From Noviherbaspirillum sp. Root189 (GTDB taxonomy: Bacteria; Pseudomonadota; Gammaproteobacteria; Burkholderiales; Burkholderiaceae_D), in assembly GCF_001428545.1 (NCBI RefSeq), contig NZ_LMHZ01000029.1, positions 1,709 to 46,902 of the forward strand: a stretch of 45,194 nt of DNA. The letters are read 5' to 3'. Position 1 is the first letter of the stretch. Every line of letters starts with the position of its first letter. Shown piece after piece: positions 1 to 45,194 of the stretch. Below the pieces are notes generated by a model. It saw only the letters and a program-made list of their open reading frames with translations. It had not been told where the DNA came from and did no database searches. A program made the position numbers and the translations under genes.

Positions 1-333
1 TTGCGCAATACGGCCACCGGCGCGCTGTACCGCTTTGCATTGAACACGGATCCGCGCCAGTGGGCTCCGGGCAAGGCAACGACGGTGAGCCAGACGGTGA
101 GCTTGCCGGCCGATATGCCCAATGGTAACTATGCGGCGATGCTGAACCTGCCGGATCCGGAAAGCACACTGCGCAGCCGCCCCGAGTATGCCATCCAGCT
201 GGCCAATACAGGTATATGGGAATCCAGTACAGGCTTGAATGATCTCTTTCACAGTGTCGACGTCGAGCGGCGCAGCCGGCATGACTTGGAGCGAGCAGCG
301 CACGCAGAACAACAGGAGCTGCGATTGAGATAG
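1..333 (+). CDS. C-terminal fragment of a DUF4832-type protein (cut by window edge)
   Basis: Only the end of this gene is in the window; the reading frame is open from base 1 and its true start lies to the left. The 110 visible residues align closely with the C-terminal domain of the complete gene at 607-2067. Shared blocks are GALYRF, the DPRxWxPG motif, NLPDPE and RPEY...AN.G. This is the beta-sandwich-like tail of DUF4832 proteins. After the shared part it carries an extra charged tail of about 25 residues rich in Arg, Glu and His, absent from the neighbour. The two genes are therefore tandem paralogues on the same strand, separated by a repeat element. Function is unknown; export is inferred from the paralogue. 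Confidence 0.7.
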   Translation: MRNTATGALYRFALNTDPRQWAPGKATTVSQTVSLPADMPNGNYAAMLNLPDPESTLRSRPEYAIQLANTGIWESSTGLNDLFHSVDVERRSRHDLERAAHAEQQELRLR

Positions 334-455
334 GCATCTGAAAGCAACCCCAGATATCAGTCGGACAGACAGCAGGCAAAAGGGCGAATCAGATCATCAC
401 ACATGCCGGCGCCAGTGTGCATCACAAATATGATGCATCAATGATGACCGGCTAT

Positions 456-596
456 TAATACCAATCCCAACCCATAACGCACCATGAGATCGCGTCTTTT
501 TCCGCCTGCCTGCGTTGCACTCGTCGTCAATAGCCCGCTATTGACTCCTCCTGCGATCGATCTCATTTGTCACGTTACAGCTTGGGATTGATATAA
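456..596. repeat. Dispersed repeat with inverted ends, copy 1
   Basis: This 141-bp element is closely matched by a second copy at 2923-3075 in the same orientation. Its ends are inverted: TAATACCAATCCCAA at the left and the near-complement of it at 582-596. Inside is a perfect 9-bp stem (526-534 with 537-545, GTCAATAGC / GCTATTGAC) with a 2-base loop. Its right end stops about 10 bases before the start of the following gene, so it may supply the ribosome-binding region (AAGGGG) of that gene. It carries no ORF; it resembles a MITE or REP-like element, and no family name can be given from sequence alone. Confidence 0.85.
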
Positions 597-606
597 GGGG
601 CCATGC

Positions 607-2067
607 ATGCTCACGCACACATTTCGGCAACCAACTATCCTTAGTCTCGCTGTCATATTGGTTCTGCAGGCCGGGCTTTACGGGTGCGGCGGTTCAGGAA
701 GCTCAGGTAATCCGGATAATTTAAGTAGCGCAGGTAGCCCTGCGCAGCTTGCAACTAAAATCGCGCCGGAGGTCTTTCAAGGCATCGCCTATCGTCCCGC
801 GGAAGGTCGCATTGCTAACCCGGAGCGGGGAATGTATCGCCAGGTCGACTGCAACGCACGCCTGGATGCCCCGACCTTGCAGGCATTGCGCCTTACTCAG
901 GACGTTACTTTGGTTCTCTGTCTATTTAAGCTCAAGCCCTTCACGACCTCACCGATCACTCCGGATGCGCTCGCGCTATTTCAGCATCAGATGGATGCGA
1001 TCCGCCTCGCGGGACTGAAAGCCATCGTACGCTTTGCCTACAGCGACACCGAATCCCCTGAAGATGCGGCGCCGGCACAAGTGATGTTGCACTTGGATCA
1101 ACTCGCGTTCTACCTCGCGGCCAACAAGGATGTGATTGCAACGGTGCAGGCTGGATTTGTAGGAAGCTGGGGTGAATGGGACAATAGTACGCATTTCGGC
1201 ATGAGCATCCGCGCTTCAGCGCAAAATTTTTTCGACAGGGCGGCACTGATAGACAAGCTCTTGAGCGTTCTTCCGGTCGAACGGATGGTGCAACTTCGCG
1301 CGCCGCAGATCAAGCGTTCCTATCTGTCGACAAGTCTCCCTCTCACGATTGCCGAATCCTACACCGGTTCCCCAAAAGCCCGCCTTGGTTATCACAACGA
1401 TTGTTTTCTCGCGTCTTCCAGTGACCTCGGAACGTACGATGATATCAACATCGATTACCCCTATCTCGGTGCCGAATCATTACATGTTCCGGTCGGCGGT
1501 GAGACCTGCGCGTATGTGCAGCCGCGCGCGGATTGTCCGACTGCCCTGGCAGAACTCACCGCCTTTCACTGGTCTTATATAAGCCTTGACTATCATCCGT
1601 CTGTCATTGACGCCTGGAAGAAACAGGGCTGCTGGGCAAGCATCGAACAGCACCTCGGATACCGTTTTGTTCTCGAGGACGGTAGTTATGCCGTAACTGC
1701 GGAAGCTGGAGGCAACTTCGCCTTGACCCTTAACTTGCGCAATGATGGCTGGGCAGCACCGTACAACGGGCGGAACGTTGAACTGGTGTTGCGGCATACC
1801 CAGTCGGGAGCGCTATATCGCTTCAGGATTCCAGCGGATCCGCGTATGTGGCTTCCCGGACAACGTGTAAGTCTAGCTCAATCCCTCACCCTGCCGACCA
1901 ACATGGAAGCAGGAAATTACCTGCTCCTTCTTAATCTGCCGGATCCTGAGGTGGAACTGAGTGACAGGCCGGAATATTCCGTCCGGTTTGCTAACGACGG
2001 TGTATTCGAAGCAGCAACCGGATTTAACAGTCTTCAGCACGAAGTTGCCATCGGACCAGCAAGTTGA
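607..2067 (+). CDS. DUF4874/DUF4832-type lipoprotein
   Basis: A 486-residue protein with a lipoprotein signal: hydrophobic residues 10-24 and a lipobox LYGC with Cys27, followed by a Gly/Ser-rich linker. It is therefore expected to be anchored to a membrane facing the periplasm or outside. The region around residues 65-190 looks like DUF4874 (ANPERGMYR, then GFVGSWGEW), and the rest like DUF4832, ending in a beta-rich domain with NLPDPE and RPEYS. Such proteins resemble glycoside-hydrolase-type barrels and are often found beside exopolysaccharide genes, so a role in modifying or binding the polysaccharide is possible but unproven. It lies convergent to a wbqC gene, with a strong hairpin between. 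It is a paralogue of the fragment at 1-333. Confidence 0.75.
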   Translation: MLTHTFRQPTILSLAVILVLQAGLYGCGGSGSSGNPDNLSSAGSPAQLATKIAPEVFQGIAYRPAEGRIANPERGMYRQVDCNARLDAPTLQALRLTQDVTLVLCLFKLKPFTTSPITPDALALFQHQMDAIRLAGLKAIVRFAYSDTESPEDAAPAQVMLHLDQLAFYLAANKDVIATVQAGFVGSWGEWDNSTHFGMSIRASAQNFFDRAALIDKLLSVLPVERMVQLRAPQIKRSYLSTSLPLTIAESYTGSPKARLGYHNDCFLASSSDLGTYDDINIDYPYLGAESLHVPVGGETCAYVQPRADCPTALAELTAFHWSYISLDYHPSVIDAWKKQGCWASIEQHLGYRFVLEDGSYAVTAEAGGNFALTLNLRNDGWAAPYNGRNVELVLRHTQSGALYRFRIPADPRMWLPGQRVSLAQSLTLPTNMEAGNYLLLLNLPDPEVELSDRPEYSVRFANDGVFEAATGFNSLQHEVAIGPAS

Positions 2068-2075
2068 TGTTGTGT

Positions 2076-2118
2076 TGCAGCGGCGTATTGCCACGGGCCA
2101 GGGCAATACGCCGCTGCA
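2076..2118. terminator. Strong hairpin between convergent genes
   Basis: A perfect 17-bp inverted repeat (2076-2092 with 2102-2118) with a 9-base loop lies directly after the stop codon of the DUF4832 lipoprotein and before the end of the convergent wbqC gene. There is no long T-run on either side, so it may be a bidirectional terminator that works without a clear U-tract, or an mRNA-end stabiliser. The position between two converging genes supports the terminator reading. Confidence 0.65.
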
Positions 2119-2136
2119 CGGAGGCAGCCGATCGGA

Positions 2137-2874
2137 CTATGCTGGTTGACCCATGTGATCCAGCAATGAATACCTGGAGAGCAGATTCTGCATCTTCCGC
2201 AAGTCATTGAACATCAGCACATCAATGATCGACAGCAGTGGGACGAACTCATTGCCAAACTGCGAATAGCAGATATCGTCGATCTGATGAAACTTCAACA
2301 CGATACCGTGTTCCAGAAAGCGTTCAGGAGAGTACAGCTTCATGCCGCCGATCAGGTTGATGTAAACGTCGCCACCCAGCTTTTTCTGCGTAAGGATCAC
2401 ACGCTCCTGCTTGTCGGCCACCTCGCCGATGACAAGATCCGACGCAACCAGGATCGGAGTCTCGATACGCATGTAATCGCACAGCCGCCGCAAAGATCTG
2501 ATCGTAAACTTTGCCAGATTCTTTTCGTCATACATCAGTATGTCTTCGAGCAGCGGATAAACGCTTTCGAAGCAGGGCGCCTTACGATAAGAGGAAAAAA
2601 TAATCCGCAGGAGATGTTCCATCTCCTGGATGAAGTTATCGGAAAAGTAGCGCTGGTTAATATTTAGATGATGGCTGTCCTTCTTGAGAGGAAAGGTCAC
2701 GAGCTTATCTTTTCCATTTACCAGGATTCTGTTCCGATTGATCCAGGATTCCTTCACATACTGCAAATCGTCTCCGAGAACAAAGATATCTACTGCCGCC
2801 ATCAACTGGAAATAACCCAGATAAGGAAACAGGTAAGGCTGCATCATTCCTATCTTCTTGCCCATATTCTTCAC
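2137..2874 (-). CDS. WbqC-family protein (copy 1)
   Basis: A 245-residue WbqC-like protein (PF08889 type). The N-terminus shows the family signature MMQPYLFPYLGYFQL, then a WINRNRILVNG block near residue 45 and SIIDVLMFND near the C-terminus. WbqC-like proteins occur in O-antigen and capsule loci and are thought to act in modification of amino sugars, but the reaction is not settled. The first codon is GTG; an ATG three codons further (2865) is an alternative. It is a clear paralogue of the WbqC at 15562-16299, yet unlike that copy it sits outside the packed operon, between the two copies of the repeat at 456 and 2923. Confidence 0.8.
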   Translation of the reverse strand: MKNMGKKIGMMQPYLFPYLGYFQLMAAVDIFVLGDDLQYVKESWINRNRILVNGKDKLVTFPLKKDSHHLNINQRYFSDNFIQEMEHLLRIIFSSYRKAPCFESVYPLLEDILMYDEKNLAKFTIRSLRRLCDYMRIETPILVASDLVIGEVADKQERVILTQKKLGGDVYINLIGGMKLYSPERFLEHGIVLKFHQIDDICYSQFGNEFVPLLSIIDVLMFNDLRKMQNLLSRYSLLDHMGQPA

Positions 2875-2922
2875 TTTTCACTGTCGCTTCCTGCGACAGG
2901 TGGTTCATCACCGCTTTACCTG

Positions 2923-3075
2923 TAATACCAATCCCAACCCATTACGCACCATGAGATCGCGTCTTTTTTCGGGGGCGCCGAGCCGCCTGCCGGCGTTGCA
3001 CTCGTCGTCAATAGCTCGCTATTGACTCCTCCTGCGCCTTGTCATTTGTCACGTTATAGCTTGGGATTGGTATAA
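2923..3075. repeat. Dispersed repeat with inverted ends, copy 2
   Basis: Second copy of the element at 456-596, in the same orientation. The inverted ends are better kept here: TAATACCAATCCCAA at 2923-2937 against its near-exact complement at 3061-3075. The inner 9-bp stem is also conserved (3007-3015 with 3018-3026). It carries a short GC-rich insertion (about 13 bases, near 2970-2985) missing in copy 1. It separates the wbqC copy from the end of the methyltransferase gene that closes the polysaccharide operon. Confidence 0.85.
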
Positions 3076-3102
3076 CACAAGCCTGGAGGACATTAACAAT
3101 GT

Positions 3103-3978
3103 TTAGCGTTCTTCCTGTTCCAGACTTTTTCCCTTCATCAGAATGATCGTACGCGCATTGGGATGCCATCCCTCCTTGCCCCACACGATCCGGTATCCAA
3201 AGCTCGTCATGACATCGAGGTCTACCGGGTTGTTGTAGACAATCACTGGTGCTATCGGATTGAGCGCAGCCATGACGCTTTGCAGAATTGCTGCACTGAA
3301 GGGGTTGTAAAGGTAGACGATAAGCTTGTTTCCATGCTCTCCGTAATTGAAGGTTCTTGCGTCGGCGTGCACGAAACGAATGGAAGGCGCACCCGGAACG
3401 TCAGAGCCTGCACCGATGATCTTTCGGTTGCGGATCGCACCCGTGATGCAAGGGCCATGCACGTCGATACCGATCATCGGCTGATCGAGGCCTGCACGCC
3501 TGAGGAGCTTGGTCCAGGCGAGCACGACCTTGCCCTTTCCGCAGCCGATGTCGACAAATGTGTATCGTTCAAAATCCCGTCCGAGTATTTGTCTGAGTGC
3601 TGCAAATGCCTTGTTCACTTCACCGGTCCAGGAGCAGCGGTAGGGCCGTTCATAGTCCTGAAGACCGAGTGGTTTGACTGTCGACCCTTCAATGATCGTA
3701 GCGGTATGGGTATCTGTGCCGTTAACCAGATCGAACAGATGCGCCTGCAAAAAATAATCAATTGGAAGGCGGATGCCCTTTGCCCGGAACATGCGCCAAT
3801 AGTCCCCGATTCCAAAACCGTTTTCTCTTGTGATGACTTGCGTAGTATGCATGTTCAGATTTCCTTCCCTTGATTTTTCGACGTCCTTCATGGCGGCGCA
3901 ATCGGCGCGGAGCCCGCATAGTTCCGTACCATTCTCGCGTTCTGGCTGTACAAGGGGTGTCATATCAGGGAAATTCAT
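3103..3978 (-). CDS. Class I SAM-dependent methyltransferase
   Basis: A 291-residue protein with the SAM-binding motif [14 protein letters not shown] in its middle and the acidic strand end GIDVH about 25 residues later, then YLYNPF near motif IV. The substrate cannot be told; as the last gene of the polysaccharide operon it may methylate a sugar. The ATG at 3978 overlaps the stop of rmlA by 4 bases (ATGA), which suggests translational coupling. A second possible start, ATG at 3852 (residue 43, MHTTQV), has a better ribosome-binding site (GGAAGGAAA) and would remove an N-terminal stretch that looks unstructured, giving 249 residues. The fold is sure, the start and substrate are not. Confidence 0.75.
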
Positions 3979-4859
3979 TTCAGCATCTGCATCAGGTAAC
4001 GGCCATAATCGTTTTTAGCTAACGGTGCTGCAAGGCGCTCGACGTCATTCGCCGAAATCCATTTCTGGTGGTATGCGATCTCTTCCGGGCAGGCTACCAT
4101 CAATCCCTGGCGCTTTTGCAATGTGGCAATCAGCTGTCCGGCTTCCAGAAGGGACTCATGGGTACCCGTGTCGAGCCAGGCGATGCCGCGCCCCAGGACT
4201 TTGACATTCAACATTTCCATCTCCATGTAAATCTTGTTCACGGTCGTGATCTCCAGTTCGCCGCGTGGTGATGGTTGTATGCTTGCCGCGATATCGCACA
4301 CTTGGTGATCGTAGAAATACAACCCTGTGACTGCGTAGTTGGAACGCGGAACAGGCGGCTTTTCTTCAATCGACACTGCACGATAGTTCTCGTCGAAGCT
4401 CACCACGCCATAACGTTCCGGATCATGCACATGATAAGCAAAGATATGGGCGCCGCCGTCCTGCGCATTAATTTTTCGCAAAAGACTAAAGAGTTCGTGG
4501 CCGTAAAAAATATTATCTCCCAGGACCAGTGCGCTTGGGCCGCCATCGATAAAGTCTTTGCCGATCAGGAATGCCTGGGCGAGGCCTTCCGGCTTGGGCT
4601 GCACTGCGTATTGAATGTTCATGCCCCACTGATGTCCGTCACCCAGCAGGCCTTCAAAGCGCGGCGTGTCTTCCGGTGTCGAGATCAGCAGCACATCGCG
4701 TATGCCCGATAGCATCAGCGTCGACAGCGGATAGTAGACCATCGGTTTGTCATAGACCGGCAGCAGCTGTTTCGATATCATCCGCGTCATCGGATACAAG
4801 CGCGTGCCGGAGCCACCGGCCAGTATGATTCCCCTGCGCTGGGGTGTGTTCTTGATCAT
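3975..4859 (-). CDS. rmlA: Glucose-1-phosphate thymidylyltransferase RmlA
   Basis: A 294-residue protein of the usual length for RmlA/RfbA. It makes dTDP-glucose from glucose-1-phosphate and dTTP in the cytoplasm. The nucleotidyltransferase signature GGSGTRLYP is at residues 15-23 and [11 protein letters not shown] at 30-40; LGDNIFYG follows near residue 110. A possible ribosome-binding site, AGG, lies upstream of ATG at 4859. It follows rmlB after a gap of about 50 bases and overlaps the methyltransferase downstream. RmlC and RmlD are not in the window, so the dTDP-4-keto-6-deoxyglucose formed with RmlB is probably used by the aminotransferase at 16296-17447 rather than, or in addition to, rhamnose synthesis. 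Confidence 0.95.
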
Positions 4860-4911
4860 CGTTACATACCTGTCATTGGTGGTTGAATAGTCCTGAATGC
4901 GTTAGTCGCAT

Positions 4912-5970
4912 TCAGGTGCCGTACTGCTGTTGCATCCAGTTCCGGTAGCCGCCGCTGGTGACGTTCTCTACCCAGTCTTTGTTGTCGAGGTACCAGCCCA
5001 CTGTTTTCCTTATCGCGTTGTCGAAGGTTTCTACCGGCTCCCAGTCCAGTTCGCGCCGGATCTTGTCCGCGTCGATCGCATACCGGCGGTCGTGGCCGGG
5101 TCTGTCCTTTACAAAGCTGATTTGCGCGGTGTACGACTTGCCGTCCGGACGCGGGCGCAGTTCGTCCAGCACCTGGCAGATTGTGCTGACGACGTCCAGG
5201 TTCGCCATCTCGTTCCAGCCGCCCACGTTATAGGTTTCTCCGGGCTGGCCAGCCTGCAACACGCGCCTGAGGGCGCTACAGTGATCCTTCACGTAAAGCC
5301 AGTCACGTATCTGCATGCCGTCGCCGTATATGGGCAGGGACTTTCCGGCCAGTGCGTTCTGGATGCAGAGTGGAATCAGCTTTTCCGGGAACTGGTATGG
5401 GCCGTAGTTGTTGCTGCAGTTAGTGATCAGGATCGGCAACCCATAGGTGTGGTGCCAGGCGCGCACAAGGTGATCGCTTGCCGCCTTGCTGGCGCTGTAG
5501 GGACTGTTAGGCTGGTAGCGCGCAGATTCTGCAAAAGGCGGATCGGTTTCAGCGGCGGAACCGAAGACTTCGTCGGTAGAAACATGCAGAAACCGGAAAC
5601 CATCGTGTGTCGGCTGTGGCAGCCCGGACCAATATATGCGGGCTGCTTCGAGAAGATGGAAGGTGCCGAGGATATTAGTACGAATGAAATCATCTGGCCC
5701 ATGGATGGAACGGTCCACATGGGATTCGGCGGCAAAATGCACAATTGCTCGAGGGCGATAGTTTTGTAAAAGGTCGCTGACGAGTTTACGATCGCCGATG
5801 TCGCCTTGAATGAAGATATGGCGTAAGTCGTAACGGTGCGGGTGCAGTGAATCGATATTGCCGGCATAGGTCAGCTTGTCCACGTTGATGACGGGTTCGT
5901 CTCCGGCTGCCAGCCAGTCAAGTACAAAGTTCGCACCGATAAAGCCAGCACCGCCTGTTACTAGTATCAC
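4912..5970 (-). CDS. rmlB: dTDP-glucose 4,6-dehydratase RmlB
   Basis: A 352-residue extended short-chain dehydrogenase that converts dTDP-glucose to dTDP-4-keto-6-deoxyglucose with bound NAD. The Rossmann motif GGAGFIGANF is at residues 6-15, the STDEVFG active-site block at 131-137 and the catalytic Tyr158-x3-Lys162 after it. The start codon is GTG at 5970, chosen because AAGGAG lies 6 bases before it. It precedes rmlA. Its product is the branch point for many deoxy- and aminodeoxy-sugars; the presence of a DegT aminotransferase and a GNAT acetyltransferase in the same operon points to an acetamido-dideoxyhexose. Confidence 0.95.
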   Translation of the reverse strand: MILVTGGAGFIGANFVLDWLAAGDEPVINVDKLTYAGNIDSLHPHRYDLRHIFIQGDIGDRKLVSDLLQNYRPRAIVHFAAESHVDRSIHGPDDFIRTNILGTFHLLEAARIYWSGLPQPTHDGFRFLHVSTDEVFGSAAETDPPFAESARYQPNSPYSASKAASDHLVRAWHHTYGLPILITNCSNNYGPYQFPEKLIPLCIQNALAGKSLPIYGDGMQIRDWLYVKDHCSALRRVLQAGQPGETYNVGGWNEMANLDVVSTICQVLDELRPRPDGKSYTAQISFVKDRPGHDRRYAIDADKIRRELDWEPVETFDNAIRKTVGWYLDNKDWVENVTSGGYRNWMQQQYGT

Positions 5971-6058
5971 GACGTTCTCCTTAAGTCATTCGGTCTCGAA
6001 AGGGTTTCTGACTTCAAATTTCAATTTTTCAATTCATAGTCAATTTGCACCGGCACCT

Positions 6059-7210
6059 TCATTTCCGGCGCTGTGGCAGTACCTGTGGTCCAACGCCATG
6101 CGGCTCGGGGGCGATATGGATATCTGCCGTGCACTGCGCATAAATCTGCTGGGTCTGTTGCACCATTCTTTCTGCGCTGAAATGCGCGAGAAAGCGTTGC
6201 CTGGCGTGTATGCCCATCGCGCGACGCCTTGGCGGATCTGAAATCAGGCTACGCAATGCATCGGCAAGCGCACCGGCATCATTGCGTTCGAGTAGGATCC
6301 CGGTTACGCCGTCCTCCACCGCTTCGGGTACTCCGCCTACCCGGCTCGCAATGACAGGGAGTCCGGCGCGCATCGCTTCGAGGATGCTGATTGGCAAACC
6401 TTCCCAGCGGCTCAGCAGGACAAATATGTCGGCGTCCGACAGAAGGGCGGCAACGTCGCTTCTTGCGCCGTGAAAGATCACACGGTCTTCTACGCCGAGC
6501 TCCTTTGCAAGACTCCGGCTCGCAACAAGGTCGGGCCCGTCGCCAACGCATTCAACGCGTAAATCCTGCGGCTGGAAGAGCGCTGCTGCACGAAGCAGAG
6601 TCTCGTAGTCCTTTGGTGCGGCAAAGCGCGCGACCATGACGATGCGGGGAACCGCATTAAGTACTGGTGCTACCGGTGGGGCGATGTCCGGGATGCCATT
6701 GTGAACCGTAACCATCTGGGCGGCGTCGCCGACACCCTTGCGTAGCGCGAGCGATCGGTCATAGTCGGAGACACATATGATTTTCTTTGCAAGTGGAGCG
6801 ACCATTTTTTCAACCACCGTTGCAATCTGCGCCTGCCGTCGGGACACACCTTCGGTAAAAGCCCAGCCATGTGCAGTAAACACGGCGGGTATCCCGGCGA
6901 GCGTGGCGGCGGCACGTCCAATGACACCTGCTTTCGAGGAATTTGCATGTACCAGGTCAGGCCGTTCGCGGCGAAGCAATGCATAAACGTCAGTGAGAGC
7001 GGCGAGGTCCTTGCGCGGACTGATCGGATGGACCAGGCTGTCGCATACGTGAACGCGGATATTCATGGATCCGGCAAATTCGGTCAGATACCCTCTGTCG
7101 CCTGTCACCAGCATGAATTGTGCATTTGCTATCTGTGACATCAGGATGCGAATATATTCCTGCCCGCCGCCAAACTCGGATTTGGTCACCATCATCGCGA
7201 TTTTCTTCAA
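6059..7210 (-). CDS. Glycosyltransferase family 4
   Basis: A GT4/GT-B enzyme of 383 residues. Near the N-terminus it has the glycine-rich EFGGGQEYI turn, and in the C-terminal domain VMVARFAAPKDYETLL and the EGLPISILEAMRAGLPVIAS block that carries the retaining GT4 E-x7-E motif. It should add one sugar to the lipid-linked repeat unit on the cytoplasmic side. The frame stays open upstream to 7357, but that would overlap the previous gene by about 65 bases; a TTG at 7210 (KKIAMMVTKSEF) has AGGAAG five bases before it and is the better start. It lies between another GT4 and rmlB. Donor and linkage cannot be told. Confidence 0.85.
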   Translation of the reverse strand: MKKIAMMVTKSEFGGGQEYIRILMSQIANAQFMLVTGDRGYLTEFAGSMNIRVHVCDSLVHPISPRKDLAALTDVYALLRRERPDLVHANSSKAGVIGRAAATLAGIPAVFTAHGWAFTEGVSRRQAQIATVVEKMVAPLAKKIICVSDYDRSLALRKGVGDAAQMVTVHNGIPDIAPPVAPVLNAVPRIVMVARFAAPKDYETLLRAAALFQPQDLRVECVGDGPDLVASRSLAKELGVEDRVIFHGARSDVAALLSDADIFVLLSRWEGLPISILEAMRAGLPVIASRVGGVPEAVEDGVTGILLERNDAGALADALRSLISDPPRRRAMGIHARQRFLAHFSAERMVQQTQQIYAQCTADIHIAPEPHGVGPQVLPQRRK

Positions 7211-7290
7211 TTTGCTTCCTCGCAGCCGTTTATCAACTTTGTGTGCTCCGCACACTTGCCTGCAAGTTGATGTGTTATTCGCTCGCGCGA

Positions 7291-8424
7291 TTAATCCGAA
7301 GCAAAGTGAGCGGATTCTTCGCTTCCTGAAAAACGTCCCTGGTACATTTGCAGCCAACGCTCGACGACTGCTTCCATCGAATAGTGAGCAAGTACGCGCT
7401 CGCGGCCGATGCGTCCCTGGATTTCCCTGTCATGCCTGTCGAGGGATAAGGCGTGCAGCATGGCGTTTGCCAGGGCATTGGCATCCATCACAGGCACGAT
7501 ATGGCCAGCGTCGCCCAGCCATTCGCGTATTCCCCCCGCATCGGTGGATACCACTAAGCGCTCACAGGCAAGCGCTTCGCCAACGACGAGTGGCAAGCCT
7601 TCCCATGCCGAAGAAAGCACGAACAGGTCGGCGGCACTCATGAGATCGGGTATGTCTCTTCTCAGGCCGAGAAAGCGTACGCGTGAGGCAATACCCAGCG
7701 AGCGGGCCTGCGACTCATGGACCGATCTCAGTTCACCGTCACCTGCAATGCAAAGCATGCAATTCCGGCGTTGTGCAAGCACGTTCGACATGGCCTGGAG
7801 AAGATTGCCATAGTCCTTCGCCTCGGTCATGCGGCCGACGGCAAGTATCAACTGCATTCCTTCAGGCACATCGAGCGATTGCCGGATACGTTCACGTGCC
7901 GAAGCGCTGAAGCGAAACAACTGGCAATCGATACCGTTATGCACGGTACTGATCTTGTGCGGGCGGGCGGCGCGCTGCTGTATATAAATGTTCATGCCGA
8001 TGTCGGAAACCGAGGTTGTCATGTCGGCCAGCCAATCGGTCAGCCTGTAGGCCAACATACGTGCGTTGCCGCCTTCGTTGATGCTGTGTGCGGTGCAAAT
8101 CAGGCGAGGCATATCGGTCGTTAGTCGCAAAAGCCGTGCAAAGACATTGGCATGCACCATGTGGCTGTGGACCACGTCAGCCTTGAATTCACGCAGATAA
8201 TGACGCGCGCAGCGATAGGCAGACACAAAACCCTTGACGGTCTTGGGCATGTCGAGCGACTGTATGCGGACCGCCGGGCTGCGAGGCAGGACGAAGCTGT
8301 TACCGGTCATGGAAATCACCAGCACACGGTGCCCAAGGGATGCGAAACGATCGGCCAGGCCGACCACCTGGTTTTCCGCCCCGCCCATGCCAAGACCGGT
8401 CACGATAAAAGCAATATTCATCAT
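7291..8424 (-). CDS. Glycosyltransferase family 4
   Basis: A 377-residue GT-B enzyme. The N-terminus MNIAFIVTGLGMGGAENQV is the typical GT4 opening, and the C-terminal half contains LAVGRMTEAKDYGNLL and SAWEGLPLVVGEALACERLVV, the nucleotide-sugar binding block. Its ATG overlaps the stop of the asparagine-synthase-like gene by 4 bases (ATGA), with a GGGGGA stretch just upstream, so the two are translated together. The role is sugar addition during repeat-unit assembly; the donor sugar is unknown. Confidence 0.87.
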   Translation of the reverse strand: MMNIAFIVTGLGMGGAENQVVGLADRFASLGHRVLVISMTGNSFVLPRSPAVRIQSLDMPKTVKGFVSAYRCARHYLREFKADVVHSHMVHANVFARLLRLTTDMPRLICTAHSINEGGNARMLAYRLTDWLADMTTSVSDIGMNIYIQQRAARPHKISTVHNGIDCQLFRFSASARERIRQSLDVPEGMQLILAVGRMTEAKDYGNLLQAMSNVLAQRRNCMLCIAGDGELRSVHESQARSLGIASRVRFLGLRRDIPDLMSAADLFVLSSAWEGLPLVVGEALACERLVVSTDAGGIREWLGDAGHIVPVMDANALANAMLHALSLDRHDREIQGRIGRERVLAHYSMEAVVERWLQMYQGRFSGSEESAHFASD

Positions 8425-10436
8425 TCCCCCACAGCGAGTAATTCATGCAATTCCGTCTGCCTGTGCGATTGCTTCTCCAGCCATGCCTGGAACATGAGGA
8501 CATCCCAGAGGTGGTATTCCCAATTGTGACTGCCGCTCAGGTGCTCGTTCCATTTGCTGCGGATGGCAGCAGCATGAAAGAATCCCTCGCTGCGCAAACG
8601 GGCAGGGTCGAGCAATTCTTCCGCCCACTCCCTGAGCGGGCCTCTGAGCCATGCGCCGACCGGAACGGCAAAGCCCATTTTGGGACGGTCGATCAGCGCG
8701 CGGGGCACGTAGCGGTACAGCACCTGTCGAAGCACCCATTTGCTTTGGCCATCGCATAATTTCAAGGTGTTGGGAAGTTGCCAGGCAAACTCGACGACGC
8801 GATGATCGAGGAAAGGTGCTCGGGTTTCCAGCGAAACTGCCATGGCGGCACGGTCGACCTTGACGAGGATATCGTCCGGCAGATAGCTCAGTGTATCCAG
8901 CGCCATCATCCGTTCAATGAGTCCGAGCCGGTCGAGTGACGGCGTGTCCGCGCTCAGGACGGTTGCCGGTTCGCGGCCATTAATCACGACAGCGGTGGGA
9001 TCGTGCCAGTGTGACATCACACTGCGATACATGGCGTTGCTGGACGTGCTGGAAAGTACGCCGGCGCCCTTGTGCAATTTATGACCCAGATTTGCAGGTT
9101 GTGTGCGCCGCAAAAACGCCGTGGAGAGGACGCCGCCAATCCGGTCCCAAACCTGAGGCGACAGGCCCGTGATGCCGCGCGCCATCAGCTTGCGCAGCGG
9201 CAGCGGCGCAGGTGCGATCTTTGCCCACAGTGCAGCCATGCTGGCAGCGGCCTGATAACGCTCATATCCGCAGAACAGTTCGTCTCCGCCGTCTCCGCTG
9301 AGGGACACGGTGACATGGCGACGCGCCATGGCGGATACCAGGTAAGTAGGAATCTGCGACTGGTCCGAGAAGGGCTCGTCGTAGATATCCGGCAGGCGCG
9401 GAATCACATCCATGGCCTGGCTCGCCGAGACATAGAGCTCGGTATGGTCGGTGCCGAGATGGCGTGCCACCGCCTTGGCGTATTCAGCTTCGTTGTATGC
9501 CTGCTCTTCAAAGCCGATGGAGAAGGTTTTGACGGGGCGTGTGGACTGGGCCTGCATCAACGCAACGACCAGGGACGAATCAATGCCGCCTGAAAGAAAT
9601 GCACCCAACGGTACATCAGCAACCATCTGACCGTGGACGGCTTGGCGCAGTACGGCATCCAGGCTGTCGATCGCATCGGGTGCATTTCCTGTAAAAGCCT
9701 GGGCCGCACCCGATCGAGCCACGTCCGCCGCGGACCAGTAGGTACGCACGGCTGGTTCAGTGCGTGTCAGCGACACTGTCAGGATGGTGCCGGGCATCAG
9801 TTTAAAAATGCCCTCATAGATCGAATGCGGCGCCGCAATCGCGTTATGCCGAAGCAGCAGGCAGATAGCGTCGCGGTTAATCCTTGCCTCGCATGCAGGA
9901 TGTGCCCGCAACGCTTTGAGCTCGGATGCGAACAGGAAGGCGGCATTCCGGCCTTGTCCCTGCCAGCCATAGTAGAGCGGCTTTTCACCCAGGCGGTCAC
10001 GCACCAGAGTCAGGGCCTGCGCATGGCGGTCCCATACGGCGAACGCGAACATGCCGACCGATTCTTTTACCGCGCATTCAATTCCCCACGCATCGAAGCA
10101 GGCTAGAAGCGTCTCGGTGTCCGAGTGGCCGCGCCAGCCGGCAGCCCGACCGGCGGCTTCGAGTCGCTTACGTAACGCCAGATGATTGTAGATCTCGCCA
10201 TTGAAGACGAGGACATAACGACCACTTGCGGACTCCATCGGCTGGCGGCCTGCGTCGGAAAGATCGACAATGGCAAGACGTCGATGACCGAGCGCGATAC
10301 GGCAATCGGCATCGTTCCAGCCGCCGCCGTCGTCTGGACCGCGATAGGCAATGGCATCGGTCATGCGTTTGAGCATGCGCTGCCGGGTGGATGCTTCGAC
10401 GGATTCGCCGCCGAGAAAGCCTGCTATGCCGCACAT
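8421..10436 (-). CDS. AsnB-like glutamine amidotransferase
   Basis: A 671-residue asparagine-synthase-family protein. The start MCGIAGF puts the Ntn nucleophile Cys2 in place for glutamine hydrolysis; the synthetase half shows the PP-loop LSGGIDSS near residue 290 and LSGDGGDELFCGYERY near 380. Inside polysaccharide loci such enzymes can amidate uronic acids: WbpS of Pseudomonas aeruginosa O6 acts with WbpO and WbpP to give galactosaminuronamide. Homologues of both partners are present here (18589-19866 and 17514-18578), so amidation of GalNAcA is the likely role, though plain asparagine synthesis is not excluded. It is longer than housekeeping AsnB (about 554 residues), as is common for this subgroup. 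Confidence 0.88.
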   Translation of the reverse strand: MCGIAGFLGGESVEASTRQRMLKRMTDAIAYRGPDDGGGWNDADCRIALGHRRLAIVDLSDAGRQPMESASGRYVLVFNGEIYNHLALRKRLEAAGRAAGWRGHSDTETLLACFDAWGIECAVKESVGMFAFAVWDRHAQALTLVRDRLGEKPLYYGWQGQGRNAAFLFASELKALRAHPACEARINRDAICLLLRHNAIAAPHSIYEGIFKLMPGTILTVSLTRTEPAVRTYWSAADVARSGAAQAFTGNAPDAIDSLDAVLRQAVHGQMVADVPLGAFLSGGIDSSLVVALMQAQSTRPVKTFSIGFEEQAYNEAEYAKAVARHLGTDHTELYVSASQAMDVIPRLPDIYDEPFSDQSQIPTYLVSAMARRHVTVSLSGDGGDELFCGYERYQAAASMAALWAKIAPAPLPLRKLMARGITGLSPQVWDRIGGVLSTAFLRRTQPANLGHKLHKGAGVLSSTSSNAMYRSVMSHWHDPTAVVINGREPATVLSADTPSLDRLGLIERMMALDTLSYLPDDILVKVDRAAMAVSLETRAPFLDHRVVEFAWQLPNTLKLCDGQSKWVLRQVLYRYVPRALIDRPKMGFAVPVGAWLRGPLREWAEELLDPARLRSEGFFHAAAIRSKWNEHLSGSHNWEYHLWDVLMFQAWLEKQSHRQTELHELLAVGE

Positions 10437-10443
10437 AATTTGA

Positions 10444-11592
10444 CTATCTTTCTCTCAGGACTTTGGAAGCCGACTGCAGATTCCCGCCAAATGCGGGAAT
10501 AGCACCTACCGCTGCAAAGACCTCATCCCAGGCCGACAACACCGAATGCAGACTGTATCGCGCGAGTACAGACTGGCGCGCATACCCACCGAGCGACATG
10601 CGCAGCGGCGCATTGTCAACCAGGCTGCTCAGCGCTTCGATCATGGCCGCCCGGTTGCCGACCGGGACCAGCAAGGCATCTTTCCCATTGCGGGTCATCT
10701 CACGCGGACCGCTCTCGCAGTCTGCCGCGATACAGGGCAAGCCGGCTGCCATGGCTTCCAGCAGGGCATTGGGGAAACCTTCGTACTTCGACGCCATCAT
10801 GAAGGCATCAGCGCCGGCCATTACCTTTGCGCTTTCTTTGGTCGCCCCCTTCAGGAACGCCCGGTCTTGCAATCCGAGTCGCCGGATTCTTGCGGCGAGT
10901 GCTGGCTTCTCCGGACCATCGCCGTAGATGTGCAAATCCCAGTCGCTTGCCTGGCCGGCAACCTCGGCGAACGCATCGATGATCTGGTCTACCTGCTTTT
11001 CAGGTGACAACCGCCCCAGGCTTAGAAGTATCTTGCGCGTACCGCCGCTCTTTCGAAGCGGGAGGATGGTCGGCGGTAGAGGATTGGGAATGCAGCGCAC
11101 TGCGCGCAGGCCGGGATAGATGCCAGTCACCTTGCTTGCCACATTCTCTGTCTGAACGATCAGCATGTCCGCAAAGCGATATGTCGCCTTGCAGCACATT
11201 TCCCAGAAATCACGGGGCGAGCGTGCCGATGGATCGCTTCGCTCGCAAACCACTACTGGAATGCCCAGCATCGCGGTCGCTGCAATGGCTGCGACATTGA
11301 CATTGGGAAGAAAAGATACGACGACATCCGGTTTTCTGGCGGCGATCAGTTTTCTGAGTGTCAGCAGGCGATGGAAATAACTTCCAATGTTCTTCTGCCT
11401 GCTGCCGACGACATCGGCGAGAAAGATCGTTTCGACGGAGGGCGATATGTCATAGAAGGCTTTGCCGCCACCGGAAAACGTGGCGATGAGGGATACTTCG
11501 TCTCCTCTTTCCGCCCATGCATTGCACAGAATCGAGGCGACCCGTTCCGCTCCGCCGCGACCGAGACAACTGGTAAGCATGACAATTTTCAT
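10444..11592 (-). CDS. Glycosyltransferase family 4
   Basis: A 382-residue GT4 enzyme. The opening MKIVMLTSCLGRGGAERVA and the C-terminal blocks LSLGRLSPEKQVDQII and SKYEGFPNALLEAMAAGLP (E-x7-E) are diagnostic. Its general look is that of GalNAc-transferring capsule/O-antigen enzymes, but donor choice is only a guess. The frame is open to 11628, which would overlap the polymerase gene; ATG at 11592 gives a normal N-terminus and leaves 14 bases between the genes. Only seven bases separate its stop from the AsnB-like gene that follows. Confidence 0.86.
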   Translation of the reverse strand: MKIVMLTSCLGRGGAERVASILCNAWAERGDEVSLIATFSGGGKAFYDISPSVETIFLADVVGSRQKNIGSYFHRLLTLRKLIAARKPDVVVSFLPNVNVAAIAATAMLGIPVVVCERSDPSARSPRDFWEMCCKATYRFADMLIVQTENVASKVTGIYPGLRAVRCIPNPLPPTILPLRKSGGTRKILLSLGRLSPEKQVDQIIDAFAEVAGQASDWDLHIYGDGPEKPALAARIRRLGLQDRAFLKGATKESAKVMAGADAFMMASKYEGFPNALLEAMAAGLPCIAADCESGPREMTRNGKDALLVPVGNRAAMIEALSSLVDNAPLRMSLGGYARQSVLARYSLHSVLSAWDEVFAAVGAIPAFGGNLQSASKVLRER

Positions 11593-11606
11593 AATGAAGA
11601 TAATCC

Positions 11607-12605
11607 CTACTGAAGCCAGAAATACCATTGCACCGCCATATATCCGATGAACGCGAATATCATTGCGGGCCTGACAGTCCGGTTAAGACAAAAGATCGCA
11701 GAGGCGATAAACGGATACGTCGCGGCGATGAAACGCACGCCGTTGATGCCGAAGGCCGTGCTCGCCGCAAACGTGGCCAGTGCGGCGACGGCCAGGATAT
11801 GTGCATCGATATCGTAGAAGGACAGCTTCTGCAGCGGAATGACGATCATCAGCAGTACCCAGAATGAGGCATACAACAGCGTCGCCGGCCGCATTTCATA
11901 TTCGGCGCGCCTGTCGCCAATGGCGGAAAGAATTGCGTCGCGCAATGGTCCGATACACAACGCCACCGTAAATCCAATCCCGATGAGCACACCGCCGATG
12001 ACTGCCGGCGACATGCGTTTTTGGGCCATGTGTCGCGCAATGAACCAGCCTGCCAGGTACATGCCCGCAAAGAGAATGGTCGCCGTATGGATATAGCAGG
12101 CGACAATGACAGGAATGATTGCCCACTTTTTGTTCTTTGCTTCGAACAGTGGCATCGTGATGGCCATCGCCAGGGCCAGCCGCAACTGGGAAAACGCAAA
12201 GTCAATCACCAGAGGATTGAACAGGAACAGCAGGGACACCATTCCGTGCCGTTTCACCAGAAAACGCGCAAAGCTGAAAAGACAAAGGAAGGAAACGACC
12301 GCAAGCACCGCAAGCACGGACATATCGAAAGTATGTGTAGCTTGCCGGACTAGAACGTCCCATAAAGCCTCGTTGAGAAAGAAATCCACGTGGCTGGTGA
12401 TCTCTTTTTCATCAATGACCGATTCAAGTTCCAGAAAGCGTTCGAGATAGACTTCCTTATCTTCAAACTGTCGGCCGGCGACTTCTTCCCAGGGAATGGA
12501 AACCATCCCGAGTGAGAACAGTAACGCGGCGATGCTCGCGCCGAAACCTGAGATGCCGGTTCGCCTCGATTGATCTACGACGGCATGTTGTGTAATTGTA
12601 TTCAA
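11607..12605 (-). CDS. EpsG-like polysaccharide polymerase (Wzy role)
   Basis: A 332-residue integral membrane protein with about nine hydrophobic segments and a long extracytoplasmic loop after the first. The stretch FNPLVIDFAFSQLRLALAMAI resembles the conserved core of EpsG-family proteins. In this locus it is the only candidate for the Wzy-type polymerase that joins lipid-linked repeat units in the periplasm. The start codon is TTG at 12605; it overlaps the stop of the GT2 gene by four bases (TTGA) and is preceded by GAGG at 7 bases, which supports it. Polymerases are poorly conserved, so the assignment rests on topology, the EpsG-like motif and position. Confidence 0.75.
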   Translation of the reverse strand: MNTITQHAVVDQSRRTGISGFGASIAALLFSLGMVSIPWEEVAGRQFEDKEVYLERFLELESVIDEKEITSHVDFFLNEALWDVLVRQATHTFDMSVLAVLAVVSFLCLFSFARFLVKRHGMVSLLFLFNPLVIDFAFSQLRLALAMAITMPLFEAKNKKWAIIPVIVACYIHTATILFAGMYLAGWFIARHMAQKRMSPAVIGGVLIGIGFTVALCIGPLRDAILSAIGDRRAEYEMRPATLLYASFWVLLMIVIPLQKLSFYDIDAHILAVAALATFAASTAFGINGVRFIAATYPFIASAIFCLNRTVRPAMIFAFIGYMAVQWYFWLQ

Positions 12606-13570
12606 ACCTGCACCTCAGCCGATCCGGCGTTATCAAAGGCAGTACGCAGCGTGGTGTTGCGGTTTGCCAGGAAGACCTTGAGGATCAAAGCGATATCCTT
12701 GGGCGAGGGAATGCTGCGGCAGGCCAGCAACGTCTTGAAATATTCCCATTTGAGTGGATAGCGCAGATACGTTCGCACCATCAGTTCAAGGATGCATTGG
12801 GCGGCGAAGTACTTGCGCAGTTCCGGGTTGGTCGGAATCAGGCTCTGCATCATATCGAGCGTGCCCATGCCGGTAATCACGCTTCCCTTGCATCGGGTCA
12901 GCGTGTTCTCATGCGCAAAGAACCGATAGACGCCGTAAGGTTCTTCGATGTAAGAGGCATAACCGCCATCCAGGACAAAGGACAATGAAAAGAAATAGTC
13001 GAGGGTCTCTTCCTTGCGCGCAAAAATCTTTCTCGCCGAGGCGCGGTACATGCTGCCTGAATGACAGCCGGTGATGCCATAGTATTTGGCAAGATCGGCG
13101 GCATTGAGCTTATTCGTAGGAATGAAATGGCTTATCGGCGTCACCGGCATCCCCACGGCGGTCTGACCACGTTCATTGATGATCAGCATGCGATGCCAGA
13201 CAATTCTGCAATCCTCATGTGCGTCCAGAAAGGACGCCAGTGCGGTCAGTTTTCCGGGAAGGCAGTAGTCGTCGCCGTCGAGGTGCGCAATATAGGGTGC
13301 GCGTGCGAGATTGTGGACCTGCAGATAGTTCTGCGTAGGGCCGACGTTACGCCGCTGATGAAGCGGCCGCACAATATCAGGATATCTCTCGGCGAATTCC
13401 TGGACGATGTATGCGGTGTTGTCCGTTGAACAGTCATCACCGACAATGACTTCAAAATCGAAATCGGTCTGCTGGTCCACAATACTTTGCAGACACGCGC
13501 GAATGTACTTTTCCTGGTTGTATGTCACTACACATACCGAGACCTTAGGGGTTTTGCTATTTAGAGTCAT
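12602..13570 (-). CDS. Glycosyltransferase family 2
   Basis: A 322-residue GT-A fold enzyme. Motifs in order: VSVCVVTYNQEKYI at the N-terminus, VGDDCSTDNT about 35 residues later and HLDGDDYC, which holds the metal-binding acidic triad. It should be an inverting transferase acting on the lipid-linked repeat unit. The frame extends a little upstream to a TTG at 13585, but ATG at 13570 avoids overlap with the flippase gene and has GGGATAGG before it. Its stop overlaps the TTG start of the polymerase. Confidence 0.87.
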   Translation of the reverse strand: MTLNSKTPKVSVCVVTYNQEKYIRACLQSIVDQQTDFDFEVIVGDDCSTDNTAYIVQEFAERYPDIVRPLHQRRNVGPTQNYLQVHNLARAPYIAHLDGDDYCLPGKLTALASFLDAHEDCRIVWHRMLIINERGQTAVGMPVTPISHFIPTNKLNAADLAKYYGITGCHSGSMYRASARKIFARKEETLDYFFSLSFVLDGGYASYIEEPYGVYRFFAHENTLTRCKGSVITGMGTLDMMQSLIPTNPELRKYFAAQCILELMVRTYLRYPLKWEYFKTLLACRSIPSPKDIALILKVFLANRNTTLRTAFDNAGSAEVQV

Positions 13571-13574
13571 TATC

Positions 13575-15098
13575 CTATCCCGCAAGTTGAGAATGTTTTT
13601 TCAGTCCGACCAGATCGCGCGCCCATGAAGAACCCGCCGCTGTCAAAGCAAGCAGGAAAAGACCCGACACGATGATGATTGCAGCTACCGACATGCGCGA
13701 GTGCGGCCATGAGATCCACCATTGCAACGCCGCCGCGCCGGCCAACCCGGTCACCGCAATCGCGCCGACGTCCCTTGTCATCCAATCCAGATGCAGGCCT
13801 CTCAGGAAGCGCCGATGCACCAGGGGCACCCACATGAAAAAGTACAAGGTATTGGCGGCGATCCAGGCATAGCCTGCACCGGTTGCACCATAGCGGAGAG
13901 TGGCCCAGAGCAGCCCAGGGATCAGGAGCAGCAGGAAGACCAGGCTGCCGAGCAAATGCAGCTTGAGATCGCCCTTGGCGACCTGCAGGTAATACGGAAA
14001 GGAACCAATCGCGAGAACACAATTACCGATCGCGTAAAGCCGGAGCACGGGAGCGGCCTGCCGGGAAAGTTCGGCATTTCCGGTCCATACCCACAGTACC
14101 TGTTCTGAGAATAACGCGAGCACCAGTGCAGCGGGTACCGCGATCACAGCCACCATCTGGGTAGCATTACGATAAAGATCGACCACGCCGGAGTCGTTGC
14201 CCGCTGCGACCAATCGGGTCAGCCTGGGCACCAGTGCGACACTGATTGGTCCAGCTACCAGCGTGACGGCACTGGCAACCAGAACCCCGAGTGTGAAATA
14301 ACCATAATCGGTCAGGGGCAGGTATTTGGACAACACCAGCTTGTCGGTTTGCGTCAGCAAGACCCAGACCCAGTTGGTCAGAGCAACGCTGACGGCAAAG
14401 CCGAGGACCGTCCTCACTGGTGCCCATTCCCATGTGATTCCCGCCTTACCGCTTAAAGGCGGCAGCAGGCGATACGTTTTGATTACCAGGACACCGAGCT
14501 CAACGATGGCAACGCCGAACTGAAATAGGAAGAACTCGGTAGGGCTTGTGCCTACATAGACAAAGAAAGGAATCACCAGAATAAATCGAATGCTGGCGAT
14601 GACTACATTGAAACCGCCCAGCCAGACCTGACGCTCAAAGGCACCGATGGCGCCGCGATACAAACCGCTTATCCAGCGTAAGGCGACAATCAATGCCATA
14701 AGCATGAGGGCATGATCTACTTCTTCCAGCGGGAGCTTCTGTACATTCAGCCAACTTCCTGCCACGGTATGTGAATTGATGATGAGTATGCCGGCGCCGA
14801 CAAGGCCTATCGCACAAAATATTCCTTCAAGCGAACGCAGGAGTCGGCGCAAGGAATTTGCGTCGATTGCGCCGCCGCGAAACCGGGCGGTCTCACGTGC
14901 GAGAGTCGGCGTCATGCCCATGTCGAGTAGCTGGAACCACATCTGCAGCATCGTAAAGAAGCCGACCAGGCCAAATGCCTCCGCACCCATATAGGCGACA
15001 TACTGTGGCAGAACGGCAATGCCGATCAGCGTCACATAGAGCTGACTGGCATAGTTTGCGGCGACGTTGTTTCTGAACGAGATGGCCATCGTTATCAA
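13575..15098 (-). CDS. wzx: Wzx-type polysaccharide flippase
   Basis: A 507-residue MATE/MOP-superfamily membrane protein with 12-14 hydrophobic helices. It would move the undecaprenyl-linked repeat unit across the inner membrane. The N-terminus FRNNVAANYASQLYVTLIGIAVLPQY is typical of polysaccharide_synt families. The start is TTG at 15098, overlapping the acetyltransferase stop by 4 bases (TTGA) with GAGG five bases upstream; an ATG at 15089 is a possible alternative. Together with the EpsG-like gene it defines the locus as Wzx/Wzy dependent. Confidence 0.88.
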   Translation of the reverse strand: MITMAISFRNNVAANYASQLYVTLIGIAVLPQYVAYMGAEAFGLVGFFTMLQMWFQLLDMGMTPTLARETARFRGGAIDANSLRRLLRSLEGIFCAIGLVGAGILIINSHTVAGSWLNVQKLPLEEVDHALMLMALIVALRWISGLYRGAIGAFERQVWLGGFNVVIASIRFILVIPFFVYVGTSPTEFFLFQFGVAIVELGVLVIKTYRLLPPLSGKAGITWEWAPVRTVLGFAVSVALTNWVWVLLTQTDKLVLSKYLPLTDYGYFTLGVLVASAVTLVAGPISVALVPRLTRLVAAGNDSGVVDLYRNATQMVAVIAVPAALVLALFSEQVLWVWTGNAELSRQAAPVLRLYAIGNCVLAIGSFPYYLQVAKGDLKLHLLGSLVFLLLLIPGLLWATLRYGATGAGYAWIAANTLYFFMWVPLVHRRFLRGLHLDWMTRDVGAIAVTGLAGAAALQWWISWPHSRMSVAAIIIVSGLFLLALTAAGSSWARDLVGLKKHSQLAG

Positions 15099-15565
15099 CA
15101 GTGCCTCGCGTAATGAGCCTGATCGGAAACCGGCGGCTGGGCCGCGATCGTCAATTCCATCAGATAGCCTTGAGGTTCTTCCTGAACCACCCAGAATCCC
15201 AGGCTGCGATACAGCCGAAACGCACGGTCGTTACCGTGGTCGATGCGCAGTTGTAGAATCTTGAACCGCCGGCGCTGGAGATACTCGATGGCGGTCTGGA
15301 TCAATCCTGATACCAAGCGTAACCGACGATACTCCGGCAAGGCGGCAGCGAGCGTCATGTACGCAATGCGACATGACGGATCGTTGCAATAGATTGCGGT
15401 CATCGCGACCATTTTCCCGGCGTCATAGCTCGCGAAGACGGCGGCATTTCGTGCCATCTTTTCAGCATATACAGCGAGATCCGTTCGCGCGGAGCCTGGC
15501 GGGGTGAAGTCATTATCTGTCTCTTCCAGGAACGTTTTGATTTGATGGATCAGGGATGTAGTCAT
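15095..15565 (-). CDS. GNAT N-acetyltransferase
   Basis: A 156-residue GNAT domain protein. The acetyl-CoA binding region is seen in AAALPEYRRLRLVSGLIQTAIEYL and the C-terminal block RIDHGNDRAFRLYRSLGFWVV is typical of the fold. It sits between wbqC and wzx, joined to each by four-base overlaps (ATGA and TTGA). With the aminotransferase two genes upstream and RmlA/RmlB in the same operon, it probably N-acetylates a dTDP-amino-dideoxyhexose, as the GNAT enzyme WecD does for dTDP-4-amino-4,6-dideoxygalactose. The substrate is inferred from context only. Confidence 0.78.
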   Translation of the reverse strand: MTTSLIHQIKTFLEETDNDFTPPGSARTDLAVYAEKMARNAAVFASYDAGKMVAMTAIYCNDPSCRIAYMTLAAALPEYRRLRLVSGLIQTAIEYLQRRRFKILQLRIDHGNDRAFRLYRSLGFWVVQEEPQGYLMELTIAAQPPVSDQAHYARHC

Positions 15566-16299
15566 GTCATCAAGCCTTCTCTGCGTACAGGTGGATGTTG
15601 ATAAGCACGAAAATCCGGTTTGAGCATTTCCCTGACTTCTTCCCTGTCATGGAACATCAATACATCGATGATGGAAAGCGCAGGGTGAAAGGTCGGCGAA
15701 AACTGCTGATACTCCACCAGATTGGGTTCGACGAAGCACAACTCCACACCATGGCTCAAAAAGCTGGCTTCGTCGTAAAGATCCCGCCCGCCTGGTGCGT
15801 TGTAGTACTTTTTTGCCTTCTCGCGCAGGCATATATCGATCACTCTGGCTGGTCCGGCAAGGTCGGCATTGCCGTAAATGGCAGAAGATTCAACAAATTT
15901 GGTATCGAGTTCGAGATACTGGGAAATCAGCATTACGCTGCGTGCAGCGAGCGGCGCGATACGCTCATCTCCATACGACACTATTTCCCGTATCAACTGC
16001 AATACCGGGCTGAAATAGGGTGCCTTTGCATAGGCATAGCGTATGCTTTCAAGCAGACGGAATTCCCATTCTCCATCCTGGTGAATGCGGATCTCGTTAA
16101 TCTTCGCAAACTGGCTCGCGTGGGAAAGCGGTACCGTCAGATAGTGTGGTCGCCCGTTCAGTAAAACGCGGTTGCGGTTGATCCATCCCCTCTTGATAAA
16201 GTTGACATCGTCATAGAAGACAAATTTGTCCGCGTTGGCGACGAGCTGGTAATAGCCCAGATAGGGGAAGAAATAGGGCTGCATGATTGCGAGCTTCAT
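15562..16299 (-). CDS. WbqC-family protein (copy 2)
   Basis: A 245-residue WbqC-like protein with IMQPYFFPYLGYYQL at the N-terminus, GWINRNRVLLNG near residue 45 and SIIDVLMFHD near the end, all shared with the copy at 2137-2874. It is locked between the aminotransferase and the acetyltransferase by four-base overlaps at both ends, which strongly suggests it takes part in making or using the same amino sugar. No catalytic mechanism is established for the family. Being the copy inside the operon, it is probably the original or functional one. Confidence 0.83.
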   Translation of the reverse strand: MKLAIMQPYFFPYLGYYQLVANADKFVFYDDVNFIKRGWINRNRVLLNGRPHYLTVPLSHASQFAKINEIRIHQDGEWEFRLLESIRYAYAKAPYFSPVLQLIREIVSYGDERIAPLAARSVMLISQYLELDTKFVESSAIYGNADLAGPARVIDICLREKAKKYYNAPGGRDLYDEASFLSHGVELCFVEPNLVEYQQFSPTFHPALSIIDVLMFHDREEVREMLKPDFRAYQHPPVRREGLMT

Positions 16300-17447
16300 C
16301 TGGCGCAGTCCGCAATGACAGCCACGATGGTATTAAGCTGATCCATTTCAAGCCCGGGATAGATAGGAAGGCACAAAACACGGCGCGCCACGTCAGAAGC
16401 GACCGGCAGGTTGGCCGGGCTGGCAGAGGGCAGCCCGCGGTACATTGGGAATTCCGAAATCAGCGGGAAAAAGTAACGGCGAGCATAGATTTGCGATTCT
16501 CTCAGGCTTGCGTAAAGTGCATCCCGACTGATCGGGAAGTCGCCGTTCACCAGAATGGGAAAATACGAGTAGTTCGCGGTGGTCTCGCCTGCCATCTTCA
16601 CACATTCAATGCCTCGAATGCCGGCGAGCATTTCACGGTAGGTATGGTCAATGCTCTTGCGACGCGTGAGCGCCTCGTCGATATATCGCAGTTGCAGCAT
16701 GCCGAAGGCTGCGTTGACTTCACTCATTTTTCCATTGATGCCCGTTGCGACAACGGTCGTCTCATCGACAAACCCGAAGTTCTTCAGGTGGTCAATGCGC
16801 TGCTTTGTCTTGGCGTCAGGGCAGACGATGGCTCCGCCTTCAAAGGTATTGAAAACCTTGGTCGCATGGAAGCTTAAAACCGACAAGTCGCCGCAGCGCA
16901 ACACGCTGCCGTTTTCGTTACGTACACCGAAGGCATGCGCGGCATCGTAAATAACCCTGAGGTTATAGTTGTCGGCAATGCGCTGGATCGCATCCACATC
17001 GCAGGGATGGCCATAACAATGCACCGGCATGATGGCGGTCGTCTGCGGCGTGATGGCGGCTTCGATACGTTCCGGGTCCAGGTTGAGGGTCTTCGGGTCG
17101 ATGTCGACAAATACCGGTTTTATCCCGTTCCACAGCAGAGAGTGCGCGGTTGCCACAAAAGAATACGGCGTCGTGATGACTTCGCCTGTTATACGTAGCG
17201 ACTGCAAGGCGGTCACCAATGCCAGCGTTCCGTTAGCAAACAGAGCGATATGGTCGACGTCAAGGTACTCGCAGAGCGCCTTTTCAAGCTGCTGATGAAA
17301 CGATCCGCCATTGGTGAGAACCTTGCTTTCCCAAATCTCTTCGAGATAGGGAATGAATTCGGCGAGCGGCGGTAGATAAGGCTGGGTAACGTAAGTGGGT
17401 GACGCCGCCCGCGCACGCAGGGAATACAGTGGATCGCGCTTATTCAT
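16296..17447 (-). CDS. DegT/DnrJ/EryC1-type sugar aminotransferase (VioA/DesI-like)
   Basis: A 383-residue PLP enzyme. The substrate-binding opening LTNGGSFHQQLEKAL, the block ITTPYSFVATAHSLLWNGI and the PLP-lysine region SFHATKVFNTFEGGA are all present. The overall pattern looks most like enzymes making dTDP-4-amino-4,6-dideoxyglucose from the RmlB product, with glutamate as amino donor. ATG at 17447 is preferred over the more distant 17495 start because GAGGAATTC lies directly before it. It begins the tightly overlapped block aminotransferase-wbqC-GNAT-wzx. C3 instead of C4 amination cannot be ruled out by eye. Confidence 0.87.
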   Translation of the reverse strand: MNKRDPLYSLRARAASPTYVTQPYLPPLAEFIPYLEEIWESKVLTNGGSFHQQLEKALCEYLDVDHIALFANGTLALVTALQSLRITGEVITTPYSFVATAHSLLWNGIKPVFVDIDPKTLNLDPERIEAAITPQTTAIMPVHCYGHPCDVDAIQRIADNYNLRVIYDAAHAFGVRNENGSVLRCGDLSVLSFHATKVFNTFEGGAIVCPDAKTKQRIDHLKNFGFVDETTVVATGINGKMSEVNAAFGMLQLRYIDEALTRRKSIDHTYREMLAGIRGIECVKMAGETTANYSYFPILVNGDFPISRDALYASLRESQIYARRYFFPLISEFPMYRGLPSASPANLPVASDVARRVLCLPIYPGLEMDQLNTIVAVIADCAR

Positions 17448-17513
17448 GAATTCCTCTTTGCTTTTATGGTGTTCGGTACTCGGTTTAATCGTCACTGATA
17501 ATTGCAGTACGCC

Positions 17514-18578
17514 CTAAGCCGCGGGATTCCTCTGTGCCTTCTGCAGATACCACGGCATAGCTGCTTCCAATCCTTTGCGCAAATCATGGGTTGGCGTATA
17601 TCCAAGCGCCGTAATTGCTTTTCCAATGTCAGCTTGCGAGTGCATGACGTCGCCTTTGCGAAAATCGATGTGAATGGGTCCGCGCTTAGTTGCCACGCGG
17701 TGCGCGGCGAGAATGTCCTTCAAGTGATCGAAAAGCTGGTTCAACGTGGTCGACCCGCCGACCGCTACGTTGTAGACCTCGTTTTTCTTGTCATCGGACA
17801 CGGTGGCGGCCAGCAGATTGGCCTGCACCGCGTTATCGATGTAGCAGAAGTCGCGGCTGGTGGTGCCATCACCATTGATGGTCACCGTGTCGCCCCGGAT
17901 CATCGAGGCAATCCATTTAGGAATAACCGCGGCATATGCGCCATCGGGATCCTGGCGTTTGCCAAAAACATTGAAATAGCGAAGCCCGATCGTCCTAAAT
18001 CCATAGCATCGCGCAAACACATCGGCATAAAGTTCATCGACATACTTGGTGACGGCATAGGGCGACAAGGGCCGTCCGATCCTGCTCTCGATTTTTGGCA
18101 GGCCAGGATGATCGCCATAGGTGGAACTGGATGCCGCGTACACGAAAGAGGCAACTCCGGCGTCGCGCGCAGCGACCAGCATGTTCAGGAAACCGCCGAC
18201 ATTCACGGCATTTACCGTGATCGGATCTTCCACCGAACGGGGTACCGACCCCAGTGCTGCCTGGTGGAGCACATGTTCGACGCCATGAACCGCTTCCCGA
18301 CAGGCGTTGATGTCACGGATGTCTGCGCGGACAAGCTGAAATCGTGAGAACCGCTCGCTGCCAACCGCCTCATGTACCTCATCGAGGTTGTGCTGGTGCC
18401 CCGTCGCAAAGTTGTCCAGGCCGACGACGGTCTGGTTGAGTCTCAGCAAAGCTTCCAGCAAGTTGGATCCGATAAATCCGGCACAGCCCGTCACAAGCCA
18501 CTTCCGCGGGCGCACTTTCAGATCTTGCCTAACAAGAGAAATCAGCGATGTGTTCGGAGGGTTCACGTGGTTCGCCAT
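17514..18578 (-). CDS. wbpP: WbpP-like UDP-HexNAc(A) 4-epimerase
   Basis: A 354-residue extended SDR. It matches WbpP/TviC closely in memory: [66 protein letters not shown] and [15 protein letters not shown] (catalytic Tyr-x3-Lys) are shared landmarks. WbpP interconverts UDP-GlcNAc and UDP-GalNAc, or the matching uronic acids. It follows the dehydrogenase gene with ten bases between, so the pair should yield UDP-GalNAcA. No strong ribosome-binding site is visible before ATG at 18578, so expression may depend on translation of the gene before it. Confidence 0.9.
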
Positions 18579-18588
18579 GGCATAATGA

Positions 18589-19866
18589 TTAAAGACGGAG
18601 ATCGGCGTCCGCCTTTGGCAGGACGTATTTCAGATCGAACAACACATGTCTTTCCTTGCCAAAGCTGCGCAAGGTCGTCGTGCCCATCTGCTGGAATTCA
18701 CGATGCGCGACCGCCAGCACGATGGCGTCATATGCCCCGGTTTCGGGATATTGAATCGGGGTAATCCCGTATTCGTGTTCGGCGCTTGCCGGGTCCGCCC
18801 AGGGGTCGTAGACATCCACCTGGATGTTGTAATCCTTTAAGGCATTAATGCTGTCGACAACCTTGGTATTACGCAGATCCGGGCAGTTTTCCTTAAATGC
18901 CAGGCCCATGATCAGCACCCGTGCATTCTCGATCGGCACATGGCTTTTGATCATTTTCTTGATCAGCTGACCAACCACATATCCGCCCATGTTGTCGTTG
19001 ATTCTTCGTCCGGCCAGAATGACTTGCGGGTGATAGCCGATTTCTTCCGCCTTGTGCGTCAGGTAGTAAGGGTCGACCCCGATGCAATGGCCGCCGACGA
19101 GGCCTGGGCGAAATGGCAGAAAGTTCCATTTCGTGCCGGCAGCCATCAAGACGTCTTCCGTATCGATACCCAGCTTGCGGAAGATGATGCACAGCTCGTT
19201 CATCAGCGCAATGTTCAGGTCGCGCTGCGTGTTTTCGATCACCTTTGCCGCTTCCGCTACCTTGATCGATGCGGCACGGTGTGTGCCGGCTTCGATAATC
19301 GATCCGTACACGCTGTCGATAAACTCGGCTGATTCCGGTGTCGAGCCGGAAGTGACCTTGGTAATAGAGGACAAACGGTGTAGTTTGTCGCCCGGATTGA
19401 TGCGTTCAGGACTGTAGCCTACAAAAAAATCCTCATTGAATTTCAGTCCTGAAGTTTTTTCGAGCAAGGGCACGCAATACTCTTCGGTCGCACCAGGATA
19501 AACGGTCGATTCATAGACGACGATGTCCCCCTTCTTAAGGACCATGCCGACAGTTTCGGATGCACCGCGCAGGGGACTCAGGTCCGGTTTCTTATGCCGG
19601 TCGACCGGGGTAGGTACAGCGACGATGTAAAACGTTGCACGCCGCAGGTCATCCAGACTGGTGGAAAAGCTGAGGCGCTCCGCAGCCGTCAATTCTTCCC
19701 GATCCACTTCGCGGGTGTAGTCGATACCATCACGCAGTTCCTGCACACGTTTTCTATTGATATCGAAACCCAAGGTCGGAAATTTTCTGCCGAAAGCAAC
19801 AGCCAATGGAAGGCCGACATAACCGAGGCCGATTACCGCGATGCTGGTATTGATGGAGACTTTCAT
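18589..19866 (-). CDS. tviB: UDP-N-acetylglucosamine/galactosamine 6-dehydrogenase (TviB/WbpO-like)
   Basis: A 425-residue nucleotide-sugar dehydrogenase. It has the NAD-binding opening [18 protein letters not shown], the central Rossmann partner [14 protein letters not shown] and the catalytic [11 protein letters not shown] around residue 265, whose Cys carries out the thioester step. [16 protein letters not shown] near residue 325 is the usual C-terminal landmark. It oxidises the C6 of a UDP-HexNAc to the uronic acid with two NAD. The sequence pattern is that of the Vi antigen TviB and the WbpO subgroup, in line with the WbpP-like gene next to it. Confidence 0.92.
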
Positions 19867-19918
19867 GATCGAGGTTTTAATGTAGGTAGTAATCGGTTAA
19901 GAAATCCGCGCGAGTTCT

Positions 19919-21076
19919 TTATCGTGCTTCCTTGACGGCTGAGTCGGGACGAATTCCAAGAGCAAGAACGGGATTCAGACGCCAGCGTCCGCGCACGAGG
20001 CGGGTATATACAGTGATATAGATAGCGACATTGGCAAGAACGACCAGGGCCGGTGCATCTGAACCGAAGATCACGGCAATGACTGTCATTCCGCCGATCC
20101 AGACGGCAGTCACACATGAGACAGCTGCGTTGCGAACCCAAGGCTTGCTGTCGTTACGAGGAATGAAGCGCCATACCAGGCGGCGATAGATCAGCATGTG
20201 CAAATGCAGGCGATCGGGAAGTCCGGGGCTCATCTTGCGGATCACCTTTTTCCGGTACATGCTGTACAGCACTTCGATGATCGGGTAGGAACAGATCGCC
20301 AGTACTTGCCATGCGTTGATCGACGGATTGCGGACAATGAGGAGCACGGCGACTTCGGCGACCCAGAAGCCGAGAAGATAGGCACCGCCATCACCCATGA
20401 ACAGGCGGCCGGTCGGGAAATTAATCAGAAAGAAACCGAGCGTCGCGCCTATACCAACCGCAATGATCTTCAGGACGAAATAATCTCCCGCAGACCAGGA
20501 AAGCATTCCCAGACCACCAAGGATAATCACCACAGTTGTCGCGGCGAGGCCGTGGAAACCGTCGATGATATTAATGGAATTGGCTACGCCGGCGACCGCG
20601 AACGCGGTAAAGGCAACTGCTACGAAAGGCAGTGTTGCGAATACGTAGTCGATTGCACTGACGTCCACCCGCGGCAGCGATGCATCAACGAGCCAGCTTG
20701 CCAGGAGCGCGCTGGCAAAGGTGGCCGCCAGGCGCGATTTGACGGATGTGCGTTTGGTTATGTCCTCGATCAACCCGGTTATGAATGCGGGGACACCAGC
20801 AAGCAGCAGCAGCAGAATCTTGCCCGTGCCTCCTTCGGAAGGTGGCTTCGGATAATCGAGCGCTTGATACAGCAGGGCAGCCAGCAAGGCAATGGAGAGG
20901 GCCATGCCGCCAATCCGGGGCACCGGCGTCTTATGAAATTTCTGTGCACCACTCAGGTCTACATCTAGCGAAAGACGTCCATGCAGTTTCTGCGTGAGAA
21001 CGATCAGTATGCTTAGGAAGAAACTCACGCAGGCAGCAACTACTCCGGCGCTTAGCACACCAGTTGAAGACATCAT
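19919..21076 (-). CDS. WecA/MraY-family polyprenyl-phosphate sugar-1-P transferase
   Basis: A 385-residue membrane protein with about ten helices. Family landmarks: KFHKTPVPRIGGMAL after the first helix, NIIDGFHGLA with the conserved Asp, and FPTGRLFMGDGGAYLLGF. It should start repeat-unit synthesis by moving a HexNAc-1-phosphate (or similar) onto undecaprenyl phosphate. GAGGTG lies seven bases before ATG at 21076. It is the first gene after a 1-kb non-coding stretch, so an own promoter is likely there. Confidence 0.88.
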   Translation of the reverse strand: MMSSTGVLSAGVVAACVSFFLSILIVLTQKLHGRLSLDVDLSGAQKFHKTPVPRIGGMALSIALLAALLYQALDYPKPPSEGGTGKILLLLLAGVPAFITGLIEDITKRTSVKSRLAATFASALLASWLVDASLPRVDVSAIDYVFATLPFVAVAFTAFAVAGVANSINIIDGFHGLAATTVVIILGGLGMLSWSAGDYFVLKIIAVGIGATLGFFLINFPTGRLFMGDGGAYLLGFWVAEVAVLLIVRNPSINAWQVLAICSYPIIEVLYSMYRKKVIRKMSPGLPDRLHLHMLIYRRLVWRFIPRNDSKPWVRNAAVSCVTAVWIGGMTVIAVIFGSDAPALVVLANVAIYITVYTRLVRGRWRLNPVLALGIRPDSAVKEAR

Positions 21077-22083
21077 GTTTGCACCTCGATCAGTTCACGG
21101 GATAGTAAAGAGATGGCGCAGTGACAGCCCTTTACTCATTAGCACGTGAAGCGCCCACACAAACGGTCTTGAGCAGTGTTTTCTCCTGCCCAGTCATATA
21201 GGTCAATAAGCGTCGCTACAGGCCGATACATGAATGGCCCGCCAAGCAAGTTCATACCTATTTTTCTACCAATGCATAAGCGACTTCCCGGCGTCGCGGC
21301 TTTGTCTCCGCTCCAAGACACTCTAAGAGTTAATGAACAAAAAAATAAGTATGAAATTTCGCTTGATCGATATGTTCTATGCATTAATTCATCACTTTTT
21401 TTAATCGATGAATCGAACCTGGTGACGGGATGATATTTATCATTGACGCGGATGCGCCTTGGAGGGACGGAGACGTTAATCCTATGCGCGCATGACAGAA
21501 AAGTTAGATCGATTTTGGAGGCTGGTGTCGATACACATCGCGCATCTTGATAGAACGTTCGATTGTCCTTGCCAAGCTTCTCGCTAAAGGCATGAGCGGT
21601 AGTAGTTCCAACAGACTGAAAAATGAACCCTGATGCAGTGCGAACAGATCAGGAAAGTGCCATCAAAACCGAAATGCGGAAAAATCGATTACGGCAAGGT
21701 GCGCAGGCCCTAAATGCGCTTTTAATAGCGCCTGTCAAAATGCCGCTTGTGATGCCGCTTGGGGCCGCCGAGATCTCCTTGCCATTGTCATTTTTTTCAT
21801 TTTGACAGAGGCTTTAAGAAAGCATGTACGACGTTAGATCGAGGGCGCGCGTTTAACCTTTTGTCAGCGGTAGCGGAAAGAGCAATCGACCCGGATATGG
21901 GTAGGCGAAAAGCGTTGCGAAAAATCGACGCATACCCGAAAACTGCATGAAAGTGATGAAGGTGTAGATGAGGAGGCAGTACGACGCTCAATGCAGGACT
22001 CCCTTCTGACGTCCATAATTGCCTGGTACATCAGTAGGGATTCCTTTCGAACCAATCGAATCAATGTTGCTTATCGGGTTTGA
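21077..22083. other. About 1 kb without a convincing gene
   Basis: This gap divides the wzc-like gene from the rest of the polysaccharide operon, both on the minus strand. Short open frames exist on both strands but none has a recognisable domain, good codon pattern and ribosome-binding site together. It is lower in GC than the genes around it, mainly in 21320-21420. An inverted repeat of 11 bp (CTGTCAAAATG, 21732-21742 with 21798-21808) encloses about 55 bases. The region probably holds the promoter and 5' leader of the WecA-like gene, but I cannot point to -35/-10 boxes with confidence. Confidence 0.5.
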
Positions 22084-24279
22084 TCATGCATAGGCACCAC
22101 CATATCCGTAGCGGCTATGCCGTGCTTTCGAATCATTCAGGACCAATCCCGTCACCGTATGCCCGGCTTGATTGAGATATTTTGTTGCCTCTTCGACTTC
22201 ATGCGCAGTGCTCTTTCCTCCCCTGACGATGTTGTAGATGGCGCCGGCATGTGGCGCAACCGATAAGGCATCCGATACCTCAAGTATCGGTGCCGTATCA
22301 ATCAAGACATAATCGTAACGTGTGGACAGGAGTTGAAGCAGCTTGCCATAGTTTTCGTTAGCGAGAAGTTCAGCCGGCTTGTCGGTCGGGCTGCCGTTGG
22401 CGATGAAGTCGACGTTCTCTGCCACGTCATGATGGATCGCATGATTCAGCATGGTTTTGCCGGTAACGACATCGGCCAGGCCACCTTCCCGTCGAACACC
22501 AAAATAATGATGCAGATGTCCGGATCTCAGGTCGGAATCGACCACGAGCACCTTTTTGCCGATCGACGCCAGCACTACGGCAAAGTTGGCAGAGACGAAG
22601 GATTTGCCAACGCCGGACGTTGCTCCCGTGATCATGATGATGTTGGACTTGGCGTTCACCATGGAATGCTGCAGGAAGTTACGGAAGCGGCGAAGGCTTT
22701 CGGCGGTATCGTTGGCCGCATCGTTCAACGGAAGGATCGGAGGCCTGGAGTTGGACCTTCCAATCAGTTTCGGTGAAACCATACTATGTGGAATATTGGC
22801 AGCAACGGGCATGCCTAACAGCTGTTCTATATCCTGCGGCGCATCGATTTGACGATAGAGGGTCTTCCTGCCGATTGCGGCAAGAATACCAAGCAGGATT
22901 CCGCCTATCCCCGCAGCGCCAAGAATAAGTGCTCCCTTCGGTTTCACTGGCTTATGTGGAACAACTGCCGAATCGAGAAGACGAGCAGTACCGACTTTGC
23001 TTTCCGATGCGACGCGCAATTGTTGTGCGGTGCTGAGCAGTGAGGTATAAAGTTCTGTATTGATCCGGACGTCCCGGTTAAGACGAACTACGTTCTGCTC
23101 TACCTCGGGCAGGCGCTTGATGCGTGCGTCGACCGTGGCCAGATCGCGCTTCAGTTCGCGCATCTGCTGATTGATTGTTTCAACGGCAGGGTGCGTTTCT
23201 TCAAATCTGTTGAGCAGTTCTTCCTTGCGCTGACGCAATTCAACCATCTTGGTTTGGGTATAGACGGATTGCTGCAGCATGGACTTTGCCTCTTCTCCCA
23301 GATCGACCGTGCCTCGGCTGTTACGCAGGCTGTTGTACTTGGATTCTGATTGTTCCAAGTCCTGCTTAAGTTGAGGCAGCTGGGTATTGAGGAAGGCAAG
23401 CATCTTCTCGGCTTCTTCTGATTTCTGGTACACGTTCTGACGGACATATTCGCGGCTGACACCATCAAGAATCCGCATGGTAAGGTGCGGGTTGGGCCCG
23501 TCCAGGGTGGCTTCAATAATGCCTGATTGCTTTCCTTTTTCAGAAATCTTTAATCCTTCCTGCAGCCGCTCTATAGTATCGGCCCTGGTATAGCGTATGG
23601 CAGTGAACTCGGCTTCAGGCCTGGCGTTGAGCTGGTCTACCATCAGAACAATCGATTTGTCGCCGAAAGGAAAGCGCTGAGATACGCCGACTCGTCCACT
23701 TCCAATGACGCCGTGGTCGGGTGACGTAAGTTCATACTTGCCATCCGCAAGCGCCTTTAGCGTAAATGCGTGACCTTCCAGTTCCTCCGGGACGTCAAAC
23801 TGTGAAACGGTTGCCTCTTCTTTTCCCCATACATAGCCGCCGTATCCGAGTAACCCGGGCTCGGAAAGCCCCTTGTTTCGCTTCGCGAGCCATCTGCCAA
23901 AAACCGGCAAATATTTTGGACGCACATCGATATAAAACTTGCCGGCATCCACCGCCTTCGATACGACTGCTCTGGATCTCAATACCTCCATCTCAGCGGC
24001 GACGGCTGATTTAATATCGAAGTTCATGTCCGACGGACTGGCGAGATCGCCGAGAACGTTCTTGGCACGACCGGTCCCAGGATCGACCTTGATCAGGATA
24101 TTGGCTCGATAGATTGGCGTAGCTGAAATCGTGTAAACAAGTCCTGCGATAATGGCGAGACATGTGCAGGCAATGATAAGCCAGCGGCTGTCATAGAGGA
24201 CGGATAAGTATTTTGCGACGTCCAGTGTTTCCTTTTCTTTCGGACTCGAAGAGGTAAGTTGCAGGGTAGCTTGATTCAT
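22084..24279 (-). CDS. Wzc-like polysaccharide co-polymerase / BY-kinase
   Basis: A 731-residue protein (three residues more if GTG at 24288 is used). Residues about 20-60 hold the first Wzz-type transmembrane segment, followed by a large periplasmic domain with coiled-coil (about 270-420) and a second membrane segment near 450. The C-terminal cytoplasmic kinase has Walker A ITGATSGVGKS and Walker A' VLVVDSDLR, then DYVLIDTAP. The last eight residues include three tyrosines (RYGYGGAYA), the cluster autophosphorylated in such kinases. It controls chain length and export. Neither the outer-membrane channel (Wza) nor the phosphatase (Wzb) is in the window. Confidence 0.9.
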   Translation of the reverse strand: MNQATLQLTSSSPKEKETLDVAKYLSVLYDSRWLIIACTCLAIIAGLVYTISATPIYRANILIKVDPGTGRAKNVLGDLASPSDMNFDIKSAVAAEMEVLRSRAVVSKAVDAGKFYIDVRPKYLPVFGRWLAKRNKGLSEPGLLGYGGYVWGKEEATVSQFDVPEELEGHAFTLKALADGKYELTSPDHGVIGSGRVGVSQRFPFGDKSIVLMVDQLNARPEAEFTAIRYTRADTIERLQEGLKISEKGKQSGIIEATLDGPNPHLTMRILDGVSREYVRQNVYQKSEEAEKMLAFLNTQLPQLKQDLEQSESKYNSLRNSRGTVDLGEEAKSMLQQSVYTQTKMVELRQRKEELLNRFEETHPAVETINQQMRELKRDLATVDARIKRLPEVEQNVVRLNRDVRINTELYTSLLSTAQQLRVASESKVGTARLLDSAVVPHKPVKPKGALILGAAGIGGILLGILAAIGRKTLYRQIDAPQDIEQLLGMPVAANIPHSMVSPKLIGRSNSRPPILPLNDAANDTAESLRRFRNFLQHSMVNAKSNIIMITGATSGVGKSFVSANFAVVLASIGKKVLVVDSDLRSGHLHHYFGVRREGGLADVVTGKTMLNHAIHHDVAENVDFIANGSPTDKPAELLANENYGKLLQLLSTRYDYVLIDTAPILEVSDALSVAPHAGAIYNIVRGGKSTAHEVEEATKYLNQAGHTVTGLVLNDSKARHSRYGYGGAYA

Positions 24280-24780
24280 GGGCTTCACTGAAATAAGAAA
24301 ACAAAATGATCTTGACGGACGCTTTCCCGTGCCACGTTATACAGACTGCGTCACAGGTAGCTTTAATGTACTATTCACTTTCCTAAAGAATAAGTACGGA
24401 ATTTCGATAGAAATTCGATTTATCGAGCTTTTGCGCACAGATTTTTAGATCACTAATGAATTGGTGACCGCGACACTGCACTAACACGATAAAAATTCGA
24501 TGATTTGGTGTCCGCTTTGCGGCGCTGAGCATTAATTAAGTTGGGATGGCTTGTCTCCTTCTGCCCGGGCGATCTTTGAGAGACCTAATTGTCTGGATCT
24601 TGAAAGATACGCTCTCTGCACTGACGTTAATTTCCTCTTGGAATATTTTCTGCGCTTAAGCATCGCGCTTGAATGCATGCCAACGCTTGCTTGCCTATGC
24701 TTTGATTAATGCGGATATCTTCGACGGGTTATTGCGGTACGCTCGTGCCCTGCATAGTTATAGTTATAGGAAGAATGCGA
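24280..24780. promoter_or_regulatory. Divergent AT-rich intergenic region upstream of wzc-like gene
   Basis: About 500 bases between the leftward wzc-like gene and the rightward VanZ-like gene, clearly AT-rich. It contains a perfect 7-bp inverted repeat GAATTTC-GATA-GAAATTC at 24399-24416, directly followed by TCGATTTATCGA and, near 24493, another AAATTCGAT. Such repeated AATTCGAT half-sites may be an activator or repressor site for the polysaccharide operon. No consensus sigma-70 boxes were identified with certainty, so the promoter is inferred from the divergent layout. Confidence 0.4.
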
Positions 24781-25179
24781 ATGCCGCTTGTCAGACTACT
24801 GATTGACGACCGATACCACAGGCTGCGCTTTATCGCCGCTTTGCTTATCTATCTGGCCGTACTGGTTTTCGGATCGATCCCTGGAGCCCGTGCGGAGATA
24901 GGTGAATTCGCCTCGGGTCTTATTCTTCATTTCATTACGTATTCGGTGATCGCATTTCTTTTGTTCACGGGTTTCCATAACGCGTATTCGGCAAAGGGCC
25001 TCACTACCGTGGTGATGATTGCGTTAATGGGGGCGCTGGACGAGTATGTCCAAACTTTTTTTCCGTATCGACGAGGAGCAATAGGGGACTGGTATGTCGA
25101 CGCGAGTGCCGGCATACTCATGTCAAGCCTGCTATGGGTATGTCTGGAGACGAAGCGGCGCCGCATTCGGACGCCATAA
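24781..25179 (+). CDS. VanZ-like membrane protein
   Basis: A 132-residue protein with four hydrophobic segments. The block ALDEYVQTFFPYRRGAIGDWYVDASAG is the VanZ-like signature, with its Asp/Glu and Arg-Asp residues in the usual spacing. The family is common beside exopolysaccharide loci in proteobacteria; its biochemical role is unclear. ATG at 24781 is taken as the start because AGGAAG lies seven bases before it; earlier in-frame starts to 24709 have no such site. It is divergent from the wzc-like gene. Confidence 0.8.
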   Translation: MPLVRLLIDDRYHRLRFIAALLIYLAVLVFGSIPGARAEIGEFASGLILHFITYSVIAFLLFTGFHNAYSAKGLTTVVMIALMGALDEYVQTFFPYRRGAIGDWYVDASAGILMSSLLWVCLETKRRRIRTP

Positions 25180-25182
25180 TGA

Positions 25183-25203
25183 AAGCCGGGCCAAGCCCGG
25201 CTT
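25183..25203. terminator. GC-rich hairpin after VanZ-like gene
   Basis: A perfect 9-bp stem AAGCCGGGC / GCCCGGCTT (25183-25191 with 25195-25203) and a 3-base loop, three bases after the stop of the VanZ-like gene. No T-run follows, so termination strength is uncertain; its place between converging genes supports the call. Confidence 0.6.
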
Positions 25204-25249
25204 CTGCAAGACGAATGGTCTTGTATCTTGAGGAGGGTTCTTCGTTCAG

Positions 25250-25507
25250 TTATTCAAAACGTTTAAGCCGGTCCGGACTTCTGCCTAGCCATGTCCGGGC
25301 GGGCATGCACAACTCTGCGGCGCTGGTATCGTCGTCATTGAGACGATACATTTTCGCCCAGATGTTAATGCATCGAGATACATCCTCACGCGTTAGCTTT
25401 TCAGGACGATTCGACTTGTCAGTATCGAACAAGGCAGGAGTGCTGGAAGAAATATCGCCGACAGGGATTGCCTTGAGCGGCGACGAACGAGAAACGAATT
25501 TTTGCAT
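25250..25507 (-). CDS. Small hypothetical protein
   Basis: An 85-residue protein beginning MQKFVSRSSPLKAIPVGD. ATG at 25507 is chosen because GAGGT lies five bases before it; the longer open frame to 25738 has no such site. The sequence is soluble, with a Ser/Pro-rich N-terminal third and a helical middle (REDVSRCINIWAKMYRLN). No domain is recognised. It is followed by the hairpin at 25183-25203 and preceded, on the same strand, by another small hypothetical gene after about 150 bases. Confidence 0.55.
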   Translation of the reverse strand: MQKFVSRSSPLKAIPVGDISSSTPALFDTDKSNRPEKLTREDVSRCINIWAKMYRLNDDDTSAAELCMPARTWLGRSPDRLKRFE

Positions 25508-25658
25508 GTTGACCTCGCTACAGTGCAGTGCACAAGAATCAGTATATGCCTGCGCAGGGTCGGTGTAAAACGCGTTGTGCAGATTTTTCTTGTGCGGCGT
25601 GGTAGCCGTTGGCATAGCGAGACAAAGCTGTTTAAACCGTCCTGCGGGGCAATAAAAA

Positions 25659-25910
25659 TCAACGCAAATTTCCCCAGATTTCGCTCTGGGGAAACAAATC
25701 ATCGACTGGGGCGCCAATACCAAACTCGCGATAACCATAACGGCATATCGCTGCGCCGATTTCTATAAAGCGCTCAAGTTCGGATGGACCAAGTTTGGAA
25801 GAGATCTCTTCAAGCCGCTCCGCAAGTAATGCAGCAATGCAATAGAGATCGGTATCGACTGCGTCGTCCCGGTCCCTCATCATGCGTTCAAGAATCCGGT
25901 ACTTATCCAC
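25659..25910 (-). CDS. Small hypothetical protein
   Basis: An 83-residue, mostly helical, acidic protein (about MDKYRILERMMRDRDDAVD to FPQSEIWGNLR). The start is GTG at 25910, with the strong site GGAGGT four bases before it. The composition (regular helices ELERFIEIGAAICRYGYREF) looks like a real folded protein, but no family is recognised. It stands upstream of and on the same strand as the 85-residue gene, and the two may form a small transcription unit. Confidence 0.5.
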   Translation of the reverse strand: MDKYRILERMMRDRDDAVDTDLYCIAALLAERLEEISSKLGPSELERFIEIGAAICRYGYREFGIGAPVDDLFPQSEIWGNLR

Positions 25911-26144
25911 GTCTACCTCCGTAACTACAATGAGCACAGTATAAGCTTCTGACAGCCGCGAACAAGTCGCAGTGCAGTATGGATGCAAGTCAATATGCGG
26001 TCTTGTATCGGAAGTTTTCTCAAAAAATAGATTACGTTTGAAGGCTACCTTATGTCACGGCTAAGTTGCCGGCTAAGAGTGGCGCATTCAGCCGGATGAC
26101 CCGTGCGGTGTGCTTCCGGTAGACGACTACTGTGGAAAAAATAG

Positions 26145-26327
26145 ATGAAAAATAACGATGGTGATAACGATGGGTGTACAGCGCTTAGAGGATGTGGCTT
26201 AACACGTCACCTGGATATTCGGGTGAATATTCCGGCAGGAAAGTCCGTTCAAGAATACTTGCCGCCAATTCCACTTTGTGGCGACGAGTACTTATTATCG
26301 GTGTCAGAGAGCATTGATGAAGCTTAA
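26145..26327 (+). CDS. Possible small protein (60 aa)
   Basis: A short frame starting ATG at 26145 after TGGAAAAAATAG, a weak ribosome-binding site. The product begins MKNNDGDNDGC and has VNIPAGKSVQEYLPPIP in the middle. No known domain. Its stop codon lies inside the left arm of the strong hairpin at 26321-26355, an arrangement often seen at real gene ends, which is the main support. Confidence 0.35.
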   Translation: MKNNDGDNDGCTALRGCGLTRHLDIRVNIPAGKSVQEYLPPIPLCGDEYLLSVSESIDEA

Positions 26328-26355
26328 CAAGCCAGCTTGACTGGCTTGTTAAGCT
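26321..26355. terminator. Long bidirectional hairpin
   Basis: A perfect 15-bp inverted repeat, AGCTTAACAAGCCAG with its complement (26321-26335 and 26341-26355), loop of five bases. On the plus side an AT-rich stretch (ATTTATTTATT) follows within 20 bases. It stands between the possible 60-residue gene (plus) and the csbD-like gene (minus), so it most likely ends both transcripts. Confidence 0.75.
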
Positions 26356-26364
26356 TTACAGGAT

Positions 26365-26535
26365 TTATTTATTAAAAGTGTCTTTCACATTGCCGACTGT
26401 TTTTTGCACCTGACCTTCGGCCTGCTTTTCAATACCCTTTTCCTGCTGCTTTTCATTGTGCATCATTTCACCGGCTTTCTGCTGCACCTTGCCTGCGGCG
26501 TCCTTGACGCTGCCTTTGACTTGATCCTGGTTCAT
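26365..26535 (-). CDS. CsbD-like stress-response protein
   Basis: A 56-residue protein: MNQDQVKGSVKDAAGK at the start, EKQAEGQVQKTVGNVKDTF at the end. This is the CsbD/YjbJ pattern: very hydrophilic, Lys/Gln/Gly-rich, with the repeated GxVKD motif. Such proteins are induced by envelope, osmotic or starvation stress; the mechanism is unknown. A ribosome-binding site (GGAAAGGAC) stands before ATG at 26535, and the long hairpin at 26321-26355 follows the stop. The gene is short and is easily hidden by a longer meaningless frame on the other strand. Confidence 0.85.
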   Translation of the reverse strand: MNQDQVKGSVKDAAGKVQQKAGEMMHNEKQQEKGIEKQAEGQVQKTVGNVKDTFNK

Positions 26536-26941
26536 GATGTGTCCTTTCCGTTGTCAACAATGATTCAGTTAACAATAAGAGCCGTTCGGTTTGAGAAAGT
26601 TTCATCAGGCGGCTGGGTATCCGGTGGAACGAGAAGCACCTGTTCCCAAGCAATCATTACTGTGCAATTACTGCGTGTTCAAACTCAGGTTCTGAAAGCA
26701 TTTATGGAAGAACACGCAAAACACGCCTTGTTTGCGCACGCTCAACCGGCACCCAAAAAACGCAGACGGTGAACATTGACATGCACTGGCCACACGCCAA
26801 CACTGAAGCGCGTGGCATGAATACGCATAGGGCCGTGAGCAATCAGATTATTCTGCAAACCTCCTTAACGCCTTCGCCAACGCGCCTATCCATTTACGCT
26901 CTAGTCCAACACGAGTTCCTTCCCATCAAGGAGAAAAAATC
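26536..26941. other. About 400 bases with no recognised feature
   Basis: The stretch between the csbD-like gene (minus) and the methyltransferase (plus) should hold both promoters. Open frames here are short and overlap csbD or lack ribosome-binding sites. I see no repeat, hairpin or consensus promoter that stands out; only the AAGGAG site at about 26927 for the next gene is clear. Confidence 0.4.
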
Positions 26942-27769
26942 ATGGCCGATACAGCCGGGATGACACCCGATATGGAAGCACTGAAGACACGCCTGAAGGC
27001 AACATGGATGTCGGGCGACTACGGACATTTCGCCAAATACCTTGAGCCTGGCGCCCTTGAGTTTTACCAGCGGCTTGAAGTAGCCCCTGAAACGCGCATG
27101 CTTGATGTTGCGTGCGGTGCAGGCCAGATTGCCATTCCAGCTGCCCGTGCCGGAGTGAAGGTCACAGGCATTGACCTTGCGACGAATCTTGTGGAGCAGG
27201 CAAGGGCGCGCGCCAAGGCGGAAAACGTCAATGCACGCTTTGATGAGGGAGATGCCGAAATGCTGCCGTATCCGGATGCCTCTTTCGACCTGGTAGTCAG
27301 CTTGATCGGCGCCATGTTTGCTCCACGCCCTACGCATGTGGCCGCCGAGTTGATACGTGTCTGCCGTCCGGGCGGTCGGGTGGCGATGGCCAACTGGACA
27401 CCCGAGGGGCACGTAGGACAAATGTTTAAGATCATTGGCAAGCATGTTCCACCCCCGCCCATCATGCCGTCGCCTTTGCAATGGGGCGACGACGCCATCG
27501 TGCGCGAACGTTTGCGGAATGGCAGTTCGAGCATGAAAACGGCGCGACGCATGTATCCCATGCACTATCCATTTCCTCCTGCCGAGGTTGTGGAATTTTT
27601 CTTCAGCTTTTATGGGCCGACACTACGCGCCAAGGCGGCGCTGGGCACTACTGAACAGGAGGCGTTGCGGCGTGATCTGGAAGAGCTTTGGGAAGCAAAT
27701 AATCGCGCAACGGATGGAACAACCAAGGTCGATGCAGAATATCTGGAGGTTATTGCAGTCCGTGGGTAA
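26942..27769 (+). CDS. Class I SAM-dependent methyltransferase
   Basis: A 275-residue methyltransferase of the Methyltransf_11/25 type. Motif I is [16 protein letters not shown] near residue 55, the acidic end of strand 2 is GIDLA, and [19 protein letters not shown] marks motifs [21 protein letters not shown] follows. Strong ribosome-binding site AAGGAG before ATG. It resembles the UbiE/ubiquinone-type fold but the substrate cannot be named. It stands alone on the plus strand, convergent with the DMT transporter gene, and has no clear link with either flanking cluster. Confidence 0.85.
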
Positions 27770-27902
27770 ACGTACCGGTTCCTGGTGAATACAGGGACAG
27801 GCGCTTTCAGGCAATCAATCCGGCTGCGGCCCGTGGCCCGGCATCGTTCGGGCTTGCGAAGTGCAATTCCTGTCTGTGTCGTAAACGCAAAATCGCACAG
27901 GT

Positions 27903-28844
27903 TCACGGCCGTGAGCCGAGCCTCTTTCCGAGATAAACGCTAAACACCACCGCTGCGCCAAAGCCCATGGTAAGCGGATCGAGTTTCTCGCCTAGCAATG
28001 GCACTGAGAAAGCCATTGCAAAGAAAGGCTGCAGTAATTGGACCTGGCTGACGCGCACCGACCCACCAAGCGCGAGCGCACGGTACCAGGCAAAGAATGC
28101 AACCCACATTGAGAATAGACCGACGTACGCAAAACCTAGCCAGGCAGTGCCTGTGACGGACGTGGCTGGCCAGGTCAGCAAAGCTCCGGGAAGCGTGACA
28201 GGGAGAGAAATAACAGTCACCCAGCAGATCACGCGCTCCGCGCCCAATGCAGGAGTCACCAGTGCGCCCTGAACATAGCCGATTGATGCAGCCACTACTG
28301 CTGCCACCAGAAGCAGGTCGGCCATGTCGAGCTGGAAGCCGCTGCCGGAACTTGAAGAACGAAGCAGTGAGTACACAACCACCAGGGCAGTACCAGCACA
28401 TGCACAGAGCCAGAAGCCAACGCCGACCCGTTGACGCAAGGTCCATGCGGCGGCTACCGCCGTAACAAGCGGCAGCAAAGCGGTTATCACGGCTGCATGG
28501 CTTGCGGTAACGCTGCGCAATGCGAATGCAAGCAGCAGGGGATAACCGATCGCGTTTCCCAGCGCAGCGATAATTAGTGCCCGCCACTGCTTTCGGTCCG
28601 GCCATGGAGAACGCGTAAAGATAAGTAGCGCAATCGACAGAATCGCGGCGACAACCGCACGCCCAAAGGTCACAAACCATGGAGACAGCTGAGGTGCCGC
28701 ATTTGATCCGATTGCAAGTCGGGTCATCGGCAAAGTCAGCCCGAACAAGGCCATCGCGCACAAGCCCAGCCACATGCCCTTGGTCGAAGGCGTCAGTGCA
28801 TCGAAGCGTTGCACAAGTGAACTGGCCATCAAATTAGAACGCAT
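27903..28844 (-). CDS. EamA/DMT-family transporter
   Basis: A 313-residue membrane protein with ten hydrophobic helices in two homologous halves of five, the DMT (EamA) layout. The N-terminal half shows LCAMALFGLTLPMTRLAIG and the C-terminal half GFAYVGLFSMWVAFFAWYRALALGG, typical of the family. It starts six bases after the stop of the enamidase-like gene and so is cotranscribed with it. A role in moving nicotinate, a breakdown product or an unrelated metabolite is possible; the family does not fix the substrate. Confidence 0.85.
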   Translation of the reverse strand: MRSNLMASSLVQRFDALTPSTKGMWLGLCAMALFGLTLPMTRLAIGSNAAPQLSPWFVTFGRAVVAAILSIALLIFTRSPWPDRKQWRALIIAALGNAIGYPLLLAFALRSVTASHAAVITALLPLVTAVAAAWTLRQRVGVGFWLCACAGTALVVVYSLLRSSSSGSGFQLDMADLLLVAAVVAASIGYVQGALVTPALGAERVICWVTVISLPVTLPGALLTWPATSVTGTAWLGFAYVGLFSMWVAFFAWYRALALGGSVRVSQVQLLQPFFAMAFSVPLLGEKLDPLTMGFGAAVVFSVYLGKRLGSRP

Positions 28845-28850
28845 TGCAAC

Positions 28851-30050
28851 TTAATGCGTTGCGCCCACGATCACAGGGATTTCCGTGGCAGGCGGCGTAT
28901 TGCGGCTACGTCCGCAACGCACGATGCCATCGATCATCACCATACCGACGCCCGGGATATCGCCGAGTTGCACGCTGTCGAGCAGATCCCTTCCCGCCGA
29001 ATGCTGCGCCTTGTCCATGAACACGAAATCCGCTGCCCGACCCACTTCAATGAGGCCACAGTTAAGCTTGCGTATCCGTGCGGTGTTACCGGTTGCGAAG
29101 CAGAACACAAGCTCTGCGGGAATGCGGGCGATACTGGACAGCAGCGCAACCATACGCAGAATTCCCAGGGGTTGTACGCCGGAGCCTGCCGGACCGTCCG
29201 TGCCAAGGATGACGCGATGCGGACACTTGAGCTGCATCGCCGTCTGGGCGGCCGCAATTGCCACACGCTCATTGCCGTTGTGGACAATCTCGATGGCGCG
29301 GCGCGACTTTTCGCAAAGCTCGCAGACGTGGGCTTCCGGCAATGCCGTGTGTCCGCCATTGATGTGGCCGATCACGTCGGCGTCGGCTTCGAGGACGACA
29401 TCCTTGTCGATCAGCCCGGAGCCGGGAATCGACGGGCCGCCGGTATGGATAGTGCTCTGGATACCGTACTTGCGCGCCCAGGCCACCATCTTTTGCGCTT
29501 CTTCGCCAGCCTTCACCGATCCGAGACCGACTTCGCCCAGCAGTGAAACCCCGGCCTCGGCCAACTCCTTGAAGTCCTGTTCCGTCATCCCTTTTTCGAT
29601 GACGGGCGCGCCGGCGAGGACTTTGACGCCACCCGGGCGGAAATTATCAAAGGCGCGCTGCGCGGTAATCGCGAGCGCCTTGAGGCCGACGATATCTTTC
29701 GGCCGGCCAGGAAGATGCACTTCACCGGCTGAGATCATGGTGGTGACGCCGCCATTCATCGTGGAATCGATCCAGCCGAGCTGGCCCTGTCGTGGCGTCC
29801 AGTCACCAAATACCGGATGAACGTGACTGTCAATCAGGCCGGGCGCGACGCAGGTCTTGCGTGCGTCAATGACCACGTCGGCCTGGTCAGTATCGCAATC
29901 GGAAGCGGATCCGACGGCGGTAATCAAACCGTCGTTGACCACGATCGTATCGGCCGACAGCACCGGGTTATCGATGTCACCCGAGAGTAATAGTCCAATG
30001 TTCCTGATGACGACTTTTCCGGATGTCTGTGCGCTACCTGCATCTGCCAT
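28851..30050 (-). CDS. Enamidase-like amidohydrolase (6-oxo-tetrahydronicotinate hydrolase)
   Basis: A 399-residue metal-dependent amidohydrolase. It agrees strongly, from memory, with enamidase of Eubacterium barkeri: IRNIGLLLSGDIDNPVLSADT at the start, GGVTTMISAG, LPGRPKDIVGLKALAIT, LLGEVGLGSVK, IHTGG, HINGG and the ending SRNTPPA. Likely metal ligands are His76, His78, Lys180, His202, His229 and Asp285. Enamidase is an Fe-Zn enzyme that opens 1,4,5,6-tetrahydro-6-oxonicotinate to ammonia and 2-formylglutarate. ATG at 30050 has AGGAGG before it. It sits in the fpr-tetR-enamidase-transporter group, divergent from the 6-hydroxynicotinate-reductase-like gene that would make its substrate. Confidence 0.85.
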   Translation of the reverse strand: MADAGSAQTSGKVVIRNIGLLLSGDIDNPVLSADTIVVNDGLITAVGSASDCDTDQADVVIDARKTCVAPGLIDSHVHPVFGDWTPRQGQLGWIDSTMNGGVTTMISAGEVHLPGRPKDIVGLKALAITAQRAFDNFRPGGVKVLAGAPVIEKGMTEQDFKELAEAGVSLLGEVGLGSVKAGEEAQKMVAWARKYGIQSTIHTGGPSIPGSGLIDKDVVLEADADVIGHINGGHTALPEAHVCELCEKSRRAIEIVHNGNERVAIAAAQTAMQLKCPHRVILGTDGPAGSGVQPLGILRMVALLSSIARIPAELVFCFATGNTARIRKLNCGLIEVGRAADFVFMDKAQHSAGRDLLDSVQLGDIPGVGMVMIDGIVRCGRSRNTPPATEIPVIVGATH

Positions 30051-30129
30051 GTCCTGCCTCCTGTTTCAGTTAAACGCTACCCGCCGCAAGCGGGATGGAT
30101 TCAATGACAACAATTCGCAATCTTTCGCT

Positions 30130-30861
30130 TCACCCCGTCGACATGATGGGAAGCGACACATCCTGAGAGGCAAGGCCGTCAGGATTGACACATACCTGGC
30201 GGATCACCGCCGATGTGATGAACTCTTCCCAGTAGGCAAGCGCGTCTGCCGCACCAAGGTCTTCGCCAAGGAAGGCCGACAGCGTGAAGCGATTGGATAG
30301 ATAGAAATAGGCGAGAGCAGCACTCATCAGATAGATATCCCGTGCCCTCAGGTCGGCGCGAAACACGCCGGTTTCGGCGCCTTTCGCGAGCACCCGGCCC
30401 ATCAGGGAAATCGCTGGCGAAGAATACTCGCGTGCGCGCATCGATTTGGAGATGTGCTTGCCGCGATGCAGGTTCTCGCTGTTGAGCAGGGTAATGAACT
30501 CGGGATGCTGCTGGTAATAGGTCCACATGAAACGCACCAGCGTTTGCATGTCTTCGATCGGGTCGTCAAGCTTGAGGGCAAGCCTGGATTCCGCCTCGTT
30601 GAAACGGCGGTAGGCATCCTCGATTACGGCAATAAAGAGCTCTTCCTTATTGCCGAAATAGTAATAAATCATCCGGTCATGCGAGTTGGCCGCCTTCGAT
30701 ATCTGCTCGATGCGGCCCCCGGCGAAACCATGTTTTGCAAATACCTTGGTCGCTGCGCGCAGGATACTTTCCTGCGTCGACTGGGCCGCCAGCTCCCGCT
30801 GGCGCGGACGCTTTGCGGAGGCCGCAGTGGCAGTGGTGCGCCGGGGGGAGGAAGTCGCCAT
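30130..30861 (-). CDS. TetR-family transcriptional regulator
   Basis: A 243-residue regulator. After a basic, low-complexity N-terminal tail (about 28 residues) comes the TetR DNA-binding domain: ESILRAATKVFAKHGFAGGRIEQISKAANSHDRMIYYYFGNKEELF, residues 31-76 in pieces. The C-terminal part resembles TetR_C domains of RutR-like regulators. It lies between fpr and the enamidase-like gene, so it is the natural candidate to control the divergent catabolic units through the palindromes at 32062-32103. No clear ribosome-binding site is seen before ATG at 30861. Confidence 0.88.
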   Translation of the reverse strand: MATSSPRRTTATAASAKRPRQRELAAQSTQESILRAATKVFAKHGFAGGRIEQISKAANSHDRMIYYYFGNKEELFIAVIEDAYRRFNEAESRLALKLDDPIEDMQTLVRFMWTYYQQHPEFITLLNSENLHRGKHISKSMRAREYSSPAISLMGRVLAKGAETGVFRADLRARDIYLMSAALAYFYLSNRFTLSAFLGEDLGAADALAYWEEFITSAVIRQVCVNPDGLASQDVSLPIMSTG

Positions 30862-30925
30862 GTCGGATGTTATTGAAAAACCGTCAGCCTTGCGGACATA
30901 ACAATGTCATTCAAGGCCATGGCGT

Positions 30926-31699
30926 TTATTGCTCCGCGAACGCGCGTTCGATCACGAAATCGCCGGGTGTCGAGGTGTTGCCTTCGACGAAGCTGCGTTC
31001 TTCCAGCATGCGCTTCAGATCACGCAGCATTGCCGGGCTGCCGCAGATCATGACACGGTCGGTTTCGCGATTGAGAGCGGGCACGCCGAGGTCGGAAAAC
31101 AGCTTGCCGTTCTCGATCAGGTCGGTAATGCGGCCCATGTTCTTGTACTGCTCTCGCGTTACCGTCGGGTAATAGCGCAGCTTGCTGGTGACCAGGTCAC
31201 CCAGGAATTCATGATTTGGCAGGTGCTCGACCAGCAGATCGTGATATGCCAGTTCGTCAGTTGTGCGGACGCCATGCACCAGGACGACCTGATCGAATTT
31301 TTCATAGGTTTCCGGATCGCGGATGATGCTCATGAAGGGCGCGAGTCCGGTGCCGGTCGACAGCAGGTAGAGGCGTTTGCCGGGTAACAAATAGTCGATT
31401 ACCAGCGTGCCGGTCGGCTTGCGGCCGACAATGACCGTGTCGCCGACCTGGATATTCTGCAGGCGCGATGTCAGGGGGCCGTCCGGTACCTTGATACTGA
31501 GGAATTCGAGGTGTTCTTCGTAGTTGGCGCTGACGATACTGTAGGCACGCAGCAGTGGTTTGTTGTTGACACGCAGGCCGATCATCGTGAAATGGCCGTT
31601 GCTGAACCGCAGCGACGGGTCGCGGGTTGTGGTGAACGTGAACAGGCTTCCATTCCAGTGATGGACGCTCAAGACACGTTCTTCGTTAAAGGCGCTCAT
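30926..31699 (-). CDS. fpr: Ferredoxin--NADP(+) reductase
   Basis: A 257-residue reductase of the bacterial Fpr type. FAD binding is shown by RAYSIVSANYEEHLEF (the RxYS motif) near residue 52, NADP binding by LLSTGTGLAPFMSII and by MICGSPAMLRDLKRML; the C-terminus FVIERAFAEQ is typical. ATG at 31699 is chosen because GGAGAAAGC lies right before it; the open frame to 31738 has no such site. It passes electrons between NADPH and ferredoxin. Beside a ferredoxin-dependent type of 6-hydroxynicotinate reductase it is probably the electron feeder of that step. Confidence 0.92.
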   Translation of the reverse strand: MSAFNEERVLSVHHWNGSLFTFTTTRDPSLRFSNGHFTMIGLRVNNKPLLRAYSIVSANYEEHLEFLSIKVPDGPLTSRLQNIQVGDTVIVGRKPTGTLVIDYLLPGKRLYLLSTGTGLAPFMSIIRDPETYEKFDQVVLVHGVRTTDELAYHDLLVEHLPNHEFLGDLVTSKLRYYPTVTREQYKNMGRITDLIENGKLFSDLGVPALNRETDRVMICGSPAMLRDLKRMLEERSFVEGNTSTPGDFVIERAFAEQ

Positions 31700-31734
31700 G
31701 CTTTCTCCGTTGCGAAAATAAAAATCAGGCGTGG

Positions 31735-31976
31735 TCAACGCTCAAGGTGCATGAGTTTACCTGTTTGTTCCCGACAAGTCTCCGGATCGGGCAGTGCATC
31801 AAGCGAATTTGAGATGCCGGAGCAGGCCGCGAGGCACTGCGCAGTGCGCCTTGTGAATCGCCGTAGTCGTTCCGGCAGGTACTCGCGCCCATAAATTGCC
31901 TTCGCAATGCAAGCCATGTAATCGGTGCATGCCATCTATTAAGAGCGATGCAGGCCTCTGCAAGGACATGAGTCAT
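31735..31976 (-). pseudogene. Probable decayed ferredoxin gene
   Basis: Reading leftward from ATG at 31976 gives MTHVLAEACI, very like the start of 7Fe/4Fe-4S ferredoxins (MTHVVTE.CI). The frame then loses all further similarity and the ferredoxin-like ending ALPDPET...TGKLMHLER appears in another frame, closing at 31735. The two pieces are offset by a frameshift, the whole is about 80 codons instead of about 107, and the Cys clusters are mostly gone. It lies just upstream of fpr. I read it as the remains of a ferredoxin gene that once worked with fpr and the reductase; chance similarity remains possible as the matched pieces are short. Confidence 0.4.
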
Positions 31977-32051
31977 CTCAGTTTTCCCTTTCCGCATCCC
32001 GCTATCTACAAGGCTTCAACGCACATTGGGCTGATGCTGATGGAGTGATTT

Positions 32052-32103
32052 CTACATGAAGATGTAGTGTACACTAAACGAAAATGTAGTGTACACTACA
32101 TTT
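32052..32103. promoter_or_regulatory. Twin palindromic operator in the divergent catabolic promoter
   Basis: Two related palindromes lie 43-95 bases before the reductase start. The first is TAGTGTACACTA at 32065-32076; the second is a 22-bp perfect palindrome at 32082-32103 with core ATGTAGTGTACACTACAT. Their centres are 22 bp apart, two helical turns. A third inverted pair, CTACAT-GAAG-ATGTAG, covers 32052-32067. Such symmetric sites suit a TetR-type dimer, and a TetR gene stands three genes' width to the left. The sites should overlap the promoter of the rightward operon and perhaps that of fpr. Confidence 0.75.
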
Positions 32104-32145
32104 AATCGAATCTAAAACGTGTCGAGCTAAACGGAGACATCCAGC

Positions 32146-33789
32146 ATGACCGAGCACACGAAGACAGACGGATTGCCCGGGATGGAACCCCAGGTGCTGG
32201 AACGGGCCAAGCCCCGCAGCGAACGCATGGCAGGTGACAAGATCGAATGCAATGCCTGTCCAGTGCTGTGCCAGATTACGGTAGGGCGCTCCGGGGCCTG
32301 CGACCGCTATGCCAACGTTGACGGCACCCTGGTGCGCGTCGATCCGGTGATCCTGCTTCGAAAGGCTGTCGATGGCGGCGAGCAGGTTCTGGTGCCGTTT
32401 GCGGGGCGAACGTTAACAAACGACATCGAGTCCGTCGCTCCGGTGGCAGAGTCGGCTGGTGGTAATGCAAGTAATGCAAATGCGCCGGCCGCATGGAATG
32501 GCGACCTGCTCCATGCCGACGACGTATTTGTTACCGGAGTCGGATCCTCGACCACCTATCCCGACTACAAACCTGCTCCTTTCATCGTTTCGTCCCAGTC
32601 CGATGGTGTCGATATGGTGACCGTTGTCACCGAAGGCATCTTCAGTTACTGCAGCTTCAAGGTAAAAATCGACACTGACCGCTACCTTGGTCCTGAACAG
32701 GCCAACATTCGCTACAAGGGCGAAGTCGTCGGTCATGTCACCACGGCCGAATACGGATCGCAGATGCTGTCATTGGGTGGCGTCCACCACCTGACGGGCG
32801 GCAGCAAAAAAGAGGGCCGCCTGACCGCCGAAATCATGCAATTGCTTGGCAACAAGCAGGCTGCGGAGGTCATGATTGACGGCGGCTCCCAGATCGTCAT
32901 CCAGGCCGGTCGCGCGCCGATTGTGAACGGCATCGAAGAACAGCGTATGCGGGTCGGCTGCGGGTCGGCCACCATTGGAATCTTCGCCAAGCAATTATTC
33001 GGCAAGGTCGACGAAGTGATTGTCGTCGACGACCATATCACTGGCGTGCTGACCGAGCACCAGGCCGGCCGTTGTCTCGATATGCCGCTGTCCGGCGTCA
33101 AGATCCGTGGGCGCAAGTCCACCCCGGGCCGCTACTTTCAGGTCGCCAATCCCGGTACCGGGTGGGGCGGCACCGACATCGCCGATCCACTCAGCATTCT
33201 CGAAGGTTGGGATGCCAGTATCGCCAGACCGGGAATGCGCCTCCTGATGACGTCGACGACAGGCGAACATGCTGCATGGTTCGTTCTCGATGAAAACCTG
33301 ACGCCGGTCGAAATGCCGATGCCGCCTGAAGTGCGCAGCGTCGTCGAGCGTATTGGCGAAAACTGCGAACCGTCGCTCACCACCGTGCTGTTCCTTGGCG
33401 GCGCCGGTGGCAGTCTGCGTGCCGGTGTGACAGAAAATCCGGTCCTGCTGACACGCGCCATCAAGAATGCACTCGTCAATGTCACCTGTGGCGGGGCGCC
33501 AGCCTATGTCTGGCCAGGCGGTGGCATCACGGTGATGACCGATGTGACGCGCATGCCGGACAATAGCTTCGGCACCGTGCCGACACCCGCGATCGTTGCG
33601 CCGATTGAATTCACGATGCGCCTTGCCGACTATCAGGCGCTTGGCGGACATATGGAATATGTACGTCCGCTATCCTCTGTCCTTCAAAGTGGCGCATGGC
33701 ATAACGAGGGCGCACCGCAACGGCGAAAATGGCTGCAGCAACCCGATGTCAATGCCTGGCCATCCGCGGTCGGGCCAATGCTCGGTTAG
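32146..33789 (+). CDS. hnr: 6-hydroxynicotinate-reductase-like Fe-S protein
   Basis: A 547-residue protein with an N-terminal Fe-S motif: Cys35, Cys38, Cys42 and Cys52 in IECNACPVLCQITVGRSGACDRY. The long C-terminal part is rich in Gly-Gly turns and matches no common domain by eye. The pattern agrees with 6-hydroxynicotinate reductase (Hnr) of Eubacterium barkeri, an Fe-S flavoprotein with covalently bound flavin that reduces 6-hydroxynicotinate to 1,4,5,6-tetrahydro-6-oxonicotinate with ferredoxin. The assignment is strengthened by the enamidase-like gene, which takes the product, by fpr as electron source and by the NicAB-like hydroxylase, which makes the substrate. First gene of the rightward operon, after the palindromic operator. 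Confidence 0.75.
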   Translation: MTEHTKTDGLPGMEPQVLERAKPRSERMAGDKIECNACPVLCQITVGRSGACDRYANVDGTLVRVDPVILLRKAVDGGEQVLVPFAGRTLTNDIESVAPVAESAGGNASNANAPAAWNGDLLHADDVFVTGVGSSTTYPDYKPAPFIVSSQSDGVDMVTVVTEGIFSYCSFKVKIDTDRYLGPEQANIRYKGEVVGHVTTAEYGSQMLSLGGVHHLTGGSKKEGRLTAEIMQLLGNKQAAEVMIDGGSQIVIQAGRAPIVNGIEEQRMRVGCGSATIGIFAKQLFGKVDEVIVVDDHITGVLTEHQAGRCLDMPLSGVKIRGRKSTPGRYFQVANPGTGWGGTDIADPLSILEGWDASIARPGMRLLMTSTTGEHAAWFVLDENLTPVEMPMPPEVRSVVERIGENCEPSLTTVLFLGGAGGSLRAGVTENPVLLTRAIKNALVNVTCGGAPAYVWPGGGITVMTDVTRMPDNSFGTVPTPAIVAPIEFTMRLADYQALGGHMEYVRPLSSVLQSGAWHNEGAPQRRKWLQQPDVNAWPSAVGPMLG

Positions 33790-33802
33790 GCGGGTGCGAG
33801 AG

Positions 33803-34732
33803 ATGGTCGCTCAACGTGCTTCGCTACCCGACGGACGTCTCCACTTTTCGCATGGACCCATCGACCTGATCATTCAGGCCGACGGACTACCTGACAGCAT
33901 CCGCGCCGCCCATGCACACGCATGGCAACGCTTCGAAACGCTGTTATCCGAGCTGGTTGACGAATTGCCCGCCCTACGCTCACCGCTTGGTGAGCAACGC
34001 CTGCTGAAGGGCAGCGTGGCCCAACGCATGTGGGAAGCGTGTTATCCCTTTCGCTCTGGCTTTATTACTCCGATGGCTGCAGTGGCCGGATCGGTCGCAC
34101 AGGAGATCATCGCCTGTTATGCGCGCCGCAATATCACTCGTGCGTCGGTCAACAATGGTGGCGACATCGCGCTCTACCTTAGTGCAGGCAGTTCATATCG
34201 GGTCGGCATATGCACCGACATAGACGCGGCAACCGAAAAAGCGGCACAAGGACTGGCACTGCCAGCGGACCTGCAACTTCGCATTGATGCGGCGATGCCT
34301 GTGCGTGGCATCGCCACCAGCGGTTGGCGTGGACGCAGTTTTTCGCTCGGCATCGCGGACAGCGTTACGGTGCTTGCGGCCAGCGCAGCCCAAGCGGACG
34401 CCGCAGCCACGGTGATCGCCAATGCCGTCAATATCGACGATGCGCGTATCAAGCGAGTGCCTGCCTGCTTACTCAAGGACGAGACTGATCTTGGAGAAAT
34501 ACCGGTTACCGTAGATGTGCCCCAACTCGATCACGCGCGCGTTCATGCTGCGCTGCAGGCGGGTTTGTTACAGGCACGGCAATTGCAGGAACAAGGGCTG
34601 ATCTGGAACGCGATACTTGCATGCCAGGGACAGGTGATGCATTTGCATGATCATGGGCTGAGCGTCGAGCCACGCTCCACGCAAAGAATCGCGTACGATA
34701 TTGGCAAGAGTCGGTATTCAGCGGTACTCTAG
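33803..34732 (+). CDS. UPF0280-family protein (ApbE-like)
   Basis: A 309-residue protein with the UPF0280 landmarks: ITPMAAVAGSVAQEI at about residues 88-102 and VNNGGDIALYL at 116-126. The family shares the fold of ApbE flavinyltransferases, and the NGGD segment corresponds to their FAD-binding loop. The open frame reaches back to 33596, deep in the reductase gene; ATG at 33803, or GTG at 33794, is more likely, leaving about 5-13 bases between the genes. Its place directly after the reductase, an enzyme type with covalent flavin, suggests it attaches that flavin. No experimental function is known to me for the family. Confidence 0.8.
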   Translation: MVAQRASLPDGRLHFSHGPIDLIIQADGLPDSIRAAHAHAWQRFETLLSELVDELPALRSPLGEQRLLKGSVAQRMWEACYPFRSGFITPMAAVAGSVAQEIIACYARRNITRASVNNGGDIALYLSAGSSYRVGICTDIDAATEKAAQGLALPADLQLRIDAAMPVRGIATSGWRGRSFSLGIADSVTVLAASAAQADAAATVIANAVNIDDARIKRVPACLLKDETDLGEIPVTVDVPQLDHARVHAALQAGLLQARQLQEQGLIWNAILACQGQVMHLHDHGLSVEPRSTQRIAYDIGKSRYSAVL

Positions 34733-34803
34733 AAAAAATGAAAGGGAAGGGCTGGGCACATGATTCAATCCATGATGCAATCAACACCTGCGAGGGCATT
34801 TCC

Positions 34804-35445
34804 ATGATCGAGATACGTCGGGTTTTCTGGCATGTGGAAGACATTTACCACGAGTTCGGGCCCGTGGCCGAGCACCCGCTGAGACGCGGATATATCGCAG
34901 GCGTTCTGACCAACCCGTATGCTGGCCGCTATGAACCCGATATTCTGCCGATGATGGAAGAACTTAATCCGCTCGGCGTCCGGCTGGCTCACGAACTGCT
35001 GGAGCATCTTGCCGTGCCGGCCGAACATATCGAGGGTTATGGCAAGGGCGCAATGATCGGTTCCGCAGGCGAACTCGAACATGGTGCGCTTTGGCACGTG
35101 CCCGGAGGGTATGCGATGCGGGAATTGCTGGGATGGAAGGGCAACCCGGCAGACTATGCCGCCGGCAAAGGGGGAGGCGTTAAAGGGCAACCCGGCAATG
35201 GCTTGTCGATCGTTCCTTCCACCAAGAAAGTCACGGCTCCCGGCGGCACGCTCGATGTCCCCCTGACGCACATCAACGCCGCCTATGTGCGCAGCCATTT
35301 CGATGCAATCGAAGTACGGGTGCCAGGAACGCCGCGCCCCGAGGAACTGGTCGTCATCCTCGCCATGAGTACCGGGCCGCGCATACACGCGAGGGTTGGC
35401 GGGCTGAAGGCAGCCGACATTTCACAGTGGGACGGACTGCGCTAA
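34804..35445 (+). CDS. DUF1185 (amino acid synthesis family) protein, copy A
   Basis: A 213-residue protein of the DUF1185/PF06684 type. Shared with the next gene are NPYAGRY, YGKGAMIGSAGELEH, the VPSTKK segment, DVPLTHINAAYVRSHFDA and RVGGL. It has an extra insertion of about 25 residues after ELEH (LGWKGNPADYAAGKGGGVKG) that copy B lacks. ATG at 34804 (MIEIRRV) is preferred over 34738, with GAGGG upstream. The biochemical function is unknown; the name comes from old annotation. Cotranscription with a reductase and the nicotinate hydroxylase suggests a role in the ring catabolism. Confidence 0.82.
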   Translation: MIEIRRVFWHVEDIYHEFGPVAEHPLRRGYIAGVLTNPYAGRYEPDILPMMEELNPLGVRLAHELLEHLAVPAEHIEGYGKGAMIGSAGELEHGALWHVPGGYAMRELLGWKGNPADYAAGKGGGVKGQPGNGLSIVPSTKKVTAPGGTLDVPLTHINAAYVRSHFDAIEVRVPGTPRPEELVVILAMSTGPRIHARVGGLKAADISQWDGLR

Positions 35446-35503
35446 TGCCGGTGAACCATGCAGTCGAACAGGCTTTGACACATCACATACGGAAGGACAC
35501 GCA

Positions 35504-36088
35504 ATGCCAGCAAAGATCCGCAAACTGATTGTGCAGGTGGAAGAAACCCACGTCGAAATGGACCGCGCGATTACACCGCCGACACGCAAGGCATTGGCCA
35601 TGGCGGTCATCGACAATCCCTATGCCGGACGCTATGCCGAATCGCTCGATGAATTGATTGCCATTGGCGAAGAGCTCGGCGGCTTGCTGGGCAAGCGCTG
35701 CGTCGAGGCATTGGGCATTGCACCAGAACAGGCACAAAGTTATGGCAAGGCCGCTATTGTGGGTGAGGCGGGCGAGCTGGAACACGCGGCCGCGATTCTG
35801 CATCCCAAGCTTGGTGCGCCGCTGCGCATCGCTGTGAGTAAAGGCGCAGCTCTGGTGCCTTCCAGCAAGAAGCGCGGCGGGTTGGGTACGGCGATCGATG
35901 TGCCGCTCGGTCACAAGGATGCGGCTTTCGTGCGCAGTCATTTCGACGCCATGGAAGCGCGGGTCGCCGATGCGCCGCGATCCAACGAGATTGTCGTTGC
36001 TGTTGTCGTCACCGACAGTGGCCGGCCGTTGCCCCGCGTGGGAGGGCTCCAGTCCCACGAAATCAAAGGCGAGGATGGCTTGCGCTAG
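35504..36088 (+). CDS. DUF1185 (amino acid synthesis family) protein, copy B
   Basis: A 194-residue paralogue of the preceding gene, with NPYAGRY, YGKAAIVGEAGELEH, VPSSKK, DVPLGHKDAAFVRSHFDA and RVGGLQ in the same order. AAGGA stands before ATG at 35504. The conserved charged residues (Arg in AGRY, Lys in YGK, Glu in GELEH, Lys-Lys and the His/Asp of VRSHFDA) may line a common active site. Two different copies in a row suggest a hetero-oligomer or two successive reactions on similar substrates. No function can be assigned. Confidence 0.85.
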   Translation: MPAKIRKLIVQVEETHVEMDRAITPPTRKALAMAVIDNPYAGRYAESLDELIAIGEELGGLLGKRCVEALGIAPEQAQSYGKAAIVGEAGELEHAAAILHPKLGAPLRIAVSKGAALVPSSKKRGGLGTAIDVPLGHKDAAFVRSHFDAMEARVADAPRSNEIVVAVVVTDSGRPLPRVGGLQSHEIKGEDGLR

Positions 36089-36142
36089 CCACTGCATTGC
36101 GCGAACGATCGCATCGATTGGTCCACAAATAAGGAGATCACC

Positions 36143-37348
36143 ATGAACAAGACTACCAGTTGGCTCGCAGCGTCTGCTGTCCTTTGGGCAGCGTCCAGCG
36201 CCGTTGGCGCCTATGCGCAAAACGTCATCAAGATCGGCGAGATCAACAGCTACAAGGCTCAGCCGGCTTTTCTCGAGCCCTACCGCAAGGGACTGGAGCT
36301 AGCCGTGGAAGAGGTCAATGCTTCGGGCGGCGTCAACGGCAAGAAGCTCGAGCTGATCACGCGCGACGACAACGGTAATCCCGGCGAGGCGGTGCGCGCC
36401 GCCGAAGACCTGATGTCCCGTGAAAAGGTGGATGTGCTGACCGGCTCCTTCCTGTCTCATATCGGACTGGCGCTGACCGATTTCGCCAAGCAACGCAAAT
36501 TCTTTTTCCTGGCAGCCGAACCGCTGACCGACAAGATCGTCTGGGAAAACGGCAACCGCTATACCTATCGTCTCCGTCCATCGACCTACATGCAGGTGGC
36601 GATGCTGGTGCCGGAAGCCGCTGCGCTGAAGAAGAAGCGTTGGGCATTGGTTTATCCCAATTATGAATATGGCCAGTCCGCCGTCGCGACCTTCAAGGAA
36701 TTGCTGAAGGCCGCACAGCCGGACGTCGAGTTCGTCACCGAACAGGCAACGCCGCTGGGCAAGGTTGACTCCGGAAGTGTGGCCCAGGCGCTTGCCGATG
36801 CCAAGCCGGACGCAATATTCAATGTCCTGTTCGGCGCCGACCTGTCGAAATTTGTGCGTGAAGGCAATACACGTGGCTTGTTCAAGGGTCGTGAAGTCGT
36901 GAGCCTGCTGACCGGCGAACCGGAATATATGGACCCGCTGAAAGACGAAAGTCCGAATGGCTGGATCGTCACCGGCTACCCGTGGTACGGCATCCAGACG
37001 CCGGAGCACACTGCCTTCCGCAAAGCCTATGAAGCAAAGTACAAAGACTATCCGCGTTTAGGCTCGATCGTCGGTTACAGCGCGATCATGTCATTGGCCA
37101 CCGGCATGAAAAAAGCGCAGTCCACGGAAACCGACAAGCTGGTCAAGGCGTTTGAAGGCCTGGTTGTCAAGACGCCGTTTGGACCCATCACCTATCGCGC
37201 CGAAGACCATCAGTCGACCATGGGTGCCTATGTCGGCCGCACCAAGAATGAAGGCGGCAAGGGTGTCATGGTGGACTACCGCTATCTGGACGGCGCGAAG
37301 TACTTGCCGTCTGCCGAAGTGGTTGCCAAGCGCCGGCCAGCCGACTGA
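36143..37348 (+). CDS. Branched-chain-type ABC transporter substrate-binding protein
   Basis: A 401-residue periplasmic binding protein of the LivJ/LivK (peripla_BP_6) class. A signal peptide is clear: a hydrophobic core, then AYA before Gln26. The mature start NVIKIGEINSYK and GLELAVEEVNASGGVNGKKLELITRDDNGNPGEAVRAAEDLM are typical of the family. AAGGAG precedes ATG at 36143. It opens a complete HAAT transporter set and follows the DUF1185 genes closely. Given the pathway around it, nicotinate or a related heterocyclic acid is the likely ligand rather than a branched amino acid. Confidence 0.9.
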   Translation: MNKTTSWLAASAVLWAASSAVGAYAQNVIKIGEINSYKAQPAFLEPYRKGLELAVEEVNASGGVNGKKLELITRDDNGNPGEAVRAAEDLMSREKVDVLTGSFLSHIGLALTDFAKQRKFFFLAAEPLTDKIVWENGNRYTYRLRPSTYMQVAMLVPEAAALKKKRWALVYPNYEYGQSAVATFKELLKAAQPDVEFVTEQATPLGKVDSGSVAQALADAKPDAIFNVLFGADLSKFVREGNTRGLFKGREVVSLLTGEPEYMDPLKDESPNGWIVTGYPWYGIQTPEHTAFRKAYEAKYKDYPRLGSIVGYSAIMSLATGMKKAQSTETDKLVKAFEGLVVKTPFGPITYRAEDHQSTMGAYVGRTKNEGGKGVMVDYRYLDGAKYLPSAEVVAKRRPAD

Positions 37349-37360
37349 AGCACAAGGCAA

Positions 37361-37394
37361 GGGAGAGTGACGCGCATGTGGACCTTGCTCTCCC
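37361..37394 (+). other. Possible intercistronic hairpin after binding-protein gene
   Basis: GGGAGAG (37361-37367) and CTCTCCC (37388-37394) can pair over a 20-base loop in the 130-base gap between the binding-protein and permease genes. Such hairpins often allow more binding protein than permease to be made. The stem is short and there is no T-run, so this is tentative. Confidence 0.3.
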
Positions 37395-37479
37395 CGCATG
37401 ATGCTGGTCCACGGATCGGCAGGCAGTATTCTCGTTTCGGATCGTCATGGATTCATCCAGCTGAAAGAAAGAACGTGTC

Positions 37480-39375
37480 ATGAGTTTTTCCGGCTTCGCG
37501 GTGCAGTTGCTGAATGGTTTGGCGGGAGCGTCTTCCCTGTTTCTCGTTGCGGCCGGCCTGTCGCTAATCTTTGGCGTGACGCGCATCGTGAACTTTGCGC
37601 ATGGTTCGTTTTACATGCTGGGCATTTATATCGCCTATACGCTCGTCGAGCGTCTCGGCGGCAGCCTGGGTTTCTGGCCCTCGCTTTTGCTCGCGGCGCT
37701 TGCCGTCGGCATCCTTGGCGCGTTGGTGGAAATGATCTTGCTGCGGCGGATTTATCATGCGCCCGAATTGTTTCAGTTACTCGCCACATTTGCGCTGGTC
37801 CTTGTCATCAAGGATGCGGCCCTGTGGTTCTGGGGCCCGGATGAACTGCTCGGCCCACGCGCGCCGGGCCTGAAAGGGGCGGTGGAAATTTTCGGTAGAC
37901 AGTTCCCCACGTATGACTTGTTCCTCATTGTGATCGGCCCGGTCGTGCTCGGACTGCTCTGGCTGCTGCTGACGCGTACCCGATGGGGCACGCTAGTGCG
38001 CGCGGCGACGCAGGACCGCGAGATGGTCAGCGCTCTTGGGGTCAATGAAGCCTGGCTGTTCACCAGTGTCTTTGCGCTTGGGGCGATGCTCGCAGGCCTG
38101 GGCGGGGCATTGCAATTACCGCGTGAACCGGCCAACCTTGAAATGGACCTCGTTACCATCGGCGCTGCTTTCGTCGTCGTTGTGGTGGGTGGCATGGGTT
38201 CGATTACGGGTGCCTATGTTGCGGCTCTCCTGATTGCCGAGTTGAAAGCAATTTGCATCTGGCTCGGGCTGGTCGACATATTCGGCATCAGCGTGTCTTT
38301 CTCCAAGCTGACACTGGTTGTAGAGTTCCTTGTCATGGCAGTCGTGCTGGTCGCACGCCCCAGTGGCTTGTTGGGACGACCGCAGGCGCCGACGCGCAAC
38401 GCGGGCATCGTGGAAGCACCATTGCGCGCAGCGAGGCCATCGTATAAGTTCGGTGTCATCGCGCTGATTGCAGTGCTGGCCGTGGTCCCATTGGTGATGC
38501 GCGACTCGCCTTATGTCACGGTACTTGCCATTGACCTGATGGTCGCAGCCCTATTTGCCACCGGCCTGCACTTCATCATGGGCCCTGCGGGCATGCATTC
38601 ATTCGGTCACGCGGCCTACTTCGGACTTGGCGCCTATGGCGCAGCCTTGCTGGTGCGTACTGCAGGATTGCCGATGGAGGCCGCACTTGTCCTTGCCCCT
38701 CTCGTTGCGGCGCTTGGTGCATTGCTGTTCGGCTGGTTTTGTGTGCGGTTGTCTGGCGTCTACCTTGCGATGCTGACACTCGCATTCGCGCAGATTACCT
38801 GGGCGATCACTTACCAATGGGACACCGTCACCGGCGGAAGCAATGGACTGACCGGCGTCTGGCCCGCAACATGGTTGTCAGACAAAACCGCGTATTACTA
38901 TCTGACCCTCGTGATCGTCGCAGGCGGCGTATTGCTGCTGTGGCGCATCCTGTATTCACCGTTTGGCTATGCGATGCGTGCCAGCCGCGACTCTGCCTTG
39001 CGTGCGGACGCAATCGGCATCAACGTCAAGCACATCCAATGGACAGCCTTCATTCTCGCCGGCACGGCAGCCGGTGCGGCGGGGGCGCTCTATGCATTCT
39101 CAAAAGGCAGTATCTCGCCTGAATCACTGTATGTCGGCAAATCGGTCGACGGTATCGTCATGGTGATGCTGGGCGGCATACAGACACTGATCGGTCCGGT
39201 AGTCGGCGCAGTCACTTTCAACTGGTTGCATGACACGGTGGCGCGCAATACCGATTACTGGCGCGCGATGCTGGGCGGTATCATACTTCTGCTGGTGTTA
39301 CTCTTCCCGCAGGGGATCGCGGGCTTTGCCCGGCAACTGTTCGACCGCAAGCGCGAAGCCAAGGAGGCACATTGA
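37480..39375 (+). CDS. Fused branched-chain-type ABC permease (LivH-LivM)
   Basis: A 631-residue membrane protein that joins both permeases of an HAAT transporter. Residues about 1-300 are LivH-like (GLSLIFGVTRIVNFAHGSFYMLG; VVVVGGMGSITGAYVAALL), and about 325-631 are LivM-like (GPAGMHSFGHAAYFGLGAYGAALL; ALRADAIGINVKHIQWTAFILAG). The fusion fixes a 1:1 ratio of both parts. It follows the binding protein after about 130 bases and its stop shares one base with the ATG of the next ATPase gene. Fused forms are known in betaproteobacteria but are less common than separate genes. Confidence 0.92.
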   Translation: MSFSGFAVQLLNGLAGASSLFLVAAGLSLIFGVTRIVNFAHGSFYMLGIYIAYTLVERLGGSLGFWPSLLLAALAVGILGALVEMILLRRIYHAPELFQLLATFALVLVIKDAALWFWGPDELLGPRAPGLKGAVEIFGRQFPTYDLFLIVIGPVVLGLLWLLLTRTRWGTLVRAATQDREMVSALGVNEAWLFTSVFALGAMLAGLGGALQLPREPANLEMDLVTIGAAFVVVVVGGMGSITGAYVAALLIAELKAICIWLGLVDIFGISVSFSKLTLVVEFLVMAVVLVARPSGLLGRPQAPTRNAGIVEAPLRAARPSYKFGVIALIAVLAVVPLVMRDSPYVTVLAIDLMVAALFATGLHFIMGPAGMHSFGHAAYFGLGAYGAALLVRTAGLPMEAALVLAPLVAALGALLFGWFCVRLSGVYLAMLTLAFAQITWAITYQWDTVTGGSNGLTGVWPATWLSDKTAYYYLTLVIVAGGVLLLWRILYSPFGYAMRASRDSALRADAIGINVKHIQWTAFILAGTAAGAAGALYAFSKGSISPESLYVGKSVDGIVMVMLGGIQTLIGPVVGAVTFNWLHDTVARNTDYWRAMLGGIILLLVLLFPQGIAGFARQLFDRKREAKEAH

Positions 39376-40154
39376 TGAGCCTGATGACAGTAAGTAATCT
39401 CGGGAAGTCCTTTGGCGGCGTGAAGGCGGTGGATGGCATCAGTTTTGAACTGCATGCCGGCGAATTGCTCGCCCTGATCGGTCCCAACGGCGCAGGAAAA
39501 TCGACAACCTTTAACATGGTGAACGGTCAGCTGAAGGCTGATGCCGGCTCCATCCTGTTTGACGGCAAGGAACTGGTCGGACTCAAGCCACGTGAGATAT
39601 GGCGTCTCAGTGTCAGCCGCACCTTTCAGATTGCGGAAACCTTTGCCTCGCTGACCGTGGTCGAAAACGTGCAGATGGCGTTGCTGTCTGCTGACGGCAA
39701 GCTGTTTTCAATGTGGCGTAAAGCCGCGGCCTACAAACGCGACCAGGCGCTCGATCTGCTGGAGCAGGTTGGCATGAAGGCACAGGCCGATCGCCCGTGC
39801 AGCGTACTTGCCTACGGCGATGTCAAACGCGTGGAGCTGGCGATCGCCATGGCGAACCAGCCCAAACTGCTGTTGATGGACGAGCCTACCGCAGGCATGG
39901 CTCCCAAGGAGCGCAATGAACTAATGGCGCTGACCAAAAAGCTGGTAACCGAGCGCAATATGGCGGTGCTGTTTACCGAGCACAGTATGGATGTGGTCTT
40001 TGCCTATGCCGACCGGATGATCGTGCTGGCACGGGGACGTCTGATTGCCGAGGGCAAGCCGGATGAAATTCGCGATGATCCTAAAGTTCAGGAAGTCTAC
40101 TTTGGCACCGGCAAGACTTTCGAAAAGCTGAAATTGTCCAGGGAGGTGGCGTAA
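39375..40154 (+). CDS. ABC transporter ATP-binding protein (LivG-like)
   Basis: A 259-residue ATPase. Walker A is GPNGAGKST near residue 38, Walker B LLLMDEPTAGM near 165, and the H-loop FTEHSMDV follows. The ABC signature is unusual: LAYGDVKRVELA in place of the usual LSxGQ-type motif, as often seen in LivG, which tends to have YGxxR. ATG at 39375 is taken as start because AAGGAGG ends seven bases before it; it overlaps the permease stop by one base. Energises the fused permease together with the next gene. Confidence 0.92.
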   Translation: MSLMTVSNLGKSFGGVKAVDGISFELHAGELLALIGPNGAGKSTTFNMVNGQLKADAGSILFDGKELVGLKPREIWRLSVSRTFQIAETFASLTVVENVQMALLSADGKLFSMWRKAAAYKRDQALDLLEQVGMKAQADRPCSVLAYGDVKRVELAIAMANQPKLLLMDEPTAGMAPKERNELMALTKKLVTERNMAVLFTEHSMDVVFAYADRMIVLARGRLIAEGKPDEIRDDPKVQEVYFGTGKTFEKLKLSREVA

Positions 40155-40930
40155 TGCAGGCGGTTGTCGAAAACCCGGTGCGAACTCCGTCCAATGGCGT
40201 TGTGGGCGAGGCGCTTCTCAGCGTAAAGGCGCTCAACGCCTGGTACGGCGCAGCGCAGATCCTGTTCAATGTCGATCTTGATGTGCGCCGTGGCGAAGTC
40301 GTCGCGTTGATGGGACGCAATGGCGCTGGCAAATCAACCTCGCTCAAGGCCATCATGGGGCTGATACCCAAGCGGAGAGGGCAGCTCAGCTTCATGGGGC
40401 ATGATATTACCACTGCGGAGCCGCATGAGACGGCGGTTCGCGGTCTTGGATTCGTGCCGGAAGACCGCCGCGTGTTTACCGATCTCACCGTGATGGAAAA
40501 CCTCGATGTCGGACGTCAGCCTAAACGGACCTGGCCCGATGGCACGCCTGCGCCCTTATGGACGCCGGAGCGCCTGTTCAAGCTTTTTCCGAACCTCGGC
40601 GAAATGCCCAACCGTCCCGGCGGTCGCATGAGCGGCGGCGAACAACAGATGCTGACGGTCGCGCGTACGTTAATGGGCAATCCCTACCTTGTGCTCCTTG
40701 ATGAGCCATCCGAAGGCGTGGCGCCGGTCATCGTCGAACAAATGGCGCAGATGATCCTGGAACTCAAAGCCGAAGGCGTCAGTATCCTGCTCTCCGAACA
40801 GAATATGCATTTCGCGGAGCTCGTGTCGGACCGCGCCTATGTATTGGAAAAGGGGCAGATCCGGTTCGACGGAACGATGGACGAACTTGCGTCCAATGAG
40901 GCGGTGCGGCAGGCTTACCTCAGCGTCTGA
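40154..40930 (+). CDS. ABC transporter ATP-binding protein (LivF-like)
   Basis: A 258-residue ATPase with Walker A GRNGAGKST, a canonical signature MSGGEQQMLTVARTLM, Walker B LVLLDEPSEGV and the H-loop SEQNMH. LivF-type features include LNAWYGAAQILFNVDLDV at the start and DRAYVLEKGQIRFDG near the end. It carries an N-terminal tail of about 20 residues before the domain. The ATG shares one base with the livG stop, so the two are translationally coupled. Last gene of the transporter set, followed 11 bases later by the hydroxylase genes. Confidence 0.93.
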   Translation: MQAVVENPVRTPSNGVVGEALLSVKALNAWYGAAQILFNVDLDVRRGEVVALMGRNGAGKSTSLKAIMGLIPKRRGQLSFMGHDITTAEPHETAVRGLGFVPEDRRVFTDLTVMENLDVGRQPKRTWPDGTPAPLWTPERLFKLFPNLGEMPNRPGGRMSGGEQQMLTVARTLMGNPYLVLLDEPSEGVAPVIVEQMAQMILELKAEGVSILLSEQNMHFAELVSDRAYVLEKGQIRFDGTMDELASNEAVRQAYLSV

Positions 40931-40941
40931 GGAGTCGGCCT

Positions 40942-41439
40942 ATGAGCATCAAGCCGCCACCAATCCCGCTGTACGTCAATGGCAAGGATTACGCCCTCGA
41001 TGTGCCCGGAGATGCGCCGCTGCTTTACATCCTTCGCAACGACCTCGAACTCAACGGCCCCAAGTACGGCTGTGGCCTGGGGCAGTGTGGCGCATGCACG
41101 GTGCTGATCGATGGCAGGCCAGCACGCTCCTGCGTGATCCCGGTGAAAGGCGTGGCGGGTCGACGCGTGACAACGCTGGAAGGACTTGGCCGCAAGGGTG
41201 CTCTGCACGTCGTCCAGCGCGCATTCATTGAAGAACAGGCAGCCCAGTGCGGCTACTGCCTCAACGGGATGATCATGGCCACAGTTGCACTTTTGCGGAT
41301 TAATCCAAATCCGGATGATGAACAGATCAGGGACGCTTTGTCGCACAACTTATGCCGGTGCGGAACACATGTTGAGATCATGCAGGCGGTCCATCGTGCG
41401 GCAAAACTGATGACCGAAACCATGGAGGAGTCCGAATGA
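40942..41439 (+). CDS. nicA: Nicotinate-hydroxylase-type 2Fe-2S subunit (NicA-like)
   Basis: A 165-residue protein with two [2Fe-2S] domains of the xanthine-dehydrogenase family. Plant-type cluster: CGLGQCGACTVLIDGRPARSC near residues 47-67. Second cluster: QCGYCLNGMIM near 102 and LCRCGTHVEI near 137. It passes electrons from the molybdenum subunit encoded next to it. NicA of Pseudomonas putida is of similar size (about 157 residues). GAGGAG stands before ATG at 40942; the stop overlaps the next ATG by four bases (ATGA). No FAD subunit gene accompanies it, as expected for the NicAB type. Confidence 0.88.
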   Translation: MSIKPPPIPLYVNGKDYALDVPGDAPLLYILRNDLELNGPKYGCGLGQCGACTVLIDGRPARSCVIPVKGVAGRRVTTLEGLGRKGALHVVQRAFIEEQAAQCGYCLNGMIMATVALLRINPNPDDEQIRDALSHNLCRCGTHVEIMQAVHRAAKLMTETMEESE

Positions 41440-44400
41440 CGCGGCGCGCAGACCTGCCGAAGACCAGGCGCGATTTCCACGATGCGACCGGCGTATTACT
41501 CGTTACCCGCGATCCGCCGCCACCGCCGCCGCCAGTCAAGGGTCAACCAGCCGCCGTCCCCGGTAATCCCGCCGAAGGCGTCGAAATTCTGGTCGCCGTG
41601 TGGGACGATGGCAGTGTCACCGCATTGAACGGCCACGTCGACCTCGGTACCGGCATCCGCACCGCCTTGTCACAGATCGTTGCGGAAGAACTCGATATCC
41701 GGCTCGACTGCGTGAACATGGTTCTCGGCGACACGACACGCGCGCCGAATCAGGGAGCCACAATCGCCAGTGCATCGCTGCAGATTCACGCCGTGCCGTT
41801 GCGCGCAGCCGCCGCGCAGGCGCGCGCATGGTTGCTGTCGCGGGCTGCAGAACGACTCGGCGTGACGTCGCAGCAGCTGACTGTTCACAAGGGCATTGTT
41901 GCCGTCGATGGTATGCGGGAAAGGTCTGTCGCCTATGCCGACCTGGTGGCAGGCGAGCATGTCGAGTTGCGCCTTGATCTCAACACCCCGGTCAAATCGC
42001 CGACGGACTATCGCCTGGTGGGCCAGAGCATGCCCCGCGTCGACATTCCCGACAAAGCCACCGGTGAACTGACTTATGTGCATGACCTCCGTGTGCCGGG
42101 CATGTTGCATGGTCGCGTGATCCGGCCGCCGTATGCGGGCGCCGATCATGGCGATTTCATTGGCAATACGCTTGAATCCGTCGATGAACATTCGATCGCG
42201 CATATTCCCGGCATCGCCGGTGTCGTGGTGATCGGTGATTTCGTCGGCGTGGTTGCCGCGCGCGAGGAGCACGCGGAACAGGCGATGCGTGAGCTTGTCG
42301 TCAAGTGGAAAAACTTCCCGGCGCTGCCCGCGTTGGACGACGTAGCTGCCGCAATCCGGGCCAATCCTTCGACAAGCCGTGTCGTCGCCAATCAGGGTGA
42401 CGTCGATGCAGGCTTGGAAGCCGCAGCCAAACGCATCGATAGAACGTACCTCTGGCCGTACCAGCTACATGGATCCATCGGTCCTTCCTGCGCCGTGGCT
42501 GACTGGCGCCAGGACCGCATGACAGTATGGGCCGGTTCACAGAATCCACATGTGCTGCGCGCCGACCTTGCCAAACTGATGGATTTGCCGGACACCGCCA
42601 TCGACGTGATTCGCATGGAAGCCGCCGGTTGCTATGGCCGCAACTGCGCGGATGACGTGGCTGCCGATGCCGCGTTGCTGTCACGCGCGGTGGGCAATCC
42701 GGTCCGCGTCCAACTGACGCGCGCGCAGGAGCATCAGTGGGAGCCAAAAGGCGCGGCGCAGCTAATGGAAGTGCGCGGCGGCCTGGATGCCGACGGCGGC
42801 GTTGCCGCTTACGATTTCCAGACTTCGTACCCGTCCAACGGCGCGGTGACATTGGCCCTCCTATTAACCGGCAAGGTCGCACCGGGGCCCATCGCCTATG
42901 AAATGGGTGACCGTACGTCGGTGCCTCCCTATGACTACAAGAACTTGCGTGTCACGATCAATGACATGGCGCCGATCCTGCGCGCATCCTGGCTACGTGG
43001 CGTGTCGGCCTTGCCGAACTCTTTTGCGCATGAGAGCTACATTGATGAACTGGCGACCGAAGCTGGCGTCGATCCGGTCGAGTTCCGGCTGCGTTACCTG
43101 AAGGATGACAGGGCCGCCGAACTGGTCAAGGCCACCGCTGAACGTGCAGGTTGGGTGTCGCATACCATGCCGCAACAGCAAGAAGCCGACGGCGATTTCC
43201 TGAAAGGGCAGGGTTTTGCTTATGCCCGTTATGTGCATAGCAAGTTTCCTGGTTTCGGCGCGGCATGGTCCGCATGGGTGGCTGATGTGGAAGTCAACCG
43301 CAATACCGGTGAAGTCCATGTGCGTCGCGTCGTAGTCGGTCATGACGCCGGCCTGATGGTTAACCCGGCCGGCGTGAAACATCAGATTCACGGCAACGTG
43401 GTGCAGACGACCAGCCGCGCGCTGAAGGAAAAGGTGCAGGTCGAGCCACAGACCAACACCGTTGTGAATCGGGAATGGGGCAGTTATCCCATCCTCAACT
43501 TCCGCGAAGTACCGGTTATCGATGTGATGATGATGCCTCGACCCGACCAGCCTCCTCTAGGCGCGGGAGAGTCGTCATCCGTTCCCGGTACCGCGGCGAT
43601 AGCCAATGCAATTTTCGATGCTACCGGTGTGCGTTTTCGGGAGCCGCCTTTTACGCCGGAGGTGGTCAGGGCCGCGCTTGAGCCGCCGCAGCCTACACCC
43701 GCCACACCGCCGCGCACTCGACGCGCCTGGTGGGCACTACCCGGCGCACTGATTGCCGGCACTGCCGGGCTGATCGCCGCGATGGCAGGCTGGAAATCCA
43801 GCATTCCCGAAATTTCCAGGATCGATCCCGGGATCTATACGGCCAATGTCATCGAACGGGGCCGCTTGCTCGCCGCGGCGGGTGACTGCGCGGTCTGCCA
43901 TACCGCGCCCGGCGGCATGCGGAATGCAGGCGGCCGTGCGATGGAGACACCGTTCGGGCAAATTTTTACGACCAATCTGACGCCGGACCCGGAAACCGGC
44001 ATCGGTAAATGGTCATTCACGGCATTTCAGCGTGCGATGCGGGAAGGGATTTCGCGTGATGGACGGCATCTGTATCCGGCCTTCCCATACACGTCATTTA
44101 CCAGGATGAACGACGACGACCTGATGGCGTTGTACGCTTATCTGATGACGCAGCCGTCCGTGCGCTCCGATGTACCCGAGTCGACACTGAAGTTTCCCTT
44201 TGGCTTTCGTCCTTTGATGAACGTCTGGAATGCGCTGTACCTGCAACCGGGTCCCGAAATCGCGGATGCATCCCGTTCACCGCAATGGAACCGGGGCGCT
44301 TACCTGGTCAATGGGGTTGGCCACTGTACGGCATGCCACAGCCCGCGCAATGCAATGGGCGCCGAGAAGTCCGGGCCAGATTTTCTGGCTGGCGCCATGA

Positions 44401-45023
44401 TTGACGGTTGGGAAGCGCCGCCTCTCACGTCACGCACGCATGCGCCGGTACCGTGGACGGAAAAAGAACTTTATCGCTATCTGCGGCAGGGGCATACCGA
44501 GCATCATGGTGTAGCGGCGGGGCCGATGGCTCCAGTGGTCCGGGAGTTGTCGCAGCTCCCGGATGAGGATGTCCAGGCGATGGCGCATTACCTTGCTTCG
44601 TTCAACGCGCCAGTTTCACAGCAACAGGCCGAGATGGCGGCCGCGGAAGTCATCGTCAGCGCCAAGGCGCGCGCGGACCAGATCCGCAATGAAAGCAGCC
44701 GGCTGTTCTCATCTGCTTGCGGCAGTTGCCATCATGAAGGTAAAGGGTCGGTTCAGCTAGGCATGAACAAACCCCTTGCGCTCAATAGTAATCTGCACAG
44801 CAACACACCAGACAATCTGGTGCAGGTGATCCTGCATGGCATTCAGGAAACCGCGAGCGGAGAGATGGGATTCATGCCGGCATTCCGGGATAATCTCACT
44901 GATGCGCAAGTTGCACGGATCGCCGCTTACATGCGGCAGGTGTATGCGCCCGATAAACCGGCGTGGAGCCATATCGAGCAAACGGTTGCAAGGTTGCGCA
45001 CTACGCCTCACGGCGGTCATTAA
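41436..45023 (+). CDS. nicB: Nicotinate-hydroxylase-type molybdopterin/cytochrome c subunit (NicB-like)
   Basis: A 1195-residue protein, close to the length of P. putida NicB. Residues about 45-750 form the molybdopterin-binding aldehyde-oxidase/XDH-like part (LNGHVDLGTGIRTALSQIVAEEL; GAGESSSVPGTAAIANAI). A hydrophobic helix (WWALPGALIAGTAGLIAAMAG) lies near 762-785. The C-terminal part has three c-type haem sites: CAVCH (818-822), CTACH (964-968) and CGSCH (1095-1099). It hydroxylates nicotinate at C6 with water and hands electrons through the haems to the respiratory chain. A proline run (residues about 27-33) marks the N-terminal linker. Other N-heterocycles cannot be excluded as substrate. 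Confidence 0.85.
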   Translation: MTRRADLPKTRRDFHDATGVLLVTRDPPPPPPPVKGQPAAVPGNPAEGVEILVAVWDDGSVTALNGHVDLGTGIRTALSQIVAEELDIRLDCVNMVLGDTTRAPNQGATIASASLQIHAVPLRAAAAQARAWLLSRAAERLGVTSQQLTVHKGIVAVDGMRERSVAYADLVAGEHVELRLDLNTPVKSPTDYRLVGQSMPRVDIPDKATGELTYVHDLRVPGMLHGRVIRPPYAGADHGDFIGNTLESVDEHSIAHIPGIAGVVVIGDFVGVVAAREEHAEQAMRELVVKWKNFPALPALDDVAAAIRANPSTSRVVANQGDVDAGLEAAAKRIDRTYLWPYQLHGSIGPSCAVADWRQDRMTVWAGSQNPHVLRADLAKLMDLPDTAIDVIRMEAAGCYGRNCADDVAADAALLSRAVGNPVRVQLTRAQEHQWEPKGAAQLMEVRGGLDADGGVAAYDFQTSYPSNGAVTLALLLTGKVAPGPIAYEMGDRTSVPPYDYKNLRVTINDMAPILRASWLRGVSALPNSFAHESYIDELATEAGVDPVEFRLRYLKDDRAAELVKATAERAGWVSHTMPQQQEADGDFLKGQGFAYARYVHSKFPGFGAAWSAWVADVEVNRNTGEVHVRRVVVGHDAGLMVNPAGVKHQIHGNVVQTTSRALKEKVQVEPQTNTVVNREWGSYPILNFREVPVIDVMMMPRPDQPPLGAGESSSVPGTAAIANAIFDATGVRFREPPFTPEVVRAALEPPQPTPATPPRTRRAWWALPGALIAGTAGLIAAMAGWKSSIPEISRIDPGIYTANVIERGRLLAAAGDCAVCHTAPGGMRNAGGRAMETPFGQIFTTNLTPDPETGIGKWSFTAFQRAMREGISRDGRHLYPAFPYTSFTRMNDDDLMALYAYLMTQPSVRSDVPESTLKFPFGFRPLMNVWNALYLQPGPEIADASRSPQWNRGAYLVNGVGHCTACHSPRNAMGAEKSGPDFLAGAMIDGWEAPPLTSRTHAPVPWTEKELYRYLRQGHTEHHGVAAGPMAPVVRELSQLPDEDVQAMAHYLASFNAPVSQQQAEMAAAEVIVSAKARADQIRNESSRLFSSACGSCHHEGKGSVQLGMNKPLALNSNLHSNTPDNLVQVILHGIQETASGEMGFMPAFRDNLTDAQVARIAAYMRQVYAPDKPAWSHIEQTVARLRTTPHGGH

Positions 45024-45068
45024 CGATAAACCGCCGGTATGAAAACTGATAAACAAAAGGAAAACAAC

Positions 45069-45194
45069 ATGAGTGCATCGAAGGCAAAAGCCAGCTTTCA
45101 CTGGGACGATCCGCTGCTCTTGGACCAGCAGCTGACGAACGACGAACGCATGGTGCGCGACGCCGCCAATGCGTATTGCCAGGACAAGCTGCAA
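45069..45194 (+). CDS. gcdH: Glutaryl-CoA dehydrogenase, N-terminal fragment
   Basis: The first 42 codons are in the window; the gene runs off the right edge. The opening (FHWDDPLLLDQQLTNDER then MVRDAANAYCQDKLQ) is characteristic of GcdH acyl-CoA dehydrogenases. The enzyme oxidises and decarboxylates glutaryl-CoA to crotonyl-CoA. AAGGA precedes ATG at 45069, 45 bases after the hydroxylase gene, so it belongs to the same operon. Its presence makes sense if the ring of nicotinate is degraded to glutarate. Confidence 0.88.
   Translation, partial: MSASKAKASFHWDDPLLLDQQLTNDERMVRDAANAYCQDKLQ

Follow-up and report, generated by a model that had tools for sequence, protein, structure and literature searches.

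Gene organization and conservation of the locus

The window analysed here is a stretch of 45,194 nucleotides from Noviherbaspirillum sp. Root189. The part under study (28851–45194) comprises two divergent gene units, listed below together with an adjoining transporter gene (window positions, strand, product).

27903..28844, minus: EamA transporter; 6 bases from the ena gene; at the same place in relatives G003 and G009 and in 1 of 80 related loci
28851..30050, minus: Ena, enamidase-type amidohydrolase (match to PDB 2vun)
30130..30861, minus: TetR-family regulator (TetR_C_29); also in 70 of 80 related loci
30926..31738, minus: Fpr, flavoprotein of ferredoxin–NADP reductase type (NCBIfam NF008178 at 162.9 bits, under the equivalog cut-off of 390); in 66 of 80 related loci
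32146..33789, plus: Hnr, 6-hydroxynicotinate reductase family (probable; homologue annotation, conserved cysteines)
33803..34732, plus: UPF0280 protein with predicted ApbE-like fold (NCBIfam NF003322, AF2 model, Foldseek)
34738..35445, plus: PF06684 (AA_synth) protein, clade A (PF06684 domain)
35504..36088, plus: PF06684 (AA_synth) protein, clade B (PF06684 domain; PDB 2qtp, 3byq)
36143..37348, plus: periplasmic substrate-binding protein of an ABC importer (Peripla_BP_6, 4.7e-72)
37480..39375, plus: ABC importer permease, fused LivH-LivM type (domain matches)
39372..40154, plus: ABC ATPase, LivG type (domain matches)
40154..40930, plus: ABC ATPase, LivF type (domain matches)
40942..41439, plus: NicA, [2Fe-2S] subunit of nicotinate hydroxylase (domain matches)
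41436..45023, plus: NicB, molybdopterin subunit with three haem c sites (domains, CxxCH motifs)
45069..45194, plus: gcdH (glutaryl-CoA dehydrogenase), first 42 codons, truncated at the contig end

An earlier interpretation of this DNA, made without database searches (the sequence-only reading), had named Ena, Fpr, an Hnr-like protein, an importer, NicA, a tri-haem NicB and GcdH. All of these genes lie at about the positions assigned to them, gcdH being represented by its 42 codons only. The inventory was incomplete in that it omitted the TetR regulator, the UPF0280 protein, the two PF06684 proteins and the EamA transporter. Domain matches identify the importer encoded at 36143–40930 as one of the branched-chain type.

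The gene order is shared with five relatives at 57–95% identity per protein, some of the compared stretches stopping early. Relative G009 is without the clade A PF06684 gene at the corresponding place, and among the five only G003 and G009 have an EamA gene at the locus; membership of the EamA transporter in the operon is doubtful. Across 80 related loci the order is largely kept, and this recurrence shows that the arrangement is not due to chance.

Hydroxylase, reductase and enamidase

NicAB has the architecture of a 2Fe-2S subunit plus a molybdenum subunit with a C-terminal three-haem cytochrome, the three CxxCH motifs of NicB being located at residues 818, 964 and 1095. Its likeness to Pseudomonas-type nic clusters (nicAB, nicXR, nicCDEF; pBYT5-1 and A. 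lipoferum AZO_p2) is evident from the 57.2% identity of NicB with the protein adjoining nicX in Pseudomonas BYT-5 and the 60.4% identity with that of Azospirillum lipoferum. These two reference clusters are of the oxidative type and seemingly complete.

The protein encoded at 32146–33789 had no Pfam or NCBIfam match at E<=0.001 and no relative in the PDB. Sixteen of the 25 plasmid homologues listed are annotated as 6-hydroxynicotinate reductase, with 56.6–73.6% identity among those listed. C35, C38, C42 and C52 are invariant in all 113 alignment rows with a letter there, C169 and C407 are invariant as well, and C272 is present in 113 of 114 rows; these seven conserved cysteines fit an iron–sulphur protein, and four of them lie in a ferredoxin-like cluster. 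An AlphaFold model built from 42 sequences reached a pLDDT of only 50.3 and was therefore not used for a fold search. The flavin of Hnr is said, from work of Alhapel in 2006, to be covalently bound. E. barkeri is not included in the 80 related loci kept for comparison; PMC3511419 gives 42% identity between the Hnr proteins of SG-6C and E. barkeri. Taking this published relative and the record annotations as a basis, the protein probably belongs to the Hnr family.

For Fpr we propose a role in feeding electrons from NADPH via ferredoxin to Hnr. Its gene was found in 18 of 23 loci with NicAB versus 2 of 18 with a hydroxylase of the xanthine-dehydrogenase (XDH) type, an association that is not significant over independent pairs (5 pairs; median p 0.25).

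Over residues 11–390 the protein encoded at 28851–30050 aligns with PDB entry 2vun (ENAMIDASE; E=3.1e-108), which we take to be the structure of the Eubacterium barkeri enzyme. Identical residues occupy 181 of 380 positions (about 48%, counted from the alignment midline), including the HxH, E, H, H and D positions that are presumably the Fe and Zn ligands. Judged from this alignment, the relation to enamidase is direct and strong, as the sequence-only reading had expected. The amidohydrolase fold by itself is no proof of a hydrolase, since KpiC, an amidohydrolase 28% identical to enamidase, is an extradiol dioxygenase according to PMC7356986.

Hnr loci can swap both their hydroxylase, which is NicAB or of the XDH type, and their ring opener, which is an enamidase or HyuAB. 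Clade B of PF06684 is present in 25 of 25 Ena loci versus 2 of 13 HyuAB loci, which is likewise not significant over independent pairs (3 pairs; median p 0.5).

UPF0280 and PF06684 proteins

On the longer open reading frame 33596–34732, NCBIfam NF003322 scores 382.7 bits, above its cut-off of 290, and UPF0280 accompanies Hnr in all 45 surveyed loci. A Foldseek search with the AF2 model of this protein (pLDDT 86.8) returned 2o34 at the top, followed by ApbE/FmnB/Ftp structures, which occupy all of ranks 3–41 with a best E of 2.7e-4 but TM scores of only 0.26–0.52 and rmsd values of 7–15; the match to Pfam ApbE is 19.1 bits, under the cut-off of 25.6. Because the model suggests an ApbE-like fold, UPF0280 may have a role in the assembly of the Hnr cofactor, and we propose that it acts in flavin or cofactor assembly of this enzyme. 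ApbE targets carry a [S/T]GA[S/T]-like motif (PMC10979944). This motif is not conserved in Hnr, SGAT occurring three times over 114 rows. The closest conserved stretch, GSA-T, has Gly first and Ala at its last position in 44 of 114 rows, which rules out T276 of Hnr as an ApbE-like flavin attachment site.

In the clade A PF06684 protein the domain begins near residue 20–26, so that the real start codon may lie further downstream. The clade B protein matches PDB entries 2qtp (E=2e-86) and 3byq (2.9e-29), structures that have been interpreted in terms of amino-acid metabolism (PMC2954203). At this locus, the two PF06684 proteins may act in an aldehyde or semialdehyde step; for TgnF, an acceleration of oxidation by an aldehyde dehydrogenase has been reported. 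It is tempting to speculate, in a proposal that may well prove wrong, that Hnr, UPF0280 and a PF06684 protein are the fixed core of the reductive nicotinate route throughout Pseudomonadota, to which different hydroxylases and ring openers can be coupled; UPF0280 would then be a dedicated flavin-installer of Hnr, that is, a cytoplasmic relative of ApbE using a new attachment site, and clade B would handle the aldehyde of the enamidase branch.

gcdH and the downstream steps

The gcdH gene starts 45 bases past nicB and is limited to 42 codons because the end of the window is the end of the contig (G000:C29, 46902 nucleotides long). Its 5' end, in which the contig stops, is a repeat that also occurs on contigs C78 and C17. 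In relative G010 a full gcdH copy, matching PDB 3gnc (1e-231), follows nicB. Direct tblastn was preferred to clustering of the open reading frames downstream of NicB, which was noisy because of antisense frames. Among 23 related stretches, tblastn placed gcdH beside nicB in 5; in the other 18, some of which are short, it was not found right of nicB. A CoA-transferase III gene is present in 5 of the 23, in 4 of them with gcdH. A crude motif scan for an aldehyde dehydrogenase near the operon was positive in just 1 of 34 loci (G249), pointing to an oxidation step without a local gene; this result and the 18 stretches in which gcdH was not found count against the pathway proposed below.

Proposed pathway and alternatives

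We consider it very probable that the locus serves nicotinate catabolism via a reductive (tetrahydro-oxonicotinate) route in this Burkholderiales bacterium, a model whose substrate, electron path and chemistry we infer from sequence. Nicotinate would be imported by the ABC importer and hydroxylated to 6-hydroxynicotinate by NicAB, whose haem c domain would relay the electrons in the direction of the respiratory chain. Hnr, receiving low-potential electrons from Fpr, probably with a ferredoxin, is predicted to saturate the ring to give 1,4,5,6-tetrahydro-6-oxonicotinate, from which Ena and water would yield 2-formylglutarate and NH3; water and not oxygen would thus open the ring. Loss of CO2 and aldehyde oxidation, in a step without an assigned gene, could lead from 2-formylglutarate to glutarate, which after activation with CoA would be converted by GcdH to crotonyl-CoA. 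The hybrid reductive route put forward in the sequence-only reading is supported by the 2vun match, the genome search for NicX and close NicC described below, the nicotinamidase or MarR genes of some operons and the position of gcdH beside nicB in some relatives; it is less new than that reading implied, an Hnr cluster being already in print (PMC3511419).

It appears unlikely that the main substrate of these enzymes is a different nitrogen heterocycle, such as a chlorinated pyridine carboxylate, and nicotinate only a side substrate. These importer and molybdo-hydroxylase families are generally known for wide substrate ranges, and the hydroxylase type switches at least eight times on the Hnr tree. 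SG-6C, as described in PMC3511419, channels 6-chloronicotinate into the reductive route; a chlorinated analogue, however, would also enter at 6-hydroxynicotinate. Moreover, a nicotinamidase gene occurs in 39 of 80 related loci, its representative scoring above the NCBIfam cut-off, and a MarR gene in 5 of 80, the representative of which has its best matches in 6PCP/6PCO, structures of the 6-hydroxynicotinate sensor BpsR (PMC6837509). Neither gene is in the window itself, but in related operons the nicotinamidase or BpsR-like regulator would provide a tie to nicotinate.

It is very improbable that flux is carried by the oxidative route (NicC-NicX-NicD-NicF), the Hnr branch being accessory or serving detoxification. 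NicAB is common to both routes; the Pseudomonas-type route continues from 6-hydroxynicotinate with a monooxygenase and a ring-cleaving dioxygenase. Sixty genomes were searched with NicX and NicC sequences from a plasmid record. In the 90-contig draft of the genome itself (G000), which could miss a stretch, neither NicX (E<=1e-20) nor a close NicC (E<=1e-60) was found. Its eight FAD_binding_3 places represent two 4-hydroxybenzoate 3-monooxygenases and six members of other subfamilies, some of these uncharacterized, one protein reaching 110 bits to the NicC structure 8uiq. Identical searches were positive elsewhere, for NicC in 6 and for NicX in 4 of the 60 genomes, and the operon-bearing relatives G002, G010 and G037 gave matches to the NicC query at 36–45%. 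The only genomes with a NicX-like protein (G003 and G022 at 51–52%, G024 and G037 at 38%) all carry Hnr as well, on different contigs, so both routes may coexist in relatives. Equally improbable is an E. barkeri-like ending in which 2-hydroxymethylglutarate, methyleneglutarate and dimethylmalate lead to propionate and pyruvate rather than to glutarate and GcdH: the first three steps are the same in both cases, but the closeness of gcdH to nicB, here and in 5 of 23 related stretches, argues against it.

Relation to known systems

E. barkeri ferments nicotinate with Ndh, Hnr, Ena and further enzymes, its later steps differing from those proposed here. It resembles the reductive route proposed here in its enamidase and, by report, in the Hnr family; unlike here, the organism is anaerobic and its nicotinate dehydrogenase (3hrd) matches NicB weakly (110.5 bits).

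The route itself is not new, as both Azorhizobium biochemistry and a Bradyrhizobiaceae Hnr cluster are in print. The nicotinate route of Azorhizobium passes through THON, as stated in PMC9304392. The published description (PMC3511419) places Hnr in Azorhizobium and Bradyrhizobiaceae in a cluster with an ABC importer and two unknown proteins (A. caulinodans AZC_2804-2790; SG-6C CSIRO_2076-2090). The importer and two conserved unknowns are shared with the present locus, as are the reduction to THON by Hnr and glutarate downstream, both predicted here. By this description the locus differs from those clusters, which belong to another proteobacterial class, in having Fpr and TetR in the divergent unit and gcdH beside nicB.

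New here are the constant pairing of Hnr with UPF0280 and the interchangeability of hydroxylase and ring opener. Two or three helper genes of no known job accompany the route, and families listed as unknown (UPF0280, PF06684) gain a likely functional home. Operons of this reductive kind are widespread among Burkholderiales, which makes an 'anaerobe-type' ring reduction of nicotinate common in that order and places it next to a cytochrome-linked hydroxylase. A similar set is found on pNCHU2750a of Neorhizobium NCHU2750, which has nicAB, fpr, a Liv-type importer, hnr, a UPF0280-like gene and PF06684 genes, whereas HyuA/HyuB (hydantoinase/oxoprolinase type) replaces the enamidase and a MarR regulator replaces TetR.

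Results

The genes of the proposed nicotinate route lie in two divergent units separated by a 407-base gap:

Leftward unit: fpr-tetR-ena(-eamA)
Rightward unit: hnr-UPF0280-PF06684(A)-PF06684(B)-SBP-permease-ATPase-ATPase-nicA-nicB-gcdH

Intergenic gaps inside the units range from -4 to 131 bases, so each unit reads like an operon. The right end of the window (C29:1709-46902) coincides with the contig end. A Wzc-type polysaccharide tyrosine kinase is encoded at window positions 22084-24288, and the adjoining long run of minus-strand ORFs (window 1-22000) is perhaps an exopolysaccharide cluster.

The product of ena, the leftmost enzyme, matched the enamidase PDB 2vun (E=3.1e-108; 181 of 380 aligned positions identical), the next PDB matches being 8.8e-6 or worse; NCBIfam returned weak general amidohydrolase matches only, far under their cut-offs. 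NicB contains three CxxCH motifs; its identity to the NicB proteins of Pseudomonas BYT-5 and Azospirillum lipoferum is 57.2% and 60.4%, respectively. The enamidase-like hydrolase and the NicA/NicB-like hydroxylase with three haem c sites, both named in the sequence-only reading, are thus corroborated. In their records, the nicB genes of Pseudomonas BYT-5 and Azospirillum lipoferum stand beside genes for a 2,5-dihydroxypyridine dioxygenase, an FAD monooxygenase, a hydrolase, a racemase and an amidohydrolase. Paraburkholderia xenovorans LB400 has a second NicB-like place (G076 C2:617446-621000; 39% identical), which has two TGA codons in frame.

Hnr, of the 6-hydroxynicotinate reductase family, had no Pfam or NCBIfam match at E<=0.001 and no PDB relative. 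A homologue occurs in 26 plasmid records; the 25 listed ones share 56.6-73.6% identity, and 16 of these are annotated as 6-hydroxynicotinate reductase. Seven cysteines are kept in all or all but one of 114 rows, four of them clustered in the style of a ferredoxin site. In one genome the Hnr match is split into two overlapping pieces (G095:C1:2969820-2971252), so this copy is either broken or mis-sequenced.

In the window, the 5' part of gcdH comprises a unique initial stretch, which indicates that the copy beside nicB is real though assembled no further, and then 99 bases common to contigs C78 and C17:

45096-45194 (window): gcdH 5' end
C78:428-526: gcdH 5' end, with ambiguous bases such as a collapsed repeat would give
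C17:28094-28291: gcdH start, then an internal near-exact direct duplication

Among 23 related-genome stretches right of nicB (2.2 to 19 kb), five contained gcdH, five a CoA-transferase III gene and four both. Directly 3' of nicB on the same strand, G010 has gcdH alone, its product matching PDB 3gnc glutaryl-CoA dehydrogenase, and G002 has both genes; in three loci (L130, L131, L137) both lie no more than about 4 kb from nicB but on the other strand, and one (L126) has the transferase gene without gcdH. Neither gene was found in 17 of the 23 stretches, which weakens the gcdH link in general. A crude scan for an aldehyde dehydrogenase motif matched in one of 34 loci, so that no gene is assigned to the decarboxylation/oxidation step.

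Hnr is encoded in 32 of 398 genomes of the phylum sample, Noviherbaspirillum sp. Root189 included. We surveyed 45 loci: 20 of the 31 other hits of this sample, all nine other hits from 60 relatives, five of the 26 plasmid records and 11 of the 80 best Hnr-bearing loci. UPF0280 was present in all 45 and a PF06684 protein in 43 (absent in G217 and G044).

Gene combinations in the 45 loci (some of the stretches were short, and two of the HyuAB loci matched HyuA alone)
Ena + NicAB: 19
HyuAB + XDH-type hydroxylase: 8
Ena + XDH-type hydroxylase: 5
HyuAB + NicAB: 2
HyuAB, no hydroxylase seen: 3
Ena, no hydroxylase seen: 1
No ring opener seen: 7

In the Hnr tree, made by a quick method and with some weak forks and two long rows, the hydroxylase switches at least eight times and the ring opener at least three times. 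PF06684 clade B accompanied Ena in 25 of 25 loci and HyuAB in two of 13; Fpr was found with NicAB in 18 of 23 and with the XDH-type hydroxylase in two of 18. Neither the clade B-Ena nor the Fpr-NicAB association was significant over independent pairs. HyuA and/or HyuB stand where the enamidase would be in 13 of the 45 loci (e.g. L153, L155, L034, L158), and the pattern suggests HyuAB as an alternative enzyme that opens the ring of the same intermediate, possibly with ATP. In genome G009 an additional, diverged PF06684 gene lies shortly after nicB (L027:12378-12959), and UPF0280 is followed by clade B with no clade A gene in between.

A profile search found at least 586 Hnr relatives among at least 595 pattern matches; the best 80 loci were retained, by their titles nearly all from Burkholderiales or unresolved betaproteobacteria. 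UPF0280 was present in 78 of these best 80; the two others are short, with Hnr close to the right end (L067, 7068 bases; L084, 3055 bases).

Discussion

That the route needs no ring-cleaving oxygenase agrees with the genome itself, where neither NicX (E<=1e-20) nor NicC (E<=1e-60) was matched; at these thresholds NicX matched in four and NicC in six of a set of 60 genomes that includes this one. Its eight FAD_binding_3 places (E<=1e-20) comprise two 4-hydroxybenzoate 3-monooxygenases and six members of other subfamilies; of two such proteins run against PDB, one scored 110 bits against a NicC structure, and the other matched nothing at 1e-30. All four NicX-matching genomes (G003, G022, G024, G037) are among the ten Hnr carriers of the 60, their NicX-like proteins being encoded on contigs other than Hnr's, and the operon carriers G002, G010 and G037 have NicC-query matches at 36-45%. 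Going by these matches, some relatives may own parts of both nicotinate routes, which was not seen in Noviherbaspirillum sp. Root189. Alternatively, the NicX-like proteins of those four genomes may do something else.

As to the substrate, 39 of the best 80 loci (of at least 586) contain a nicotinamidase-like gene, whose representative scored 180.9 (NCBIfam cut-off, 174) and matched the nicotinamidase PDB 2wt9 at 4.7e-83. Five of the 80 contain a MarR gene resembling a representative with best PDB match 6PCP/6PCO, given in PMC6837509 as BpsR, a repressor responsive to 6-hydroxynicotinate. The window itself holds neither gene. In L065 (19440-20168) and 38 other loci of L037-L116 the nicotinamidase gene lies in the operon, upstream of nicA. 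By eye, the N-terminal stretch of the representative looks like an export signal, in which case nicotinate would be made outside the cytoplasm.

A 2006 paper on E. barkeri reportedly named nine Proteobacteria with the first three enzymes. For A. caulinodans, B. japonicum, R. palustris and SG-6C, PMC3511419 describes an Hnr cluster that also encodes an importer and two unknown proteins. The glutarate route of Azorhizobium is cited in the same paper and reviewed in PMC9304392. The titles and excerpts surveyed, mostly outside subscription journals, held no account of the Burkholderiales operon or of a UPF0280-Hnr link. The pathway is thus already known; new is the widespread Burkholderiales operon as a further member.

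NicAB would hand its electrons to a cytochrome, so that Hnr would need a separate low-potential donor, and the XDH-type hydroxylase could itself yield reduced pyridine nucleotide. The counts are in keeping with a tie of Fpr to NicAB through this need, without proving it; Fpr was not seen in the stretch for five of 23 NicAB loci.

Hnr of E. barkeri is said to carry a covalently bound flavin (Alhapel 2006). With the UPF0280 model (pLDDT 86.8), a fold search returned 2o34 first and then solely ApbE, FmnB and Ftp flavin transferases to rank 41, at modest TM-scores of 0.26-0.52. Together these points suggest that UPF0280 installs or handles the Hnr flavin. Against this role, the Pfam ApbE model stays under its cut-off on UPF0280, and UPF0280 has relatives in Desulfovibrio (2o34) too. 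Nor is the ApbE target motif [S/T]GA[S/T] (PMC10979944) conserved in Hnr.

For the PF06684 proteins we infer action at the 2-formylglutarate/glutarate semialdehyde step. According to PMC7913881, the homologue TgnF boosts succinate semialdehyde oxidation in Acinetobacter, but no such stimulation could be demonstrated for HcdD. Clade B matched PDB 2qtp (2e-86), which is SPO0826, a protein proposed to act in amino-acid metabolism on account of adjoining BCAA-type transporter genes (PMC2954203). Given the operon context here, BCAA-type transporters beside PF06684 genes may in some cases be nicotinate importers.
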